Of a stretch of DNA of 64,000 bases, positions 1 to 64,000 are shown piece after piece. Origin of the DNA: Prochlorococcus marinus str. MIT 9313 (lineage in GTDB: Bacteria; Cyanobacteriota; Cyanobacteriia; PCC-6307; Cyanobiaceae); contig NC_005071.1 of NCBI RefSeq assembly GCF_000011485.1, positions 310,001 to 374,000 on the forward strand, written 5' to 3'. The translations under genes were made by a program, and so were the position numbers. The notes below the pieces were generated by a model. The model made no database searches, was not told the origin of the DNA, and was given only the letters and a program-made list of their open reading frames with translations. Numbering within the stretch: the first letter of the stretch is position 1; every line of letters starts with the position of its first letter.

Positions 1-197
1 GCCTTCTGCCTCTGCTTAGCTCTGGAGGCCGGTTGGTTTATGCCACTTGCACCATCCATCCGGCCGAGAACTTTGATCAGATCGAGGCCTTCCTGGGTCG
101 GCATCCTGAATTGAGCTTGTCTCAGGAACAGCAACTATGGCCTGATCCTGAGCATGGTGGTGATGGTTTTTATTCAGCCGTGTTGGATCTCAGCTGA
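1..197 (+). CDS. rsmB: 16S rRNA m5C methyltransferase RsmB, C-terminal end (partial)
   Basis: This is the last 65 codons of a gene that enters from the left edge, reading in frame from base 3 to a TGA at 195-197. The peptide contains GGRLVYATCTIHPAEN, the motif VI region of RsmB/Sun-family RNA cytosine-C5 methyltransferases. The cysteine of ATC is the catalytic nucleophile in that family. It ends with the usual short tail containing GGDGFYSAVL. RsmB methylates C967 of 16S rRNA with S-adenosylmethionine. The next gene, PBP1, converges on it with only 6 bases between them. The family call is firm; the exact member (RsmB rather than RsmF) is inferred from the short C-terminus. Confidence 0.85.
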   Translation, partial: LLPLLSSGGRLVYATCTIHPAENFDQIEAFLGRHPELSLSQEQQLWPDPEHGGDGFYSAVLDLS

Positions 198-203
198 GCC
201 TGA

Positions 204-2180
204 TCAGGGAATAGGCATTGGCTCGAAGTTTTCATTGAGCGGCGGTCCCCCTGGAGGTGCGATGTATCTGGGTGGAGGGCCCTGGGTTTGATCTTGGTCT
301 TTGGCAGCATCCTCGCTGCCGTTCTTTGGTTTGCTCCTCGTTTTGCCTGGTGGCCTAAAGGTGCGGTTCATAACTGGTTTTGGTGGGAAGGGTTGTACCT
401 CAAAATTGTCTTGGATCTTGGTCATGAACTGCTTCCAGGCCCATGCAGCATCACCACTGCCGCCAGATGTCTTTCGGTTGTTGTCGTAGCCAAACCATAC
501 GGCGGTTGTTAGTTGTGGTATTGAGCCAATGAACCAGAGGTCACGGGCACCTTCCGATGTGCCGGTTTTGCCCGCTACTGGCCGGTCACCGAGGGATGCC
601 GCAGCTCCAGTGCCACCGCTGACAACGCGCTGGAGCATCCAGTTCATGGTGTCTGCTACGTCGCTATCGAGGGCTCGACGACCTTTGTAGCCTTCTAACT
701 GGTGGTTCCAGATCACCTCGTCGTCTGGGCCTCGGATCTCTTCAAATGGCGTGGGCTTCATGTAAATGCCCCGGTTGGCTACTGCGGCATAGGCTGCCGT
801 CATGTCGAGTACTGTTTGCTCGTAGGCCCCAATAGCGAGCGGATAGTACTTGCCTAATGGGCGAGTGGTGCCGATGCCAAGATTATTGGCCATGCTGATC
901 ACGGCATCAAAGCCCACTTTGTCTAGTAGTTGGACTGCAACAGTGTTTAGGGAGTATCTCAGGGCATCAGCGAGTGCCACTGATCCCAGGTATTTGTTGC
1001 CGAAGTTCTTTGGGCAATATCCTCTCCAGCAGCGTTTCGCGTCCACAACCTTGTCCTCTGGCTTGATGCCGGCGTTGATGGCTGCTGCATAGGGAAAAAG
1101 CTTGAAGGTGGAGCCAGGTGAACGCAGAGCCTGTGTTGCTCTATTGAATTGGCTGGTATTAAAGTTTTTGCCTCCTACCATCACCCGCACTTCACCGGTG
1201 CTTGGTTCGATAGACACCATGGAACCCTCTGTGTTCCCGGGGGCGTATTTGCTGATCACATCTTGGGCTTGCTTTTGCCAAGCCAGATTGAGGCTGGTGT
1301 GAATCTTGAGTCCACCCACTTCTAGTTGCTCTGGGGTGAGCAGATTGGGGAGTTGCTGGGCTACCCAGCTGGTGAAAAATGGTGCGCTGCTGTTGAAGTA
1401 CTTCGGTATCGCTGGCTTGAGAGTGAGGGGGCTGTCGCGAGCTGCATCGGCTTCTCTGGCAGAGATAAATCCGGCCTGCTGCATTCGTTTAAGGACAATT
1501 GCGCGGCGTTCTAGGGCAATTTTCTGGTTGACCAGTGGTGAATAAACTGAGGGAGCAGGGGGCATGCCAGCGATTAGAGCGGCTTCCGGCAGTGTGAGTT
1601 GATTGGGGGATTTAGAGAAGTACACCCAGGCTGCATCGGCTACGCCGTAAGCACCTGAGCCCAAGTAGACATAATTCAGATACTGCTCAAGGATTTGCTG
1701 TTTGCTGAGCTGTCGCTCCAGCTTGTAGGCCAGAGCAGCTTCTTTGAGTTTGCGCGGCAGGGTTCGTTCCTGACTCAGGAATACGGTTCGAGCAAGTTGC
1801 TGAGTGATGGTGCTGGCACCTTCCCTCACGGAACCCTGGCGGAGGTTTGTCACCAGGGCTCGGCTGATACCCCAGATATCCAAGCCATTGTGGTAGTAAA
1901 AGCGTCGGTCTTCTGCCGCGACGAAGGCTTGCTCCACAAGCAGAGGCATCTTGTCTTGCGCAACCTTCTCGCGGGTCGCGGGACCAAGCTTTTGGATCAC
2001 CTGCCCATCAGTGGAGAGCAGCGTGATGGTGCCTGGCCGGTTGAAGTTGGCTATCCGCCGGGCATCGGGCAGAACCGAATCCAAGCCATGAGTGAGAGTC
2101 CTTTCAGCCAAGGCTGCGACACACCCGATGGCGACAGCACTAACTGAAATAACAATCCAGTGACGGCGCTTGCGAGTCAC
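204..2180 (-). CDS. Class A penicillin-binding protein (glycosyltransferase-transpeptidase)
   Basis: This 658-aa bifunctional peptidoglycan synthase has an N-terminal membrane anchor at about residues 8-24. The GT51 domain shows the EDRRFYYHNGLD motif with the catalytic Glu at about 90, and GASTITQQLAR at 121-131. The transpeptidase domain has SPGSTFK (active Ser about 357, Lys 360), SLN at 410-412 and KTGT from 538. All catalytic motifs are intact. A proline-rich tail follows. It polymerises lipid II and cross-links stem peptides in the periplasm. The start overlaps the chlG stop by 4 bases (ATGA), so the two are probably translationally coupled in a petP-chlG-PBP transcript. Which PBP1 paralogue it is cannot be decided here. 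Confidence 0.95.
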   Translation of the reverse strand: MTRKRRHWIVISVSAVAIGCVAALAERTLTHGLDSVLPDARRIANFNRPGTITLLSTDGQVIQKLGPATREKVAQDKMPLLVEQAFVAAEDRRFYYHNGLDIWGISRALVTNLRQGSVREGASTITQQLARTVFLSQERTLPRKLKEAALAYKLERQLSKQQILEQYLNYVYLGSGAYGVADAAWVYFSKSPNQLTLPEAALIAGMPPAPSVYSPLVNQKIALERRAIVLKRMQQAGFISAREADAARDSPLTLKPAIPKYFNSSAPFFTSWVAQQLPNLLTPEQLEVGGLKIHTSLNLAWQKQAQDVISKYAPGNTEGSMVSIEPSTGEVRVMVGGKNFNTSQFNRATQALRSPGSTFKLFPYAAAINAGIKPEDKVVDAKRCWRGYCPKNFGNKYLGSVALADALRYSLNTVAVQLLDKVGFDAVISMANNLGIGTTRPLGKYYPLAIGAYEQTVLDMTAAYAAVANRGIYMKPTPFEEIRGPDDEVIWNHQLEGYKGRRALDSDVADTMNWMLQRVVSGGTGAAASLGDRPVAGKTGTSEGARDLWFIGSIPQLTTAVWFGYDNNRKTSGGSGDAAWAWKQFMTKIQDNFEVQPFPPKPVMNRTFRPPGKTRSKPKNGSEDAAKDQDQTQGPPPRYIAPPGGPPLNENFEPMPIP

Positions 2181-3130
2181 ATCCCCTGTGTTAATGGGCT
2201 ATGGCCTATGGCTAGAGCAGTAACCAGCATGCCAAGGATTAGAAACGGTTGAGCACTGGTCTGATATCTAACATCAAAGGCCAGGGGATCACGCAGTAAC
2301 CAGATGTCTTGGAATGTGATCTGGGGAATGATCAATAAGATCAAAACGACTGAGGCAAAATGCTGGCCAATGGCGATCAGAACAACAACCATTGCGAGTT
2401 GGAAGATGTCGATCATTCCTGCACTGATCCAGCTGGCCTTTTTGATTCCAAAGACAACTGGCAGGGATTGAAGACCGAGGGCTCGATCTCCCTCTACACT
2501 CTTGAAATCGTTGATGACGGCAATACCAAGACCAGCCAAGCTATATGCAAGTGTCAGCAGTGCTGTGGTCCAAGTCAGTTGTCCGAACAGCGCCTGACCA
2601 GCCCACCATGGCAGGGCGATGTAGCTGGCCCCAAGCGCGTAGTTTCCTATCCAACCGTTCTGTTTCAGCTTGAGAGGTGGGGCTGAATAAATGAAGCTCA
2701 CAAATGAGCCGCCTAGGGCAAGAAACAGCACAACGGGAGTGGTGTGTTCAGCCCAACGATCTAAGCCATAGGCAACTGCAAGACCACCGAGAAGCAGCAT
2801 CCAGATCTGAAGCTTGACTTGTGTCAGCGGGATGGCCCCGGAGGGAATCGGCCTATAGGGCTCATTGATTGCGTCGATCTCGCGATCGTAGTAGTCGTTG
2901 ATGGTTTGGGTGTAACCGGTTAGAAGCGGGCCACTCATGACCATGCAGGCCGCGGCTGCAAGCACATCTGGTACGCGCCATTGGTATTGACCACTGGCAG
3001 CGGCTCCACAAATCACACCCCAGAGCAGTGGGATCCATGTGACAGGCTTCATGAGCTGCAGACGCAGCTTCCAGATGTTGGTTGTGCCAGTGGCACCTTT
3101 GATGCCAAGGAGTTGGCGAGCGTCGCTCAC
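2177..3130 (-). CDS. chlG: Chlorophyll synthase ChlG
   Basis: This UbiA-family membrane prenyltransferase attaches the phytyl or geranylgeranyl tail to chlorophyllide in thylakoid membranes. Both aspartate-rich motifs are present: NDYYDREIDAINEPYRPIPS and, later, DFKSVEGDRALGLQSLPV. Several hydrophobic helices surround them. The longest frame starts at 3187 and would overlap the upstream petP gene by 47 bases. I prefer the GTG at 3130, which gives 317 aa beginning SDARQLLG and leaves a 10-base gap to the petP stop. Its 3' end overlaps the PBP start by 4 bases. The link to petP puts two photosynthetic-membrane functions in one transcript. Confidence 0.95.
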   Translation of the reverse strand: MSDARQLLGIKGATGTTNIWKLRLQLMKPVTWIPLLWGVICGAAASGQYQWRVPDVLAAAACMVMSGPLLTGYTQTINDYYDREIDAINEPYRPIPSGAIPLTQVKLQIWMLLLGGLAVAYGLDRWAEHTTPVVLFLALGGSFVSFIYSAPPLKLKQNGWIGNYALGASYIALPWWAGQALFGQLTWTTALLTLAYSLAGLGIAVINDFKSVEGDRALGLQSLPVVFGIKKASWISAGMIDIFQLAMVVVLIAIGQHFASVVLILLIIPQITFQDIWLLRDPLAFDVRYQTSAQPFLILGMLVTALAIGHSPLTQGM

Positions 3131-3140
3131 GGCAGGCGTC

Positions 3141-3359
3141 TCAGGCGGAGGTAACTTCGTCGTCAAAGAACCAGCTGACAGTGCCATCGCTAAGTTCTAC
3201 GACCAAGCCAATGCCCATGCCGTCAGTCATTTTGTAGCCGGTGACCCTGCCAACGTCAGATTTCTTGAGCAGTTCTACCAGTTTGGCTGGAATGCGATCA
3301 CGAACGCGAGAGACTCGGACCTTGGAGCCGATTCTGTAGGAAGTGGCAGCCTGGGACAT
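3141..3359 (-). CDS. petP: PetP-like cytochrome b6f small subunit (DUF2862)
   Basis: This 72-aa protein starts at the ATG at 3359; a TTG three codons upstream also fits. The conserved pattern is [17 protein letters not shown], then [16 protein letters not shown], then a WFFDDE ending. This matches the DUF2862/PetP family, a small peripheral SH3-like subunit of the cyanobacterial cytochrome b6f complex. It heads a minus-strand run with chlG and a PBP gene and is divergent from hisF, with a 56-base gap holding the control region. The family call is good; the PetP function is from established knowledge of the family. Confidence 0.8.
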
Positions 3360-3415
3360 GGCCTGCAAGGCTTAGAAGGTGGCGCAACCTTAACAGTCGT
3401 CACTGCTTTATTCCA

Positions 3416-4186
3416 ATGGTCGCGCTTCGTTTGATTCCTTGCCTTGACGTGGCTGATGGTCGCGTTGTGAAGGGCGTGAACTTTGTGGGCCTTCGTGATG
3501 CGGGTGATCCCGTGGAGCTCGCCTGCCGCTATAGCCAGGCTGGAGCTGATGAGTTGGTGTTTCTTGATATCGCCGCCAGCCATGAAGGTCGGGCCACGCT
3601 GGTGGCGTTAGTTCGACGTACTGCTGAGGCTGTGACCATTCCATTCACAGTTGGAGGGGGTATCAGCTCTTTGGATGGCATCACAGAGCTGCTTCGGGCT
3701 GGAGCCGACAAGGTGAGTCTTAATTCATCTGCGGTGCGGGATCCAGATCTCGTAGCGCAGGGAGCCGACCGTTTTGGCTGTCAGTGCATTGTGGTGGCCA
3801 TCGATGCTCGGCGTCGTCCTGAGTGCTCGGGGTGGGATGTTTTTGTTAAGGGTGGACGCCAAAACACCGGTTTGGATGCTGTGAGCTGGGCTCGGCAGGC
3901 AGCGGAACTTGGTGCTGGCGAAATCCTGTTGACCTCAATGGATGGAGATGGAACTCAGGCTGGTTATGACTTGGAGCTCACGCAAGCAGTCGTGGAAGCG
4001 GTGCCGGTGCCTGTGATCGCTTCGGGAGGTGCAGGTTGTCTAGATCACATCGCAGAAGCCTTCACGATTGGCAAGGCCTCAGCTGCATTGTTGGCCTCTC
4101 TACTTCACGATGGCGTGCTGAGTGTGGAGCAAATTAAGACTGATCTGCTGATGCGAGGTTTGTCGATTCGGCCTCTTGAGTTCTGA
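3416..4186 (+). CDS. hisF: Imidazole glycerol phosphate synthase cyclase subunit HisF
   Basis: This 256-aa TIM-barrel enzyme matches the normal HisF length. With HisH-supplied ammonia it converts PRFAR into imidazole-glycerol phosphate and AICAR (histidine synthesis). The catalytic Asp11 lies in [14 protein letters not shown] and the second catalytic Asp in VVAIDAR. Phosphate-binding motifs such as TVGGGIS and ASGGAG are present. It stands alone on the plus strand, divergent from petP, with no other his gene beside it, as is usual in cyanobacteria where his genes are scattered. Confidence 0.97.
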
Positions 4187-4332
4187 GGCTTTGTCTTTGT
4201 GTTCAGCAACACACTCCTAAATTTGGCAGAAGTTTTGTTGGCAAGACTGCTTTTGGATGTGTTGCTCATCGATCACCCTTGGGCGCAGCAGTTGCTCCAA
4301 GCATTGTTCACGCCCCTGGATGGGATCTTCTG

Positions 4333-5035
4333 ATGAGGCCTGGTGACCCCCAGGCGGTGGAGCAGTTGTTTGATGCGGTTGCTCCTAATTACGACCGGCT
4401 TAACGACTTGTTGAGTCTTGGCTTGCACCGCATCTGGAAACGCCAGTTGTTGGCCTGGTTGTCTCCGCTTCCAGGTGAACATTGGCTTGACCTTTGCTGC
4501 GGTACTGGTGATCTGACACTGGCATTGGCCCGCAGGTTGCGACCTGGAGGGTCTGTGTTGGGGGCTAGATGCGGCTGCGGCACCTCTAGCCGTGGCAAGG
4601 CGCCGCGCCGCGGTTGAGCCCTGGTTGCCCCTCTCCTGGTTGCAGGGAGATGCTCTGGATACTGGCTTGCCTTCCCATCGTTTTGACGGTGCTGTGATGG
4701 CTTACGGCCTGCGCAATTTGGCGGATCCAGGCGCTGGGTTAATAGAGCTTCGACGCCTTTTGCGACCTGGTGCTCGGGCAGGCGTCCTTGATTTCAATCG
4801 CATGGGCGAGGGTTCCTTGGCAGCACGTTTTCAGCGGTTTTATCTGCGAAGGTTGGTGGTGACGGTAGCTGCCCAGGTGGGTCTGCGCGAGCATTACGCC
4901 TATTTGGAGGCCAGTTTGCAGCAGTTCCCAAAGGGAGAGGTTCAGGAGCGACTGGCTCGGGACGCGGGATTTGCCGCAGCGAGCCATCGACCTCTGGCTG
5001 CGGGACAGATGGGGGCCTTGCTGCTTACCGCTTGA
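4333..5035 (+). pseudogene. menG: MenG/UbiE methyltransferase, split by a +1 frameshift
   Basis: Two overlapping frames together make one SAM-dependent quinone methyltransferase. The first (ATG at 4333) holds VAPNYDRLNDLLSLGLHR and the SAM motif LDLCCGTGD. The second holds VMAYGLRNLADP, the typical C-terminal half. The frame changes at a run of five G at 4560-4564. Removing one G restores LDAAAAPLAVARRRAA across the junction. MenG methylates demethylphylloquinone, the photosystem I electron carrier, so loss would be surprising. A sequencing error, polymerase slippage or a very recent mutation are all possible. Everything except the one base looks well conserved. Confidence 0.85.
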
Positions 5036-5059
5036 TGAGCCGATAGAGCAAAAAGACTC

Positions 5060-5464
5060 TTGCGAAAAGACGGATCGATGACTTATGAAGAAAATATTAA
5101 GACGCAGTTCGCTGTGGCCTTCCCTCTTCCTTCTCTTCTCTCCTCAATTAAGGACTTGCTTTTGGAGGTGCAGTGGCTTGATGGCTTGATCTTGGTGACT
5201 GATTCTCAGCAGGCCACCTTTGTGCCCTTTTCGCAGGTGGATTCTTTGTTGCGCATGGTGCGGGCACGCCCCAATGGTCAGATTGTGGTTGAACGGTTGT
5301 GCATGGCACTCCTTGATGACCATGATGGTGGGGGAGCGAAGCCTGTGCTGGTATTTCAAGGTGATGACAGGTTTTGGCTGGGAATGATGGGTCTGAACGG
5401 CAGTCACTCGAACCTTGATGGTGCTGTTGCACACCTCGATCGCTGTTTTGCTCTTAGCAGTTGA
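5060..5464 (+). CDS. Conserved hypothetical protein
   Basis: This 134-aa soluble protein has no domain I recognise. It may begin at 5078 (MTYEEN), six codons into the longest frame. It alternates hydrophobic strands and helices (WLDGLILVTDS, QIVVERLCMALLDD, KPVLVFQGDDRFWLGMMG) and has no signal peptide. It follows menG by about 25 bases on the same strand. A strong inverted repeat begins at its stop codon, so the transcript probably ends there. Base composition resembles the core genes rather than the AT-rich block that follows. Confidence 0.7.
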   Translation: MRKDGSMTYEENIKTQFAVAFPLPSLLSSIKDLLLEVQWLDGLILVTDSQQATFVPFSQVDSLLRMVRARPNGQIVVERLCMALLDDHDGGGAKPVLVFQGDDRFWLGMMGLNGSHSNLDGAVAHLDRCFALSS

Positions 5465-5507
5465 GTTATTCACGCCATCAAGGAAGGCCTTGATAAGGGA
5501 ATAACTC
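5463..5507 (+). terminator. Two-tier hairpin at the end of the hypothetical gene
   Basis: GAGTTATTC (5463-5471) pairs perfectly with GAATAACTC (5499-5507), and inside it ATCAAGG pairs with CCTTGAT around an AAGG loop. The hairpin starts on the stop codon and is followed by TTCT, a weak U-tract. It may be a terminator or an mRNA 3'-stabilising structure. Confidence 0.55.
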
Positions 5508-6425
5508 TTCTGAGCATGAGCATGTCTGCTACTTTGCTTAACTAGTAGTTGACTTGTTGGCAGAGAGATCAGGCTTTTTGTCTCGTTTCAAATCAGCTTT
5601 CACCCTCCGGTGCTTTACATTCTTAAACCATGCTAAGAAAACTTCTGCCAGGTTGAAAAACGGAATATCTTCGCAACTTAAAATTACCGCTTCCCCAAAG
5701 TAAACGTCCAAACTAAATTAGCAAAATCTTCTTGTTTCGAGGAGCAGAAGCAAACTTTAATTTGGCATAAATAGGCTGATTGCAGTAAAGATAACAAGAC
5801 TTCCATTTTCACGCCTGTTGATATCTACAAGATCATTTGAAATCACTAAAAATAACCATCATGAAAGATGGCAATCACTTCTGCTTGCAGGATTTGGCCA
5901 TTGAGAAGGGCAAATTAATTGGTGCATGTGATGGTAATAACAAGCTCCTGGAGTTACCTTGCTGCCCCATTTATCTTGATTCGCGTCAATTGGTGTTGGT
6001 GTGAATAAAATGCTTGTGAGTAGCAAAACAAGATGTTTTATTGGCTTTTCGTTAGACAATAAAAAAGCTTATTGTAGTGAATGAATTGTGCTAAAAACAG
6101 CCTTAGCTCATTATTGAAGAATCATGCCTTGCCAGAAAGGTGTTTTGGTCATGCTCTGATCTTGAAATTGTTGGCGGCATAGGCCAAATTAACCTGCATG
6201 GCCCTAATGCTATTGCCATCATCATTTAATTTGCAAAATATGCTATGATTACTGGGAATTCTGAGTGATAAATATAGGATCAACGATTCCAAAGTATGGT
6301 CAATGTTGAGAAGAGATCTTTAGTTGTTTTCAAGTTAACTCTTGCTCAGAACAAAAGGTTCTGTTGCACTTATGAGCTGATCGAATGATGAAGAGAAAGG
6401 ATTTCAATGATAGCAATAACTTGCC
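5508..6425. other. About 900 bases without a convincing gene
   Basis: AT-rich sequence marks the start of the first accessory block. The only frame of interest is on the minus strand at 5859-6059 (66 aa), with a signal-like start (KHLVLLLTSILFTPTPIDA) followed by a short mature part with three cysteines. It has no visible homology to neighbours and I do not call it a gene. No tRNA or known RNA motif was seen. Confidence 0.5.
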
Positions 6426-6869
6426 CTAATCGATAACTTCTATGATGCCCTCGGCAACATAAACCGCTAAATCCTCGATGTTCTCTGCCAGCTCTTCTCT
6501 AGATATATCCCATTTTTCACACATTTTTGTTGATAATTCATGTTGCTTAGCATGTTCTATCATTGTTTCTACCATGTGTTGAGTTAAGCTCATTCCTACT
6601 CTGATTTCAAGGTAATCCCATACAGATTTTTCTAAGCGACTAATAAATTGAATATCATCACTACCAGCGTAGTCATATAGACCCATCACCCCTATATGGC
6701 AAAAAACCTGCCCTAATTCATCGTAAGCACTTTCAGAGCCTTCTGCATGTTCATATTCTGCCAAGATCCACTCTAATTTCTCTCTCTCCTTTTTGTTACC
6801 ATTCTTTGCTGCCTTGAGAAGCTCGTAGAATTCTTTGAACTCTATTGGTTTTGGCATGAGGGTCATCAA
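6426..6869 (-). CDS. Hypothetical acidic helical protein
   Basis: The protein has up to 147 aa, with possible later starts at MPKPIEF or MTLMP. It is rich in Glu and Lys and predicted helical (FYELLKAAKNGNKKEREKLEWILAEYEH), with no signal peptide or membrane segment. I recognise no domain. It lies alone in the AT-rich block between core genes, with non-coding stretches on both sides. Consistent codon structure across the whole frame and ordinary protein composition support it being real. Confidence 0.55.
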   Translation of the reverse strand: MMTLMPKPIEFKEFYELLKAAKNGNKKEREKLEWILAEYEHAEGSESAYDELGQVFCHIGVMGLYDYAGSDDIQFISRLEKSVWDYLEIRVGMSLTQHMVETMIEHAKQHELSTKMCEKWDISREELAENIEDLAVYVAEGIIEVID

Positions 6870-7134
6870 ATTCCATCAATCATCCTACTCGTAGAAGTAG
6901 AGCTGATCACCAAAAGCTGGTGTGATGAGTAGAGAAATCATTTCAAGCCTATCAAGTGCTTTTCATTAGAAATATCAAATGGTTTTGAACTTATCATTTA
7001 TGTTAGAAGCTAGCTCACGGATTTAGGCAGCTTATAGTCCTCCTCCTACCTCCCTAATATCGTTGAATAGAGCTTTATATCCTACCTCAAAGAGGGTGAT
7101 ATATACCCTGCAAAATTTTATGCTTTACTTTTCT

Positions 7135-7461
7135 CTATTGACGTTCACCGAGTTCCTTCATTTCTTCAAGAAGAGTTTGGTTTAAGTTATCATCACATCT
7201 CATGATCATTAATGGATAGATCGTACCTTGACTGTATGCAGCATATGCTTCGGCGCAAACCTCCCCGATCGCACTCTTCCAGACCTCAAAGGTCGAAGCT
7301 TTTAGTTGAGACTCTAAACGGCTATTTGATCGTTTAAGGGCTTGGGAGGCGCAATAGCTAAGCTCATAGTTGTTGTCTCCTGGGCACTTGAACTCATTTG
7401 CCTTGGATGGGACAAGTACTGTCCATATCAATAAGGGGAGTAAGGGGAATACTTGCTTCAA
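7135..7461 (-). CDS. Secreted LprI/DUF1311-like small protein
   Basis: This 108-aa exported protein starts with a TTG at 7461. A signal peptide (QVFPLLPLLIWTVLVPSKA) is followed by a cysteine-patterned domain with CPGDNNYELSYCAS and later VCAEAYAAYSQGTIYPLMIM and RCDDNLNQTLLEE. The C..N..L..C pattern and length resemble the LprI/DUF1311 family, some members of which inhibit lysozyme. That function is not shown here. A clear paralogue lies at 30488-30811 inside the tRNA-Ser element, sharing the CPG, YCAS, GTIYP and RCDDNLN blocks. Confidence 0.7.
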   Translation of the reverse strand: MKQVFPLLPLLIWTVLVPSKANEFKCPGDNNYELSYCASQALKRSNSRLESQLKASTFEVWKSAIGEVCAEAYAAYSQGTIYPLMIMRCDDNLNQTLLEEMKELGERQ

Positions 7462-7719
7462 TGCCTTGACTGTTGCTTTTGGGAATTATGTCATGCCATT
7501 GACGCATTAATGTCAATGAATTGGCAGACTTTAATTGTCGATGATCTCCTTGAAGAAACCTCAATATGACATTCTCGGTTCTTCTGAGGTCCAAGGATTC
7601 TTTCCCTTTCTTTTGTCGAGCTCTTGCCTATCAAAAAAGTCCATCATTTCATGCTATTACCTTCAAGGTTCAAGAATTTCTTTGGCGATTAGATTAAAGA
7701 AGAATATCTCGTTGCGAAC

Positions 7720-10044
7720 ATGAAAGGATTTGGAGAAAAGAAAGAAATAAAAAATAAACAGCCCTCCAAGAAGTTTGCCCGAATACCGCCTGATCAACTC
7801 AAGGCTATCGCTTTTAAACATCACCAACAAGGCAATATAAATGAGGCACAAAAAGCCTATCAGGAATTTATTAATAGTGGTTTAAGTGATCCAGATGTAT
7901 TCTCTAATTTCGCATTGATCTGTCAATCCCAAGGAGAGATTGACAAGGCAATAAACATCTATAAGAGAAGCATCAAACTATTTCCACGCCATGCTTTTTC
8001 ACATGCAAACTTGGGATATCTTTTCTTTCAGATAGGAATGTTAGATGATGCTGAAGCAGCGATCCGCCAGGCAATTGTTATACAGCCTAACCTTGCCAAT
8101 GCTTATTCATACTTGGGTTTAGTCTTACGAGAAAAAGGAAGACTAACTGATGCAGAAGATATAACCCGAAAGGCCATTGAACTTCAGCCAGATTTGGTTG
8201 ATGCATACGTTAATCTTGGTCAGATCCTACAGAATCAAGGCAAACTAGATGAAGCAGAACATACAACACGCCAGGCAATTGAATTGCAAGATGATTCAGC
8301 AAGTATTTATCTGAATCTAGGTGGTATCCTGCAAGACCAAGGTGATTTAACTGATGCAGAAGCGAATACAAGAAAGGCAATGCATCTACAGGCCGATCTG
8401 CCTGATGTCAATTTAAACCTTTCTATAATTCTAAAGGACCTTGGTAGAATTGAGGAGGCTGTATTTCATGTAACAAGAGAAATTGAGCTTTACCCACAAA
8501 AGCAATCATCATATTTGCTTCTTAACTCTCTACTTGAGGAATCTGATCTTTCATTCTTGCCTGAACGACAGTCTAGAGTTTTGCTTCGTGGCCTATTAAA
8601 GAGAAATGATATTGCACATAAAAATCTATTTTCAGCAATTAATCTCTTGATCTCTGAAAAAACACTAGACAACATTTCAGGCATTAATCATAATTTATTT
8701 GACCACCCATCTTTTCAAAAAATTCTTGCTGATGATGAGATCATCAGTGCTCTTGGTTTGATGTTATTCACCACAATAGCCTGGGAGAAGGCGTTGACTA
8801 ATATACGCAAGCAAATATGCATTTCAATCCAAAATAATGTTTTTAATAAAAGGATTATTGACTTGACTATTGCTCTTGCGGAGCAGTGTTTCCTTAATGA
8901 ATATATTTTTACATGCACCAAGCAAGAATTGGATGCAATCGAACAGTTTAAACTTTCTTGCTTGAGAAGTGACTTTGATCTGAAAACTCTTTCCATCTTA
9001 GCTTGTTATATACCCATTACTCATCTTTGTGAACAGTTCCCTTCATTAAGAGGATTCATCGATGCAAATGAGAAATTAAATAATTTAAAAATAATGCAAC
9101 TCGTTGAACCAGAACGCGAACATGAGCTTGCAGCATCTATTCCTAAATATGGATCTATAGATGATGGTACTTCTATTCAGGTTAAAAAGCAGTATGAAGA
9201 GAACCCTTATCCGCGTTGGAGATATGCTTCTTATTCATGTGAAAATGTTCAAACTATATCTTCAGCGATTAACAACGAAATAAACCCTAATCGGGTCTCA
9301 ATTATTTTGCCCAATCAGAGATCTCGAGTTTTAATAGCTGGCTGTGGAACAGGACAGCAAATATTCGATGCCCTCTCTTATTCTAACTCTGAATTAACTG
9401 CTATCGATCTCAGCTCTTCTAGTATCGCTTATGCAAAGCGTAAGGCTCATGAATATGGAATTGAGCATATAAGATTTATTGAGATGGATATTCTTGATCT
9501 TCCGAAACTAAATGAAGAGTTTGATCTCATAGAATGTACGGGTGTTCTTCATCATATGAAGGATCCATCTGAAGGTCTGCAATCTCTACTTAAAATACTC
9601 GCAGCGGATGGAATGCTCAAATTAGGATTTTATAGTGAGTTAGCACGTCAAGATATTGTCGAGGCTAGGAAAATTATTAAATCTGAATCTTTTGAGGCTA
9701 GTAATGAAGGTATTCGTCTATTTAGGAACAAAATAATTAATGGTGAATATCCGAACATTAGTTCAATCTCAAACTGGCCAGACTTTTACACAACTTCTAT
9801 GTGTAGAGATCTTTGTTTTCATATTATGGAACATCGTTATTCACTAGAGATGATAGCATCTCTGCTTGACCAATTTGAACTTAGATTCTTAGGCTTTGTG
9901 TTACCCAGTTTTGTTAAAAAGGATTATGGCAGAGCTTATCCATCTGATTCAATGCAGACTGACCTCGGCTATTGGCAACAGTATGAACAAGTCAATCCCA
10001 ACACCTTTCGACAAATGTACCAATTTTGGACGAATCAAAGATAA
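7720..10044 (+). CDS. TPR protein fused to a class I SAM methyltransferase
   Basis: This 774-aa protein has about six 34-residue TPR units at residues 25-265 (for example AYSYLGLVLREKGRLTDAE). A poorly conserved linker to about 480 follows. Next comes the YEENPYPRW motif typical of TPR-methyltransferase fusions, then a Rossmann methyltransferase with VLIAGCGTGQQIFDAL, LTAIDLSSSSIAYAK and a LIECTGVLHHMKDP motif. The SAM-binding glycine motif is intact. Such fusions occur widely in marine cyanobacteria, but the substrate is unknown; glycan or protein modification is a guess. The gene is AT-rich and sits in the accessory block. Confidence 0.85.
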   Translation: MKGFGEKKEIKNKQPSKKFARIPPDQLKAIAFKHHQQGNINEAQKAYQEFINSGLSDPDVFSNFALICQSQGEIDKAINIYKRSIKLFPRHAFSHANLGYLFFQIGMLDDAEAAIRQAIVIQPNLANAYSYLGLVLREKGRLTDAEDITRKAIELQPDLVDAYVNLGQILQNQGKLDEAEHTTRQAIELQDDSASIYLNLGGILQDQGDLTDAEANTRKAMHLQADLPDVNLNLSIILKDLGRIEEAVFHVTREIELYPQKQSSYLLLNSLLEESDLSFLPERQSRVLLRGLLKRNDIAHKNLFSAINLLISEKTLDNISGINHNLFDHPSFQKILADDEIISALGLMLFTTIAWEKALTNIRKQICISIQNNVFNKRIIDLTIALAEQCFLNEYIFTCTKQELDAIEQFKLSCLRSDFDLKTLSILACYIPITHLCEQFPSLRGFIDANEKLNNLKIMQLVEPEREHELAASIPKYGSIDDGTSIQVKKQYEENPYPRWRYASYSCENVQTISSAINNEINPNRVSIILPNQRSRVLIAGCGTGQQIFDALSYSNSELTAIDLSSSSIAYAKRKAHEYGIEHIRFIEMDILDLPKLNEEFDLIECTGVLHHMKDPSEGLQSLLKILAADGMLKLGFYSELARQDIVEARKIIKSESFEASNEGIRLFRNKIINGEYPNISSISNWPDFYTTSMCRDLCFHIMEHRYSLEMIASLLDQFELRFLGFVLPSFVKKDYGRAYPSDSMQTDLGYWQQYEQVNPNTFRQMYQFWTNQR

Positions 10045-10170
10045 TGGCTTATGCCTAAATATTCTGCATAAATAATGATCATTTTGGTGTTGAACACCAT
10101 GCTTATATGGGTGGATTGCCTGGCAACCAGTCCAATGGTATAATGTTGGCTCATAATCAATACAATGATC

Positions 10171-10431
10171 ATGGAAGATCCTGAGAGCAATGCAAGTTCG
10201 AGTAACGACCAAACGGAAGCCTTCGAGCCGCCAAAAAATAGATTTGGAATACCATATTTGCTCGCAACTGATAAAGAAGAAAAAGATATGCCTAAAAAAG
10301 AGGTGCTTAATGTGTTAGGCCTACAATTATCTGCACCAGCGGGAATGCAGAACCCGTTGTTGATCTTCTTTGGATTAATTGGTGTTAATATTGCAATTAT
10401 TGGATACTTTACATACATGCTAAATAAATAG
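10171..10431 (+). CDS. Small single-pass membrane protein
   Basis: The protein is 86 aa if started at MEDPESNAS (10171). A polar N-terminus rich in Ser, Asn and acidic residues leads to one strong C-terminal membrane helix (PLLIFFGLIGVNIAIIGYF) and a short basic end. This resembles the layout of small thylakoid proteins, but the chlorophyll-binding motif of high-light-inducible proteins (ExxNGR) is absent, so I do not call it one. Function unknown. Confidence 0.55.
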   Translation: MEDPESNASSSNDQTEAFEPPKNRFGIPYLLATDKEEKDMPKKEVLNVLGLQLSAPAGMQNPLLIFFGLIGVNIAIIGYFTYMLNK

Positions 10432-10813
10432 TCTTGTCTTAATCTTGCTGTTTGCTTTCAAAGCGTATTGTTTGTTCGCTCGCTGTTAATGTATTCACCA
10501 AGACTGCTTGAATCAGGTAGTGTAAATACTGCTCACTAGAACTTCCTTGAATTTTTTACTGTTTTATATCTTGAAAATTCTATAGGTTTATAGCTCTAAT
10601 TCCTTTAGGTGTTTACCATTCTTTTATTGAGTTGCTACAAGCAGATATACTTTGGAGAATAGAATAATGACTTTCTGCGATTCGCATTCTTCTAATCTAA
10701 TCGGACTATGACATCAAAAGGCTATAAATGAGCCTTAACCTTGTTCTGATTTGATGATCTAGAAATGAGATGCTGAAAGAAACAATTGCAAAGACTTTCT
10801 CTTTAAGAGATAA
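10432..10813. other. AT-rich gap without a gene
   Basis: About 380 bases of AT-rich sequence lie between the small membrane protein and the broken TVP38 gene. I see no convincing frame, RNA gene or strong terminator in it. Confidence 0.5.
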
Positions 10814-11560
10814 TCATTGACTGGCTGTTCTTTTGGTATTATCTTGCCTTCTTTGTAGGACTATATTGATTATTGCCAGAGAAAATATTATTGTGATAGA
10901 GGCAATGAATATTGTTAGAGGTTGTCCCTGGAGTGCCTTTATATTCCCATTAATAATTTCTTGGATTTCAATGCCTCCAAGGCGTTTTAGTGCATATCCA
11001 CTTGCAACAAATGGGGCGTCTGATATTATGATGCTAAAGAATAATGCAGGCAGAAACTTTTTCCATGTAACTTTTGTAAGTCCTAATCCATAACAAACAA
11101 AATCAAATAAATTCGACATTAAAAAACTTGTCATCAAGAAAAAGTTTTGCTCTAAATGTTTTTTGCTAAAATTTTCAACACGATTCATCAGATTCTTACC
11201 TACGAGTTTCTCAATTAAAGCTCTGCCAAATTTCCTGGAAAGGGTGAAGCAAGAACAACAAGCGACCAGATCTGCTACGAAAATAACCAACAAGCCTTGT
11301 TGGAATCCAAAGAAATAACCAGAGAGAACAGAGCATTATGTGCCAGGAAGTATTGGAATGATGATACTTATTGACCGTAGGGCGAAAATAATCCCAATTG
11401 CCCATAGCCCTAACGATTCAACTCCGCCATCGATAGCTTTTAGCCAACTTCCTATCGTTGATACATCAAGAAATTGAGCAATATAAATCATTAGAGCTAC
11501 TATGAGTATGCTGATTATTAAATAAGAGTATTTCGTCCGATTGAGCTGTATTCTGATCAC
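10814..11560 (-). pseudogene. TVP38/TMEM64-family membrane protein with an in-frame stop
   Basis: One reading frame of 249 codons is interrupted by a single TAA at codon 75. The N-terminal piece ends RSISIIIPILPGT and the downstream piece resumes CSVLSGYFFGFQQGL. The intact homologue at 40276-40920 reads LPSSAYSLLAGSLLGFKTGY at the same place, so the stop replaces one residue with no frame change. The rest keeps family features (ADLVACCSCFTLSRKFGR, LEQNFFLMTSFLMSNLFDF). TVP38/DedA proteins are multi-pass membrane proteins implicated in lipid handling. The gene is probably inactive unless the stop is read through or is a sequence error. Confidence 0.8.
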
Positions 11561-11696
11561 TTTTTAGTGGATTTAACTAACTGACTATAGCATTTGCATG
11601 TTTTCGAGTCTATCCGAATTAAACAAGCTTTTGCTTAGGTAATGGATAAGTAGGAATACAATATAATTACGATCAAAGCCCCTCAGAACAACGCTA

Positions 11697-12599
11697 GTGC
11701 ACTTCCAGGACATCATCACGACCCTGAATTCCTTTTGGGCTGATCAGGGCTGTGTGCTGTTGCAGCCTTATGACACGGAAAAGGGTGCCGGCACGATGAG
11801 TCCCCATACCGTTCTGCGCGCTATTGGACCAGAGCCCTGGGCTGTGGCTTATCCAGAGCCCTGTCGTCGGCCGACCGATGGTCGCTACGGCGACAACCCC
11901 AATCGCGCTCAACACTATTTTCAATATCAGGTATTGATCAAGCCCTCTCCAGTTGGTATTCAGGAGACGTATCTTGCATCGCTTGAAGCTTTAGGAGTTT
12001 GTACGGCGGAACATGACATTCGCTTTGTAGAAGACAACTGGGAATCACCCACTCTTGGAGCCTGGGGGGTTGGTTGGGAAGTGTGGCTTGATGGTATGGA
12101 GGTTACACAGTTCACTTATTTTCAGCAATGTGGTGGTCTTGATTGCAGCCCTGTGCCGATCGAGATCACTTATGGCATTGAGAGACTGGCCATGTATTTA
12201 CAGAATGTTGAGAATATTTGGGATCTCAGCTGGAATAACAAACGAAGCTATGGCGATATCTGGCTTTCTCTAGAAAAGGGTCAGTGCGACTTTAATTTTG
12301 AATCATCGGATCCAAGTCGCCTTAAACAGTTGTTCGATCTTTATGAAGCGGAAGCGTCAGACCTGATCGCAAAGCAGCTTCCAGCACCCGCACTTGATTT
12401 CGTTCTTAAATGTAGCCATACTTTCAACCTCCTGGAGGCTCGTGGCGTGATTTCGGTCACGGAGCGAACAGCCACGATTGGCAGAATTCGCAGTTTGGCT
12501 CGCGGGGTGGCAGAGGCTTGGTTAACAGAAAGGGAGGCAATGGGATTCCCATTGCTTAATAACAAGGCACTTCCTTTAGACCAGCCATTGCAATCTTAA
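11697..12599 (+). CDS. glyQ: Glycyl-tRNA synthetase alpha subunit
   Basis: This 300-aa protein with a GTG start has the normal length for the alpha chain of the heterotetrameric bacterial GlyRS. It is almost invariant at the N-terminus ([31 protein letters not shown]), then [26 protein letters not shown] and [16 protein letters not shown]. It forms glycyl-adenylate and charges tRNA-Gly together with GlyS, which is not nearby. It marks the return to core sequence after the AT-rich block. Confidence 0.97.
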
Positions 12600-12752
12600 A
12601 TGACTCAATAAAATTCAAGGGCCTGTTTTCACGCACCTGACCTTGCCTGTATCAATTGATACTTAGGGCTGTTAATTGTGTCCGTTGTGAACACTGATCT
12701 TTTCACTATCTTTTGCTGGCCCATGTTTTGGGCTCTTTGTGTGAGGAACTAA

Positions 12753-14363
12753 ATGAAACTCTTCCAGCAATTGCTGGTGGCACCTGCTGCCTTGGGCCTG
12801 ATGGCCCCCATGGCTGCTAATGCCGCAGACCTAGACATCAAAGGTGTGTCCGATTATTCGGCCTCCAGCGAGCAGGTCACCAGCATCTCCCAATTCCAAG
12901 ATGTTTACCCAACCGACTGGGCTTATCAGGCGCTGAGCAACCTGATTGAGCGCTACGGCTGTGTAGCTGGCTATCCAAGCGGTAGCTACTTGGGCAACAG
13001 AGCAATGACCCGCTTTGAAGCGGCTGCTCTATTGAATGCCTGCCTCGATCGCATCACTGAGGTAACTGACGAACTGCGTCGCTTGATGCAGGAATTCGAG
13101 CAGGAGCTCGCCATCCTCAAGGGCCGTGTTGATGGGCTAGAAGCCCGCGTTGGTGAACTCGAGGCCACTCAGTTCTCCACCACTACCAAGCTGAACGGTA
13201 AGGCCCATATGGTTCTTGGCGGAACCAGCTATACCGGTGACGAGACCGATGACCTTACGGATGATGGGGACTATCTGGGAACTGACGCACTTACTTTCAA
13301 CTACACTCTGCAGTTAGATCTGAACACCAGTTTCACGGGTAAGGATCTTCTCTATACTCGTCTGAAGACAGGTAACTTTGCAGATAGTGCATTTGGTGGC
13401 AAGGGTTATGTGAAGCCCGCCTACTTGAATGTTGCCAATAACAATCAAGATGTCGTTAAAGTCGACAAGCTTTGGTATACCTTCCCCATTGGTGACGACT
13501 TCACTGCTTGGATTGGTGCCAAGATTGAAAACTACTACATGCTTGGTAGTGCACCATCACTTTACCAGCCAATCTTGAAAGCCTTCAAGTTGGGTGGTAA
13601 CTATGGTGTTTACGGTGCAAGTACAGGGCAAGGCTTAGGTTTGGCCTGGAAGTCGCCAGTCGACGATCCGATGGATGCCAGGTTTGGCATTAGTGCCAAT
13701 TATGTGGCCAAAGAAGGCGACAATGGTGATCCTTCTGATGGTGGTGTAGGCAACGGTAATTCCAAAGGTAAGTTTCTCGCCAAGGTCGATTACGGCAATC
13801 CTCAGTGGCAAGTTTCTGCGGCTTATGCCTACACCCAACAAGGCATGACTCAAGGCTTTGGTACGTCAGATGGTGGTGCCAGCGTCTATAGCAAGTGCAG
13901 AGGCACAAGTTCTTGTGGTGCTGATTCCAATGGAGTCGCGTTTAGAGCTTTTTGGCAGCCAGATGAGCCAGGCTTGATTCCTTCCTTCAGTGTTGGTTAC
14001 GACTTCACTGATTACAACCTGCCAGATGAGGCAGCAGATGGCACCCGCGAGCAAAGCATGGCTTGGTTCGCAGGCATGATGTGGAAGGATGCCTTCATTG
14101 AGGGCAATACCCTTGGCGCTGCAGTCTCTGAGCTTCAGTGGGTGACCCAACAGAAGGGTGATGACACTCCTGATGACGGCAACATGGCGTTCGAGCTGTG
14201 GTACAAGTTCCAGGTCACAGATAACATCTCTGTGACACCAGCTGTTTTCTATCTGAGCCGTCCGTTTGGAGAGAAAACAGGAACAGCTACAAAGTACGGT
14301 GGCAAAGGAGCTGATACTTTCGGTACCTTCGGTGGCCTCGTTCAAACGACATTTAAGTTCTGA
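12753..14363 (+). CDS. SLH-domain iron-uptake-type porin
   Basis: This 536-aa outer-membrane protein begins with a signal peptide ending near ANA. An SLH domain follows at about residues 47-95 (FQDVYPTDWAYQALSNL, MTRFEAAALLNACLDR), then a short coiled coil (ELRRLMQEFEQELAILKGRV). A long beta-barrel rich in alternating aromatic and polar residues ends in Phe (TTFKF), the usual barrel terminus. The family (cyanobacterial SomA/SomB, OprB-like) anchors to peptidoglycan through SLH and passes small solutes or inorganic ions. It stands alone, with a strong terminator about 50 bases after the stop. FutA and PiuC-like genes downstream make an iron connection plausible. Confidence 0.92.
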   Translation: MKLFQQLLVAPAALGLMAPMAANAADLDIKGVSDYSASSEQVTSISQFQDVYPTDWAYQALSNLIERYGCVAGYPSGSYLGNRAMTRFEAAALLNACLDRITEVTDELRRLMQEFEQELAILKGRVDGLEARVGELEATQFSTTTKLNGKAHMVLGGTSYTGDETDDLTDDGDYLGTDALTFNYTLQLDLNTSFTGKDLLYTRLKTGNFADSAFGGKGYVKPAYLNVANNNQDVVKVDKLWYTFPIGDDFTAWIGAKIENYYMLGSAPSLYQPILKAFKLGGNYGVYGASTGQGLGLAWKSPVDDPMDARFGISANYVAKEGDNGDPSDGGVGNGNSKGKFLAKVDYGNPQWQVSAAYAYTQQGMTQGFGTSDGGASVYSKCRGTSSCGADSNGVAFRAFWQPDEPGLIPSFSVGYDFTDYNLPDEAADGTREQSMAWFAGMMWKDAFIEGNTLGAAVSELQWVTQQKGDDTPDDGNMAFELWYKFQVTDNISVTPAVFYLSRPFGEKTGTATKYGGKGADTFGTFGGLVQTTFKF

Positions 14364-14384
14364 TCTGAGCGAGGGAGGGGATCA

Positions 14385-14394
14385 CCCCCCCCCC
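14385..14394 (+). repeat. Run of ten C
   Basis: A homopolymer of ten cytosines lies between the porin stop and its terminator, facing a G-rich stretch (GAGGGAGGGG, 14371-14380) with which it could pair. Such tracts are prone to slippage but this one is outside the coding frame. Confidence 0.8.
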
Positions 14395-14413
14395 TGGTTC
14401 GTCAGAACATCAA

Positions 14414-14441
14414 GGCGCCCCTAGAGCGGGCGCCTTTTTTT
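14414..14441 (+). terminator. Rho-independent terminator of the porin gene
   Basis: GGCGCCC (14414-14420) pairs with GGGCGCC (14428-14434) around a CTAGAGC loop and is followed by seven T. It lies about 50 bases downstream of the porin stop. Confidence 0.93.
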
Positions 14442-14617
14442 GTCTTTGCAAGTCATTTAAAGCTGAAGAGAGCAAAGCAGAAGACTTCATCACGCAAACA
14501 AGCTCTTGTTCTTTTATCAATCAATCCACGATCACAGTGATGGGAAACTATGGCTCCCCTATTTCTTCAGGATTAGTATTGCCTCTTTTCTGAGTAGATT
14601 AGTTTTATTAGCCTTAA

Positions 14618-14651
14618 TAAAAAAGGCTCCTTCCTGATCAGAAGAAGCCTT
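14618..14651 (-). terminator. Rho-independent terminator of the small secreted protein gene
   Basis: Read on the minus strand, AAGGCTTCTTC and its complement flank a TGATCA loop, followed by a run of T. It is about 60 bases downstream of the stop at 14713 and points the right way for that gene. Confidence 0.8.
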
Positions 14652-14712
14652 GTGAATGAGCTTGATTGTCTTCGTTTAGAGCGGTGTTTTTGAAAACTAT
14701 TTCAGAATAGGT

Positions 14713-14961
14713 TCACCAGCAGTTTTCTCCTTCGCCGATCGGGACGCAAATATTAGATTTCTTTGCTTTTTTGGCAGCTTTCTTCGCATCTTCATCAGGT
14801 TTGCTTTCAGCATCGATGTCTTGATCAGTGGTCCACTCTTTCAGTCCACCCATATCACCTTCACCGCCTTCGCCAGCGTGACTGAGATTTGGCTGAAGTG
14901 CGTTTGCCGCCAGCAGTGCAGAAGCTGCAAGAAATATTGCTACAGGAGACTTTTTACTCAT
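14713..14961 (-). CDS. Small secreted protein, cyanobacterial hypothetical
   Basis: This 82-aa protein starts at the ATG at 14961 (MSKKSPVAIF), where a signal peptide with a HAGE cleavage region begins; the longer frame upstream adds an unlikely polar extension. The mature part has a Gly/Glu-rich start, a Lys/Ala helix (DAKKAAKKAKKSN) and a conserved-looking end, CVPIGEGENCW, with two cysteines that could form a disulphide. It is transcribed alone toward a clear terminator. Function unknown. Confidence 0.75.
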   Translation of the reverse strand: MSKKSPVAIFLAASALLAANALQPNLSHAGEGGEGDMGGLKEWTTDQDIDAESKPDEDAKKAAKKAKKSNICVPIGEGENCW

Positions 14962-15057
14962 GCTTTGCAGATAAGTGAATCTACATACATTTTGGCTCCT
15001 CCACGCCACCATTGTTTGGCGATTCGTTACTTGGCTTGGTATCAAATGACTCTGGCT

Positions 15058-15723
15058 TCAGCTGCCGAGGCGCCTGAGCAGGTTGGTGTAGGCCTGAAAG
15101 ATCAAGTCCAGTTCTGGTGAACGGCCATGCTCGGCAAGAAGGGCGCGGGCACCAGCATTGAGGCCAAACAGAATAGTGCGGTCTTCATTGCTGCTGATGT
15201 AGCTCTGGATCCAGCCAACACAAACCAGCCGTTCACCAGCAGTGACTGTTTCCACGGCATGCAGGCTTGTGCTGGGATAAATGATCACCTGGCCAGCTGG
15301 CAGCTTCACTTGTTTGCTGTCTTGCAAGGTTTGAATGCACAGAGCCCCCCCCTCGTAACTTTCTGGCTCGTTTAGAAACAGCGTGAAGGAGAGGTCGCTA
15401 CGCCCTGAGCTCATGTAGGCATTGTCGACATGCATTCCATAGCCCTGGCCAATGCCGGACCGACTGAACATCACCCCGTGGATGTGCCTTGGCAAGGCAA
15501 AGCTCTTCACAAGCGGATCCGATTCGAGCTGCTTAATCACCAGCTGGCTGTTTTCTTTGGCGGTTTTTGAGTTGCGATCCAGCTGGAGGTTGTTCTTGAC
15601 TTCGGCTGCTTGATAGCCCGCTGTTTTACGTCCGTCCTGCCATGAGGTTTCGTCAGCCAAGAGAGTTGCACGCAATTGGCTCACAGTTGCCTCATCAAGC
15701 AATGGATGGGTCAGGGGCTCCAT
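15058..15723 (-). CDS. PiuC-like Fe(II)/2-oxoglutarate hydroxylase
   Basis: This 221-aa PKHD-type dioxygenase shows the iron ligands His98-x-Asp100 (GYGMHVDNAYM) and His155 (TSLHAVETV), and Arg165 (GERLVCVG) for 2-oxoglutarate. Length matches the family. Family members such as PiuC/YbiX are often iron-regulated and found beside iron-transport genes. Here the gene is divergent from a FutA-type iron-binding protein across a 149-base gap, which supports a shared iron control region. I could not recognise a clear Fur box. The hydroxylated substrate is unknown. Confidence 0.9.
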   Translation of the reverse strand: MEPLTHPLLDEATVSQLRATLLADETSWQDGRKTAGYQAAEVKNNLQLDRNSKTAKENSQLVIKQLESDPLVKSFALPRHIHGVMFSRSGIGQGYGMHVDNAYMSSGRSDLSFTLFLNEPESYEGGALCIQTLQDSKQVKLPAGQVIIYPSTSLHAVETVTAGERLVCVGWIQSYISSNEDRTILFGLNAGARALLAEHGRSPELDLIFQAYTNLLRRLGS

Positions 15724-15872
15724 AGAGATTGCTGAGGAAATTCCATCATCAGAGCGTTGAGCCTCTTGGGTCGTGAGCGCATCATTTGTTACAGCAGCTG
15801 GTATGGAATGCGCAAGGAGGCTTTGAGTGCTCTCAATAGGGTGAGGCTTGCAACGTTAATGGTTTGTTGGCA

Positions 15873-16901
15873 ATGGGTTTGAAGGCGCGTCTTACGTATT
15901 CAGGCTTGGCGGCCGTTCTCGCCCTTGGCACTGGATTCAGCCAAAACGGTGTTGCGAATGCTCGAGAAGTACGTGTTTATTCAGGTCGGCACTACAACAC
16001 TGATCGTCAAATTTATAAGAAATTTTCCGAGCAAACAGGGATCAAGGTTCGGCTGATCGAATCTTCTGGGATTTCATTGTTAGAGCGTCTTAAACGAGAG
16101 GGGGCAAACTCTCAGGCCGATGTGATCATCCTTGTTGATGCTGCACGGATTAGTAATGCAGCAAAAGAGGGTCTTTTGCAACCTTCGCGCTCAGCAAAAT
16201 TGGATAGCGAAGTCCCCAGTGCCTATCGCGATCCGCGAGGTCGTTGGTATGGCCTGACCCGTCGCGTGCGGGTGATTGTTGCCAATCCATCGAAGGTGAA
16301 CGTCGGCAGTATTCGCACTTATGCCGATTTGGCTAGTCCCTCACTTCAAGGGAAGGTGTGTCTACGCAAGCGCAACAACGTCTACAACCAATCGTTAGTC
16401 GCTGATCAGCTTGTGTTGCGCGGTGAGGCGGCAACCAAGAGTTGGTTACAGGGAATGATCTCTAACGTTTCCCAGCCTTACTTTGGAGGAGATGTCTCCC
16501 TGGCTCGTGCTGTGTCACAAGGCATCTGCGGCGTTGGCATCGTTAATCACTACTATGTTGCGCGGATGCGTGCTGGTGTGAGCGGATCGAAAGACAAGGC
16601 TCTTGCTAATAAGCTCACGGTAATCACACCTGATCCCGCTCACGTCAATGTCAGTGCTGGTGGGTTGGCTAGGTATGCAAAGAATAAGAAGGAGGCGATT
16701 GAGTTGCTTGAATTTCTTGCTTCACCCGATGGCAGTCAAGGCATGGCTGGCCCCACCTATGAACATCCGTTGAATGGCTATGGCACGTCGTTAGAACTCA
16801 AAAAGTTCGGCACTTTCCGCCCCGATCGGGTCACGATTAGCCAGCTCGGAGCGAATAATTCCAAGGCGATTCAGTTGATGGCTCAATCAGGTTGGAAATA
16901 G
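15873..16901 (+). CDS. futA: Iron(III) ABC transporter substrate-binding protein (FutA/IdiA type)
   Basis: This 342-aa periplasmic protein uses the ATG at 15873 (MGLKARLTYSG), where the signal peptide begins; a TTG three codons upstream is less likely. The mature protein starts REVRVYSGRHYNTDRQIYKKF, typical of FutA. SADVIILVDAARISNA-like and VNHYYVAR segments carry probable tyrosine iron ligands. It captures ferric iron for an ABC importer whose membrane and ATPase genes are not in this window. It is divergent from a PiuC-like hydroxylase, which fits iron regulation. Confidence 0.93.
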   Translation: MGLKARLTYSGLAAVLALGTGFSQNGVANAREVRVYSGRHYNTDRQIYKKFSEQTGIKVRLIESSGISLLERLKREGANSQADVIILVDAARISNAAKEGLLQPSRSAKLDSEVPSAYRDPRGRWYGLTRRVRVIVANPSKVNVGSIRTYADLASPSLQGKVCLRKRNNVYNQSLVADQLVLRGEAATKSWLQGMISNVSQPYFGGDVSLARAVSQGICGVGIVNHYYVARMRAGVSGSKDKALANKLTVITPDPAHVNVSAGGLARYAKNKKEAIELLEFLASPDGSQGMAGPTYEHPLNGYGTSLELKKFGTFRPDRVTISQLGANNSKAIQLMAQSGWK

Positions 16902-17027
16902 GGTTTTAGGCTTGTGGGTTCAGGGCTAGAGCCCTTCTTAGGGAGATCCTTTGCCAGGTTCTTCCTTGAACCCTGCATACTGCGAAGCGCAGAGAGGGGA
17001 ATTCTCGAGATAGTCGTTTGAGTTTGT

Positions 17028-18982
17028 TTGAGAGGGTTTTCTTCGCATTTGCTTGTTGCAGGCTTGGCCCTTACAGCACTAGTGCTTGGTGCCCAGCCCT
17101 TTCCTTCTCAAGCAATGGTTGTCGTTGCTGTGGGGTTGCTGATCACGGCTCGTTTCTGCTTGATTCGTCTCGGCATGACCCAAAGCAGGGCTACAGCATT
17201 GGCGTTGATGTTGCCATTGTTGTTGGCATGGGCTTGCTGGTGGGGGCAGCCGAGGCCTGGACCTTTGGACCCTGTGCGTTTGTTGGCGAGTGCCGGTTCT
17301 TTTTGATGGTTCATCGCGCCTACCGCTTTGAAGCAGCCTCGAAGGCCGGCTGCTGAGTGATGGCCGATTGCTTCGTGATAGCAGGTTTGTGGCTGATAGT
17401 TGTCGTGCCTTGTTGGCGGTGCACCGGATTAATGGCTTGTCGCGCCATGGTCGTAGTGAAGTTCAGCTACGACCTTGCCCTCAGCTTTTGCAGCAGGGTT
17501 GGCGAATCCGTGTGCATGGTCAGTTGCGCGCTCCGGCTCTAGGGCCTCATCCGCTATTGCCTGGGCCAGCGGAGCGGCTTCAACAGCAGGGAAGTTGGAG
17601 CCAATTCTGGGGAGATCAGGTTGAGGTGTTGCAACGTCCCTGGACGCCCATCGCTGATGCTCGCCATGCGCTTAAAGCAACTGGCAGGACCCGTTCGGGA
17701 GGATTGCTGGCGGCTTTGGTGCTGGGTCGTGCCCAAGTTGATCTGCCGCTTGATTTGGTGAAGGCGTTCCGCGTTGCTGGCCTTTTCCATGCCTTGGAGG
17801 CCTCGGGTTTTCACCTTTCTGTGCTGTTGGGAGCGTCGCTGGGGATTGCTCGGTTGCTGCCAAGGCCCCTCCGTTTGACGTTTGCTTCAACGGCACTGAT
17901 CAGCTTTTTGATGCTGGCCGGACCACAACCGTCGGTTGTGAGAGCTGTGTTGATGGGTAGCACGGTGTTGTTGATCAACAAAGGCGGAGGCCGCAGTCGT
18001 CCTCTAGGTGTGTTGCTAGCGACGTTGGTGCTGATGCTGTTGGTGAATCCCGCCTGGGCGCGATCGATTGGTTTTCAATTGAGTGCGGCAGCTACTGCAG
18101 GATTGGTCATCACAGCAGGGCCTCTAGAGCAGGCTCTATCCAAGCGTCTACCTACATGGCTTCGAGGGTTGGCACCAGCGCTGGCTGTTCCTTTGTCCGC
18201 AATCGTCTGGACGCTGCCACTACAGATTGTTCATTTTGGATCTGCACTTGGCCAATGGCGCAGTTGTTCACCGGTCATCCCCAGCCTTGGTTGGTGCTGT
18301 TGTTGGTGTTGGGATTGCTGCTTTGGTTGGTAACGGGATTGCGTCACTGGCGTCACTGGCGTCACTGGGGAGTGGTTGCGTTGTTGGTTTGTTCGTTATC
18401 GCAGGCTGTTGTACAGATGGGCGATGGACTCGTGGTGGTGCATCAGCGCAGTCATCAATGGTTGCTAGCTAGGCATCGTGGGCGGGCGGTTTTGGTTAGT
18501 ACGCATGGAGATGGTCGTAGCTGTTGGCAGGCTCGTCGGCTGAGTGAAGCGTTTGGCCATGCCCGTCTTGATTGGGCGATGGTCTTGGATCTGGTTGCCA
18601 GTGAGGCGGCGTCTTGTTGGCGGAATCTGGCCCATACCGTGCTGGCTGAGCATCAGGGTGTGATGCCTTTGCATGTTGGACAGCTGTTAGTTAGTCCTGG
18701 CCTGGAGGTGAGACCAATTGCTGCGGCAGAGAAGAGTTTGCAGTTGCGAGCTTGTTGTTTGCGTTGGCATCTGCGCCAACGCGTCAGGCCTATTGGAGTT
18801 GGCGTGATCGCCAGGGTTTGGATGGCGTGGAGCGTCAACCTTTAGTCAAATCAGAGGGTTTGACAGGGGTATGGCTTGGCTTTGTCTCAACCTCTCTTGA
18901 GCGGCGATGGTTGCTACAACACACTGCAGGGCGGCTTTGGGTCAGTGGTAGAGCCAGCGGCTCCTTCAGCATGGTGGTCTAG
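17028..18982 (+). pseudogene. comEC: Decayed ComEC/Rec2 DNA-uptake channel
   Basis: Homology to ComEC runs through four pieces in three frames. The first hydrophobic piece (TTG at 17028) ends at a stop at 17304. The next frame has VPVLFDG, a TGA at about 17329, then the DUF4131-like part and the competence domain up to LPLQIVHFGS (about 18240). The frame then shifts to WPMAQLFTGHPQPWLVLLLV. The usual residues between these two motifs appear deleted. A final shift near 18780 leads to the end RQAYWSWRDRQGL onward. Several independent lesions argue for real decay rather than sequencing error. Loss would block this route of natural transformation. Confidence 0.85.
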
Positions 18983-19017
18983 CGTTTTAAAGTTTCCTTG
19001 CGTCTTTACGGGCGTCT

Positions 19018-19102
19018 GGAGAGGTGGCTGAGTGGTCGAAAGCGAACGACTCGAAATCGTTTGACGGGCAACCGTCCGTGGGTTCGAATCCCACCCTCTC
19101 CG
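19018..19102 (+). tRNA. tRNA-Ser (CGA)
   Basis: The acceptor stem GGAGAGG (19018-19024) pairs with CCTCTCC (19095-19101), with discriminator G. The anticodon stem AACGA/TCGTT holds the loop CTCGAAA, anticodon CGA. A long variable arm (TGACGGGCAACCGTC) identifies a class II serine tRNA, and the T-arm GTTCGAATC is standard. CCA is not encoded. The 3' end forms the left end of the integrated element. Confidence 0.97.
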
Positions 19103-19104
19103 TT
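19092..19104 (+). repeat. Left attachment repeat (attL core) in tRNA-Ser
   Basis: CACCCTCTCCGTT covers the last 11 bases of the tRNA-Ser gene plus two. An exact copy lies at 40209-40221. The pair flanks the integrase and excisionase genes, as expected for integration into a tRNA 3' end. Confidence 0.85.
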
Positions 19105-19217
19105 TTTAGTTTGTGCTGCCGGGACCTGACAGGTCTCAGAGTGCTTTCATAGCAATGTGTCTGGGACGTGACGCTGTCCTGAGAGGTCCTCGGAAAACCC
19201 CTCCGAAGCGCTTGATT

Positions 19218-19280
19218 TGTTGGTGGATATGTTGGTGGATATTGTGGTTGTGTTGGTGGATAAAATGTATGTTGGTGGAT
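19218..19280 (+). repeat. Four copies of TGTTGGTGGAT, candidate integrase arm sites
   Basis: Identical 11-mers occur at 19218-19228, 19230-19240, 19251-19261 and 19270-19280, just before the integrase start at 19289. A fifth exact copy (40128-40138) lies near the right end. The second copy and the right-hand copy share the longer TGTTGGTGGATATTG. Position and repetition suggest binding sites for the integrase N-terminal domain. Confidence 0.75.
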
Positions 19281-19288
19281 TTCGTTAG

Positions 19289-20557
19289 ATGGGTCTGACA
19301 GAAAGGGAAGTCAGGTCACTATCAGTCAAGTCAAAGAGGTACAGCAGGTCCGTGGGAGACTCCCTATATGTATTAGTAGAACCTGTAAAAGGTAGTGGTG
19401 GCAAGAGTTTTGTAGGGAAAATGCGTTCTAATGGCAAGCAAATTGATGTTCGTATCGGCGTTTTTGGCAAAGGTCCAGGGCAGTGGACTCTCAAAGCAGC
19501 AAGAGATGAATGGTTTCGTTTGCGGAGTTGGTATAGAGAGACAGGCAGAGATCCAAGAGAATTGCAAAAGGATGAGAAAAGGCAATTAGCAAAACAATCC
19601 TCTGATCAAACACTTAATGAGTTGGTTGATTCTTATTTGATTGCATGTAAGACGAAATACAAACAATCAGAGACCACCATTAAGGACAAGAAAAATAAGT
19701 TGTCCAATGAAATTATCCCTGCATTAGGTGGAAGTACTCCTGTTAGTCGTTTGGGATGGGATGAGAAATCAAAAGGTAGGACTGGCAGAGAAGCGGTCTT
19801 TGAGATCACTGACTCCATAGAGAAGAGGGGGTCTCTAAATCAGGCAAGGAAGGTGCTTGGTGTGATGAGGCACCTCTTTGACTACGCCATAGAACGGGGA
19901 TGGATGGAGAGAGGTCAAAACCCTGCAGTGCAAGCAAGGAGTGTTGGTGCAGGGCATGAGGTCCAACACAACCCTTGTTTGTCGTGGGATGAGTTGCCGC
20001 AGTTATTGGATGACCTAAACCGCAATAAGGGGAATGGGTCACAGGTGGTTCTTGCTGCGATCAAGTTGGATTTAATGACTTTCTTGCGTGTTGGGTCATT
20101 GGTTCCAATGCGTTGGGATGAAGTGGATTACGCAGCAAACCTATGGACTGTGCCTGGATCCAGGATGAAGAGTGGCAAGAATCATTGGGTTCCTCTGACT
20201 GATCCAATTAAGGATCTGCTGGCACATCTGAGGAAAATCAATGGTGACCAGGATTATGTGTTCTGGAGTCCAAGGGGTAGAAGCAAACCCCATATCGATG
20301 AGTCAGCACTGAACCAACACCTCAAAGTGCGCCTTGGTTATGGAGGAAGGCAAACCGCTCATGGACTTCGTTCTTTGCCACTAACAGCAGGGCAGGAAGT
20401 CCTCAAGTTCTCTGCTGAGGTCATTCAACGGCAGATGGACCATGCAGTTGGGGACAAGGTTCGTCAGGCATACGACAAGTCCCAACTTCTTGATGAGAGG
20501 TGGAAGTTCATGCGTGCCTGGTGTGATGCTCTCCTGGATCAAGGACTTGAGGTTTGA
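19289..20557 (+). CDS. int: Tyrosine integrase, P4 type
   Basis: This 422-aa recombinase has an N-terminal arm-binding domain of the P4/DUF4102 sort (about 1-95), a core-binding domain (about 105-210) and a C-terminal catalytic domain. The visible catalytic set is Arg267 (FLRVGSL), Lys294 (RMKSGKNH), His358/Arg361 (AHGLRSL), His385 (MDHAVGDK) and Tyr395 (VRQAYDKS), so it looks active. It begins 187 bases after tRNA-Ser and reads away from it, the classic arrangement for integration at a tRNA. The ATG at 19289 directly follows the repeated arm-type motif, so the enzyme may repress its own promoter. Confidence 0.95.
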   Translation: MGLTEREVRSLSVKSKRYSRSVGDSLYVLVEPVKGSGGKSFVGKMRSNGKQIDVRIGVFGKGPGQWTLKAARDEWFRLRSWYRETGRDPRELQKDEKRQLAKQSSDQTLNELVDSYLIACKTKYKQSETTIKDKKNKLSNEIIPALGGSTPVSRLGWDEKSKGRTGREAVFEITDSIEKRGSLNQARKVLGVMRHLFDYAIERGWMERGQNPAVQARSVGAGHEVQHNPCLSWDELPQLLDDLNRNKGNGSQVVLAAIKLDLMTFLRVGSLVPMRWDEVDYAANLWTVPGSRMKSGKNHWVPLTDPIKDLLAHLRKINGDQDYVFWSPRGRSKPHIDESALNQHLKVRLGYGGRQTAHGLRSLPLTAGQEVLKFSAEVIQRQMDHAVGDKVRQAYDKSQLLDERWKFMRAWCDALLDQGLEV

Positions 20558-20566
20558 GAAGGGGCA

Positions 20567-20938
20567 TCAAGCAGTTCCATTGGTCGAGGAACCCTTCTTG
20601 CACCTGCTCTTAATTGGCAACCAGTCTTCTGAGTAGGTACTGGTCCATCTCGCCTTACGCCACTCATCAAACATCTGCGTGCCTCCATAACGCTTGATCA
20701 GGTCATGGAGAACAACACCATTGAGAGTGCATCCATCAACAGGACATGCCAGCACATAGGTGTCCTTAGAGCGTGCATAACCCATCACTGCCTTGTGCTT
20801 CTTGCAGTTAGGGCATTGAACCTGGAAGGTCTCTTTGCCGTTGAAATTATCTCTTCTTTTGATTCCACCTAATCTTGATGCCATTTCAATGAAGAATGGA
20901 TATTCAATTTTGAGATCAGTTTTAAACTCATAACCCAT
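20567..20938 (-). CDS. Zinc-ribbon hypothetical protein
   Basis: This 123-aa protein has four cysteines in a ribbon pattern: Cys42-Pro-Asn-Cys45 and Cys65-Pro-Val-Asp-Gly-Cys70, with GYARSKDTYVLA between. This resembles the zinc-binding heads of primases or transcription-related proteins, though no catalytic domain follows. It converges on the integrase, with 9 bases between the stops. Its place in the element suggests a role in DNA handling, but that is inference. Confidence 0.65.
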   Translation of the reverse strand: MGYEFKTDLKIEYPFFIEMASRLGGIKRRDNFNGKETFQVQCPNCKKHKAVMGYARSKDTYVLACPVDGCTLNGVVLHDLIKRYGGTQMFDEWRKARWTSTYSEDWLPIKSRCKKGSSTNGTA

Positions 20939-21197
20939 AAGATTATCTCTCTACTTGTTATCATAACTTAACACAATATCAACAATTAGTCAACAACTTG
21001 TATAGATAGAGTGGGTATGAAATTTTGGACTTCTTGAGTTAACTAAGTTCACTTAAGTGTTCTCAAAGTCATCTTAAGGATCAAAGGTGATTTTAAAAGT
21101 ATTTATAAATATAAGTACGTTTACTACCTAAGACTACTTTCTAGCGATAAAGCATCAATTGAGAATCAGGACCATCCTTACTTTATTTACAAGAACT

Positions 21198-21368
21198 ATG
21201 CAAGCAATTCAAGAACCAAAGCAACTAATCAAATCAGTTTCCTATAAGAGAACAGAACAGAAGGTATTAAAGATGGAAAAAGAACTACAAGATTATTATG
21301 GATATGACTACAGTGGATTACATAAGACTCTTGTAAGGGATGCATTTGCAAAGATCAGAATGATTTAA
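21198..21368 (+). CDS. Small basic hypothetical protein
   Basis: The protein is 56 aa if started at ATG 21198 (MQAIQEPKQ); an upstream ATG at 21159 adds 13 residues. It is rich in Lys and Tyr (SYKRTEQKVLKMEKELQDYYGYDYSG) and probably helical. A second small gene follows after 12 bases on the same strand with a good ribosome-binding site between, so the two probably form one transcript. No known family. Confidence 0.5.
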   Translation: MQAIQEPKQLIKSVSYKRTEQKVLKMEKELQDYYGYDYSGLHKTLVRDAFAKIRMI

Positions 21369-21380
21369 AGAGGAACAATA

Positions 21381-21503
21381 ATGAACACAATCAAACTATC
21401 AGCAGTCCATTATCAGATGCTATTAGAACTATCAAAGAAGAAGCACATTAAACCACTTGATTACCTAGAAGAGTTAATACAAGAGGTTTTCAATAGAAAG
21501 TAG
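21381..21503 (+). CDS. 40-aa helical protein
   Basis: The peptide starts MNTIKLSAVHYQMLLELSKK and continues through KHIKPLDYLEELIQEVFNRK. AGAGGAA at about 21368-21374 is well placed as ribosome-binding site for the ATG at 21381. A beta-strand followed by two helices suggests a ribbon-helix-helix-like or small regulatory fold. It is short enough to be missed by usual length cut-offs. It follows the preceding small gene by 12 bases. Confidence 0.6.
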   Translation: MNTIKLSAVHYQMLLELSKKKHIKPLDYLEELIQEVFNRK

Positions 21504-21674
21504 ATGAGTAATCCAATAGTGGGTTTATAAGGTTCCATAAATCTAATCTATATGCGGACCAGATCGACCTTTGAATACACTTCGGATTAAAATTTTTCTG
21601 GGGTAAAAAAAATGGTCTATCAAGGTCGCATATGAATAGCAAAATGGTTGTCTAGTTATCATAATAAAAAGGAG

Positions 21675-21925
21675 CAGAACAGTTGGCATCACTATTTCAG
21701 TGTGTGTGCCAGTAGTTGCGGGTCGGGTTCTATTAGGTTAGAATAAGGGTATCGATACGGGGTGATGCAAGCAACCCTCTCTGCGATACAAATCTAATAT
21801 CTTCTTCGCCCGAAAGGGATCCTTTAGTTAACCAGACATTCCCACCCTGGTTCATGCCAAAGCAAACGGCAAGGGCGAACGCAAACCGCCTAATTAACCC
21901 CTGGAACTATCAGGGAAATTGCGTT
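21675..21925 (+). ncRNA. Candidate structured RNA or leader upstream of an AlpA-like gene
   Basis: Successive pairings can be drawn by hand. TGGCA..CACT with AGTG..TGCCA lies near 21684-21711. GTATCG (21749-21754) pairs with CGATAC (21784-21789) around a GGGT/ACCC stem. CCC-GAAA-GGG is at 21809-21818. AACCAG (21830-21835) pairs with CTGGTT (21847-21852). AACGCAA (21878-21884) pairs with TTGCGTT (21919-21925), enclosing CCCTG/CAGGG. There is no open frame of note, and the DNA is more GC-balanced than its flanks. It does not match tmRNA, RNase P, SRP or the glutamine riboswitch. It ends about 25 bases before the next gene start. Pairings are real in the sequence; expression is unknown. Confidence 0.45.
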
Positions 21926-21950
21926 ACGAGTCCTTTGATTTACTTTTTCT

Positions 21951-22205
21951 ATGTGTTCAGTTGTTTCTCCTGCTCCACTACTTAATCGTGTACAGGTAAA
22001 AGCAATTTTGAGGATCAATAGCGAAAGCACTTTTCAAGATCTATTGAGAACTAACAAGGTTCCTGCTCCTTCTGGTCGTTATAAGCGTACTCATCTGTGG
22101 ACTTCTTCTGACATTTATTCAATTGCAGAAAAGTTTATCATGAATGATGTAACGTTCACTGCAAATATGTGTGTCAAGATTCATCTTGATGCTACTGGTG
22201 AATAG
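21951..22205 (+). CDS. AlpA/excisionase-like HTH protein
   Basis: This 84-aa protein has a segment LLNRVQVKAILRINSESTFQ, then DLLRTNKVPAPSGRYKRTHLW and TSSDIYSIAEKF. This follows the winged HTH pattern of the AlpA/MerR-like excisionase group (helix, turn, recognition helix, FPxP-like turn, W-x-x-x-D-I). It could be a recombination directionality factor or a regulator of the element. A foldable stretch precedes it and a strong terminator follows 50 bases after the stop, so it is a complete transcription unit. Confidence 0.6.
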   Translation: MCSVVSPAPLLNRVQVKAILRINSESTFQDLLRTNKVPAPSGRYKRTHLWTSSDIYSIAEKFIMNDVTFTANMCVKIHLDATGE

Positions 22206-22256
22206 TAAGGCAAGGATATAAATCAGTACTCTTTAATCTGCTTTATGACCATTACA

Positions 22257-22285
22257 GCACCATCGATTACTCGGTGGTGCTTTTT
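22257..22285 (+). terminator. Rho-independent terminator after the AlpA-like gene
   Basis: GCACCATCG (22257-22265) pairs over nine positions, including one G-T, with CGGTGGTGC (22272-22280) around ATTACT, followed by five T. Confidence 0.9.
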
Positions 22286-22329
22286 CCTCACTCTTCTACT
22301 TCTCACTTACTACTCAAATGCCAGAAAAT

Positions 22330-22485
22330 CTATAAAGCAATAAACCCCACAAGCGCTTTGCCTACCAGAAGCACAAATAGTCCTTCTGCAAAAAGCAACC
22401 AGGCAATCGTGGAGTTGTTCAGACCCAACCTTCTATAGCGATCAATCGTCGAGTCATGCACTCTTCTTAGTCGTGTAAGTGGCAT
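22330..22485 (-). CDS. 51-aa membrane protein
   Basis: A small frame starts at ATG 22485 and ends in TAG. A basic N-terminus (MPLTRLRRVHDSTIDRYRRL) leads to a strong hydrophobic helix, IAWLLFAEGLFVLLVGKALV, ending FIAL. The clean soluble-then-membrane layout suggests a real gene. It overlaps the end of the preceding minus-strand gene by about 30 bases, so the pair would be coupled. Function unknown. Confidence 0.5.
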   Translation of the reverse strand: MPLTRLRRVHDSTIDRYRRLGLNNSTIAWLLFAEGLFVLLVGKALVGFIAL

Positions 22486-22681
22486 AAGGGGAACTAAAAA
22501 ACTGGTTTAGCAACAAACTTGGCGGTGGGGTTTCATTCTCCGCTGTCTTCTTTGCTGATTGCAGGTCTTTCACCATATAGGTCTCCTTAAAGGTTTGACC
22601 ACCAAGATAAACAAGAATACAAGTAACACTCATGCCGTTGATGCTCCAATCAATATTAATAACTTTTAGGTTAAACAACAA
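22454..22681 (-). CDS. Small hypothetical protein
   Basis: This 75-aa frame has a TTG start; an internal ATG at 22633 gives 59 aa. The N-terminal half looks like beta strands (VINIDWSINGMSVTCILVYL, GGQTFKETYMV), and the C-terminal half is polar. It lies in a minus-strand series behind the serine recombinase gene. I recognise no family. Moderate doubt remains because of length. Confidence 0.45.
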   Translation of the reverse strand: MLFNLKVINIDWSINGMSVTCILVYLGGQTFKETYMVKDLQSAKKTAENETPPPSLLLNQFFSSPYATYTTKKSA

Positions 22682-22721
22682 AGTTTATAATCAGTTACTT
22701 GATCTACTGCCCAAGAGTTTC

Positions 22722-23075
22722 TTACCCATAACGCCAATACTTTTCTTCACATCCGTCTAACTCCAGTAGGTTGGTAGGTAAGTTATTAACAGCAAGTGTT
22801 GCTTCTTCATCATCGTCGTCCCCATCGTCATCCACAGCACAGAGGTGTTCTATGCTGAGTACGTAGTCATATCCATCCTCTATATCTTCTTCATAAGTTT
22901 CTGGGTAATCAGATAATTTAGTCAACTTATATTCTTGTATCTCTAACTTATTGTCATCAATACATTTTTGTGTAATAAGTAGTGTTCCTGAGTGCTCTGG
23001 GTCAAGCACATAATCAGCACCTTCATAGGTGAAGATTTTTTCTCCATCCTTTTCACTCCAACTACCTTCTTCCAT
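22722..23075 (-). CDS. Highly acidic hypothetical protein
   Basis: About 117 aa from the ATG at 23075; a TTG at 23087 adds four residues. It is very acidic, with a run VDDDGDDDDEEA near residue 90 and many other Asp/Glu residues. It could be a DNA-mimic or calcium-binding protein by composition alone, but no motif proves either. It lies behind the serine recombinase and its overlapping small gene on the same strand inside the element. Confidence 0.6.
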   Translation of the reverse strand: MEEGSWSEKDGEKIFTYEGADYVLDPEHSGTLLITQKCIDDNKLEIQEYKLTKLSDYPETYEEDIEDGYDYVLSIEHLCAVDDDGDDDDEEATLAVNNLPTNLLELDGCEEKYWRYG

Positions 23076-23124
23076 TAGGGTTTGCAACCATTACCTTAGT
23101 TTGTCTCTTTTATTTTACGCCATT

Positions 23125-23295
23125 TCACTCCTTTGGAGGGATTTGAATTTGTAGGTGCTTGGGGATCTTTATTGGTTCTTCCTTTGGGTCTAACCAGTTT
23201 GCCGCAATTCGTAGTGCATTTGCTGTTGTCTCTCTTGCTTGAGGTGTAGACCACAGAAGGGCAACGATGACAGCAAGTAGAAGAGTTTTGATCAT
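23125..23295 (-). CDS. 56-aa secreted or anchored protein overlapping the recombinase gene
   Basis: The ATG at 23295 overlaps the recombinase stop in the form ATGA, so translation is probably coupled. The hydrophobic start MIKTLLLAVIVALLWSTPQA is a signal peptide or anchor, followed by a short part ETTANALRIAANWLDPKEE and a Pro/Lys-rich end. The length falls below usual gene-finder limits. Function unknown. Confidence 0.6.
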   Translation of the reverse strand: MIKTLLLAVIVALLWSTPQARETTANALRIAANWLDPKEEPIKIPKHLQIQIPPKE

Positions 23296-23927
23296 GCCGT
23301 CACGACCTCTTGCTCCACGATGATCCTTCTAATCGTCGATAGAGCAAGACCCGTTTGCTCTCTTATGGACCTGTAAGAGCACCCTTCCTTTCTTAGGCGT
23401 AGGACAAGACCTTCTTTGATGCGACTGGTCTTGGGTCTACCTCCCAAGTTCCCGCCAGTGTCTTTGCGGTGTTGGATGCTTTCAATCGTTCTCTCTCTGG
23501 TCAGTGAGCGCTCTACTTCTGCAAGACCAGAGAGCAGACCAATGAGCACAGGAGCGAATTTCCCAAGTCCTCTTGTATTGATCAGTCCATCCAAGGTCCT
23601 GATATGGATGCCTTGCTGCTGCAGGTCATGGATGCGATTAACCACCTCGACCTGGGTCCTACCTAATCGATCCATCTTCGAGACCACCAACTCATCACCT
23701 TCATCAAGAGCACTGAGTGCTGCCATCAGTTGAGGTCGTTCTTTCTCTTTGACTGTTGTGCTGATCGTTTCCTGGAAAACAACACAGCACCCTTCTTTTT
23801 TCAGATCAACAACCTGACCTTCAGTGGTCTGCCCTGAGGTACTGACGCGGGCATAACCAATCGATTTGTAGTTGGGTTTATCCATGAATGATGGTCTCTC
23901 GAACTTGCGCTTTTGGAATTTGCCCAT
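23292..23927 (-). CDS. Serine recombinase (resolvase/invertase family)
   Basis: This 211-aa protein has a catalytic domain with the nucleophilic Ser29 in GYARVSTSGQ, VSKMDRLGRTQVEVV and the ERSLTRERT E-helix region. A C-terminal HTH follows (KEGCSYRSIREQTGLALSTI). Length and layout match small resolvases. Upstream are TGGAACA repeats (23990, 24072), an inverted TGTTCCA (23931) and GATCG-TTAAC-CGATC at 24051-24065, possible parts of a recombination site. Having both a tyrosine and a serine recombinase suggests a resolution or inversion function besides integration. Confidence 0.9.
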   Translation of the reverse strand: MGKFQKRKFERPSFMDKPNYKSIGYARVSTSGQTTEGQVVDLKKEGCCVVFQETISTTVKEKERPQLMAALSALDEGDELVVSKMDRLGRTQVEVVNRIHDLQQQGIHIRTLDGLINTRGLGKFAPVLIGLLSGLAEVERSLTRERTIESIQHRKDTGGNLGGRPKTSRIKEGLVLRLRKEGCSYRSIREQTGLALSTIRRIIVEQEVVTA

Positions 23928-24287
23928 GCGTGTTCCAAAAAGAGGGGTGTTTCACCTGTATTTCTACTTTAGCAACCAGAACGCCTTAATGGAACACATC
24001 TGAGATTGACTTCACTGGATTTTGAGGGATGAACGCTTCTTAACCAGATTGATCGTTAACCGATCGCTTATTGGAACATAAGAAATAGGCACTACTGCTC
24101 ATACCCCTACTCAATCTCCGTGCTTAGACCTGTATTAGGAGTCCGAGGACGTAGAGACCCTGAAAACCTGTCCTGGACTTGAGGGCATCCGATGCGGGTG
24201 CCCTTCTTCATGTCATGCAGTTGCTGCCCTAATGGTGAGACTGTTTGCTCTACCTAGTCTGAAGACATCGGAGTACGCCACCACTTG
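23928..24287. other. Gap between recombinase and TPR genes
   Basis: No gene is apparent. It contains the putative recombinase repeats listed with that gene. A hairpin GGGCATCC-GATGC-GGGTGCCC followed by TTCTT lies at about 24183-24206 and could terminate rightward transcription. It also holds the first copy of the CCTAGTCTGAAG leader motif (about 24252-24263) that recurs before the second large TPR gene. Confidence 0.55.
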
Positions 24288-26471
24288 ATGTCCCGTCGTC
24301 GTACTGGTGCCATTGCGATAGGGGTTGGTGCTCTTACTGCTGTTGTGTTGTCTCTAGTAGGAGCAAAGACACCAGTGGTTATTGGGAGTGCTGCTGCCTT
24401 AGGAGTCGCTGGTGGGGTTGTTGCTGGTCGTAAGGGGATTGGAAAGAGTGCTGATGAATTGATGGAAAGCGGAAAATCAAAGTTAGAAAATAAGGATTTT
24501 CATGGGGCGATTGATGATTTCAATAAGTTATTAGATAGTCACCCTTACAATGCTGATTCATATTATAATCGTGGACTTGCTAAAGCAAAATTAGGCAATA
24601 ATCAAGGAGCAATTGAAGATTACAGCAAAGCAATTGAAATAAATCCTTTACATGCTATTGCGTATACAAAAAGAGGTAATGCTAAGTTTGACTTAAAGGA
24701 TCATCAAGGAGCACTTATTGACTGCAGCAAAGCAATTGAAATAGATGACAATAATGCTGAATTCTTCTTTAATCGAGGATTCCCAAAGTTGAAGTTGGAA
24801 GATCAAGAAGGGACCAAATCGGACTGGTTTAAAGCAGCAGCATTAGGAGATAAGCATGCAAGTATTTGTTTGAGAGATTTATTTTATAGTCACTCTCAAA
24901 GTATGATAGATGCTCAATCTGATGACCTAACAGAAGTTGAAAGGCACTCAAGGCGGTGCCTTCTCCTAGAGGATTTTGATCCTCTGGAGGCAATTGATGG
25001 ATACTTAACACTACTAAGTATCGAACCTTCTAATGCCGAACACTATATCTCTATCGGCAAGTTAAAAAGGAGAATAGGAGACAATGAAGGGGCGTTGATT
25101 GATTTAAGCACGGCGATTGAACTTGACCCGAAGAGTTCTACTGCTTATGGAGAGCGTGGTCTTGTAAAGAGCATAATGGAAGACTATATGGGAGCAATTA
25201 ATGACTATAATCATTGCTTATGTGTTAAAAGAGAGAAAGTGCTTGAGAAGCGTTATCAAACTTTTATCAAGAGATTACTGGGTGATCTTTTAAGGCAAAA
25301 TACAGATATCAATCCAAAGGATTCGCTTAACTATACTTATCGTGCTGCGAGTAAATGTAGTGAAGGTGATTATCAAGGCGCTATAGAAGATTATACTAAA
25401 GCACTAGAATTAGACAGTAAGAACTCTTTGGCATATATGTTCAGAGGTGCTTGCCATGATTTAAGTGGAGATTCAAAAGCAGCGCTTGATGATTATTCAG
25501 AATCCATAGAACTGAATCCCTCTAATGCAGATATCTATTACACCCGTGGAGTTACATTAAGGGACTCCGGTGATGATATAGGTGCACTTTCAGATTTTAC
25601 CCTAACTATTAAATTAGACAGATGGAATGCATTAGCATATAGGAATCGAGGGAATCTCCACTTTAGACATTCAGAATTAAAAAGTGCTTGTTGCGATTGG
25701 AATGAAGCGTCAGACTTAGGAGATGAAATAGCAAAAGGGTTATTAGAAGAGCATTGTGACTCTTGTGAATTGCAAACCACTTCATATCAATTTGCCAAAC
25801 TAGGAGATGAAAATTTTGATGATGATTATGCTTCTGCAATAGATGCTTACAGTAAGGCATTGGAAATTAACCCCAATGTTGAGATTTATCTTATGCGTGC
25901 TGCTGCAAAAGTTGAATTAGAAGATCTTGAAGGAGCAATGTATGATTATGAGAAGGCATTGGAAATTAATCCATACTGTCACGATGCATATTTCTATCGT
26001 GGAATTAGCAAAGAAGATTTAGGAGATTATCCTGGGGCAATTGATGATTTTACCAAGGCAATAGACATCTCTCCTGATATACGTAGTTACATGAATCGTG
26101 CCTCTCTTAAATCAGATCTTGGTGATTACCAAGGGGCAATTTCTGATTATACGAAAGTATTAGAAATTGACCCTTATGAAGATGAAATACGTTTCATCGT
26201 AGGTGCATATAATCGCCGTGGAGAAGCAAAAGCAAGGATTAATGATAGAGAAGGAGCATTAGAGGATTTTACTGAATCTATTGAAATCGACCCAGAGAAC
26301 ATATATGCCTATATAAATCGAATATTAGTTAAAAAAGAACTAGGAGACCTCAATGGAGCATGTGAGGACTGGAAGAAAGCAGCAGAACTTGGCAATCAAT
26401 ATCCATATATGAAGGTGCGGTTGGAAAACAATAAAGAAGTAACCAAGTTTGTGACGGAGCACTGTCAGTGA
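24288..26471 (+). CDS. TPR protein with N-terminal membrane hairpin (727 aa)
   Basis: It starts at the ATG at 24288 (MSRRRTGAIAIGVG). A basic head and a long hydrophobic Gly/Ala-rich segment to about residue 45 look like two close membrane helices. Many 34-residue TPR units follow (for example AYTKRGNAKFDLKDHQGALI). The terminal capping motif of the family, CxDWxxAxxLG..LLEEHC, appears once internally (ACCDWNEASDLG, about residue 470) and once at the end (ACEDWKKAAELG), so the gene looks like two fused TPR modules. The first 190 bases of gene plus leader are about 90% identical to those of the next gene. It probably presents a cytoplasmic protein-binding scaffold at the membrane; partners unknown. 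Confidence 0.88.
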   Translation: MSRRRTGAIAIGVGALTAVVLSLVGAKTPVVIGSAAALGVAGGVVAGRKGIGKSADELMESGKSKLENKDFHGAIDDFNKLLDSHPYNADSYYNRGLAKAKLGNNQGAIEDYSKAIEINPLHAIAYTKRGNAKFDLKDHQGALIDCSKAIEIDDNNAEFFFNRGFPKLKLEDQEGTKSDWFKAAALGDKHASICLRDLFYSHSQSMIDAQSDDLTEVERHSRRCLLLEDFDPLEAIDGYLTLLSIEPSNAEHYISIGKLKRRIGDNEGALIDLSTAIELDPKSSTAYGERGLVKSIMEDYMGAINDYNHCLCVKREKVLEKRYQTFIKRLLGDLLRQNTDINPKDSLNYTYRAASKCSEGDYQGAIEDYTKALELDSKNSLAYMFRGACHDLSGDSKAALDDYSESIELNPSNADIYYTRGVTLRDSGDDIGALSDFTLTIKLDRWNALAYRNRGNLHFRHSELKSACCDWNEASDLGDEIAKGLLEEHCDSCELQTTSYQFAKLGDENFDDDYASAIDAYSKALEINPNVEIYLMRAAAKVELEDLEGAMYDYEKALEINPYCHDAYFYRGISKEDLGDYPGAIDDFTKAIDISPDIRSYMNRASLKSDLGDYQGAISDYTKVLEIDPYEDEIRFIVGAYNRRGEAKARINDREGALEDFTESIEIDPENIYAYINRILVKKELGDLNGACEDWKKAAELGNQYPYMKVRLENNKEVTKFVTEHCQ

Positions 26472-26502
26472 CCTAGGCGTTGCTTCAGAGGGGTCGCTAA
26501 CG

Positions 26503-26542
26503 GGCAAGAAGTCTTTCCCCACCTAGTCTGAAGGCATCGGAG
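26503..26542 (+). repeat. Conserved leader before TPR genes
   Basis: GGCAAGAAGTCT and CCTAGTCTGAAGGCATCGG lie just ahead of the second large TPR gene. Related copies precede the first (about 24252, the latter part only), the third (31440-31463) and the 214-aa hairpin gene (34495-34511, the former part only). Position suggests a shared promoter/leader or a recombination footprint. Confidence 0.65.
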
Positions 26543-26556
26543 TACGCCACCTCTTG

Positions 26557-29500
26557 ATGTCTCGCCGTCGTACTGGTGCCATTGCAATAGGGGTTGGTGC
26601 TGCTACTGCTGTTGTTTTGTCTCTAGTAGGCGCAAAGACACCAGTAGTTATTGGGAGTGCTGCTGCCTTAGGTGTTGCTGGTGGGGTTGTTGCTGGTCGT
26701 AAGGGAGGTGGGAAGAATGCTGATGAATATCTTGAAAGCGGAAAGTCAAAGTTAGAGAAAAAGGATTTTTATGGAGCGATTGAAGACTTAAATAAAGAAA
26801 TAGAGATCAATTCTCAGGATGTCGCTGCTTATAGTAAACGTGCGAATCTAAAAGAGAAATTAGGTGACCATAAAGGGGCAATTGATGATTTTACAAAGGC
26901 AATAGAGATTGATCCTAACCATGCCCACCCATATTACAATCGTGGTTTTTCTAAGTGGCAATTAGGCGATATTCAAGGAGCAATTGCTGATTACAATCAC
27001 GCTTTAGCAATTTATCCACTCTTTAAGGATGTCTACTTCTTCCGTGGCATGGCAAAAGACCAAATCGGAAATTTTGATGGAGCAATTGCTGATTACTCAA
27101 AGGTGATTGAGATTGATCCTGACCAACTGTATAAATATCGAGATGAGTGTAGTGCCTATTTCCACCGTGGTAAGGCAAAACATAGTAGTGGAAATATTTC
27201 TGGAGCAATTGCTGATTACTCAAAGGCAATTGAAATTGATCCTAAAAATGATAGCGCTTATAATAATCGTGGGATCATCGAGGATGATTTAGGGCAGCGT
27301 AAACTTGATGATTTCTATTATCAACTAGCAATTGCAGATTACGACAAGGCGATAGATATCAACCCGAGCAATGCCGATGCATATCTCAACCGGGGGCATA
27401 CAAAATTAAATCAGAGAGATTTTGATGGGGCAATTGCTGATTTCAATCATGCCTTAAATATTGATCCACAGGTTGATAACATATATTTGAAACGCGGCGT
27501 TGCCAAGGACGAATTAGGAAATCATCAAGGAGCAATTGCTGATTACACAAAGGCAATAGAGATTGATCCTCAGGACGCCCTTGCTTACAACAACCGTGGT
27601 GTTGCAAAGAGTAAATCAAATGATTTTCAAGGATCTATTTCTGATTGCACAAAGGCGATAGAGATTGATTCAAAATATGCGTTTGCCTATCGGAACCGAG
27701 GACATTCTAAAAAAGAATTAGGAGACCTAATAGGTGCCTCTGAGGACTGGAAGAAAGCAGCAGAATTAGGAGATCAAGGCGCTGCAGAATTGCTGAAAGA
27801 GGAAAGACTCAAGACTGGTTCATTGATTGATCAGATGTTTCAAGTAACTATTGGTAAGCAAAGTTCTAATGAGTCCGATGGTCTAGACCTTTCAGATACA
27901 GGTGACACTAATGGCAAAATCAAGGAATTAACAAAGGTAATAGAACTGAACCCTAATTATGCCGATGCATACAGTCTTCGTGGTGTCGCTAAGTTTCAAT
28001 TAGATGATTACCAAGGAGCACTTGAAGACTTCGATTATGCGTTAGAAATTAATCCTAATGATGCTGAGACTTATTTTATGCGCGGTAATGTGAAAGGTGA
28101 AATAGGAGATACTGAAGGAGCAATCTCTGATTACAGTAAAGCAATAGAAATTGATCCTAAAGATGCAGATGCATTCACTAATCGTGGTCTTGCAAAGTAC
28201 GATTCAAAGGATTATCAAGGAGCAATTGCAGATTACAACAAGGCAATAGAAATTGATCCGCAACTTGCCGATGCCTACAACAATCGCGGTCTAGTCAAGG
28301 ATGAATTAGGTGATCATCAAGGGGCAATTGCAGATTACAACAAGTCATTAGATATTAATCCTCAACTTGCCGATGCCTACAACAATCGTGGTCTTGCCAA
28401 GTATGATTCAAAGGATTATCAAGGAGCAATTGCTGATTACAACAAGTCATTAGATATTAATCCGCACTTTGCCCTTGCTTACAACAATCGCGGTCTTGCC
28501 AAGGATGAATTAGGTAATCATCAAGGAGCAATTGCAGATTACAACAAGGCAATAGAAATTAAACCTCAGTATGCCAATGCCTACTTCAACCGTGGTAATG
28601 CCAAGAGTGATTTAGGAGATACTCAAGGAGCAATCGCTGTTTACAGCAAGTCAATAGAGATTAATCCGCAGTATGCCGCTGCCTACTACAACCGCGGTAA
28701 TGCCAAGAGAAAATTAGGAGATAATCAAGGAGCAATTGCTGATTGCAGTAAAGCAATAGAGATTAATCCGCACTTTGCCCTTGCTTACAACAATCGTGGT
28801 CTTGCCAAGTATGATTCAAAGGATTATCAAGGAGCAATTGCTGATTACACCAAGGCAATAGAGATTGATCCAAAGGATGCCGATGCCTACTCCAACCGTG
28901 GTTATGCCAAGAGTCATTTAGGAGATACTCAAGGAGCAATTGCTGATTACACCAAGGCAATAGAGATTGATCCAAAGGATGCTCCTACCTACTACAACCG
29001 TGGTTATGCCAAGAGTCATTTAGGAGATACTCAAGGAGCAATTACTGATTACACCAAGGCAATAGAGATTGATCCAAAGGATTCCGATGCCTACTCCAAC
29101 CGTGGTTATGCCAAGAGTCATTTAGGAGATACTCAAGGAGCAATTGCTGATTACACCAAGGCAATAGAGATTGATCCAAAGGATGCCGATGCCTACTCCA
29201 ACCGCGGTCTTGTAAAGGATGAAGAACTAGGAGACCATCAAGGAGCAATTGCTGATTACACAAAAGCAATAGAGATTAATCCGCAGTATTCCAATGCCTA
29301 CTACAACCGTGGTAATGCCAAGAGTGAATTAAAAGATTATCAAGAAGCAATTGCTGATTACACAAAGGCAATAGAGATTGATCCAAAGGATGCTCCTGCC
29401 TACTACAACCGTGGTAATGCCAAGAGTGAATTAAAAGATTATCAAGAAGCAATTGCTGATTACAGCAAAGCAATAGAGATTAATCCGCAACTTGCCCTTG

Positions 29501-29730
29501 CCTACAACAATCGTGGTCTTGCCAAGTATGATTCAAAGGATTATCAAGGAACAATTGCTGATTACAACAAGGCAATAGAGATTGATCCACAGTATGCCAA
29601 TGCCTATAAAAATCGTGGTAATGCCAAAAAAGAACTAGGAGTCCTCAAAGGTGCCTGTGAGGACTGGAAGAAAGCAGCAGAACTAGGAAATGAAGATGCT
29701 GCCTTGTTGGTGGAGGAGCACTGTCAGTGA
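26557..29730 (+). CDS. Large TPR protein with N-terminal membrane hairpin (1057 aa)
   Basis: This is a paralogue of the preceding gene, with the same hydrophobic head (GAIAIGVGAATAVVLSLVGA) followed by nearly thirty TPR units. The module cap occurs internally at about residues 390-405 (ASEDWKKAAELG) and again at the end (ACEDWKKAAELG ... VEEHCQ). Units are close to identical at the DNA level. Four 102-base copies start at 28843, 28945, 29047 and 29149, showing recent tandem growth. The copy number can therefore vary between strains and is hard to assemble. No enzymatic domain is visible. The leader motif GGCAAGAAGTCT...CCTAGTCTGAAG lies just upstream. Confidence 0.88.
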   Translation: MSRRRTGAIAIGVGAATAVVLSLVGAKTPVVIGSAAALGVAGGVVAGRKGGGKNADEYLESGKSKLEKKDFYGAIEDLNKEIEINSQDVAAYSKRANLKEKLGDHKGAIDDFTKAIEIDPNHAHPYYNRGFSKWQLGDIQGAIADYNHALAIYPLFKDVYFFRGMAKDQIGNFDGAIADYSKVIEIDPDQLYKYRDECSAYFHRGKAKHSSGNISGAIADYSKAIEIDPKNDSAYNNRGIIEDDLGQRKLDDFYYQLAIADYDKAIDINPSNADAYLNRGHTKLNQRDFDGAIADFNHALNIDPQVDNIYLKRGVAKDELGNHQGAIADYTKAIEIDPQDALAYNNRGVAKSKSNDFQGSISDCTKAIEIDSKYAFAYRNRGHSKKELGDLIGASEDWKKAAELGDQGAAELLKEERLKTGSLIDQMFQVTIGKQSSNESDGLDLSDTGDTNGKIKELTKVIELNPNYADAYSLRGVAKFQLDDYQGALEDFDYALEINPNDAETYFMRGNVKGEIGDTEGAISDYSKAIEIDPKDADAFTNRGLAKYDSKDYQGAIADYNKAIEIDPQLADAYNNRGLVKDELGDHQGAIADYNKSLDINPQLADAYNNRGLAKYDSKDYQGAIADYNKSLDINPHFALAYNNRGLAKDELGNHQGAIADYNKAIEIKPQYANAYFNRGNAKSDLGDTQGAIAVYSKSIEINPQYAAAYYNRGNAKRKLGDNQGAIADCSKAIEINPHFALAYNNRGLAKYDSKDYQGAIADYTKAIEIDPKDADAYSNRGYAKSHLGDTQGAIADYTKAIEIDPKDAPTYYNRGYAKSHLGDTQGAITDYTKAIEIDPKDSDAYSNRGYAKSHLGDTQGAIADYTKAIEIDPKDADAYSNRGLVKDEELGDHQGAIADYTKAIEINPQYSNAYYNRGNAKSELKDYQEAIADYTKAIEIDPKDAPAYYNRGNAKSELKDYQEAIADYSKAIEINPQLALAYNNRGLAKYDSKDYQGTIADYNKAIEIDPQYANAYKNRGNAKKELGVLKGACEDWKKAAELGNEDAALLVEEHCQ
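28843..29250 (+). repeat. Four near-identical 102-bp tandem units
   Basis: GATTACACCAAGGCAATAGA begins units at 28843, 28945, 29047 and 29149, exactly 102 bases apart with very few differences. Each encodes three 11-12 residue stretches equal to one 34-residue TPR. Direct adjacency without spacers excludes a CRISPR array. Confidence 0.9.
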
Positions 29731-29735
29731 AGTCC

Positions 29736-30336
29736 TCATTTAAGTGACTCGCATGCCTCCCCGTCTTTATCCCGATCCAGATAGGAGTGCCCTTCCCTGA
29801 GCAGTTCCTGTGCTGCATTCCATGATCTGATCTCTTTGCACCGATAACGCTTTCTCCTGCTGTTGGTCTGCTTGTTTTTCCTGTATTCCCAAGGTCGGTG
29901 TATTCCTCCAGGAACAGACCCAGACCCCAATACCTCCCCGTCTGGCATAGGTCTCTAGTTGGGAGTAGGTCTGCCGATCACACCCTTTGATGTACTGCCA
30001 ATAGACAAAGGCATTCCCCGACTTCACTAATGAGTGGTTGATGTTGCTGCCATTGAGAATGACTTCAGCAACGGTTCTTCCATAGCGGTCAGTTGCCTTG
30101 GAGCGGAGAGTCACATCAGAACCAACCGGCAGAAGACTCTTCAGTGCTTGCCGTGCTGCTTTGCCATAGGGCGATTGGGAAGTCTCTGGAGCATCAATGC
30201 AGGCAAGTCGCACTTTGGTTCTTTGATTGCCTTCTATGACGGTGAGAGTGTCGCCATCACCGATCGAAAGTACTTCTGCTGCATTGGAAGGGACTGCCCA
30301 AAGAGCAAGAAGCAGAACTAGAAATCCCTTGCCCAT
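29736..30336 (-). pseudogene. Secreted staphylococcal-nuclease-like protein, frameshifted before its excalibur tail
   Basis: From ATG 30336 (MGKGFLVLLLALWA), a signal peptide leads into an SNase domain with VRLACIDAPETSQSPYGKAA, TDRYGRTVAEV and QTYSQLETYARRGGIGVW. The frame then runs into unrelated sequence. Dropping one G at about 29919-29921 restores SVPGGIHRPWEYRK and a calcium-binding excalibur end, YLDRDKDGEACESLK. The catalytic core (Arg, Glu, Arg) is upstream of the shift, so a truncated active enzyme is possible. It is the last gene of a tightly overlapping minus-strand operon. Confidence 0.8.
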
Positions 30337-30488
30337 ATCCGATCCAAGCAATTGGCAAACTCCTTCTCCGTCAACGGTTTGGCAAGGTCTTGCTTTCTCT
30401 TAGATCCCCTGATCCACCACATCATCAAAACCCCGTAGAAAACAACCAGCAAACCAACTTCGCGATAACTCCAGTGCAAGTGCTCCAT
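30318..30488 (-). CDS. 56-aa membrane protein
   Basis: The start codon overlaps the stop of the LprI-like gene (TGATG), and the end overlaps the nuclease start. One hydrophobic helix (EVGLLVVFYGVLMMWWI) is followed by a basic stretch GSKRKQDLAKP. Both overlaps argue that it is a genuine coupled gene. It may anchor or assist its secreted neighbours; that is inference. Confidence 0.6.
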   Translation of the reverse strand: MEHLHWSYREVGLLVVFYGVLMMWWIRGSKRKQDLAKPLTEKEFANCLDRIWARDF

Positions 30489-30811
30489 CAGTTCTCGCCC
30501 AGTCCTTTTAGTTCCTTGAGTAGGGCACGGTTGAGGTTGTCATCGCAGCGAATGATCACCTGCGGGTAAATAGTGCCTTTTTTATAGGGGGCATATGCCT
30601 TGGCACAAACCTCTTTAGTTGTCTGTTGCCATCGCTCAAAGGTTCCAGCAGGTAATTGAGATCTCAAGTTCTTATTGGAGTCCTCCAGATCAAGAGAAGC
30701 GCAGTACCTCATCTCAAGAGTGTTTTGACCAGGGCACTGGAGGTCTTGCCCTATCACTTTTGGTAGTTGGAGGAGACATGCAAGTGGCAAAAGAGCAGGC
30801 AGAAATCTCAT
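30488..30811 (-). CDS. Secreted LprI/DUF1311-like small protein, second copy
   Basis: This 107-aa protein has a signal peptide (FLPALLPLACLLQLPKVIG), then CPGQNTLEMRYCAS, VCAKAYAPYKKGTIYP and RCDDNLNRALLKEL. It is a clear paralogue of the gene at 7135-7461, with all four cysteines in the same places. Its ATG overlaps the stop of the upstream secreted-protein gene by 4 bases. Family members can be lipoproteins or lysozyme inhibitors; no lipobox is seen here. Its operon partners are a second secreted protein, a tiny membrane protein and a nuclease. Confidence 0.75.
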   Translation of the reverse strand: MRFLPALLPLACLLQLPKVIGQDLQCPGQNTLEMRYCASLDLEDSNKNLRSQLPAGTFERWQQTTKEVCAKAYAPYKKGTIYPQVIIRCDDNLNRALLKELKGLGEN

Positions 30812-31341
30812 GGGGTGTTTTTGATCGACTTAAAGGAGTCAAATAACTTCTGATACCACTGGCGTATGTACTCCCTGCCTTCTGCTGATTCTGCAGGACA
30901 CAACTTTGCCCATCTCATAAAGGGGTTGCCATGAACCGTTTGAAACTTTGGTTGACCTTTCCAGTCCCCTTCTCTGTAGAAGACATCTTGTTCCCAACTG
31001 TCGGAACGGTCGGCATTGGAACTGGTAGCAAACTTCTCTCCAGCACAATCTGCGAATAACCAAATTTCAGATTCGGCAGGACCACATCCGTCTTCATCAC
31101 CTCTACATAGTCTTGTCCTATAGACCCCATTCTCGTCTTTGGAATTTATCCAAGTTCTTTGGATGACTTTGATCCTGATCCACCCGTCATCCATGGTTTC
31201 TGGATAGGTCAGTTGCTCTGTCTCAACACTGCAACCTGTCCCACATCCAAAGACAGGAAGTACATGGTCTTGCCTTACCTGTAGGGGCACTTGAGTTCCA
31301 GTCACGAGTAGGAGTGATCCAACCAGTGCCGGGAGGTTCAT
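30808..31341 (-). CDS. Secreted cysteine-rich hypothetical protein
   Basis: This 177-aa protein has a signal peptide (MNLPALVGSLLLVTGTQVPL) and a mature region with about seven cysteines (FGCGTGCS, RLCRGDEDGCGP, ADCAGEK, LCPAESAE), suggesting disulphides in the periplasm. No family recognised. It is the first gene of the minus-strand series that ends in the SNase-like nuclease, with each gene overlapping the next. Co-translation suggests the exported products act together. Confidence 0.65.
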   Translation of the reverse strand: MNLPALVGSLLLVTGTQVPLQVRQDHVLPVFGCGTGCSVETEQLTYPETMDDGWIRIKVIQRTWINSKDENGVYRTRLCRGDEDGCGPAESEIWLFADCAGEKFATSSNADRSDSWEQDVFYREGDWKGQPKFQTVHGNPFMRWAKLCPAESAEGREYIRQWYQKLFDSFKSIKNTP

Positions 31342-31493
31342 GGTCGTGCTCTGACCTTCTGCCTATAGGACCATCTAAGAGCGTTTTTGAGTGGTTGGCG
31401 ATCATTGCTGAGAGGAACGCCTCCAAGACCCCCTAGGAGGGCAAGAAGTCTCTCCCTGCCTAGTGTGAGGTCATAGGAAGATGCTTTCTGCTG

Positions 31494-33143
31494 ATGCATG
31501 AACGAAACACCGCTGAGGAATATATAAAACGTGCTAAGGAAAAGTTCCTATTGAAAAATTATCGAGGTGCGATCTCTGATTGCAGCAAGGCAATAGAAAT
31601 TGATCCAAAGGACTCGAGTGCCTACCACATTCGTGGTCTTGCGAGGATTATTAGTGATGAAAAGGAATTAGCGCGTAATGATTTGTACAAGGCATCCGAG
31701 TTGGGCGACAAACATGCTATGGAGATGCTCAAGAAGTGTTTTTATCCAAATGTACAGAATTTAATTGATTTAGAAACAAAGAAAATTGAGAAGGATGCTT
31801 CTAATTTTGAACATTACATAAGACGTGCTCTCCTTAAAGAAAAGTTTGACCCGAATGGAGCAATAGCGGATTATTCAAAAATATTAGAAATTGATTCTGA
31901 GCGTGTCGATGTTTACTTCTATCTTGCTTTAGTCAAGAATAAAGCAGGATATCCCAAACAAGCAATTGAAGATTGCAGAAGAGCATTAGATATCGAAGCA
32001 GGAAATCTCCTTCTCAAGGAGTATTTTGAACTTCGTAACTTTGTAAACTATCTATTAGATGGGAAATCTGAACCCTATCAAGACGCAGGCGACTTGATAG
32101 GGGTAATATTGGTGCGTGAACCTAAAATTACACCTAGTGATTCATTAGAGTATAATTTGAGAGGTATCAGAAAAGCAGATTTAAAGAACTTCCCAGGCGC
32201 AATTGATGATTTCAGCAAGGCAATAGAACTAGAACCTAGAGACTGTCATTTGTATGTAAATAGAGGGATTTATAGGGATATGTCAGGGGACCCTGAATCC
32301 GCAATTAGTGATTATTGCAAGGCAATAGAAATTAATCCGGATTTTGCAGATGCATACTATGAACGTGGTGTTACTTTAAGGGACTCAGGGCATCAGGAAA
32401 GAGCAATTTGTGATTTTTTGAAGGCAGTTGATTTAAATCCAAAATATAGTAATGCTTATCTCAATATAGGAAGCATAAAGTTTCATAGTTCTGATGTAAA
32501 AGGTGCCTGTGCTTACTGGAAGAAAGCATCGGAATTGGAAAATAAAACTGCTGACCTACTTTTAGATCAGGAATGTGCCTCACAGGGTGTACTTGCCAGT
32601 CTGAGTTATTATTTAAACCTTGGAAGTGATAGATGTGAATCTGGCGATTTTGAAGGTGAAATTAATGCTTACGACAAAGCGCTTGAACTGAGTCCTAATG
32701 ATGCAGTTATCTATAACAACCGCGGTAATGCTAAGCGTAAGTTGGAAGACTATCAGAGTGCTATTGAGGATTACAATAAATCAATAGAGATCAACCCTAG
32801 TTCTGCTGCCCCTTACTTCAATCGTGGCGATATAAAGTATGTGTTAGATGACCATAAAGGCGCGATTGATGATTATAATCTGGCGCTAGAGGTTGATCCT
32901 GATGATCCGTTTCTCTATGCTAAACGTGGCGACCTAAGGGTTGCATTACATGACTATCAAGGAGCAATTGCTGATTACACAAAGGCGATAGAGATTAATC
33001 CCCAACTTGCCATTGCTTACTACAACCGTGGAGAGGCAAAAAAAGAAATAGGAGACCTCAAAGGTGCCTGTGAGGATTGGAAGAAAGCGGCAGAACTAGG
33101 ATACGAAGATGCTGCCAAATTGGTGGAGGAGCACTGTCAGTGA
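31494..33143 (+). CDS. TPR protein without the membrane hairpin (549 aa)
   Basis: The ATG at 31494 begins MHERNTAEEYIKRAKEKF and goes straight into TPR units, unlike the two upstream paralogues. It is colinear with the 727-aa protein: LGDKHAMEMLKKCFYPNVQN matches LGDKHASICLRDLFYSHSQS, and an internal module cap (ACAYWKKASELE) precedes a second set of repeats ending ACEDWKKAAELG ... VEEHCQ. The GGCAAGAAGTCT leader lies about 45 bases upstream. The stop overlaps the GTG of a DUF805 gene (GTGA), so this soluble TPR protein is probably made together with a membrane partner. Confidence 0.88.
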   Translation: MHERNTAEEYIKRAKEKFLLKNYRGAISDCSKAIEIDPKDSSAYHIRGLARIISDEKELARNDLYKASELGDKHAMEMLKKCFYPNVQNLIDLETKKIEKDASNFEHYIRRALLKEKFDPNGAIADYSKILEIDSERVDVYFYLALVKNKAGYPKQAIEDCRRALDIEAGNLLLKEYFELRNFVNYLLDGKSEPYQDAGDLIGVILVREPKITPSDSLEYNLRGIRKADLKNFPGAIDDFSKAIELEPRDCHLYVNRGIYRDMSGDPESAISDYCKAIEINPDFADAYYERGVTLRDSGHQERAICDFLKAVDLNPKYSNAYLNIGSIKFHSSDVKGACAYWKKASELENKTADLLLDQECASQGVLASLSYYLNLGSDRCESGDFEGEINAYDKALELSPNDAVIYNNRGNAKRKLEDYQSAIEDYNKSIEINPSSAAPYFNRGDIKYVLDDHKGAIDDYNLALEVDPDDPFLYAKRGDLRVALHDYQGAIADYTKAIEINPQLAIAYYNRGEAKKEIGDLKGACEDWKKAAELGYEDAAKLVEEHCQ

Positions 33144-33604
33144 AAAATCCTCTAATCAAATTGCCTAAGAAAATACTTAGACATTATTTTCTAATGTGGG
33201 AAAGATGTCTTGATATTGATGGACTCTGTTCGCGGGAGGAATATGTGTGGTCTATTTTAGGGTTGATAATAAATGGACTAATTTATCTCTCAATAGTCAA
33301 TCATGCCACACAGAAGTTGAAATCGCTCAGTCCATTAGCATACATTATTATCAATACAGTTATCTTCTCTATTTTATTCATTCCTCCAGGAACTCTTACT
33401 CTGAGGCGCCTTGGAGATGGAGGTAATGGGACTTGGTGGTTATGGACACTCGTGTTAATACTTCTTCCAAATTCGATAGTTTTTAGTTTTCTAAAAATAG
33501 CAACTGTACTCTATGTCTTTTATATGCTTTGCCAACCATCCAAAAGCAGGACGAGTCTAAGTGCTGAAGATTACAACGATGTAGGGAATACCAAGGGTGA
33601 ATAA
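33140..33604 (+). CDS. DUF805 inner-membrane protein
   Basis: It is 154 aa from the GTG at 33140, which overlaps the TPR stop. DUF805 features are visible: DGLCSREEYVWSILGL near the N-terminus, then PPGTLTLRRLGDGGNGTWWL and a hydrophobic segment ending in YMLCQPSK. Three to four membrane helices are expected. The family (YhaH-like) has no settled function but is often found with regulatory or stress genes. Translational coupling to the TPR gene suggests the two products interact. Confidence 0.85.
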   Translation: MKNPLIKLPKKILRHYFLMWERCLDIDGLCSREEYVWSILGLIINGLIYLSIVNHATQKLKSLSPLAYIIINTVIFSILFIPPGTLTLRRLGDGGNGTWWLWTLVLILLPNSIVFSFLKIATVLYVFYMLCQPSKSRTSLSAEDYNDVGNTKGE

Positions 33605-33607
33605 GAA

Positions 33608-33868
33608 AATTATGAAGGCGTAAATTATGATTACAACAAGGCAATAGAGATTGATCCACAGTATGCCAATGCCTATAAAAACCGCGGAGATGCAAAAAAA
33701 GAACTAAAAGACCTCAAAAGTACCTGTGAGGACTGGAATAAATCAGCAGAACTAGGAAATGAAGATGCTGCCAAGTGCTTGGAGGAGCACTGTCAGTTTC
33801 CTAGGCGTTGCTTCAGAGGTTTGACCCAATGTATAGAAGTCTCTTTTAGAATGAATCTACTAATATAA
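33608..33868 (+). pseudogene. Remnant of a TPR gene 3' end
   Basis: The open frame has no start codon. It encodes one TPR plus the family cap (TCEDWNKSAELGNEDAAKCL, then EEHCQ). The normal stop after EHCQ is lost and the frame runs on into the downstream flank, reaching TAA at 33866. Bases from about 33629 are nearly identical to 29563-29622 of the large TPR gene, so this is a duplicated or recombined fragment. Confidence 0.8.
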
Positions 33869-33945
33869 AGGATCAAATAAACTCGATTGGATCTTGAAAT
33901 GGAACCTGACTGCCAATAAATGGTAATACCTTGGAAATATAGAGA

Positions 33946-34281
33946 TCAGTAATCATTAGAAAAGAAATGAGTGCTGCCTTGCGATTCAATAGTGAAATAA
34001 TCATGGATTAATGTTTCATCCCACACTGCCTGCCAATCAATCTGACAGGTAATAAATTCGGGAATAACTGAATCATCTAGATAACCTAATTCGCGGCATA
34101 AATTCCTGGAAAATGTTGCCTCAACGCGAATATCTGTAGGTAGAGTAGACACGTAAGCGTCTCCCCAGTACATATCATTTATACCTAGATCTAAAATCTT
34201 TTCGAATAATTCATCAGTCAAATCCGGAATATCCTGACGTATAAACTCAAATAAACTAGAATCGTCAGGAGTAGTTGTCAT
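33946..34281 (-). CDS. Acidic hypothetical protein, weak antirestriction-like end
   Basis: The protein is 111 aa from the ATG at 34281 (MTTTPDDSSLFEF). It is acidic. Its C-terminus, CQIDWQAVWDETLIHDYFTI followed by THFFSNDY, resembles the ID-W/Y-x-A-x-x-x-x-L-x-x-DY-x end seen in ArdA-like antirestriction and some ParB-linked plasmid proteins. That resemblance is slight and unproven. It lies between two TPR remnants and is transcribed against them. Confidence 0.5.
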   Translation of the reverse strand: MTTTPDDSSLFEFIRQDIPDLTDELFEKILDLGINDMYWGDAYVSTLPTDIRVEATFSRNLCRELGYLDDSVIPEFITCQIDWQAVWDETLIHDYFTIESQGSTHFFSNDY

Positions 34282-34409
34282 TTTGAGCAATAGAATCTAA
34301 CTAGAAAATTATAATAGTTAAAAAGGCATTCCAAGTTCTCTTGCGTAACAATTATATCATTTAAAAACTCTTTTTCTTTTTTTCTCCTCTTCTAATCCTT
34401 AAAACCTTA

Positions 34410-34463
34410 GAAGAACTAGGAAGTGAAGATGCTGCCTTGTTGCTGGAGGAGCACTGTCAGTGA
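34410..34463 (+). pseudogene. Second TPR gene remnant (last 17 codons)
   Basis: An open stretch without start encodes EELGSEDAALLLEEHCQ and TGA, the exact family C-terminus. It is followed by the same GGCAAGAAGTCT flank (34495-34506) that separates complete TPR genes. It marks a lost or recombined TPR copy between the DUF805 region and the 214-aa protein. Confidence 0.75.
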
Positions 34464-34611
34464 CCTCTCAGTGCTTTCAGATCGGTCTGTAACAGGCAAG
34501 AAGTCTCTCCCTGACAGCATCTCAAGGGATATCAAGACCCGTTAATCCAGTGCTGATCACGCGCATCTAAGGATTATGAGAAAGTGACTATTGCCCTGGA
34601 AGAGGTCGAAA

Positions 34612-35256
34612 ATGACTCCAAGTGAGATTGCCGATCTTGTTTCCCTGGGCGAAATCAGGAGAAATCTAGACAAAATGAATATTTCGATTGATCAGGGTGA
34701 GGAAGAAGTTATGTGCATTGTGGAAGATAAACTCAAAGAAAAAGCAATAAAATATAGTGAGGATGATCTTTATGATGCCAATAAACTAGTCATCGAAAAG
34801 TTCAATAGTGCATATAGATCTCAATTAAAGAAAGAGGATCAATTCAAAAATAGTACTGTTGAGGAAAACACGTCTGTTTCACCTATTCGTACGTATGGAC
34901 CATCTGTAGGGATAGGAATTGGTGTTGCTGCGATCACTGCTATTGGTGTTTCTGCAATTGGAGCACAAAGAACAATGACTATTGCATCTTCTGCTGCTTT
35001 AGGTTCATCAGCAGTAGTACTGTCCTATAAATTCAGGTCTACAAGCAAATCTGCTGAAGCAGCAAAAACGGACAAAGTTATCCGTGAGTTCATTTCAGAG
35101 TTTAGGGAAGAAGCAGATAATCTGCCTAATGCTTATAAAAATTTTCGAAAGGGTGCCCGTCAGTACTCCAGTGTTGCTTCAACAGAGGAACTTTTTGGCG
35201 CAATACACAAATTCAATGCCGCTTGGAAACATGCAAAGGATAAGTATAAACTTTAA
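34612..35256 (+). CDS. Membrane-hairpin protein related to TPR gene heads (214 aa)
   Basis: ATG 34612 is preceded by GAAGAGGT, a good ribosome-binding site. An N-terminal soluble helical part (SEIADLVSLGEIRRNLDKMN) is followed by a central hydrophobic stretch GIGIGVAAITAIGVSAIGA and TIASSAALGSSAVVLSYK. A polar C-terminal helical domain ends the protein. The hydrophobic part aligns with GAIAIGVGALTAVVLSLVGA and VIGSAAALGVAGGVVAGRK of the two large TPR proteins. It may be a partner that shares the same membrane-pairing segment. No known domain. Confidence 0.7.
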   Translation: MTPSEIADLVSLGEIRRNLDKMNISIDQGEEEVMCIVEDKLKEKAIKYSEDDLYDANKLVIEKFNSAYRSQLKKEDQFKNSTVEENTSVSPIRTYGPSVGIGIGVAAITAIGVSAIGAQRTMTIASSAALGSSAVVLSYKFRSTSKSAEAAKTDKVIREFISEFREEADNLPNAYKNFRKGARQYSSVASTEELFGAIHKFNAAWKHAKDKYKL

Positions 35257-35347
35257 GATAATTGCTAAGGATTGGAGAATCCTATTGATAAATAATTTTG
35301 GTCAAGACCGAATTCACCAATGGTTCCTGAAAAGATTTAAATTGCTC

Positions 35348-38300
35348 TCAAGGTATCTTCCCTGAAGCACGCAGATCTGATATCTCCTGAAAGACTCTCT
35401 CTACGATTTTGGATCCCCTGCGATTGTAAGGAAGTTCAGCAAATACCTCCTCAAAAATCTGTTGATCAGAAAGCAAGGATCCATCAGAGCAGATCCAGCA
35501 GATATATTCAGCAATCTCCTTGCCATAGTCATCAATGGATGGATACCCAGGCAAGTTGGGTTTAGGACCGTTTCGCGTCCTGATGGGGACTGTCTCTTGA
35601 GTTGTCTGAGGTGATTGCTCAGACTGGGTGAGTGGGCGAGATCTAATTGCCTTATTAACAGCATCTATAGCGATTTCGACCTCGCTTTCTTTATTGGTGA
35701 ACCATTCGGTAGACCAAATCCTATGGAATTGCCACCCCAATCTTTCCAGATGATTCTGACGAATACGATCTCTATCTCTGGCAGTATCACTTGAGTGATA
35801 TGACGCGCCATCTGCTTCTATTGCCATAACAAATCTGCCTTTCTCCTCTGGGTGCTGAACCGCAAAATCGAGGCGATATCCTGAGACTCCATATTGAGGG
35901 ACAAGACCAACTCCCCTGGCAACAAGAGCGTCATGAATATCCTGCTCAAATGGATTCATTGGTACGGTCTCGCTAGATAAGTCGCCAAGATCCATCCCGC
36001 CACTCTTGACAAAGCGCAGATACTTAATAAGACCCTTCACGCCAACACTGTTGATGCGATTGTCGTCGTATTGATAGGGGTTGATCGTTGTGATCACTTC
36101 AACCCGCTTTCTGGCACGGGTTACTGCCACATTCAGTCGTCGTAATCCAAAAAAGTTCTTATCAATATTGATAGGACCAAAACTGTTCTGGACTTTTCCT
36201 AATTCCTTTGGTCCATACCCTGTGGCAATAAAGACCACATCGCGTTCATCCCCCTGAATTGCCTCTAGGTGCCTGATGACTAGTTTTTCCTCAGGTTTAC
36301 CCTCTGGGAATAACGGCAGAGAGGGGGTAGCACCAACCTGCTTGTGAAACTCATTTTCGATCTTTCTTGCGTGCTCACTGCCAAAGGCAATGACGGCAAG
36401 ACTCAGATGAGGATTTATTTTTAGGTGATTGATGACAAGTTCTACTGTCTTCTTCACCTCTGCTTTAGGAGAGGATCCTGTGACCTCCTTGAGTTCACCT
36501 TCGATGTGGTGGTAGTCAAAGGGTGCTTCTTGAGAAGTCGATGGTGCAGTGACTAGGCGAGAACCGTACAGATCAGGGTGCTTGTTGGAGAAGGCAATCA
36601 GGCGCTCATCCTCCGACCTGTAGTGCCACTGAAGGGTTCGTACTCCCACAACAGGTGGCAAGACCGACTTGACGGCATCGAGCAGTGATTCGGTCTCATC
36701 TACTGCATCGAATGAATCCTCATCGTCTAAGTCATCGCCTCTGTGGTCATCATCTGAGGATTTTGAGAAAAAGGAAGTGGTTGTCGGCGACAGTTGTTTT
36801 GAGTCGCCAGCAACGATGGTTTGCTTGCCTCGCAGTATCGATGTAATTGCCTCAAAAGGGACAATCTGACTTGCCTCATCAAAGATCACGACATCAAAGA
36901 AGGGTTCTTTATTGGCAGGTAGGAGTTCTGATACGACCAGTGGACTCATTGCCCAGCAAGGTTTTACAGATTTGAGTATTTCTGGGGCACAGGCAAATAA
37001 TTTCCTTGCCGACAACCGGTTTTTTCTTCTTGTGCTCTGCTGACGAAGCAAGTCTTCCTGGTCTGGATGCTGTTGACGCAACTTATGTGCACGTTCAGCA
37101 GTGATGCGTCTGATTCGCTGCCCAGTGGTTGCTATGTGCTCAGAATCGGTTTCGCGGAACGTACCTATGGTCCTATCTAGATAATCTCTTGTAGAAGAAG
37201 CAAGTGAAGGTGCATTGATTCGAATGACTTCCTCAACTTTCTGTGCCCATGCAGAAATGATTTTTTTGTAAACAACTTCTGATGCTTCTCCAGATACAAA
37301 GTCTTTAATTACTTTATCTATCAAACCTATTTCCGAGAGACCTAACTCTTTCAGTTTCAATAGAGATGCTTTGACTCTTGGAGCATTTGGAATTGAGCGT
37401 CGATATCTTTCGATTCCATTTAGTGTTGCCTTTAGTTCGCCAAGGTTCGATTGTTCGCCAAGTAAGTCATTGATGTATCTATTAAGAGTAGAAATTGATT
37501 CCAGGAGACTATCGATACATCCATTCAATTCACTAGGGCATGATGCTGTAGAGGGATTTAGTCCTATCGATTGGAGATACTGTTGATTTGAATATACCTG
37601 ACTTGCATTTCTTAGGTTGTCAATGCTTGGTTTGACTTGATTGATAAGTGCATTCTTTAAACTTTTAAGTGCTTGACGGTAATCTGCGTCTGTCAGGAAC
37701 GAAAGTATTCTCAGTAATAGATTCCTGTTTAGCACTTTCTTTAAATGCCTTATTGCCTCTTCTTGCAGTCTTATTGCCTTTGAGGTGTCCAAAGTCTGGT
37801 TACTTCTGAATTCCTCAATATTATTGATTGCTTCCTTGACTTGTTCGCATGAGTTCAGGATGATTCTGACTTGCTCGTTATGTGTATTGACCCATGCTTC
37901 GACAGAACCCAGTGCTGGTCTTGCATTGTCCAATGCATTGAATACATCTTGTACATCACTAGTTGATTTGATTTCACCTGCCTTTATTCCTTTTGAAAGA
38001 GGAAATGTGTCAGATAGTAGTTCTCCTGCAGATAAATTCTCCAGTTCTTCTAGGGATTGCTTTATGTCGTCTGTATCAGCAGATTTGATATTGATTACCT
38101 CATCATTTGATATTAAATATGGATTGTCTTTGATCTCACTAGATTCCATTCCATACTGAAGGATGTCGATGTAGGAACATCCCCATGGAGATCTCTTCTC
38201 TTGAATCTCTTTGGTTCTATTCACCAATAACTTCCTGGATCTCATAAGGCGCTGTTGATTCTCTGAGCAGTCAACTATTGGGATGTTGGCGATTTCATCA

Positions 38301-39340
38301 AGTGCTTTCACAAATGGTTCTGCTGGTCGTTTTCTAATTGTTTCCGCAGAATGCAGATCAAGGAAGAAATTCCCAAGTCCCACATTGTCCACCCGCTTTT
38401 TAACTGCATCAATTGCTGCTCTCTTTTCTGCGACAAATAACACGCTCTTACCAACTGCCATATAACTTGCTATCAAATTGGCAATCGTTTGACTCTTGCC
38501 TGTCCCTGGAGGACCTTCAATGACAAGGTTCTGTCCTTTTAATGCAGAATTAATTGCCCATTCCTGACTTGAGTCTGCATCGAGTACCAAGAATTCATTT
38601 TCAGGAGGTACACGATCTGGTTCACTGCGATCAACCTTAGCAATATCTTTCTTTAACTCACCTTTTGAATCCTCATCACCTGCCAGCGCAGCAATTAAAG
38701 TATTTGCAGAGAGTGACTCCACTGCAGATAACAAATCTTTCACCATCGGCAGTTTCTGATAGCGAAGATTCTTGATTGCAAATCCAGGGTTGATTGCTAG
38801 TTCGACAGTCTCAGGGCATTGTTCCCGCACAACACGCTCTAGTTCTTTTGCACCCTCTGTTTGAGCATCTTCTATTGCATCCTCATCGATATCAATATCT
38901 AAACGACGTTTGAGATGTAGCAGAAAGACAGGGTTTGCTTCAGGTTCTGCACTGATCAATTTCAGGCGCGTTCTTTGTAGTGATACTCCTGGATTTTCAA
39001 TCTTTAGTGAATAAAGCAAAAACGGTGCATTGGGGTTGGCAGTGCTTCCGCCTTTCCATGTCGCAAAACCAGTGATCAGTCTTAGACATTCGATCCCTGA
39101 CTGTTCTTCTAGTTCAATTGCCTTCTTGATAACGCCTGTTGCTGCCCTTCTGTTCTCTGCGACTTCTATGTCAATAAAGTCGGAGATCAGCAGTGATTCC
39201 CCGTCCAGCAGGCGTTTAACTGCTTCTTCTGATGGGATCAGTGTTCCACCCTTGGTCTGCTGAAAACTAATCAGGTCATTCCGCCCTGACAGATCGATCA
39301 GTTCATCTGCCCACTGTCGATAGCGGTGCTCAAGACTCAT
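35348..39340 (-). CDS. DUF4011-SF1 helicase-Vsr-like nuclease fusion, probable defence protein
   Basis: This 1330-aa protein has an N-terminal DUF4011-like region (about 1-250). The superfamily I helicase has Walker A GPPGTGKS at 276-283, a Walker B FDEASQIVPFEA near 820, GDSKQLSPT, a WHYRSEDERLIAFS motif and a LRRLNVAVTRARKRVEV motif VI. A C-terminal PD-(D/E)xK-type Vsr/DUF559 nuclease follows (YRLDFAV ... AIEADGASYH, about 1155-1190), then a short winged-helix-like tail. This order matches DUF4011-helicase-Vsr proteins reported as single-gene antiphage systems (Hhe). All motifs look intact. It sits near the right end of the element, a usual place for cargo. Confidence 0.9.
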   Translation of the reverse strand: MSLEHRYRQWADELIDLSGRNDLISFQQTKGGTLIPSEEAVKRLLDGESLLISDFIDIEVAENRRAATGVIKKAIELEEQSGIECLRLITGFATWKGGSTANPNAPFLLYSLKIENPGVSLQRTRLKLISAEPEANPVFLLHLKRRLDIDIDEDAIEDAQTEGAKELERVVREQCPETVELAINPGFAIKNLRYQKLPMVKDLLSAVESLSANTLIAALAGDEDSKGELKKDIAKVDRSEPDRVPPENEFLVLDADSSQEWAINSALKGQNLVIEGPPGTGKSQTIANLIASYMAVGKSVLFVAEKRAAIDAVKKRVDNVGLGNFFLDLHSAETIRKRPAEPFVKALDEIANIPIVDCSENQQRLMRSRKLLVNRTKEIQEKRSPWGCSYIDILQYGMESSEIKDNPYLISNDEVINIKSADTDDIKQSLEELENLSAGELLSDTFPLSKGIKAGEIKSTSDVQDVFNALDNARPALGSVEAWVNTHNEQVRIILNSCEQVKEAINNIEEFRSNQTLDTSKAIRLQEEAIRHLKKVLNRNLLLRILSFLTDADYRQALKSLKNALINQVKPSIDNLRNASQVYSNQQYLQSIGLNPSTASCPSELNGCIDSLLESISTLNRYINDLLGEQSNLGELKATLNGIERYRRSIPNAPRVKASLLKLKELGLSEIGLIDKVIKDFVSGEASEVVYKKIISAWAQKVEEVIRINAPSLASSTRDYLDRTIGTFRETDSEHIATTGQRIRRITAERAHKLRQQHPDQEDLLRQQSTRRKNRLSARKLFACAPEILKSVKPCWAMSPLVVSELLPANKEPFFDVVIFDEASQIVPFEAITSILRGKQTIVAGDSKQLSPTTTSFFSKSSDDDHRGDDLDDEDSFDAVDETESLLDAVKSVLPPVVGVRTLQWHYRSEDERLIAFSNKHPDLYGSRLVTAPSTSQEAPFDYHHIEGELKEVTGSSPKAEVKKTVELVINHLKINPHLSLAVIAFGSEHARKIENEFHKQVGATPSLPLFPEGKPEEKLVIRHLEAIQGDERDVVFIATGYGPKELGKVQNSFGPINIDKNFFGLRRLNVAVTRARKRVEVITTINPYQYDDNRINSVGVKGLIKYLRFVKSGGMDLGDLSSETVPMNPFEQDIHDALVARGVGLVPQYGVSGYRLDFAVQHPEEKGRFVMAIEADGASYHSSDTARDRDRIRQNHLERLGWQFHRIWSTEWFTNKESEVEIAIDAVNKAIRSRPLTQSEQSPQTTQETVPIRTRNGPKPNLPGYPSIDDYGKEIAEYICWICSDGSLLSDQQIFEEVFAELPYNRRGSKIVERVFQEISDLRASGKIP

Positions 39341-39511
39341 GTATGCCCAGATCTAAATCCAAGATATTCCTGCTCGGCGGACCGATCCTTTTTGCTTCAA
39401 ACCAATAGTCACCATTGCACTGTCGGACCCTTCTGAGCACTAGAGATCCGAGTAGTCACCGCAAACCACTTGACCCAATCGACCCTCTCGGACTAGTACA
39501 GGTGTATTGAC

Positions 39512-39802
39512 GTGAAGGATTCGATGGCACGGTTCTCAGGCAGGCAACTATCGCCAATCCCATCTTCTGACCCAGAGGAGTGGCAGTGCATGGATGACGG
39601 CACTCTCAAACCCTCGCGATCAGGAGCGGTTTGCATGACCTGTAATCACTTCCGCTATGCCGTTGGGAAGCAATGCCAGACGCTATTGACCTGTCCTATC
39701 CATCAACGCCTGATTCCTCAAGGAGAGCACCTCAACAGCAAATGCCCTCAATGGATCATGAGAAGGGAACTGGAGGTTGGATGGGCGCCTGAGGTTGCTT
39801 AG
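39512..39802 (+). CDS. Small cysteine-rich (zinc-finger-like) protein
   Basis: The protein is 96 aa from a GTG at 39512; an ATG at 39524 gives 92 aa. Its core is CMTCNHFRYAVGKQCQTLLT followed by CPIHQRLIPQGEHLNSKC, a Cys/His arrangement that could bind zinc. Similar small proteins occur in cyanobacteria, but I know no function. It is divergent from the helicase-nuclease gene. Confidence 0.6.
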   Translation: MKDSMARFSGRQLSPIPSSDPEEWQCMDDGTLKPSRSGAVCMTCNHFRYAVGKQCQTLLTCPIHQRLIPQGEHLNSKCPQWIMRRELEVGWAPEVA

Positions 39803-39846
39803 ATCGCCCAAGAACGATTCAGAGGGGCGCAGGGCGCCTTGTTAAC

Positions 39847-40041
39847 TCAAAGCGCTGCCTCCTGAATTTTCTGATTCATCCAGTCCTGCACGTCATGCTT
39901 GGTCCAAACAACCTGTTGAGGTCCAATCTGGATTTGCCTTGGGAATTTCTTTTCGGCGATCATCTTGTAAATCGTCGACTTAGAGAGCGATGTCATCTCT
40001 TTTACTTGATTCAATCGCAGAAATTTTACTTCATAAGTCAT
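39847..40041 (-). CDS. AlpA-family excisionase/regulator
   Basis: This 64-aa protein has a winged HTH: FLRLNQVKEMTSLSKSTIYK, MIAEKKFPRQIQIGPQQVVW, TKHDVQDWMNQ. This is a textbook AlpA pattern. AlpA proteins activate the integrase or act as directionality factors in P4-type elements. It lies about 170 bases inside the right repeat and faces inward, the natural place for an excisionase. Confidence 0.88.
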   Translation of the reverse strand: MTYEVKFLRLNQVKEMTSLSKSTIYKMIAEKKFPRQIQIGPQQVVWTKHDVQDWMNQKIQEAAL

Positions 40042-40127
40042 TAGATAGATATCCTATTCCTCCTTCTTATTGTATCACATATTGCTAAATTTAGCAACTT
40101 TGGTTATAGATAAATGTATGGTGGAAA

Positions 40128-40138
40128 TGTTGGTGGAT
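40128..40138 (+). repeat. Right-end copy of the TGTTGGTGGAT arm motif
   Basis: This is an exact copy of the motif present four times beside the integrase. A degenerate version (TGTATGGTGGAAA, from about 40115) precedes it. It lies 70 bases from the right attachment repeat. Confidence 0.7.
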
Positions 40139-40208
40139 ATTGCTTATCGATCTTGCTAAGTGGTCCCGATTGGTTTGCTGCAGTGTATATTCCATTCAGA
40201 TCGACGGA

Positions 40209-40221
40209 CACCCTCTCCGTT
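40209..40221 (+). repeat. Right attachment repeat (attR core)
   Basis: CACCCTCTCCGTT is identical to 19092-19104 at the tRNA-Ser end. It defines the right limit of an element of about 21.1 kb. No other tRNA-like sequence surrounds it, so the complete tRNA stays on the left. Confidence 0.85.
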
Positions 40222-40275
40222 GCTTGATTCTTCGTCTCTGGTTCAAAATATGAAAATTGCTCGAGGTATTTCAAA

Positions 40276-40920
40276 ATGAATAAATTGCGTAAGTTTTTCC
40301 TGATTGCATTTTGGGCAGGAGCATTTGTTGTTCTGGTTTACCTTATACAGACATATGGTATTGAGCCGCTTCGTAATGCGGTCGAAAGTATGGGCATCTG
40401 GGCTCCTTTGGGGATAATGCTACTCCGAGGGATTAGTATCATTTTACCTGCCTTGCCTAGTTCTGCATATTCACTTTTAGCAGGTTCTCTATTGGGGTTT
40501 AAAACAGGATACGTAACAATTGTTTTGGCTGATCTTATCTTTTGTCAAGCAGCATTTTTTATCGCTAGAAACTATGGAAGAGAACCTGTTCGCCGCTTGG
40601 TTGGAGTGAAAGCAATGAAGAGAATCGAGGGCTTCAATCAAAATCAACTGGAGGGAAACTTTTTCCTGATGACCGGACTCTTAATGACCGGACTTTTCGA
40701 TTTCCTGAGCTACGCCATTGGAATAGGTGGAACACGTTGGCGTCTTTTTACTCCAGCATTAATTGTAAGTCTCTTGATTAGTGATTCCATCATTGTCGCT
40801 GTCGGTGCTGGAGTAAGTCAGGGGGCTGGATTGATGCTTGGAGCTGCTCTGCTTGGGATGTTTGTACTCGCTAGTGTCGCTGGTCTTACTAAGAAGAAGG
40901 TCTCTAATACTAATCAATAG
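40276..40920 (+). CDS. TVP38/TMEM64-family membrane protein
   Basis: This 214-aa integral membrane protein has the family core LRGISIILPALPSSAYSLLA, GSLLGFKTGYVTIVLADLIF, then FFLMTGLLMTGLFDFLSY. Five to six helices are expected. It is the intact homologue of the broken gene at 10814-11560. It starts 55 bases outside the right attachment repeat, so it belongs to the host chromosome next to the element or to an older insertion. TVP38/DedA proteins are linked to lipid translocation. A hairpin terminator follows. Confidence 0.9.
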   Translation: MNKLRKFFLIAFWAGAFVVLVYLIQTYGIEPLRNAVESMGIWAPLGIMLLRGISIILPALPSSAYSLLAGSLLGFKTGYVTIVLADLIFCQAAFFIARNYGREPVRRLVGVKAMKRIEGFNQNQLEGNFFLMTGLLMTGLFDFLSYAIGIGGTRWRLFTPALIVSLLISDSIIVAVGAGVSQGAGLMLGAALLGMFVLASVAGLTKKKVSNTNQ

Positions 40921-40925
40921 GATTT

Positions 40926-40952
40926 AAAATAGTCTTGTTTCCACTATTTTTT
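40926..40952 (+). terminator. Probable terminator of the TVP38 gene
   Basis: AAAATAGT (40926-40933) pairs with ACTATTTT (40943-40950) around CTTGTTTCC and runs into T residues. The stem is AT-rich but placed directly after the stop. Confidence 0.6.
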
Positions 40953-41252
40953 CTGAAATCAGTCTTTAGTGCAAGAGGCTCGGTAGAGATGGTTCAGTGT
41001 GCATGGATTTTTGAACCACTTTGAGCCAATTCTTACCATATATGCCCCTTGGTTCTCTCGTCTCCCTACATGCGAGGACGCTTCCTCGGTTTTTTGGCCG
41101 TTCACGCAGTGTTTGCTAGAGATCAGCATTGCCAAAAGGTTTGGATTGCTGCTCGGTTCTGAGCTTTTGTTCGGGCCGATCTTTGTTCTGCGTATGTCAG
41201 GAGATTCTGGCAAACGCTTTTATCAAGGCAAAAATGGCCTAAATGATTTGAC
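40953..41252. other. Gap without a convincing gene
   Basis: Three hundred bases lie between the TVP38 terminator and the DUF4912 gene. A plus-strand frame at 40999-41256 (85 aa) exists but its composition is unconvincing and it has no homology I recognise. I see no RNA gene. Confidence 0.5.
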
Positions 41253-42092
41253 TTGATTTCTGCTGACCTCCCTGTGACAGGCCAAGAAAAGTCCACTAAT
41301 AAAGGGGTCTCTAGCCTGGTTCAGGGAATCCAGCAACGCTTTCAAGCCTTTGTCACTAAGCCAAAGGGGTCTTCGAAGTCCTCGCCAGAGGCTTTTGAAA
41401 AGCAGCCCAGCAGCAACGAGGATAGGGTCCAGGATTCAAGCTATGTTTCACTGCATCCCAAAGACTCAAAGTGGGCCCGCTGTAGCTGGAGCATCAGCAA
41501 AGCCGATCAGCAACGGGCAAAAAAATCAAAGGCAAAAGCCCTATGTCTGCGGCTGGTCGATTTGTATAGCCACACCGATGCCTTGATCAGTAGGCATGCC
41601 ATCAAAGAAATTCTTGTCGATAGCGAGGCTAATGAGTGGTTCCTTCCTGTGCCGATGGGCGGCCGCGACTATCTTCTTGAGCTCGGCTATCAGCTTCCTA
41701 AGGGAGGTTGGCTGTCGCTAGCTTTCTCAGAACCGGTATACGTTCCGCAAAGCGATCCTTCTGAGCAGAGTTCCGATAGCTCATCTAGTTCTTTGCGCCA
41801 GGAGCAAAACGTCGCCTCCCAACCTTTTTCTCTGACTTCGTCAGTTGCTGAAGTTGCTGATTTTGGTGATGACGGAATGCACGAGCAGATGTATCAGCGT
41901 GCAATTTCAAATAACCCCAGCTTTGGAATTGGCTCGGAGACTCTTCAGGGGGATGGTCGTTCCGATCGCTCCAGGCGGTTTAGTAATGATTCTGGCTCTG
42001 GATGGTTGGATAGTGGTCGTGGACAGTTTTTACGTCGCCGTAAATCTCAGCAGAATGATCCCGACAATGCCTCTGATTCTGATTGGTTCTGA
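41253..42092 (+). CDS. DUF4912 protein
   Basis: This 279-aa protein has an apparent TTG start. After a low-complexity Ser/Lys-rich N-terminus, the DUF4912 domain appears at about 75-175: WARCSWSISKADQQRAK, LRLVDLYSH, then NEWFLPVPMGGRDYLLELGY and GGWLSLAFSEPVYVP. The C-terminal 100 residues are disordered, rich in Ser, Gln, Asp and Arg. DUF4912 proteins are beta-rich and of uncertain role; some are linked to cell-surface or glycogen functions. The gene is monocistronic and core-like in base composition. Confidence 0.8.
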   Translation: MISADLPVTGQEKSTNKGVSSLVQGIQQRFQAFVTKPKGSSKSSPEAFEKQPSSNEDRVQDSSYVSLHPKDSKWARCSWSISKADQQRAKKSKAKALCLRLVDLYSHTDALISRHAIKEILVDSEANEWFLPVPMGGRDYLLELGYQLPKGGWLSLAFSEPVYVPQSDPSEQSSDSSSSSLRQEQNVASQPFSLTSSVAEVADFGDDGMHEQMYQRAISNNPSFGIGSETLQGDGRSDRSRRFSNDSGSGWLDSGRGQFLRRRKSQQNDPDNASDSDWF

Positions 42093-42201
42093 CCGGTTGG
42101 TGATCTCTTCGTTCATTGTTTGCTTCTGATCTGTATTGGTTCAATCGTTGGTTCATACAGACCAGCGAGAGGTGTATGAGTTGATGAATCGCTAATCAGG
42201 G

Positions 42202-45200
42202 TTAGTCACGCGGTGTGCCATAGCCTCCACCGCCTGGGGTGCAGATCAGTAACGCCTCTCCGGCTTCGATATTGATCGTTGCGCATCCTTTCAGCGGATC
42301 TCTTTTTCCATTGACGTGTTCAAGTTGGTTTGCGCCTAACGCCCCTGGCAGGCCGCCTAATAGCCCGAATGGTGCAATTCTTCTCGATCCAGAGAGAATC
42401 GACGCTGTCATTGGCGCTAGGAAGCGAAATTGTCGCAACAGCCCATCACCGCCACGCCATCGCCCAAGGCCGCCACTACCATGCCTTAACGCAAAGAGCT
42501 CCAGCCGTACTGGATAACGCTGCTCAAGGATCTCTGGATCCGTGAGGCGGGAATTGGTCATATGCGTCTGTATTCCATCAGCACCATCAAACCCTTTGCC
42601 AGCACCGCTGCCGCCGCCAACCGTTTCGTAATACTGATGCTCGCTGTCGCCGAAGCTGAGATTATTCATCGTGCCCTGGCTTGCTGCCATAACCCCTAGG
42701 GCAGCGAACAATAGATTGCAGAGTGCTTGGGAGGTCTCCACATTTCCTGCTACGACTGCTGCAGGTGGGTGCGGGTTGAGTAAGCAGCCATTGGGAACGA
42801 TCAGTTCAAGCGGTTCAAAGCAACCGGCGTTGAGTGGGATCGTCTCCTTCACTAAACAGCGGAAGACATAAAGCACCGCTGCTTTTGTTACGGCCAGAGG
42901 AGCTTGGAAATTGTCAGAGCCCTGGGCTGAGGTGCCAGTGAAATCAACCTTTGCTGTGCGCTGATGCTTATCAATTGAGATCTTCAGGCAAAGCTTTGCG
43001 CCATTGTCGAGCTCTACTGAGAAGGCGCGATTGTTCAATGTTTGGATCACCTTGCGCACCGCTTCGGCCGCATTGGCCTGTACATAGGCCATGTATCTGT
43101 TGACTTGTCGATCACCTGTGCTGGCGACAAGAGCCGTCAGCTCTTGAACGCCTAACTGGTTGGCGGCGACTTGCGCTTGTAGATCGGCGAGCAACTCGGC
43201 TGGGTTTCGTGGCGGCATGTTGCCGCTGTGAAGCCTTTGCTCCCAGCTCTTGCGGTCGTGGTGAGCATCGCTCACAAAAGACACGTTACGGAGGAGGAGT
43301 CCTTCGTCTTTGATGCTGCGACTAAAGGGCGGCATCGAACCGGGCGTGAGTCCACCCACATCGGCATGATGCGCACGACAGGCGACGAAATAGCTTGGTC
43401 TGTCGCTTGTGGTGAACACAGGTGTGATCGCTGTGATGTCTGGAAGATGGGTGCCGCCGTGGAAGGGATCGTTGCTGAGTACTGTCTCGCCTGGGCGCAG
43501 TGGTCCGCGTTCGCCAGCGTTAATCTGTGCCAGAAGATCGGCGACTGATTCACCCATCGAGCCAAGGTGAACCGGAATATGAGGGGCATTGGCGACGAGT
43601 GCACCCTGGTGATCGAATAAGGCGCAAGAGAAATCCAGCCGTTCGCGGATGTTCACTGAACGACTGGTTTGACGTAGTCGTTCCCCCATCTGTTCGGCGA
43701 TGGCCATGAAGCGATGATGGAATAACTCCAGCAACACTGGATCGGGCGTTTGCTTGGCCAGTGCTACCGGTTGCCTTGTAATCACTGAATCTGCAGCGAT
43801 GGCATCGAGTACAAGAGCTCCTTGTTGATCCACGATTGCTCGCCAACCAGGCTCTAGCACGATGCAACCTGTAGCTTCTAAAATCAGTGCTGGCCCTTCT
43901 AGTACAGACCCTGCGATCAGACGATCGCGATGATGGAGGGGCACCTTCTGCCAGCCAAGATCTGGCCAATGCACCTCAGCATGTTGATGTTCACACCGTG
44001 GTGGAGGCGTATGCAGTTGGACGTCACCTCGTCTTGATGGGACTTGATCGCTTGGGGATGCAGGGGCTACTACTGCGACTTCGAGCCTTTCCACCACTAA
44101 AGGCTGATTGTGAGGAGGGATATAGCTAAAGCGCTGTTGGTGGGCGACCGCGAATGCTTTTTGTATATCCGTGATGCAAGTTGTTGGCTTCAGGGAGAGC
44201 ATTAAGCCTTGTTCGCTGGATGCATAGCGCAGTTCGATGCGGGCCCAACGCTTTGGTGGAGCTGAATCAACAGCACTTGCAAGGTCTCCTGATTCCTGTA
44301 GGAGTTGTTCTGCTTGCGTCTGTTCCAGCTTGATGAGCTGCTGAAGTTTGTCCAACAAGTCTTCGTCAAGGGGTTCACGCACAGACCTTTCTCGTAATTG
44401 ACGTTGACGGGCATGGCCCATTCCATGGGCTGAGAGCACGCCCGCTAAGGGGTGAAACAGCACTCGCTTCAGTCCTAGCTGAGCTGCTAGCCGGCAGGCA
44501 TGTTGCCCACTGGCCCCTCCGAAGGCAACAAGCACGCCTCCACGAATGTCATGACCGCGTAGTAACGAGACCTGTCGGATTGCATCAGCCATGCGTTCGA
44601 TCGCGATTGCTAAGGCACCTTCTGCGCTGTCTTCTGGTGTGCTGCCGATCGTCTCCGCTAGTTTTCTAAAGCGCTTTTGCACAACTGATAAGTCTGGGGG
44701 CTGGTTTGCCGATGGGCCGAATAGCGCTGGAAATTCGTTCACCTGTAGGCGACCCAGCAAGAGATTGGCGTCCGTAATCGTTAGTGGACCGCCACGGCGG
44801 TAACAGGCTGGTCCGGGGTCAGCACCCGCTGAGCGAGGCCCAACCTGTAGCCGTTCGCCCTCACTGCTGATGATTGATCCACCCCCTGCTGCCACGGTGT
44901 GGATTGGTAACCTCTGAGCCATTAAGCGCTGGCCCGCCACCTCTGTTTCAGGGCTGCGCTGCCAGTCTTCCTCCTGTTGCCCGGCAGGAACATGGAACAC
45001 ATCGGTGGAGGTTCCGCCCATGTCGAAGCCCAGTAGAGGTTGTTGGGCGAGTCCTGATGCTCGTGCTGCGGCGACAGCGCCAACCATCCCCCCTGCCGGT
45101 CCGGAGAGAATTGTGTCTTTAGCGAGTAACCATTTAGGTGTCACCAATGCACCGCTTGAGCCCATCACGCGGAGACGTGTTGACGGCCCGAGCTCCTTGC

Positions 45201-45876
45201 GGACTTGGTTTAGATATTTGAAAAGTACTGGTGAAACAGTTGCTTCCACCAGGGTGGTTTGTCCTCTGGGCACCAGGCGTGGCAGGGGGCAAACCTGATG
45301 GGAGCAAACCACGGAGTTAAATCCCAGCTGATTTAACCAGTCCTGCAAGTGCAGTTCGTGTTCGGGGTTGCGGTAGGCATGTAGGAGAGCAATGGCGCAG
45401 CTTTTCAAGCCTGCCTTGGCATGCCGCCGCACTTCATCTTCTAGGGCTGCATCGAAGCTGATCGGTTCGATTTCTTGCCCCTTGGCATCGAGGCGGCCTG
45501 GCACCTCGATCACGGCTCGTGCCAGGAAGGGCGTGCGGCGGATCTGTAGAGCAAATAATTCAGGCCGATGCTGATCGCCGATGCGGAGCAGATCTCTGAA
45601 ACCACGATTGCAGAAGAGAAGAACCGCTTCTCCTGCATTTTCAAGCAAAGCATTGGTGGCCACGGTGGTGCCGAGGCGCACTTCTTCAATCAAGCCGATG
45701 GGAATTGGTTGTCCTGCTTTGAGCTCCAACACCTCCCGGATCGCTCGGACGGCTGGATCAACAGGCTGGTCTGGCTGTTGCGAGAGCACCTTGCGGACAA
45801 TGCATTCTCCAGCGGGATTGATTCCGACAAGATCTGTGAAGGTTCCGCCGCGATCGATCCAGAACTGCCAAGGCAT
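42202..45876 (-). CDS. oplaH: 5-oxoprolinase / hydantoinase A-B fusion
   Basis: This 1224-aa ATP-dependent enzyme has the N-terminal HyuA half (WIDRGGTFTDLVGINPAGE, LGTTVATNALLE, GFDMGGTSTDV, AAGGGSI) and the C-terminal HyuB half (SVNIRERLDFSCALFD, LSNDPFHGGTHLPD, ETVGGGSGAGKGFDGAD, ending CTPGGGGYG). The single-chain form matches eukaryote-type 5-oxoprolinase, which opens 5-oxoproline to glutamate in glutathione turnover. Length is normal for the fused form and motifs are intact. Hydantoinase activity cannot be excluded from sequence alone. It is transcribed alone. Confidence 0.92.
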   Translation of the reverse strand: MPWQFWIDRGGTFTDLVGINPAGECIVRKVLSQQPDQPVDPAVRAIREVLELKAGQPIPIGLIEEVRLGTTVATNALLENAGEAVLLFCNRGFRDLLRIGDQHRPELFALQIRRTPFLARAVIEVPGRLDAKGQEIEPISFDAALEDEVRRHAKAGLKSCAIALLHAYRNPEHELHLQDWLNQLGFNSVVCSHQVCPLPRLVPRGQTTLVEATVSPVLFKYLNQVRKELGPSTRLRVMGSSGALVTPKWLLAKDTILSGPAGGMVGAVAAARASGLAQQPLLGFDMGGTSTDVFHVPAGQQEEDWQRSPETEVAGQRLMAQRLPIHTVAAGGGSIISSEGERLQVGPRSAGADPGPACYRRGGPLTITDANLLLGRLQVNEFPALFGPSANQPPDLSVVQKRFRKLAETIGSTPEDSAEGALAIAIERMADAIRQVSLLRGHDIRGGVLVAFGGASGQHACRLAAQLGLKRVLFHPLAGVLSAHGMGHARQRQLRERSVREPLDEDLLDKLQQLIKLEQTQAEQLLQESGDLASAVDSAPPKRWARIELRYASSEQGLMLSLKPTTCITDIQKAFAVAHQQRFSYIPPHNQPLVVERLEVAVVAPASPSDQVPSRRGDVQLHTPPPRCEHQHAEVHWPDLGWQKVPLHHRDRLIAGSVLEGPALILEATGCIVLEPGWRAIVDQQGALVLDAIAADSVITRQPVALAKQTPDPVLLELFHHRFMAIAEQMGERLRQTSRSVNIRERLDFSCALFDHQGALVANAPHIPVHLGSMGESVADLLAQINAGERGPLRPGETVLSNDPFHGGTHLPDITAITPVFTTSDRPSYFVACRAHHADVGGLTPGSMPPFSRSIKDEGLLLRNVSFVSDAHHDRKSWEQRLHSGNMPPRNPAELLADLQAQVAANQLGVQELTALVASTGDRQVNRYMAYVQANAAEAVRKVIQTLNNRAFSVELDNGAKLCLKISIDKHQRTAKVDFTGTSAQGSDNFQAPLAVTKAAVLYVFRCLVKETIPLNAGCFEPLELIVPNGCLLNPHPPAAVVAGNVETSQALCNLLFAALGVMAASQGTMNNLSFGDSEHQYYETVGGGSGAGKGFDGADGIQTHMTNSRLTDPEILEQRYPVRLELFALRHGSGGLGRWRGGDGLLRQFRFLAPMTASILSGSRRIAPFGLLGGLPGALGANQLEHVNGKRDPLKGCATINIEAGEALLICTPGGGGYGTPRD

Positions 45877-45954
45877 GCAATTGAGCCAGTGGCTTGGCAG
45901 AGCATCGTGCCTCCATTATCGAGCCTTGCGGGAGTTGCTGACTAGGCCTGGCGT

Positions 45955-46197
45955 TCAGGAGTGAAACAGAAGCACAAGGCCTTGGCTGACTTGGTGGAAT
46001 TCTCTCTCTTCGCGACTTAGGTCCAAACCGACTTGAAGAGCTTCTTGTAGTGCATCTTCAAAGGGGGGGGTGAGAGGGGCATTTTGTTGTCTACATAAAG
46101 CTGCAATGCCCACGGGAGTGGCATGCCAGCGAAAGCGCCCAGTTTCACCAATCGCAGGTTGATTGAGGGCATCTTCAAGGAGGGAATTGATCGGCAT
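45955..46197 (-). CDS. Small conserved-type hypothetical protein
   Basis: The 80-aa frame from ATG 46197 (MPINSLLEDALNQPAIGETG) has RFRWHATPVGIAALCRQQ and a helical end (DLSREEREFHQ). A run of eight G at 46063-46070 lies inside it and could cause slippage. The overlapping frame at 46017-46235 is less protein-like. It is divergent from the glycosyltransferase and upstream of the oxoprolinase. Function unknown. Confidence 0.6.
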   Translation of the reverse strand: MPINSLLEDALNQPAIGETGRFRWHATPVGIAALCRQQNAPLTPPFEDALQEALQVGLDLSREEREFHQVSQGLVLLFHS

Positions 46198-46287
46198 GCT
46201 TCAAGTGGGCTTAACCCAGCTTCGGAACGCAGCACTCTTGCTGCAATCGGCTGAGAGACTTCGTGATGAACTGAGGATCAATCTGCT

Positions 46288-47520
46288 ATGGCTGGCAAGG
46301 CCCCAGAAGACTTGCCCAAACGGATTGCTTTAGTGCATGAGTGGTTCACGCCCCGTGCCGTGGGGGGTGCTGAGCAGGTCGTGCAATCTATCGATGCTCT
46401 GTTGCTCAGATTGGGCTGTCAATCAGACTTGGCAGCTCTGGTTGATGGAGAAAGCCTTAGGCCAGGAAGCTGGCTGGAAGGTCGCGCCATTCAGACCAGT
46501 CCGATTCAACATCTCCCGTGGGGAGTGAGCCATGTGCAGCAATACCTGCCCTTATTGCCCCTTGCGATTGAGCAGTTAGATGTGGGTGATTACCCCTTGG
46601 TCATCAGCAGCAGCCATCTTGTGGCTAAGGGGGTACTCACCTCTCCTGATCAGCTCCATGTGAGTTACGTGCACACTCCCGTTCGTTATGCATGGGATCA
46701 GATGCATGCCTATTTGCGTCGCTCGGCCTTGGCACAAAGCGGTTTAGGGCCGTTGATCCGTTGGCAATTGCATGTTCTCAGGCAGTGGGATCAGCTCAGT
46801 GGTGCGCGCGTGAATCATCTTTTGGCCAATTCCCGCTTTACAGCGCGGCGGATTGCTTGCTTCTGGGGGCGTGAAGCGGAGGTGGTGCATCCACCGGTGA
46901 AGGTGGATCGCTTCCGCTGGGATCAGCCTCGCAATGATGTGTACCTCTGTGTTTGTCGCCTTGTTCCTTACAAGCGAGTGGATCTTGTGATTGAGGCCTT
47001 CAATCAATTGCGCTTGCCACTGTTGGTGGTTGGCGATGGACCGGAGTGGGCATTCCTAGAAGAGTTGGCAGGTCCCACAGTGCAGTTGCTAGGCCGTCAA
47101 ACCCAGGCGCAGGTTGAGGCCTTGATGGAAAGTTGCCGAGCCTTCGTTTATGCCGCTTTGGAGGACTTTGGAATTGCACCAGTGGAAGCCATGGCAGCAG
47201 GGGCCCCAGTGATTGGCTTGGGGAGGGGTGGCTTACTCGATACCGTGCGTTGTGCGGCGGCGGGAAGGCGTTACCCAACAGGGGTCTTGTTCCCTGAACA
47301 GACAGTCGCATCAGTCGCGCAGGCGGTTGCCTGGTTTGAGGAACGTCAGCTTTGGCAGCAGTTGACCCCTGAAGTCGTACGCCTTTGCGCAGAACAATTC
47401 CGTCCGGAAGCTTTTGCGTCGCGTTTTGAGACTGCACTACGTCAGGCCTGGCAACAACATCAGCAGGCCTGTGCCGTTGCTGCGAGTGACCCTGTGGAGC
47501 TTTTAGAGTTTCGATCCTGA
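46288..47520 (+). CDS. GT4-family glycosyltransferase
   Basis: This 410-aa GT-B-fold enzyme has an N-terminal Gly-rich acceptor region (HEWFTPRAVGGAEQVV). The donor-site motif EDFGIAPVEAMAAGAPVIG near residue 295 carries the E-x7-E pair of retaining GT4 enzymes. It probably adds a hexose during surface polysaccharide or LPS assembly. A sugar-phosphate transferase gene follows 30 bases downstream, so the two make a small polysaccharide operon. The sugar cannot be named. Confidence 0.9.
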   Translation: MAGKAPEDLPKRIALVHEWFTPRAVGGAEQVVQSIDALLLRLGCQSDLAALVDGESLRPGSWLEGRAIQTSPIQHLPWGVSHVQQYLPLLPLAIEQLDVGDYPLVISSSHLVAKGVLTSPDQLHVSYVHTPVRYAWDQMHAYLRRSALAQSGLGPLIRWQLHVLRQWDQLSGARVNHLLANSRFTARRIACFWGREAEVVHPPVKVDRFRWDQPRNDVYLCVCRLVPYKRVDLVIEAFNQLRLPLLVVGDGPEWAFLEELAGPTVQLLGRQTQAQVEALMESCRAFVYAALEDFGIAPVEAMAAGAPVIGLGRGGLLDTVRCAAAGRRYPTGVLFPEQTVASVAQAVAWFEERQLWQQLTPEVVRLCAEQFRPEAFASRFETALRQAWQQHQQACAVAASDPVELLEFRS

Positions 47521-47550
47521 TCTTGAGTAGGCGAGCAGCTAGGAGAGATC

Positions 47551-48309
47551 ATGAGATTGGCCTCCAGGCGCTTTGTGTTTCATGGGTGTAGTAGAGCCCT
47601 GCGCCGAGGGGCTTCTCGTCGTCATCTTGAGGTGCGTTCAGCTCCAGCCTCAAAGTTGCCTGCGAATGCCTTGATTGATCAGCAGAGTCGCTTGGGGAGA
47701 TCGATTAAACGATCTGGAGATGTGGTGTTTTCCCTTGCTGTGATCAGCCTCGGCTCTCCTGTCTTTCTCCTTTTGGCGTTGCTGGTCAAACTCAGCTCAC
47801 CTGGGCCTGTTTTTTATGTGCAGCGACGGGTAGGTCGTGATTATCGACACTTTGGCTGTATCAAGTTCCGCACGATGAGGGCAGATGCCGACGACATCCT
47901 TGCAAATTTGCTTGTTAAATCTGCTTCGATGAGGGCTGAGTTTGAGCGTGATTTTAAGCTTCGTAAGGATCCTCGGATCACACCAATTGGTCGATTTTTG
48001 CGTCGTTCCAGTCTTGATGAACTGCCTCAGTTTTTGAATGTGCTGCGGGGTGAAATGAGTTTGGTTGGTCCCAGACCAATCGTTGATAAAGAACTTGAAC
48101 GCTATGGGGAGTTTATGCATGAAGTTGCATCTGTACGCCCTGGGCTCACAGGTCTGTGGCAGGTGAGTGGTCGCAACAATCTCAGCTATGCCAAGCGGGT
48201 TCGCCTTGACCTTGCTTATGCCCGGGGGCGCTCATTCATGTTGGACTTAGCGATTATTCTGCGCACCTTTGGTGTGCTGTTGCTGCCTATGGATCGCGGT
48301 GCCTACTGA
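47551..48309 (+). CDS. Undecaprenyl-phosphate sugar-phosphate transferase (WcaJ/EpsL type)
   Basis: This 252-aa protein has one membrane helix (VVFSLAVISLGSPVFLLLAL) and the catalytic domain of initiating transferases: PGPVFYVQRRVGRD, KFRTMRADAD, DELPQFLNVLRGEMSLVGPR and LTGLWQVSGRN. It starts lipid-linked polysaccharide synthesis by placing a sugar-1-phosphate on undecaprenyl phosphate. The large N-terminal membrane region of full-length WcaJ is missing, so it is the short form. It follows the GT4 gene directly. Confidence 0.92.
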   Translation: MRLASRRFVFHGCSRALRRGASRRHLEVRSAPASKLPANALIDQQSRLGRSIKRSGDVVFSLAVISLGSPVFLLLALLVKLSSPGPVFYVQRRVGRDYRHFGCIKFRTMRADADDILANLLVKSASMRAEFERDFKLRKDPRITPIGRFLRRSSLDELPQFLNVLRGEMSLVGPRPIVDKELERYGEFMHEVASVRPGLTGLWQVSGRNNLSYAKRVRLDLAYARGRSFMLDLAIILRTFGVLLLPMDRGAY

Positions 48310-48319
48310 GGCGAAGGGG

Positions 48320-48514
48320 TCAGTCTCGTGCCCAGCGTTGGTTGCAACGAGCTGAACACTTCATCTCGCTTTCAGGATAGCTGTAACCAGCCTTACGAGC
48401 GTTCTTCTTCACTTCGGCGGGATTGGAACCGCTGAAGGTTCTGGTGGTTTTTGCCTGAGCAGGGATCTGCACCGACAGCAGCAGAGCTGTGGCGGTGATG
48501 GTGATCATTCGCAT
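48320..48514 (-). CDS. Small secreted protein
   Basis: This 64-aa protein has a signal peptide (MITITATALLLSVQIPAQA) and a basic 42-residue mature part with two cysteines near the end (MKCSARCNQRW). It starts 8 bases after the cobD stop on the same strand, probably co-transcribed with ilvC-cobD. No family recognised. Confidence 0.6.
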   Translation of the reverse strand: MRMITITATALLLSVQIPAQAKTTRTFSGSNPAEVKKNARKAGYSYPESEMKCSARCNQRWARD

Positions 48515-48522
48515 TGGTTTGG

Positions 48523-50540
<2,018 letters not shown>

Positions 50541-50619
50541 TCAGAGCTTAGGCAAGGGCCCCATGGCTTTGGCTGAAGGCCCAATAGTCCTTTTTTCGGT
50601 TGTCAGTGCAATCAACGCA

Positions 50620-51222
50620 TCAGGCTTCGTTCGGGTGGGCAATCACACGATCGATGAGGCCATAGTCTTTGGCCTCGGCTGCACTTAAGAAGTAGTCGCG
50701 GTCGGTGTCTTTTTCGATTTTTTCAAAGCTTTGACCTGTCAGCTCTGCCATGGAGTGGTTGAGCATGTCTTTGATGCGCAGGATTTCACGCGCTTCGATT
50801 TCGATATCGCTGGCTTGTCGTTGGTTGGTTCCACCCAGCGGTTGGTGGATCATGATTCGGCTGTGGGGCAGGGCGAGTCTTTTCCCTTTGGTTCCTGCAG
50901 TGAGAAGGAAGGCGCCCATCGATGCTGCCAAGCCAACGCAGATTGTTACAACATCACTTTTGACGTATTTCATCGTGTCGTAAATCGCCAGGCCAGCAGT
51001 TACTGATCCACCTGGGGAGTTGATGTACAGATAGATCGGTTTTGTGCTGTCTTCAGAATCGAGGTAGAGCATCTGGGCCACCAAGCTGTTGGCAACACCA
51101 TCACTGACTTCTTGGCCAAGGAACAGGATCCTTTCCACCCCCAGGCGGGTATAGATGTCGACCCAGCGCTCCATCTGGCTGCCGGGAAGACGGTAGGGAA
51201 CGCTTGGGGTACCGATCGGCAT
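50620..51222 (-). CDS. clpP3: ATP-dependent Clp protease proteolytic subunit (ClpP3-type)
   Basis: This 200-aa serine peptidase has the catalytic Ser101 in [11 protein letters not shown], His126 in [10 protein letters not shown] and the Asp in [16 protein letters not shown] marks the oxyanion region. It lies 89 bases downstream of a clpR-type gene on the same strand, matching the cyanobacterial clpR-clpP3 pair that forms a mixed ring working with ClpC. Calling it ClpP3 rests on this arrangement. Confidence 0.92.
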
Positions 51223-51311
51223 GGTGAAAAAAGAAAGGAGGAAATCAGAACTGGATTAGGAATGATCTGAGATATGCCTGGAAGGGTTAGTCCAGGGTTG
51301 CAGTGGATCGA

Positions 51312-51983
51312 TCAGTTCAGTGACTCTGAACTGGGGAGCTCTTTACGGCTGCTGAGAATTCGATCGATGATGCCGTATTCGACAGCGTCCCCAGGGGTGA
51401 GATAACTCATCCGATCAGAATCCTTTGATAACTGCTCAATGCTGCGGCCTGTATTGCTGGCAAGAATTTTGAGCATGGCTTGCTTGTTATGCAGCACTTC
51501 CTTGGCACGGATCTGAATGTCGGTGGCTTGACCTTGGGCACCACTGCGAGGTTGGTGCAGCACGATTGAGGCGTGGGGAAGGGCAGCTCTGTGGCCTTTG
51601 GTTCCTGCCGAGAGAATCACCGCTGCCGTGCCCATTGCTTGGCCGATGCAGATGGTGTGGACAGGGGGTTTGACGTAACGCAGGGTGTCACAGATCGCAA
51701 AAGCTTCGGTTTCAAAGCCGACGGCATCACCCGTATACCAGCTGGTACCAGTGGAGTTGATATAGAAGTAGATGGGTTTTTCTGGGTTGTCGAACTCCAG
51801 ATAGAGAAGTTGGGCAATGATCAGTTCGGTCACATCCATGCCCAGCTGCCGCTTGGCATCGTCGTCGGAGAACAGGGGCAGTCCTAGGTAGACAATGCGT
51901 TCCTTGAGAAGTAGCGATGGCAAATCCGGAGGCGGTGTACGCATCACGGTTGATTCGCCGTAGTAGGGAGCGGACACCGTCAT
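51312..51983 (-). CDS. clpR: ClpR, catalytically inactive ClpP paralogue
   Basis: This 223-aa ClpP-fold protein has Gly-Thr (CIGQAMGTAAV) at the place where active ClpP has Ser-Met, so the nucleophile is missing. The His (VLHQPRSG) remains. It carries an inserted loop (STGTSWYTGDAVGFETEAF) typical of ClpR. It forms heteromeric rings with ClpP3, encoded just downstream. A start upstream of 51983 is unlikely. Confidence 0.92.
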   Translation of the reverse strand: MTVSAPYYGESTVMRTPPPDLPSLLLKERIVYLGLPLFSDDDAKRQLGMDVTELIIAQLLYLEFDNPEKPIYFYINSTGTSWYTGDAVGFETEAFAICDTLRYVKPPVHTICIGQAMGTAAVILSAGTKGHRAALPHASIVLHQPRSGAQGQATDIQIRAKEVLHNKQAMLKILASNTGRSIEQLSKDSDRMSYLTPGDAVEYGIIDRILSSRKELPSSESLN

Positions 51984-52013
51984 CTGCAGCAGATCTTTGG
52001 CGGAATTTGGAGA

Positions 52014-53135
52014 CTAGCGAGGGTTAGCCGGTGGGTGCTCGGTGGTCTTACTTGATTTGCGGGTTGGCTGATTTTTCTCGAAGCGACCAAAGACCATCCT
52101 GCCGGTAGGGGTTTGCAGCGCTCCAGTGACAACAACGGGTAGCCGCTTTCCAATGGCCTCTCTGGCGCCCTCAACCACCACCATCGTGCCGTCTTCTAGA
52201 TAGCCCACCCCCTGGTTGTCTTCCTTGCCCTGTTTGACGATCTTGAGTTTGAGCTCGTCGCCGGGTTGTACTTCAGGTCGCAGGGCGATCACGATTTCGC
52301 TGAGGTTGATGGCTTTGAGGTCTTTGACCTTGGCGACTTGGGCGAGGTTGTAATCGGCAGTGACCAACATCCCGCCTGTATCGGCGGTGAGTTTGAGCAG
52401 TCGCTCGTCAGTGCCCGATCCCTCGTATCGGGTGCTGTTTAAAACCAGCCGTCTGCCATAGGTTTCGCGTAATTCAGTGAGCAACTTCAAACCGCGTCGA
52501 CCTTTGGCTCGTTTTTCGGCATTGCTTGAATCGGCCAGCTGTTGCAGTTCATCAATAACGGTTTGGGCCACGATTGCCTGACCTTCCAGCAGTCCGCAGG
52601 CCAGTAGTCCATTAATGCGGCCATCGATGATCACGCTGGTGTCGAGAATCTTTGCAGTGGCAGGTGTTAGAACCCCATCGGCGACCAGTAACGCCTCGGT
52701 GCTGTTGGGATTGAACAGGCGTAGCAGTGTGCGGCCGTGGACCTCCGCCAGGTTGTATCCAAGGACTCCAAAGAAGACATTGCTCAGTACTGCGGCCAGA
52801 GGCTTTACCAACACCACCTCAAATGGGAGGGGCAAAAGCAGGATTGGTGCCAGGAGCAAATTGGCAACCAGTAGGCCAAGAATGAGGCCTACGGCTCGAC
52901 TGACCAAGAGGTCGGTGGGCATGGTGCGAACCTGCTGCATCAGCCTTTGCCGCAGTCGCTGGAAGAAGAATCCAGCCAAAAGTCCAAAGCAGGCGCTCAA
53001 CCCACTCAGGACCAACCTCAGTCGATCGATATTGATCGTTTGCTCTAGAAGCCGTTCGGGCAACAGCTCAACTCCAAGCCAGCCAGTGGCCGCGCCAGAG
53101 ATCAGAAACAGCACCAGGATGAGCAGGTCAACCAT
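52014..53135 (-). CDS. PIN-TRAM membrane protein (YacL type)
   Basis: This 373-aa protein starts at the ATG at 53135 (MVDLLILVLFLISG); the longer frame adds an implausible N-terminus. Four hydrophobic helices occupy about 1-130. A PIN nuclease-like domain follows with acidic residues (KILDTSVIIDGRI, VIDELQQLADSS, MLVTADYNLAQVA). A TRAM RNA-binding domain (QGVGYLEDGTMVVVEGA) and a basic tail end the protein. Members of this family are membrane-linked proteins of uncertain RNA role. It follows clpR's start by 30 bases in the opposite order of transcription (upstream gene of the series). Confidence 0.88.
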   Translation of the reverse strand: MVDLLILVLFLISGAATGWLGVELLPERLLEQTINIDRLRLVLSGLSACFGLLAGFFFQRLRQRLMQQVRTMPTDLLVSRAVGLILGLLVANLLLAPILLLPLPFEVVLVKPLAAVLSNVFFGVLGYNLAEVHGRTLLRLFNPNSTEALLVADGVLTPATAKILDTSVIIDGRINGLLACGLLEGQAIVAQTVIDELQQLADSSNAEKRAKGRRGLKLLTELRETYGRRLVLNSTRYEGSGTDERLLKLTADTGGMLVTADYNLAQVAKVKDLKAINLSEIVIALRPEVQPGDELKLKIVKQGKEDNQGVGYLEDGTMVVVEGAREAIGKRLPVVVTGALQTPTGRMVFGRFEKNQPTRKSSKTTEHPPANPR

Positions 53136-53232
53136 GGGGTCAGATCGTGTCTGCTCGCTCCGGATGCAGGCAGCATGCACCATCCTCTGGAGCTTGGCCC
53201 GGGCAGATGTCCGCACCTTTGCGGATTGATTG

Positions 53233-54543
53233 ATGAGAGAAGGTCTTGCTGTGTTGCCACCTCGCAGTGCCTATCTGCACATTCCTTTCTGCCATCGGCG
53301 TTGCTTTTATTGCGATTTCGCTGTCGTGCCCCTTGGCGATCATGCCAATGGGGCTAAGGGCTCTGGCAGCGCCTCGATTCAGTCTTATCTGCAGCTATTG
53401 CAACGGGAGATTGCGCTTGTCAAGCCTGGGCCAACGCTGGCCACGGTTTACATCGGCGGGGGAACACCATCTCTGCTCAGCTCAGCTCAGATTGGTGCCC
53501 TGTTGGATCAGCTACGGCAACGGTTTGGCGTTCAGCTTGGTGCAGAAATCACACTGGAAATGGATCCAGCTAGTTTCGATCAGGCTTATCTACAGGCCGT
53601 GTTAGCGGCTGGTGTCAACAGGGTGAGCTTGGGTGGGCAGAGTTTCGATGATGCAGTGCTCGAGACGCTTGGGCGCCGTCATCGTCGCCACCATTTACTG
53701 GAGGCTTGCGGATGGTTGCATCAGGCTCATCAGTGCGGAGAGCTGAAAAGTTGGAGTTTGGATCTCATCCAGAACCTGCCAGGACAGGAGCTGGTGGCTT
53801 GGAAGCAACAGCTTGTTGAGGCTATTGATACTGGTTCACCTCATCTTTCTATCTACGATTTATCTGTTGAACCAGGCACGGTATTTGCTTGGCGTCAGCG
53901 GCGGGGTGAGTTGGATTTGCCCGATAATGATTTAGCAGCTGAGCAGATGCAGACCACCAGTGTCTTGCTTCGTCAGGAAGGATTTGGCCGCTATGAAATC
54001 TCCAATTACGCCTTGCCAGGGCACGCCTCACGGCACAACCGCGTGTATTGGAGTGGGGCAGGGTGGTGGGCGTTTGGTCAGGGTGCGACCAGTGCGCCCT
54101 GGGGCGAGAGGCTGGCTCGTCCGCGCACAAGGGATGGTTACTGCAACTGGATTGAGGTTCAGGAGGCAGAAGGACTGGATTCCTCTCTAGTTGCGGCTCA
54201 GGCAAGACCCTTACCTCTGGATGAACGGTTGTTGGTGGGTTTGCGTTGCCGTGAGGGAGTTGATCTTGAGGCCCTCAGTAGGGCTTGGGGCTGGACTCAT
54301 GAGCAGTGCAACGCTCTATTGCCGTCGTTGCAGGTGCGCTGGCAGGCGGCGTTGGATCGGGGCTGGTTAGAGCTGCATGGACGACGTTGGCAGCTCAGTG
54401 ACCCCGAGGGGATGGCCATCAGCAATCAGGTTCTGGTGGAGATGTTGTTGTGGTGGCAGTCTTTGCCTGCTGATGCAGTTGCTTCACCCAACCTTGAAGG
54501 GCTTCTACGCACAGCTGGCGACCTTGGATCAATGGTTGACTGA
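53233..54543 (+). CDS. hemW: HemW-type radical SAM protein
   Basis: This 436-aa protein has the radical SAM cluster CHRRCFYC (Cys-x3-Cys-x2-Cys) near residue 20, then [13 protein letters not shown] and [20 protein letters not shown], and the HemN C-terminal domain. It lacks the N-terminal extension of true coproporphyrinogen oxidase HemN, so it is more likely HemW, a haem chaperone. Its 3' end overlaps panB tail to tail by 125 bases. Confidence 0.9.
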
Positions 54544-55237
54544 AGGGGGGTTGGCTGGGAGTCAGTCCCAACAGGTCAGCGGTGACCCTTACCTGTCCAT
54601 CGCAATCTTCGCCAGCGCCGATACCGATCACGGGGATGGTGAGTTGTTGACTCAGGCAACGAGCGATGGAACTCGGCACATGTTCGACCACCAGGGCGAA
54701 ACAGCCCGCTTGCTCAAGTTGTTTTGCTTGTTGCAGCATTTGCGCTTGGCTGCGAGGGTCCTCCGCCTGACGGCGGTAGCCGAGCTGATGTACTGCTTGT
54801 GGAGTGAGGCCCAAATGCCCCATGACTGGGATCCCCATGCGCACCAGACGCTCAATGACTGCTAGGACCTCTGGCTCTGCTCCTTCTAGCTTCACGGCGG
54901 CTGCACAGGAGTGCTTGAGCAGGCTTCCAGCTGCAGCTACAGCCTTGTCTTCTCCGCATTGGTAGCTCAGGAATGGGAGGTCGCAGACGACGAGGGGCTG
55001 TTGTGGCAGAGGGCGAGTGAAACCCCTCCCCACCGCTTTGGTGTGGTGGAGCATCTGCTCCACTGTCACAGGCAGGGTGGTTGCATGGCACAGTGCCACC
55101 ATCGCTAGGGAGTCTCCTACTAGAACCACATCGGCTCCAGCGGCCTCAACCAAGGCCGCACTTATGCCATCCCAGGCTGTGAGGATGCTGATCGCTCGCC
55201 CGTCCTGCTTGAGTTGAGTTAATTCGCTGGGGCGCAT
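54419..55237 (-). CDS. panB: Ketopantoate hydroxymethyltransferase
   Basis: This 272-aa TIM-barrel enzyme starts pantothenate synthesis. Motifs are [30 protein letters not shown] (metal-binding Asp), KLEGAEPE and [16 protein letters not shown]. Its final 41 codons lie within the 3' end of hemW on the other strand. Length fits the family and the last residues are low-complexity (TATTTTS). Confidence 0.95.
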
Positions 55238-55280
55238 CTGCTTCTCCAGGCCCTCGAGGGTCCATTGCTAGCATCGTGTT

Positions 55281-55378
55281 GACTCGGACCCATGCGGCCG
55301 CGACGCCTAAATCTGGTCAGGACCGGAAGGGAGCAGCCACACGGGATGCTCGTGACAGGCGTGGACTCCGGGTCACCC
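55281..55378 (+). ncRNA. ffs: Signal recognition particle RNA (4.5S type)
   Basis: The hallmark loop GGTCAGGACCGGAAGGGAGC (55315-55334) followed by AGCC is the Ffh-binding domain of SRP RNA. Flanking arms pair: ACGCC (55303-55307) with GGCGT (55358-55362), and GGACCC near 55286 with GGGTC near 55370. The size of about 98 bases is normal for the short bacterial form. It lies between panB and the ftsZ end. Exact ends are estimated. Confidence 0.9.
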
Positions 55379-55391
55379 ACATGGATGAAGG

Positions 55392-56555
55392 TTAGATCTC
55401 GTTATCGTTGCGAGGTTGACGCTTGCGCAGAAATTCTGGAATTCGTGCGCCCGATTCGTTGGCTTCAGGCTGGCTATAGATCGATTGAGAGGCAATCTTG
55501 TTGATTGAGCGTTCGCTCCGGTAAGGCTGGTTGCCTTCAAAGCCTGTGGCGATCACGGTGACGTGAACTTCACCTTCGAGTTTCTCGTCTACAACAGCTC
55601 CAACAATGATGTTGGCTTCTGGATCGACCACGTCGTAGATCACTTCCGATGCGGAGGTCATGTCCTCAAGGGTCATGTCGCGACCGCCGCTGATGTTGAT
55701 GACGCAACCTTTGGCTCCGTCGATGCGGGCCGCTTCCAGTAGCGGACTGCTGATGGCAGCCTGGGCTGCTTCTATCGCCCTGGAACGTCCTGAACCTTCA
55801 CCAATCCCTAGCAGGGCCGTGCCGGCTTCGGTCATCACCGAACGCACGTCGGCGAAGTCCACATTGACAAGGCCAGGGCAGGTGATGATGTCACTGATAC
55901 CTTTAACACCCATACGCAGGATGTCATCTGCACTTCGGAAGGCTTCTTGAAGCGGAGCTTCGGAGATGACGTCTTTAATGCGGTCGTTGGGGATCACAAT
56001 CAAGGTATCCACATGATCGGCCAGGCGGCCAATGCCTTCAGCGGCCTGTCGCATGCGACGACGTCCCTCAAAGCTAAAGGGTTTGGTGACGATGCCCACA
56101 GTGAGCGCACCGCTTTCCTTGGCAACTTCGGCAACCACTGGAGCGGCACCAGTGCCGGTTCCGCCACCCATGCCAACGGCGATGAAGACGAGATCGACTC
56201 CTTGCAGAGCTTGTTGCAGTTCTGCTCGAGATTCCTCCGCCGCCTTCTGGCCGATGCTGGGATTACCGCCAGCTCCTAACCCTCTCGTAAGGGTCTGACC
56301 CAGCTGCACGCGGTTACTGGCTGCAGACTGAAGCAGGGCCTGAGCGTCCGTATTCATGACCCGATAGTTCACACCATCGAGGTCACTGAGAATCATGCGG
56401 TTGACGGCATTGCTGCCGCCTCCGCCGACGCCAATTACTTCAATGCGAGCTGATTGGCTGGGAAGGATCCCTGCGGTCTCCATGGAGGTGGACATGGACA
56501 TGTTTTTGATCGCCATCTCCATTGTCGATGTCGAACCATTGAGGTGTTGATGCAT
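55392..56555 (-). CDS. ftsZ: Cell division protein FtsZ
   Basis: This tubulin-like GTPase has the G-box [16 protein letters not shown], preceded by [16 protein letters not shown], and [12 protein letters not shown] and PNDRI later. The C-terminal tail ends [13 protein letters not shown] with the conserved peptide for membrane tethers. The longest frame starts at GTG 56594; ATG 56555 or 56522 are more likely. It lies downstream of ftsQ, after a gap of about 130 bases, in a division/wall cluster with ddl. Confidence 0.97.
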
Positions 56556-56689
56556 TATGTCTGTGTGGGAGCTTTTCGCTGAAAGTTTCAACACAGTTGA
56601 TTTTTTGCGCCATCTCTGTAACGGACATTTGGCGATTTCAGGTCATCTGTCATTGCTTTTGCTTGGCATGCCTTGCAGGACGATTGACC

Positions 56690-57499
56690 TCACTTAGAAG
56701 GTTGGGGCATTTGCAGTTCCGGTTTGGAGGGATCGCTCATGTCGATTGTTGTGCCTGTTTTATGGCGAAAACTTGACGGCAGGGTTTTGCTCAATTGGGC
56801 CACAGTTTCTAGTTGCTCCTTCAGCAGGGTGCTATTGCTGCCTAGCTGAATCAGGCCAAGGGTCTTGGTTTGCAGGCTGAGCTCTCCATCAGGAGCCACG
56901 AGGATTCGCTCTAGGGGGCTACCAAGCTGATTTCGTTGCTCCAGTACCTGGGAAATGGCTTGCCGTTTGCTGGCCGTCCAGCCTTCTACAGTCAAGTTTG
57001 TAGAGGGACGCTCGCCTTGTTTTGCCACGTTGAGTGGTATCCACATCGCAGTGCTGTCGACCATGCCCTGCTCTTGGCCATAGGCGCGTTTTCGTAGTGC
57101 ATAAGCAACGGGTTTTCGTTCTTGAAGAGCCACATCTATTCCTGGAGGGAGTAGGCGCCTTTGCACGACGACCGAGTTGAGCGGCAGTTTGCGCAGCAGG
57201 GTCTGCTCTAGTTCTTTGGGATTGAAACCAAGAAGTGGCTGGGGGAAGTGGAGCGCACCGGCCTTGATCACGGTGTTTGTTTGGATGTTGCGGCTGCCTT
57301 GCACATGGATTTGCTTGGCGTTGTTGAGGCTCCATCCTTGGCTGAGTAGTACCCATCCCAGGCCTGCTGCAATAGAGATGAATGTCAACATTCGCCAGAG
57401 GTAGATCAGTTGCTCTCGGCGGCGTTGTTGGCGCAACCGGCGCCGCCTTTCTACCCCTGGGCCGTTTGCAGGCCGTCGATCAGGGGTGGATGAGCTCAC
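56690..57499 (-). CDS. ftsQ: Cell division protein FtsQ
   Basis: This 269-aa bitopic protein has a basic cytoplasmic head (VERRRRLRQQRRREQL), one membrane helix (MLTFISIAAGLGWVLLS) and a POTRA domain (IHVQGSRNIQTNTVIKAGAL). Periplasmic segments follow. It belongs to the divisome. Its ATG overlaps the stop of the preceding small gene by 4 bases. Confidence 0.9.
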   Translation of the reverse strand: MSSSTPDRRPANGPGVERRRRLRQQRRREQLIYLWRMLTFISIAAGLGWVLLSQGWSLNNAKQIHVQGSRNIQTNTVIKAGALHFPQPLLGFNPKELEQTLLRKLPLNSVVVQRRLLPPGIDVALQERKPVAYALRKRAYGQEQGMVDSTAMWIPLNVAKQGERPSTNLTVEGWTASKRQAISQVLEQRNQLGSPLERILVAPDGELSLQTKTLGLIQLGSNSTLLKEQLETVAQLSKTLPSSFRHKTGTTIDMSDPSKPELQMPQPSK

Positions 57500-57906
57500 A
57501 GGTCACAGCGTGCCCGGGCCATCAGCTGATCCACCCAACGGCGAGCCTGTTCTGCATCGGCAAAGGGCACATCCATTTCTTGGCCATTGCCGATCAGCCG
57601 AAGTCGACAACGGCCCTGAGATTCTTGGGTGAGAGGAGCTTCCCCTGAGGTCAGGGCCATCAGTTCCAGCATCTCCAGCTTGGTGACTTCAAAGTTGCCC
57701 TGCTCTTGGAAACGGCCTGCTTCAAAGCTGCTCCAGCTGAGCATGCCTTGTTTCAGTCGAGCAGCTCCTGAGCCGTCAAGTTTGGATAGCTCAGAGTCCT
57801 CAGCCCAGACGCGGAAGAGGTTTTGCCGCCGCCTCTCTAGCCACCCGAGAGCAGTGAGAAGCACAAAAACCAGGAGCAGGGGGAACCAGAGCAGACCGTG
57901 AATCAT
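57496..57906 (-). CDS. Conserved-type membrane-anchored hypothetical protein
   Basis: About 136 aa from the ATG at 57906 (MIHGLLWFP); an upstream start at 57942 adds 12 residues. One N-terminal helix (LLWFPLLLVFVLLTALGWL) is followed by a soluble domain (RCRLRLIGNGQEMDVPFADA). It lies between ddl and ftsQ and is coupled to ftsQ by an ATGA overlap, as commonly seen in picocyanobacteria. A role in the division/wall cluster is inference from position. Confidence 0.75.
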   Translation of the reverse strand: MIHGLLWFPLLLVFVLLTALGWLERRRQNLFRVWAEDSELSKLDGSGAARLKQGMLSWSSFEAGRFQEQGNFEVTKLEMLELMALTSGEAPLTQESQGRCRLRLIGNGQEMDVPFADAEQARRWVDQLMARARCDL

Positions 57907-57954
57907 TGGCAGGTCAAAGATGGAAGTCCGGAATGCCATCAAGTTGGAACTTGT

Positions 57955-59016
57955 TTATTCTCTCGCTGTGATCACAAGTTGGCTCACGAGCTCTTCGAGC
58001 GTTACACCAGAAGCCTCCCAGAGCATTGGATACATGCTCTGAGATGTGAAGCCTGGCAGGGTGTTGATCTCATTGAGCCAAATTTCATTGCGTGCAGCGT
58101 TGTAAAAAAAGTCGACCCTGGCCATGCCATGGGCGGCTACGCAGCGACAGGCTTGTAACGCCAGTGTGCGGATTTGTGCTTCAACTCCCTCTGGTAGAGG
58201 CGCTGGAATGAGCGTATGGCTGCAATTTTCGCTGTATTTGGTGTCGTAGTCGTACCAGTCCGCATCAAAGCAAATCTCCCCTACGACAGAGGTTTGCAGT
58301 TCACGCTTGCCTAGGACAGCGCATTCAAGCTCTCTTGCGCTCACTCCCTGCTCCACCACAATGCGCCGATCAAGGCTGGCAGCCTTATCGAGACCGATAA
58401 GCAGCTCGTTGCGGTTTTGAGCTTTGCTGATACCGACTGAAGAACCCAGGTTGGCGGGTTTGACAAAACATGGGTATTTGAGTTTGGCCTCCAAGTGTTT
58501 GGCGACGCCTTGACGCGATTCGGTTTCAAGGAGATCTGCGGCATCAACGGCGGCGTAAGGCACCTGTGGTAACCCTGCTGCAGCGAAAGCGGCTTTCATG
58601 GCCAACTTGTCCATGCTGAGGGCAGAGCCGAGTACGCCTGAACCCACAAAAGGTTGTCCCATCAGGGTGAACAGGCCCTGCACGGTGCCGTCTTCGCCAT
58701 TGGGACCATGCAGAACTGGATACCAGACCTGTACCCTTTCGCTCCCCTCAGGCAGTTTGGTAAAGCCCTGCGGGGCAAGCGGTGTCGACAGTTGTTCCGG
58801 TTTGGCGGGATGACCTTGCTTCAGCACTGCTTCGGCAACGCCAGCTGGCCACCAGCGGCCTCGTTGGTCGATGTAAATCGCAATGACCTCGAAGCGATTG
58901 TTGTTCACTTCGCTGCGTAGGGCTCCGACCACCGTGATGGCTGATCGGATTGAAACAGCATGTTCCTCGGACGCGCCGCCGAACACCACGCCTACACAGG
59001 TGCGGGAGGAAGGCAT
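57955..59016 (-). CDS. ddl: D-alanine-D-alanine ligase
   Basis: This 353-aa ATP-grasp enzyme joins two D-Ala for peptidoglycan. Motifs include [48 protein letters not shown], the RELECAVLG region and [12 protein letters not shown]. The catalytic residues look intact. It is the first gene of the ddl-(hypothetical)-ftsQ-ftsZ series, downstream of miaB. Confidence 0.96.
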
Positions 59017-59056
59017 GGAGATACTGCAAGGCCTTGGGTGTTAGCGACCAAAGTTA

Positions 59057-60505
59057 TCAGTGCCGACTTCTGGTTTGCTCACAAGGGGTTCCGCTCAGGG
59101 AGAAAGCACGCACACTATTGATCTGAATGTCGACGAGATCGCCTGGGCTATAGCGGCAACCTTGGGGTCCTTCGGTCGCAAAGAATGTGAGCCGGTTGGT
59201 GCGGGTGCGTCCCATCAGCTGTTGTGGTTTTTTGGGATTGATCCCTTCGGCTAGCACCTGTTCTACCTTGCCGGAGTAGCGGCTATTGCGCTGCAGGGCT
59301 ATGCGTTCCACCAGCGCATTGAGTTGCTTGAGTCGCTCCACTTTCACCGCTTCGGGGAGTTGGTTGCTCCAGGTGGCTGCAGGCGTATTTGGACGGGGGG
59401 AGTAAGCCGCGGTGTTTACCTGGTCGAAACCCACTTCCTCGAGGAGGTTCAAGGTGTTTTGGAACTGGGCGTCGGTTTCGCCTGGGAAGGCCACGATCAC
59501 ATCAGTACTGATAGCGGCATCGGGCATAAGCTCCCGGATTCGGTTCACGATGCGTCGATAACGCTCCACTGTGTAACCCCTAGCCATGGCCTTAAGCACA
59601 TCGTTATCACCGCTTTGGAAAGGGATGTGGAAGTGTTCGCACACTTTGGGTAGATCAAAGCAAGCTTCGATCAATCGTTCCGTGAAGTAGCGCGGATGGC
59701 TTGTCGCAAAGCGGATGCGCTCGATTCCTTCCACGTCATGAATGTGATGGAGAAGATCGGTGAGTGTGTTTTGGCGCCGGCCTTCAGGGGTGATCCCGGG
59801 CAGATCGCGTCCATAAGCATCAATGTTCTGGCCAAGCAGTGTGATCTCCCGAAATCCACGGGCGGCCAGGCCCTCGATCTCCAGTCGGATCGCCTCTGGC
59901 GACCTTGATTGCTCCTTCCCCCGAACGGAGGGCACCACGCAATAGGTACAACGCTCGTTACAGCCGTAAATCACATTGACCCAGGCGCAGATTGTGCTGT
60001 CCCGTCGAGCTGTGGTGAGGTCCTCGAGAATGTGGTTGTCATCTGTGGCGACAACCTGCTGACCATTGTCCACCTGTGTGAGTAGGGCTTCAAGGCGGTT
60101 GGCGTGTTGGGGCCCCATCACAAGGTCGAGTTCAGGGATTCGTCGCAGTAGCGCTTCTCCTTCCTGTTGTGCTACGCAACCGGCAACGACCAGCTTCAGA
60201 TGGGGGTGTGTTCGTTTGCGGCGGGCCTGGCGTCCTAGGTAGCTGTAAACCTTCTGCTCGGCGTTATCGCGAATTGTGCAGGTGTTGTAGAGCACGAGAT
60301 CAGCTTCTAGTTCTGCTGGCGCCTCGTGGTATCCCATCGCCTCAAGAATTCCGGCCATGCGCTCTGAATCGGCCTTGTTCATCTGGCAACCGAAGGTTTG
60401 AATCCAGAAACTGCCTTGATGCTGTGCGGTTGTTGCCGGATTACTAGCGATGGCGGAGGTGGCGACCAAGGCAAGAGGCGAAGCGAACGATCGAAACAAT
60501 CTCAT
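59057..60505 (-). CDS. miaB: tRNA-2-methylthio-N6-dimethylallyladenosine synthase
   Basis: This 482-aa radical SAM methylthiotransferase starts at ATG 60505. The N-terminal UPF0004 cluster domain shows [17 protein letters not shown] and [14 protein letters not shown]. The radical SAM motif is [17 protein letters not shown]-terminal TRAM domain lies near the end. It modifies A37 of tRNAs reading UNN codons. It lies 40 bases upstream of ddl on the same strand. Confidence 0.96.
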
Positions 60506-60809
60506 CAACTCCTTCAGTGTGTCGAGCCCTGATGGATTGTGTTGATTTGGAGATGAGGTCGTGAACGCTATTTATTTATTTCAGTTGCTCAGCCGTTGGA
60601 GTGTCTTCAACATTGCTGGTAGATGCTTTTTGCAACTCGTATACAGCTTAATTTGGCTGCCCCGAGGCCTTGATGATCAGCTGGCTTTCTTCTAGCAGTG
60701 AAGGCGGCGTTCACACCGCTTAGCAGGCTTCGAAGAGCTTCTAGGCGTTGCAGTTGGGGCTTGCTAGTTGTGGAGGTTTTGACTCTTGTGAAGCCATGGA
60801 AAAGTTGAG
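60506..60809. other. Short gap with no gene
   Basis: About 300 bases between miaB and tRNA-His. I see no convincing coding frame or RNA gene; the miaB promoter should lie here. Confidence 0.5.
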
Positions 60810-60883
60810 GGCGAGCGAGGGGATTCGAACCCCCGAATAGCGGCGCCACAAGCCGCTGCCTTAACCACTTGGCGACGCCCGCC
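60810..60883 (-). tRNA. tRNA-His (GTG)
   Basis: On the minus strand the acceptor GCGGGCG pairs with CGCTCGC, with the extra 5' G opposite discriminator C that is diagnostic of histidine tRNA. The anticodon stem GCGGC/GCCGC holds TTGTGGC with anticodon GTG, and the T-arm TTCGAAT is standard. CCA is not encoded. Confidence 0.96.
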
Positions 60884-61002
60884 GCGTCGGTAAGAATTTA
60901 CCAATTCGCCTTGAAGCCATCCTGCAGAACCCATTTGATCAACGTTGCTGGCCATCCGGACCATGGCTGGCTGGTGTTTTAGTCCTTGCAGGTTGTGGTG
61001 CG

Positions 61003-61356
61003 GTGTTGGTTTGGACCAACCCTTCCATGGAGGATTACAGCGATTATGCAGGTGATCAGTTGGTGGAACTTGCGACTGATGAGTTATGTGAGCAGAAGGG
61101 GCTGCCGATGGTGTTGAGGCTTTGGATTAGAAATTGTCCAGAGCTGATCGCAGCGCAACAGCCGGTGCTGGCATCCGTTGCAGGAGAGTTCACCACAAGA
61201 CTCAATTTTGGTTTTGTCAGTCTTTACACGACCAAGTTGGATGGTCGGAATTTGCTCCCTAAGATGCGTCTGCCCTCCTATACCGTGACAACCATTGCGG
61301 GCGCTGGGCATTTCTTGACTATTCAGACTCGGACGGAACCGGGCAAATTGGAGTGA
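61003..61356 (+). CDS. DUF4359-like secreted or anchored protein
   Basis: The protein is 117 aa from the GTG at 61003. The core TNPSMEDYSDYAGDQLVELA resembles DUF4359 proteins of cyanobacteria, whose N-terminus is a membrane anchor. Reading upstream in frame gives a hydrophobic stretch, WLAGVLVLAGCGAVLVW, with no standard start before it, so the true start may be a rare codon near 60967. The 3' end overlaps the next gene by 4 bases (GTGA). Confidence 0.65.
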   Translation: MLVWTNPSMEDYSDYAGDQLVELATDELCEQKGLPMVLRLWIRNCPELIAAQQPVLASVAGEFTTRLNFGFVSLYTTKLDGRNLLPKMRLPSYTVTTIAGAGHFLTIQTRTEPGKLE

Positions 61357-62606
61357 GCCAGGAGCGCAAGGGATGCCTAGAGGCTTGGGTGCCGCGTGGT
61401 TTGTTGACACGGGAAGTGGATGTCTTATCAGCACGGGTCACCGCTGAGGGTCTATGTCCTCTGCGCATTTGTTGGCAGGACGGGCGCCTTTGCTCTTTTG
61501 AGCTGATTGATGCTGATGTTTTATCGCCGAAGCGGCTGCTTTTGCCGAGGTTGGCAGAGCCCCATGCTCACCTCGACAAGGCATTCACCTGGCTTGATTT
61601 TCCCAACCTGCATGGCACCTATGGCGGTGCCATGGTTGCGAACTTTAAGGAGCGTCAAAGCCGCACTTTGATTGGGGTGAGGCAGCGTGCTGAGAGATCT
61701 CTCAAGCTTGCGTTGAGGCATGGCTTGAGAGCCATGCGCAGTCATGTCGACAGCCTTGGTCCAGCTACCGATAGCAGCTGGGAGGCTTTGCTGGATTTAC
61801 AGCGTCAGTGGCAGGAGTGGATGGAGTTGCAATGGGTCGCTCTGGTGCCGATTGAGCACTGGAGCACCCGCGAAGGCGATCAGCTAGCGGGTCGGGTCGC
61901 AGAGGTAGGAGGTCTGCTGGGTGGTGTGGTTGTGCCCCCTTTTGATCCGGGGAAGACGCGAGATTCATTGCGGCAGATGCTGCAACTTGCCGATCGCTTG
62001 GGCTGTGGCATTGACCTTCACATTGATGAGTCGCAAAGCCATCCTGCGGCTGGCTTAAAGCAACTGCTTTTAGTGCTTGATCGCATGTCAATCACAGTGC
62101 CGATCACTTGTAGTCATGCCAGCAGCATGGGGTTGTTGCCGCCGGGAGCAGTGAGTCGTTTGGCTGATCGGATGGCGCATCATCGACTCAATGTGGTTTC
62201 TCTGCCGCTGACCAATGGCTGGTTGTTGTCAAAGCAACCTCGTCGCACTCCTGTGGAGCGACCTCTGGCACCCATCCATCAACTCCAGCTGGCAGGCGTA
62301 ACGGTGGCTGTGGGAGGCGACAACGTTCAAGATCCCTGGTTCCCGGTTGGCAACTTTGACCCTTTGGCATTGATGGCTTTTTCGTTGCCTTTGGCTCATC
62401 TGGCACCTTGGCAGCGCTTAGGGCTTGCTCCTTTCACAACAGCGGCGGCCAGGGTGATGAGCCTATCTTGGGAGGGAACATTGCAGCCAGGCAGCCCAGC
62501 CAACCTGCTGCTTTTGGAGGCTGGCAGCTGGGCTGAGGCCCTAGCTGTTCCACCCCGCCGGGAGGTGATTGTTGATGGAAACTGTCTGCAAGACCTAGAC
62601 CAATAA
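61353..62606 (+). CDS. Cytosine-deaminase-like amidohydrolase
   Basis: This 417-aa metal hydrolase of the CodA-like group has the GTG start in the overlap. The metal ligands are His71/His73 (EPHAHLDKAFTW), DLHIDESQ with the second His, CSHASSMG and GGDNVQDPW with the catalytic Asp. The substrate could be cytosine, isoguanine or another amine-bearing ring; the sequence does not decide. It is coupled to the DUF4359 gene. Confidence 0.85.
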   Translation: MSQERKGCLEAWVPRGLLTREVDVLSARVTAEGLCPLRICWQDGRLCSFELIDADVLSPKRLLLPRLAEPHAHLDKAFTWLDFPNLHGTYGGAMVANFKERQSRTLIGVRQRAERSLKLALRHGLRAMRSHVDSLGPATDSSWEALLDLQRQWQEWMELQWVALVPIEHWSTREGDQLAGRVAEVGGLLGGVVVPPFDPGKTRDSLRQMLQLADRLGCGIDLHIDESQSHPAAGLKQLLLVLDRMSITVPITCSHASSMGLLPPGAVSRLADRMAHHRLNVVSLPLTNGWLLSKQPRRTPVERPLAPIHQLQLAGVTVAVGGDNVQDPWFPVGNFDPLALMAFSLPLAHLAPWQRLGLAPFTTAAARVMSLSWEGTLQPGSPANLLLLEAGSWAEALAVPPRREVIVDGNCLQDLDQ

Positions 62607-63103
62607 GCGTCTTTCCTCAATCAAGAAAGAGCAGGTGTTTTATTGTTTGAATGTCGAAGTCTTTTGGGTTGCTATTCAACATTATTGTTTTTTTGATCCT
62701 TGTTTTGAGCGATGGAAGAATTAATTAAGAGATATTTATCTGTAACGCTGAGGGGATCATGGCTTCGTGGTAATGACGGAATTCAAGGTGTTAAACCTTT
62801 TTTAAAGATCAGATTTTGCTCTAAAAGTTGTGAGCCTATTAAGGCTGATGGACTTTAACGGAGAAACTGGTATTGATTGTGGAACTTGCACATGTAACTA
62901 TAGTTCTATGGGTAGAGATATTATTTAGATGTAGTTACTAATAGTGGCTTTATAGGTCTATGTAGGGGGTGGTTTGCTTCGACTTTGAAAGTTAAATGAG
63001 CTGCTAAGTCTAGAGATCTAACCGCTTTGGAGGCTCGCTTGGCTGCTTAACGTTTGCTCTGTCGATGGATTGCCGCTATCAATTTGTCTTAGCGGTTTGG
63101 CCA
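62607..63103. other. 500-base AT-rich gap
   Basis: It is noticeably more AT-rich than both neighbours. A 48-aa frame at 62712-62858 (MEELIKRYLSVTLRG, with FCSKSC near its end) is the only candidate. It has no ribosome-binding site or recognised family, so I do not call it. Confidence 0.45.
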
Positions 63104-64000
63104 ATGACCAGCACCAGACTCCTTGCCGATTGTTGTGCCGAGCTGACGGCCGTTGCTGATTTGGAGCTCATTGATGCGCCGGTTGAGTTGAAGCGCTTTT
63201 CAAGGGATGCCTATGACTTCTCTCCTGTATTGCGTGAGCAGCTGGAGGGCTGTTGCGCCGATGTTGTTGTCCGCCCCCACACGGTGGCGGCGGTGGCGGT
63301 TGTGGCTGGTGCTTGTACAAGGCATGGCATCCCCTTAACACTGAGAGGTGCAGGAACAGGGAACTACGGCCAGTGCGTTCCTCTCCAGGGGGGGGTGGTC
63401 ATGCTGATGGGTGCACTTTCTAAGGTTCGGCATCTCGATCCCGACACGGGAGTGGTGACGGTCGAGTCGGGCTGTTTGCTGCGCGATCTAGATCAACATC
63501 TTTCTCGCCTTGGTCGGCAGCTGCGTCTGCTGCCATCCAGTTGGCGAAGTGCTTCGGTGGGTGGATTCGTGGCTGGCGGCTCGGGTGGGATTGGTTCGGT
63601 GCGTTGGGGCTTCTTGCGTGATCCGGGCCATCTGTTGGCCTTGGAGGTCGTGACTGCTGAGGATTCGCCCCGCCAGTTGCAGTTGGATGCGGCTGGATCA
63701 GAGGCCCTCAATCATGCTTATGGCAGCAATGGCATCATCACGGCCTTGAGCTTGGCAACTGCTCCGGCTGTCGCCTGGCAGGAAGTGATGATCGATTGTG
63801 AGGATTGGTCAGAGGCCGTGGCTCTTGCGCTCCGCTGTACTCGTGCAGCGGTTGATCTTCATCTCTGTAGCTTGCATGAGCGACCAATTGTCGATCAGCT
63901 ACCACACTGGTGTGGTGCTTCTAATGGCCAGCATCGCCTGCTGCTACTCGTCGCTCCAGATGGTGTGAGCACCCTGGAGCGTCTGGCAGAAGAGGCAGGA
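63104..64000 (+). CDS. GlcD-type FAD-linked oxidase (partial)
   Basis: It starts at ATG 63104 (MTSTRLLADC) and runs off the right edge after 299 codons. The FAD-binding PCMH fold is clear: VVVRPHTVAAVAVVAGACTR, GIPLTLRGAGTGNYGQCVPL, VESGCLLRDLD and SVGGFVAGGSGGIGSVRWG. Family members oxidise 2-hydroxy acids such as glycolate or D-lactate. The C-terminal substrate domain is outside the window. Confidence 0.85.
   Translation, partial: MTSTRLLADCCAELTAVADLELIDAPVELKRFSRDAYDFSPVLREQLEGCCADVVVRPHTVAAVAVVAGACTRHGIPLTLRGAGTGNYGQCVPLQGGVVMLMGALSKVRHLDPDTGVVTVESGCLLRDLDQHLSRLGRQLRLLPSSWRSASVGGFVAGGSGGIGSVRWGFLRDPGHLLALEVVTAEDSPRQLQLDAAGSEALNHAYGSNGIITALSLATAPAVAWQEVMIDCEDWSEAVALALRCTRAAVDLHLCSLHERPIVDQLPHWCGASNGQHRLLLLVAPDGVSTLERLAEEAG

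Follow-up and report, generated by a model that had tools for sequence, protein, structure and literature searches.

Does the block of DNA that follows tRNA-Ser(CGA) in Prochlorococcus marinus MIT 9313 represent an integrated element, and if so, how was it inserted and can it still move? To our knowledge, few mobile elements have been proven in Prochlorococcus; for the study of how its islands move, the MIT 9313 island offers exact ends, relatives with an empty and a tandem allele, and an attP predicted to span ~0.3 kb. We conclude with high confidence that the block is a 21-kb site-specific integrative element that encodes the P4-type tyrosine integrase responsible for its insertion at the tRNA-Ser(CGA) 3' end.

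Ends of the element and the empty site

The initial annotation of the 64-kb window (the whole stretch of DNA that was analysed) had described a complete ~21-kb block bounded by tRNA-Ser and a 13-bp direct repeat, and both ends were located in the window (Table 1). The element itself stood, but its extent of 19018–40221 did not: the tRNA is the host's and, with one core copy counted, the element proper occupies 19105–40221 (21,117 bp), between tRNA-Ser(CGA) and the exact 13-bp repeat. As in other tRNA-targeting islands, the repeat of the tRNA 3' end lies in the same orientation and encloses the integrase gene. A third copy of CACCCTCTCCGTT was absent from the window even with two mismatches allowed, and the 2.41-Mb genome holds one further copy, formed by the 3' end of a different tRNA-Ser gene (UGA).

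A genome of the same genus (G003, 99% complete) reads tRNA-Ser-CACCCTCTCCGTT-GCTTGATTC, that is, a single 13-mer running straight into the sequence found at 40222, and differs from the joined junction by four substitutions across the surrounding 200 bp. This is the empty attB of a tRNA-targeting island and the arrangement that the initial annotation had predicted, whereas its counter-prediction, that relatives would have no empty allele, was not borne out. Within the genus, G003 alone gave a clean empty allele; the contigs of two other same-genus genomes stop at or just past the tRNA. The 13-mer match is not a chance one, a possibility also raised earlier, because the empty-site junction and the paired arm sites described below independently mark the identical two ends.

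Strain AG-412-I05 is occupied: its left end at tRNA-Ser matches that of MIT 9313, and the matching right end lies on a separate contig. It carries both element ends and an older unit in tandem. Its integrase protein is identical to that of MIT 9313, with int differing by 17 bases (16 at third positions, none changing the protein); DNA identity was 98.7% for int and 92–96% for most flanking stretches. Judged from these substitutions, int is under strong purifying selection.

Table 1. Features of the tRNA-Ser(CGA) element of MIT 9313, in window positions. Arm-site offsets are counted as + from the core end (attL side) and − from the core start (right end).
Feature	Position	Strand	Basis and remarks
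tRNA-Ser(CGA)	19017..19103	+	ARAGORN; shared by empty and occupied relatives; belongs to the host, with the attachment site at its 3' end
attL core CACCCTCTCCGTT	19092..19104	+	Exact repeat; single copy at G003 empty site; T-stem/acceptor-stem junction of the tRNA
Arm-type site 1, TGTTGGTGGA, +113	19218..19227	+	Predicted from sequence
Arm-type site 2, TGTTGGTGGA repeat, +125	19230..19239	+	Predicted from sequence
Arm-type site 3, TGTTGGTGGA repeat, +146	19251..19260	+	Predicted from sequence
Arm-type site 4, TGTTGGTGGA repeat, +165	19270..19279	+	Predicted from sequence; ends 9 bp before int start codon
int, P4-type tyrosine integrase, 422 aa	19289..20557	+	Pfam Phage_integrase and Arm-DNA-bind_3; catalytic residues; fold
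123-aa protein, four cysteines in zinc-ribbon-like arrangement	20567..20938	−	Cysteine pattern seen in the sequence; no family match above cut-off
Small serine recombinase, invertase/resolvase kind, 211 aa	23292..23927	−	PF00239 E 1.1e-30; PHROG DNA invertase
TPR-repeat protein, 728 aa, cargo	24285..26471	+	Family profile match
TPR-repeat protein, 1058 aa, cargo	26554..29730	+	Family profile match; N-terminus near-identical to that of the 728-aa TPR protein
SNase-like nuclease, secreted type, cargo	29767..30351	−	PF00565 E 4.6e-21
TPR-repeat protein, 549 aa, cargo	31494..33143	+	Family profile match
DUF805 membrane protein, cargo	33077..33604	+	Family profile match; true start probably downstream
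SF1 helicase and MTES_1575 nuclease, 1330 aa, DUF4011-like N-terminus	35348..39340	−	Profile matches; Hhe/ProA/PDC-S37-like defence candidate
Cys-rich protein, 96 aa	39512..39802	+	Kept beside right end in AG-412-I05
AlpA-type excisionase candidate, 64 aa	39847..40041	−	PF05930 E 1.9e-18; model matches GIsul2 excisionase 8c3t and RdfS
Degenerate arm-type site (7/10), −93	40116..40125	+	Predicted from sequence
Arm-type site TGTTGGTGGA, exact, −81	40128..40137	+	Predicted from sequence
Left core half-site GACGGA	40203..40208	+	Inverted match to TCCGTT across 7-bp spacer CACCCTC
attR core CACCCTCTCCGTT	40209..40221	+	Exact repeat of attL core; single copy at G003 empty site

The integrase and its predicted attachment sites

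The integrase had been called P4-type with all catalytic residues, and we found both the N-terminal arm-binding domain (DUF4102 type) and the six residues R-K-H-R-H-Y (R267, K294, H358, R361, H385 and Y395), which vary little or not at all across 23 homologues. A PDB sequence search with Int gave no match; by fold search, Int resembled lambda Int and its N-domain the HAI7 arm-binding domain, at 1.4 Å. Several predicted arm-type sites, absent from the initial annotation and added here, flank the core on both sides, as is typical of P4-type systems.

Int monomers would bridge the core and the arm sites of a circular attP (the −93/−81 pair, the core, and +113/+125/+146/+165), and strand exchange with the tRNA, probably inside the 7-bp spacer CACCCTC, would restore the tRNA and leave the 13-bp repeat. 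The arm sites stand directly upstream of int, the last of them almost at its start codon, and for this reason bound Int probably keeps int repressed until AlpA is produced. Such autorepression is predicted where attL overlaps the int promoter (PMC2951348); in MIT 9313, the sequence from attL to int contained no recognisable promoter.

The element is of an ordinary kind, a tRNA genomic island with a P4-type integrase. It resembles other such islands (ICEMlSym-R7A with IntS/RdfS and GIsul2, as well as KplE1 with IntS/TorI for regulation) in an integrase adjoining attL at a tRNA 3' end, several similar arm-type motifs, a winged-helix excisionase and a tRNA-derived direct repeat; in ICEMlSym-R7A, IntS requires five arm sites of the form TGKTGGTATC (PMC11963761). 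Compared to these islands, the MIT 9313 element differs in its tRNA-Ser(CGA) target, its 4 + 2 arm sites at fixed spacing, its far-end AlpA and the lack of recognised conjugation genes.

Excision, cargo and rival readings

At the end opposite the integrase, where an AlpA-like excisionase candidate had been noted, the AlpA-type gene lies ~170 bp from the 13-bp repeat, and its modelled winged-helix protein matched the GIsul2 excisionase with a TMt of 0.91 at 0.8 Å (Foldseek E 1.7e-3). This protein is probably the directionality factor that would let Int recombine attL with attR. The island is probably mobile; the earlier description of it as still mobile is plausible in view of the purifying selection on Int. 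None of its genes was recognised as transfer machinery, and spread between cells would therefore have to rely on a helper, be it a phage, a vesicle or DNA uptake.

The serine recombinase and accessory cargo reported between the repeats were both recovered, the latter comprising TPR proteins, a nuclease, a DUF805 protein and a helicase-nuclease. One cargo gene looks frameshifted. The helicase-nuclease shares DUF4011-like, SF1 helicase and MTES_1575 nuclease domains with the anti-phage proteins Hhe, ProA and PDC-S37, but at 1330 aa is shorter than their models (~1800–1900 residues). Against the curated NCBIfam models it reached 742 bits for ProA (cut-off 1500) and 574 bits for Hhe (cut-off 2000), which makes it a relative and not an equivalog; it probably defends against phages. 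Primase/helicase replication genes and capsid-control genes of a P4-like phage satellite were not found among the ORFs scanned (Pfam, PHROGs, NCBIfam). PICMI satellites of Vibrio (int-alpA-primase) likewise combine an integrase with AlpA, which there triggers excision, whereas the MIT 9313 element is much larger, with no primase recognised and no sign of phage packaging.

Hackl et al. reportedly described tycheposons in 2023 by a deep-branching tyrosine recombinase. That the island genuinely belongs to the tycheposons, the Prochlorococcus transposon family that spreads in vesicles and phage particles, seems to us unlikely but worth keeping in view: its host, tRNA target, size and style of cargo would all suit (PMC10872708), and a small serine recombinase near a tyrosine integrase at a tRNA is also reported for another picocyanobacterial element (PMC10187409), but Int here has a P4-type arm-binding domain, and IMG/VR viral contigs yielded neither an Int relative nor a copy of the attP core, an absence that is weak evidence. 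Among the tRNA-Ser-like sites examined from these contigs none showed the arm geometry, and the Hhe-like helicase-nuclease had no match in these contigs. Tycheposons share tRNA-borne cargo and hosts with the MIT 9313 element and probably differ from it in integrase type; the comparison with them in the initial annotation is only an analogy. The tRNA-Phe and tRNA-Cys islands of picocyanobacteria are also alike in hosts, use of a tRNA target, small serine recombinase and variable cargo, but occupy different tRNAs and have an integrase class described as unlike typical tyrosine integrases, in contrast to the Pfam-recognised Int; the same study, in a comparison, places tycheposon integrases in a separate set (PMC10187409).

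We regard it as unlikely that the element was once mobile and is now fixed, with intact ends and excision lost. The degenerate right-arm site at −93 and the apparent cargo frameshift would suit such decay, but selection on Int, the perfect core repeat and an intact, 95% conserved AlpA argue against it, as does the empty allele, though this may predate insertion. It is very improbable that the serine recombinase or homologous recombination built the block at a variable locus, with the 13-mer incidental; a serine recombinase is present and tRNA loci are often variable, yet a search around its gene brought out no pair of res- or hix-like sites, and a tyrosine integrase is specifically indicated by the exact empty-site junction and by arm motifs that match between the two ends.

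A shared docking site with a proposed fixed arm geometry

Many genera have elements of ~1.5 to 94 kb docked at tRNA-Ser(CGA), a site that they share, and arm-site offsets were fixed in tRNA-Ser elements from many other picocyanobacterial genera. Over 18 attL regions, the geometry starting at +113/114 with spacings of 12-21-19 ranked first of 1,386,635 four-site geometries (6.9 of 9 matches, compared to a mean of 2.4, sd 0.31). The 10-bp arm motif differs between elements (TGTTGGTGGA, TGTTGTTGGA, TGTGGGTGGA, TGTTGTGGTA, TGTTAGGTA, TGTTGGGGGA and ACACATGTA) and agrees within one element and at both its ends. We lean towards the view that picocyanobacterial tRNA-Ser(CGA) elements share a hard-wired attP, with four sites at +113/+125/+146/+165 and a pair 12 bp apart near −93/−81, in which every copy of the motif within an element changes in lockstep, presumably tracking the integrase N-domain. 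Fixed geometry combined with lockstep switching appears to be undescribed in the literature searched; if true, it would allow element ends in genomes to be paired simply, from sequence alone, and provide a natural data set in which the arm-recognition code of P4-type integrases is directly testable.

The inverted core half-site CGGA...TCCG was rejected as a universal or defining feature of these elements, several of which have other left half-sites. A 15-mer was likewise not always tied to tRNA-Ser, lying far from it in G088. Across family genomes, CGGA...TCCG was observed in 39 of 400, compared to 1 for the reversed control.

Ends of the element and the empty site

The initial annotation had described an integrated element bounded by an exact 13-bp repeat, and had predicted an empty allele reading from tRNA-Ser through a single 13-mer into position 40222. 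Both were borne out. The 13-mer CACCCTCTCCGTT occurs as two exact copies, the attL and attR cores, with no further copy in the window at ≤2 mismatches; a search of the whole 2,410,873-bp genome (window, positions 310001-374000) returned one extra copy, the 3' end of tRNA-Ser(UGA). The predicted empty site is present exactly in G003, a genome of the same genus that is 99% complete and has no Int match (...GGTTCGAATCCCACCCTCTCCGTTGCTTGATTCTTC...), with four substitutions relative to the joined window flanks in the 200 bp round the junction. Beyond the 13-mer, only the left side of attL and the right side of attR match G003; thus, the inserted unit is 19105-40221 (21,117 bp). Its G+C content is 42.3%, compared to 47.6% and 54.0% in the 10 kb to the left and right, respectively. 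The island is a genuine integrative element; its kind is known, its details are new, and the name tycheposon would apply to it only by analogy.

Positions of tRNA-Ser(CGA), cores and arm-type sites (predicted Int-binding repeats) in the window and in relatives' genomes (G-numbers); offsets in bp from the core
Feature	Window position	Genomes	Offset
tRNA-Ser(CGA)	19017-19103		
attL core	19092-19104		
attR core	40209-40221		
Arm-type sites TGTTGGTGGAT, left	19218, 19230, 19251, 19270		+113, +125, +146, +165 from attL core end
Arm-type site TGTTGGTGGAT, right	40128		-81 from attR core start
Degenerate arm-type copy, right end			-93 from attR core start
Arm motif TGTTGTTGGA		G100, G261, G117, G130	same offsets
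Arm motif TGTGGGTGGA		G013, G165, G301	same offsets
Arm motif TGTTGTGGTA		G359	same offsets
Arm motif TGTTAGGTA		G169	same offsets
Arm motif TGTTGGGGGA		G253	same offsets
Arm motif ACACATGTA		G412	nearly in register
Right arm pair		G033, G013, G253, G169, G117	-93/-81
Right arm pair		G100, G261, G293, G133	-92/-80
Right arm pair		G302 (8-9 of 10 matching)	-83/-71
Right arm pair		G412	-82/-70

Attachment-site geometry across the family

The arm-type string TGTTGGTGGAT has five exact occurrences in the window, each <180 bp from one of the two cores; a sixth 10-mer match (29705) lies within a TPR gene. Int loci at tRNA-Ser(CGA) in other genera showed the offsets of the MIT 9313 island with different motifs, and the motif tracks the integrase tree. 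When 1,386,635 four-site geometries were scored over 18 loci, the top rank went to +113/114 with spacings of 12-21-19 (6.9/9; mean 2.4, sd 0.31). Exceptions were G027, G293 (where the arm sites have moved and one is missing), G376, G145 and G133. At right ends, each element's own left-end motif recurs as a pair spaced 12 bp apart, and the shared motif therefore matches an element's two ends independently of the repeat. This family-wide attP geometry is the part of the finding most likely to be new, as no description of it was found in the papers searched, which cover the literature in part. An integrase locus of the G027 class (L055 near 1085-1140) has another motif, TGACGGTAT, twice at ~+112/+124, keeping the 12-bp spacing.

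Tyrosine-recombinase cores usually consist of inverted half-sites round a spacer, and the MIT 9313 core, GACGGA-CACCCTC-TCCGTT, has inverted half-sites around 7 bp. The 15-mer CGGACACCCTCTCCG was found in 39 of 400 family genomes, compared to 1 for the reversed pattern, and lies downstream of tRNA-Ser(CGA) in the same orientation, 1.5 to 94 kb away, in 14 of the 15 genomes with both on one contig (the exception being G088). Three cores of this type stand behind one tRNA in G200, and G133 has three extra copies behind the first. The left half-site was rejected as a universal feature, since it is not common to all elements examined.

Integrase, excisionase candidate and cargo

Int (422 aa) has Phage_integrase and Arm-DNA-bind_3 domains, and 23 homologues show no or almost no variation at R267, K294, H358, R361, H385 and Y395. 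The best structural match of its model (mean pLDDT 89.6) was lambda integrase, and the modelled N-terminal part fits HAI7 integrase's arm-binding domain (1.4 Å over 87 columns). Between MIT 9313 and AG-412-I05 (G002), a relative in the same genus, int differs at 17 bases, 16 of them third positions, with no amino-acid change; because only about a quarter of random base changes are silent, int is under strong purifying selection.

The model of the 64-aa AlpA protein, the excisionase candidate (pLDDT 91), matched GIsul2 excisionase (0.8 Å; TM 0.91, normalised to the target's length; Foldseek E 1.7e-3), followed by RdfS and a mycobacteriophage Xis; AlpA proteins drive excision of PICMI elements (PMC10803314). 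The interval leading up to int is occupied by arm sites, the last ending 9 bp before the ATG. In KplE1, integrase bound at attL overlapping the int promoter represses int (PMC2951348), and in ICEMlSym-R7A, where five arm sites (TGKTGGTATC) are all required for efficient integration, attP-bound IntS has been proposed to block int transcription (PMC11963761). By analogy, Int bound at its arm sites may repress int in the MIT 9313 island.

The largest island gene encodes a helicase-nuclease related to the Hhe, ProA and PDC-S37 defence proteins, scoring below curated NCBIfam cut-offs. The remaining cargo comprises three TPR proteins, one SNase-like nuclease, one DUF805 protein and some small unknowns. 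Among the ORFs scanned, none was recognised as a gene for conjugation, capsid, terminase or primase, and transfer must require a helper. A frameshift apparently separates the SNase-like gene (29767-30351, - strand) from a C-terminal Excalibur calcium-binding domain (29736-29948, - strand, different frame). The TPR genes at 24285-33143 have strong internal DNA repeats; such genes also occur in picocyanobacterial islands at tRNA-Ser and other sites (G002, G007, G024), which suggests a common cargo class.

Other alleles and chromosomal neighbours

One contig of AG-412-I05 has the island's left end next to tRNA-Ser and another has the right end (AlpA, arm site and core, ~95% identical); we infer that the two join into one allele. 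Behind the right end is a second unit of 15.1 kb (L052 2019-17111) with a truncated integrase and, probably, genes for surface-glycan (nonulosonic acid) synthesis. The unit runs up to a core that has decayed, CACACTCTCCGTT, beyond which lies chromosomal flank; the arrangement is an island-on-island allele. In G004, of the same genus, tRNA-Ser is followed by unrelated sequence as far as the contig end, perhaps the beginning of yet another element, in which GGTGCAAC is repeated (L177 258-516). The contig of G001, likewise of this genus, is cut at the tRNA. Another class, with its integrase at the far end and different flanking repeats, occupies the same core in G007 and G019 (L056, L057); G007 also has TPR genes and a serine recombinase resembling those of the window.

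The DNA-uptake gene comEC (~17000-19000), which adjoins tRNA-Ser, is broken in MIT 9313: compared to G003, it lacks ~184 bp, with microhomology of 7 bp at 18236-18242, and also carries a 1-bp frameshift. Its longest open frame is 353 aa, compared to at least 585 in AG-412-I05. A second copy of a VTT-domain gene lies upstream (10958-11443; 41% identical) and contains an in-frame TAA.
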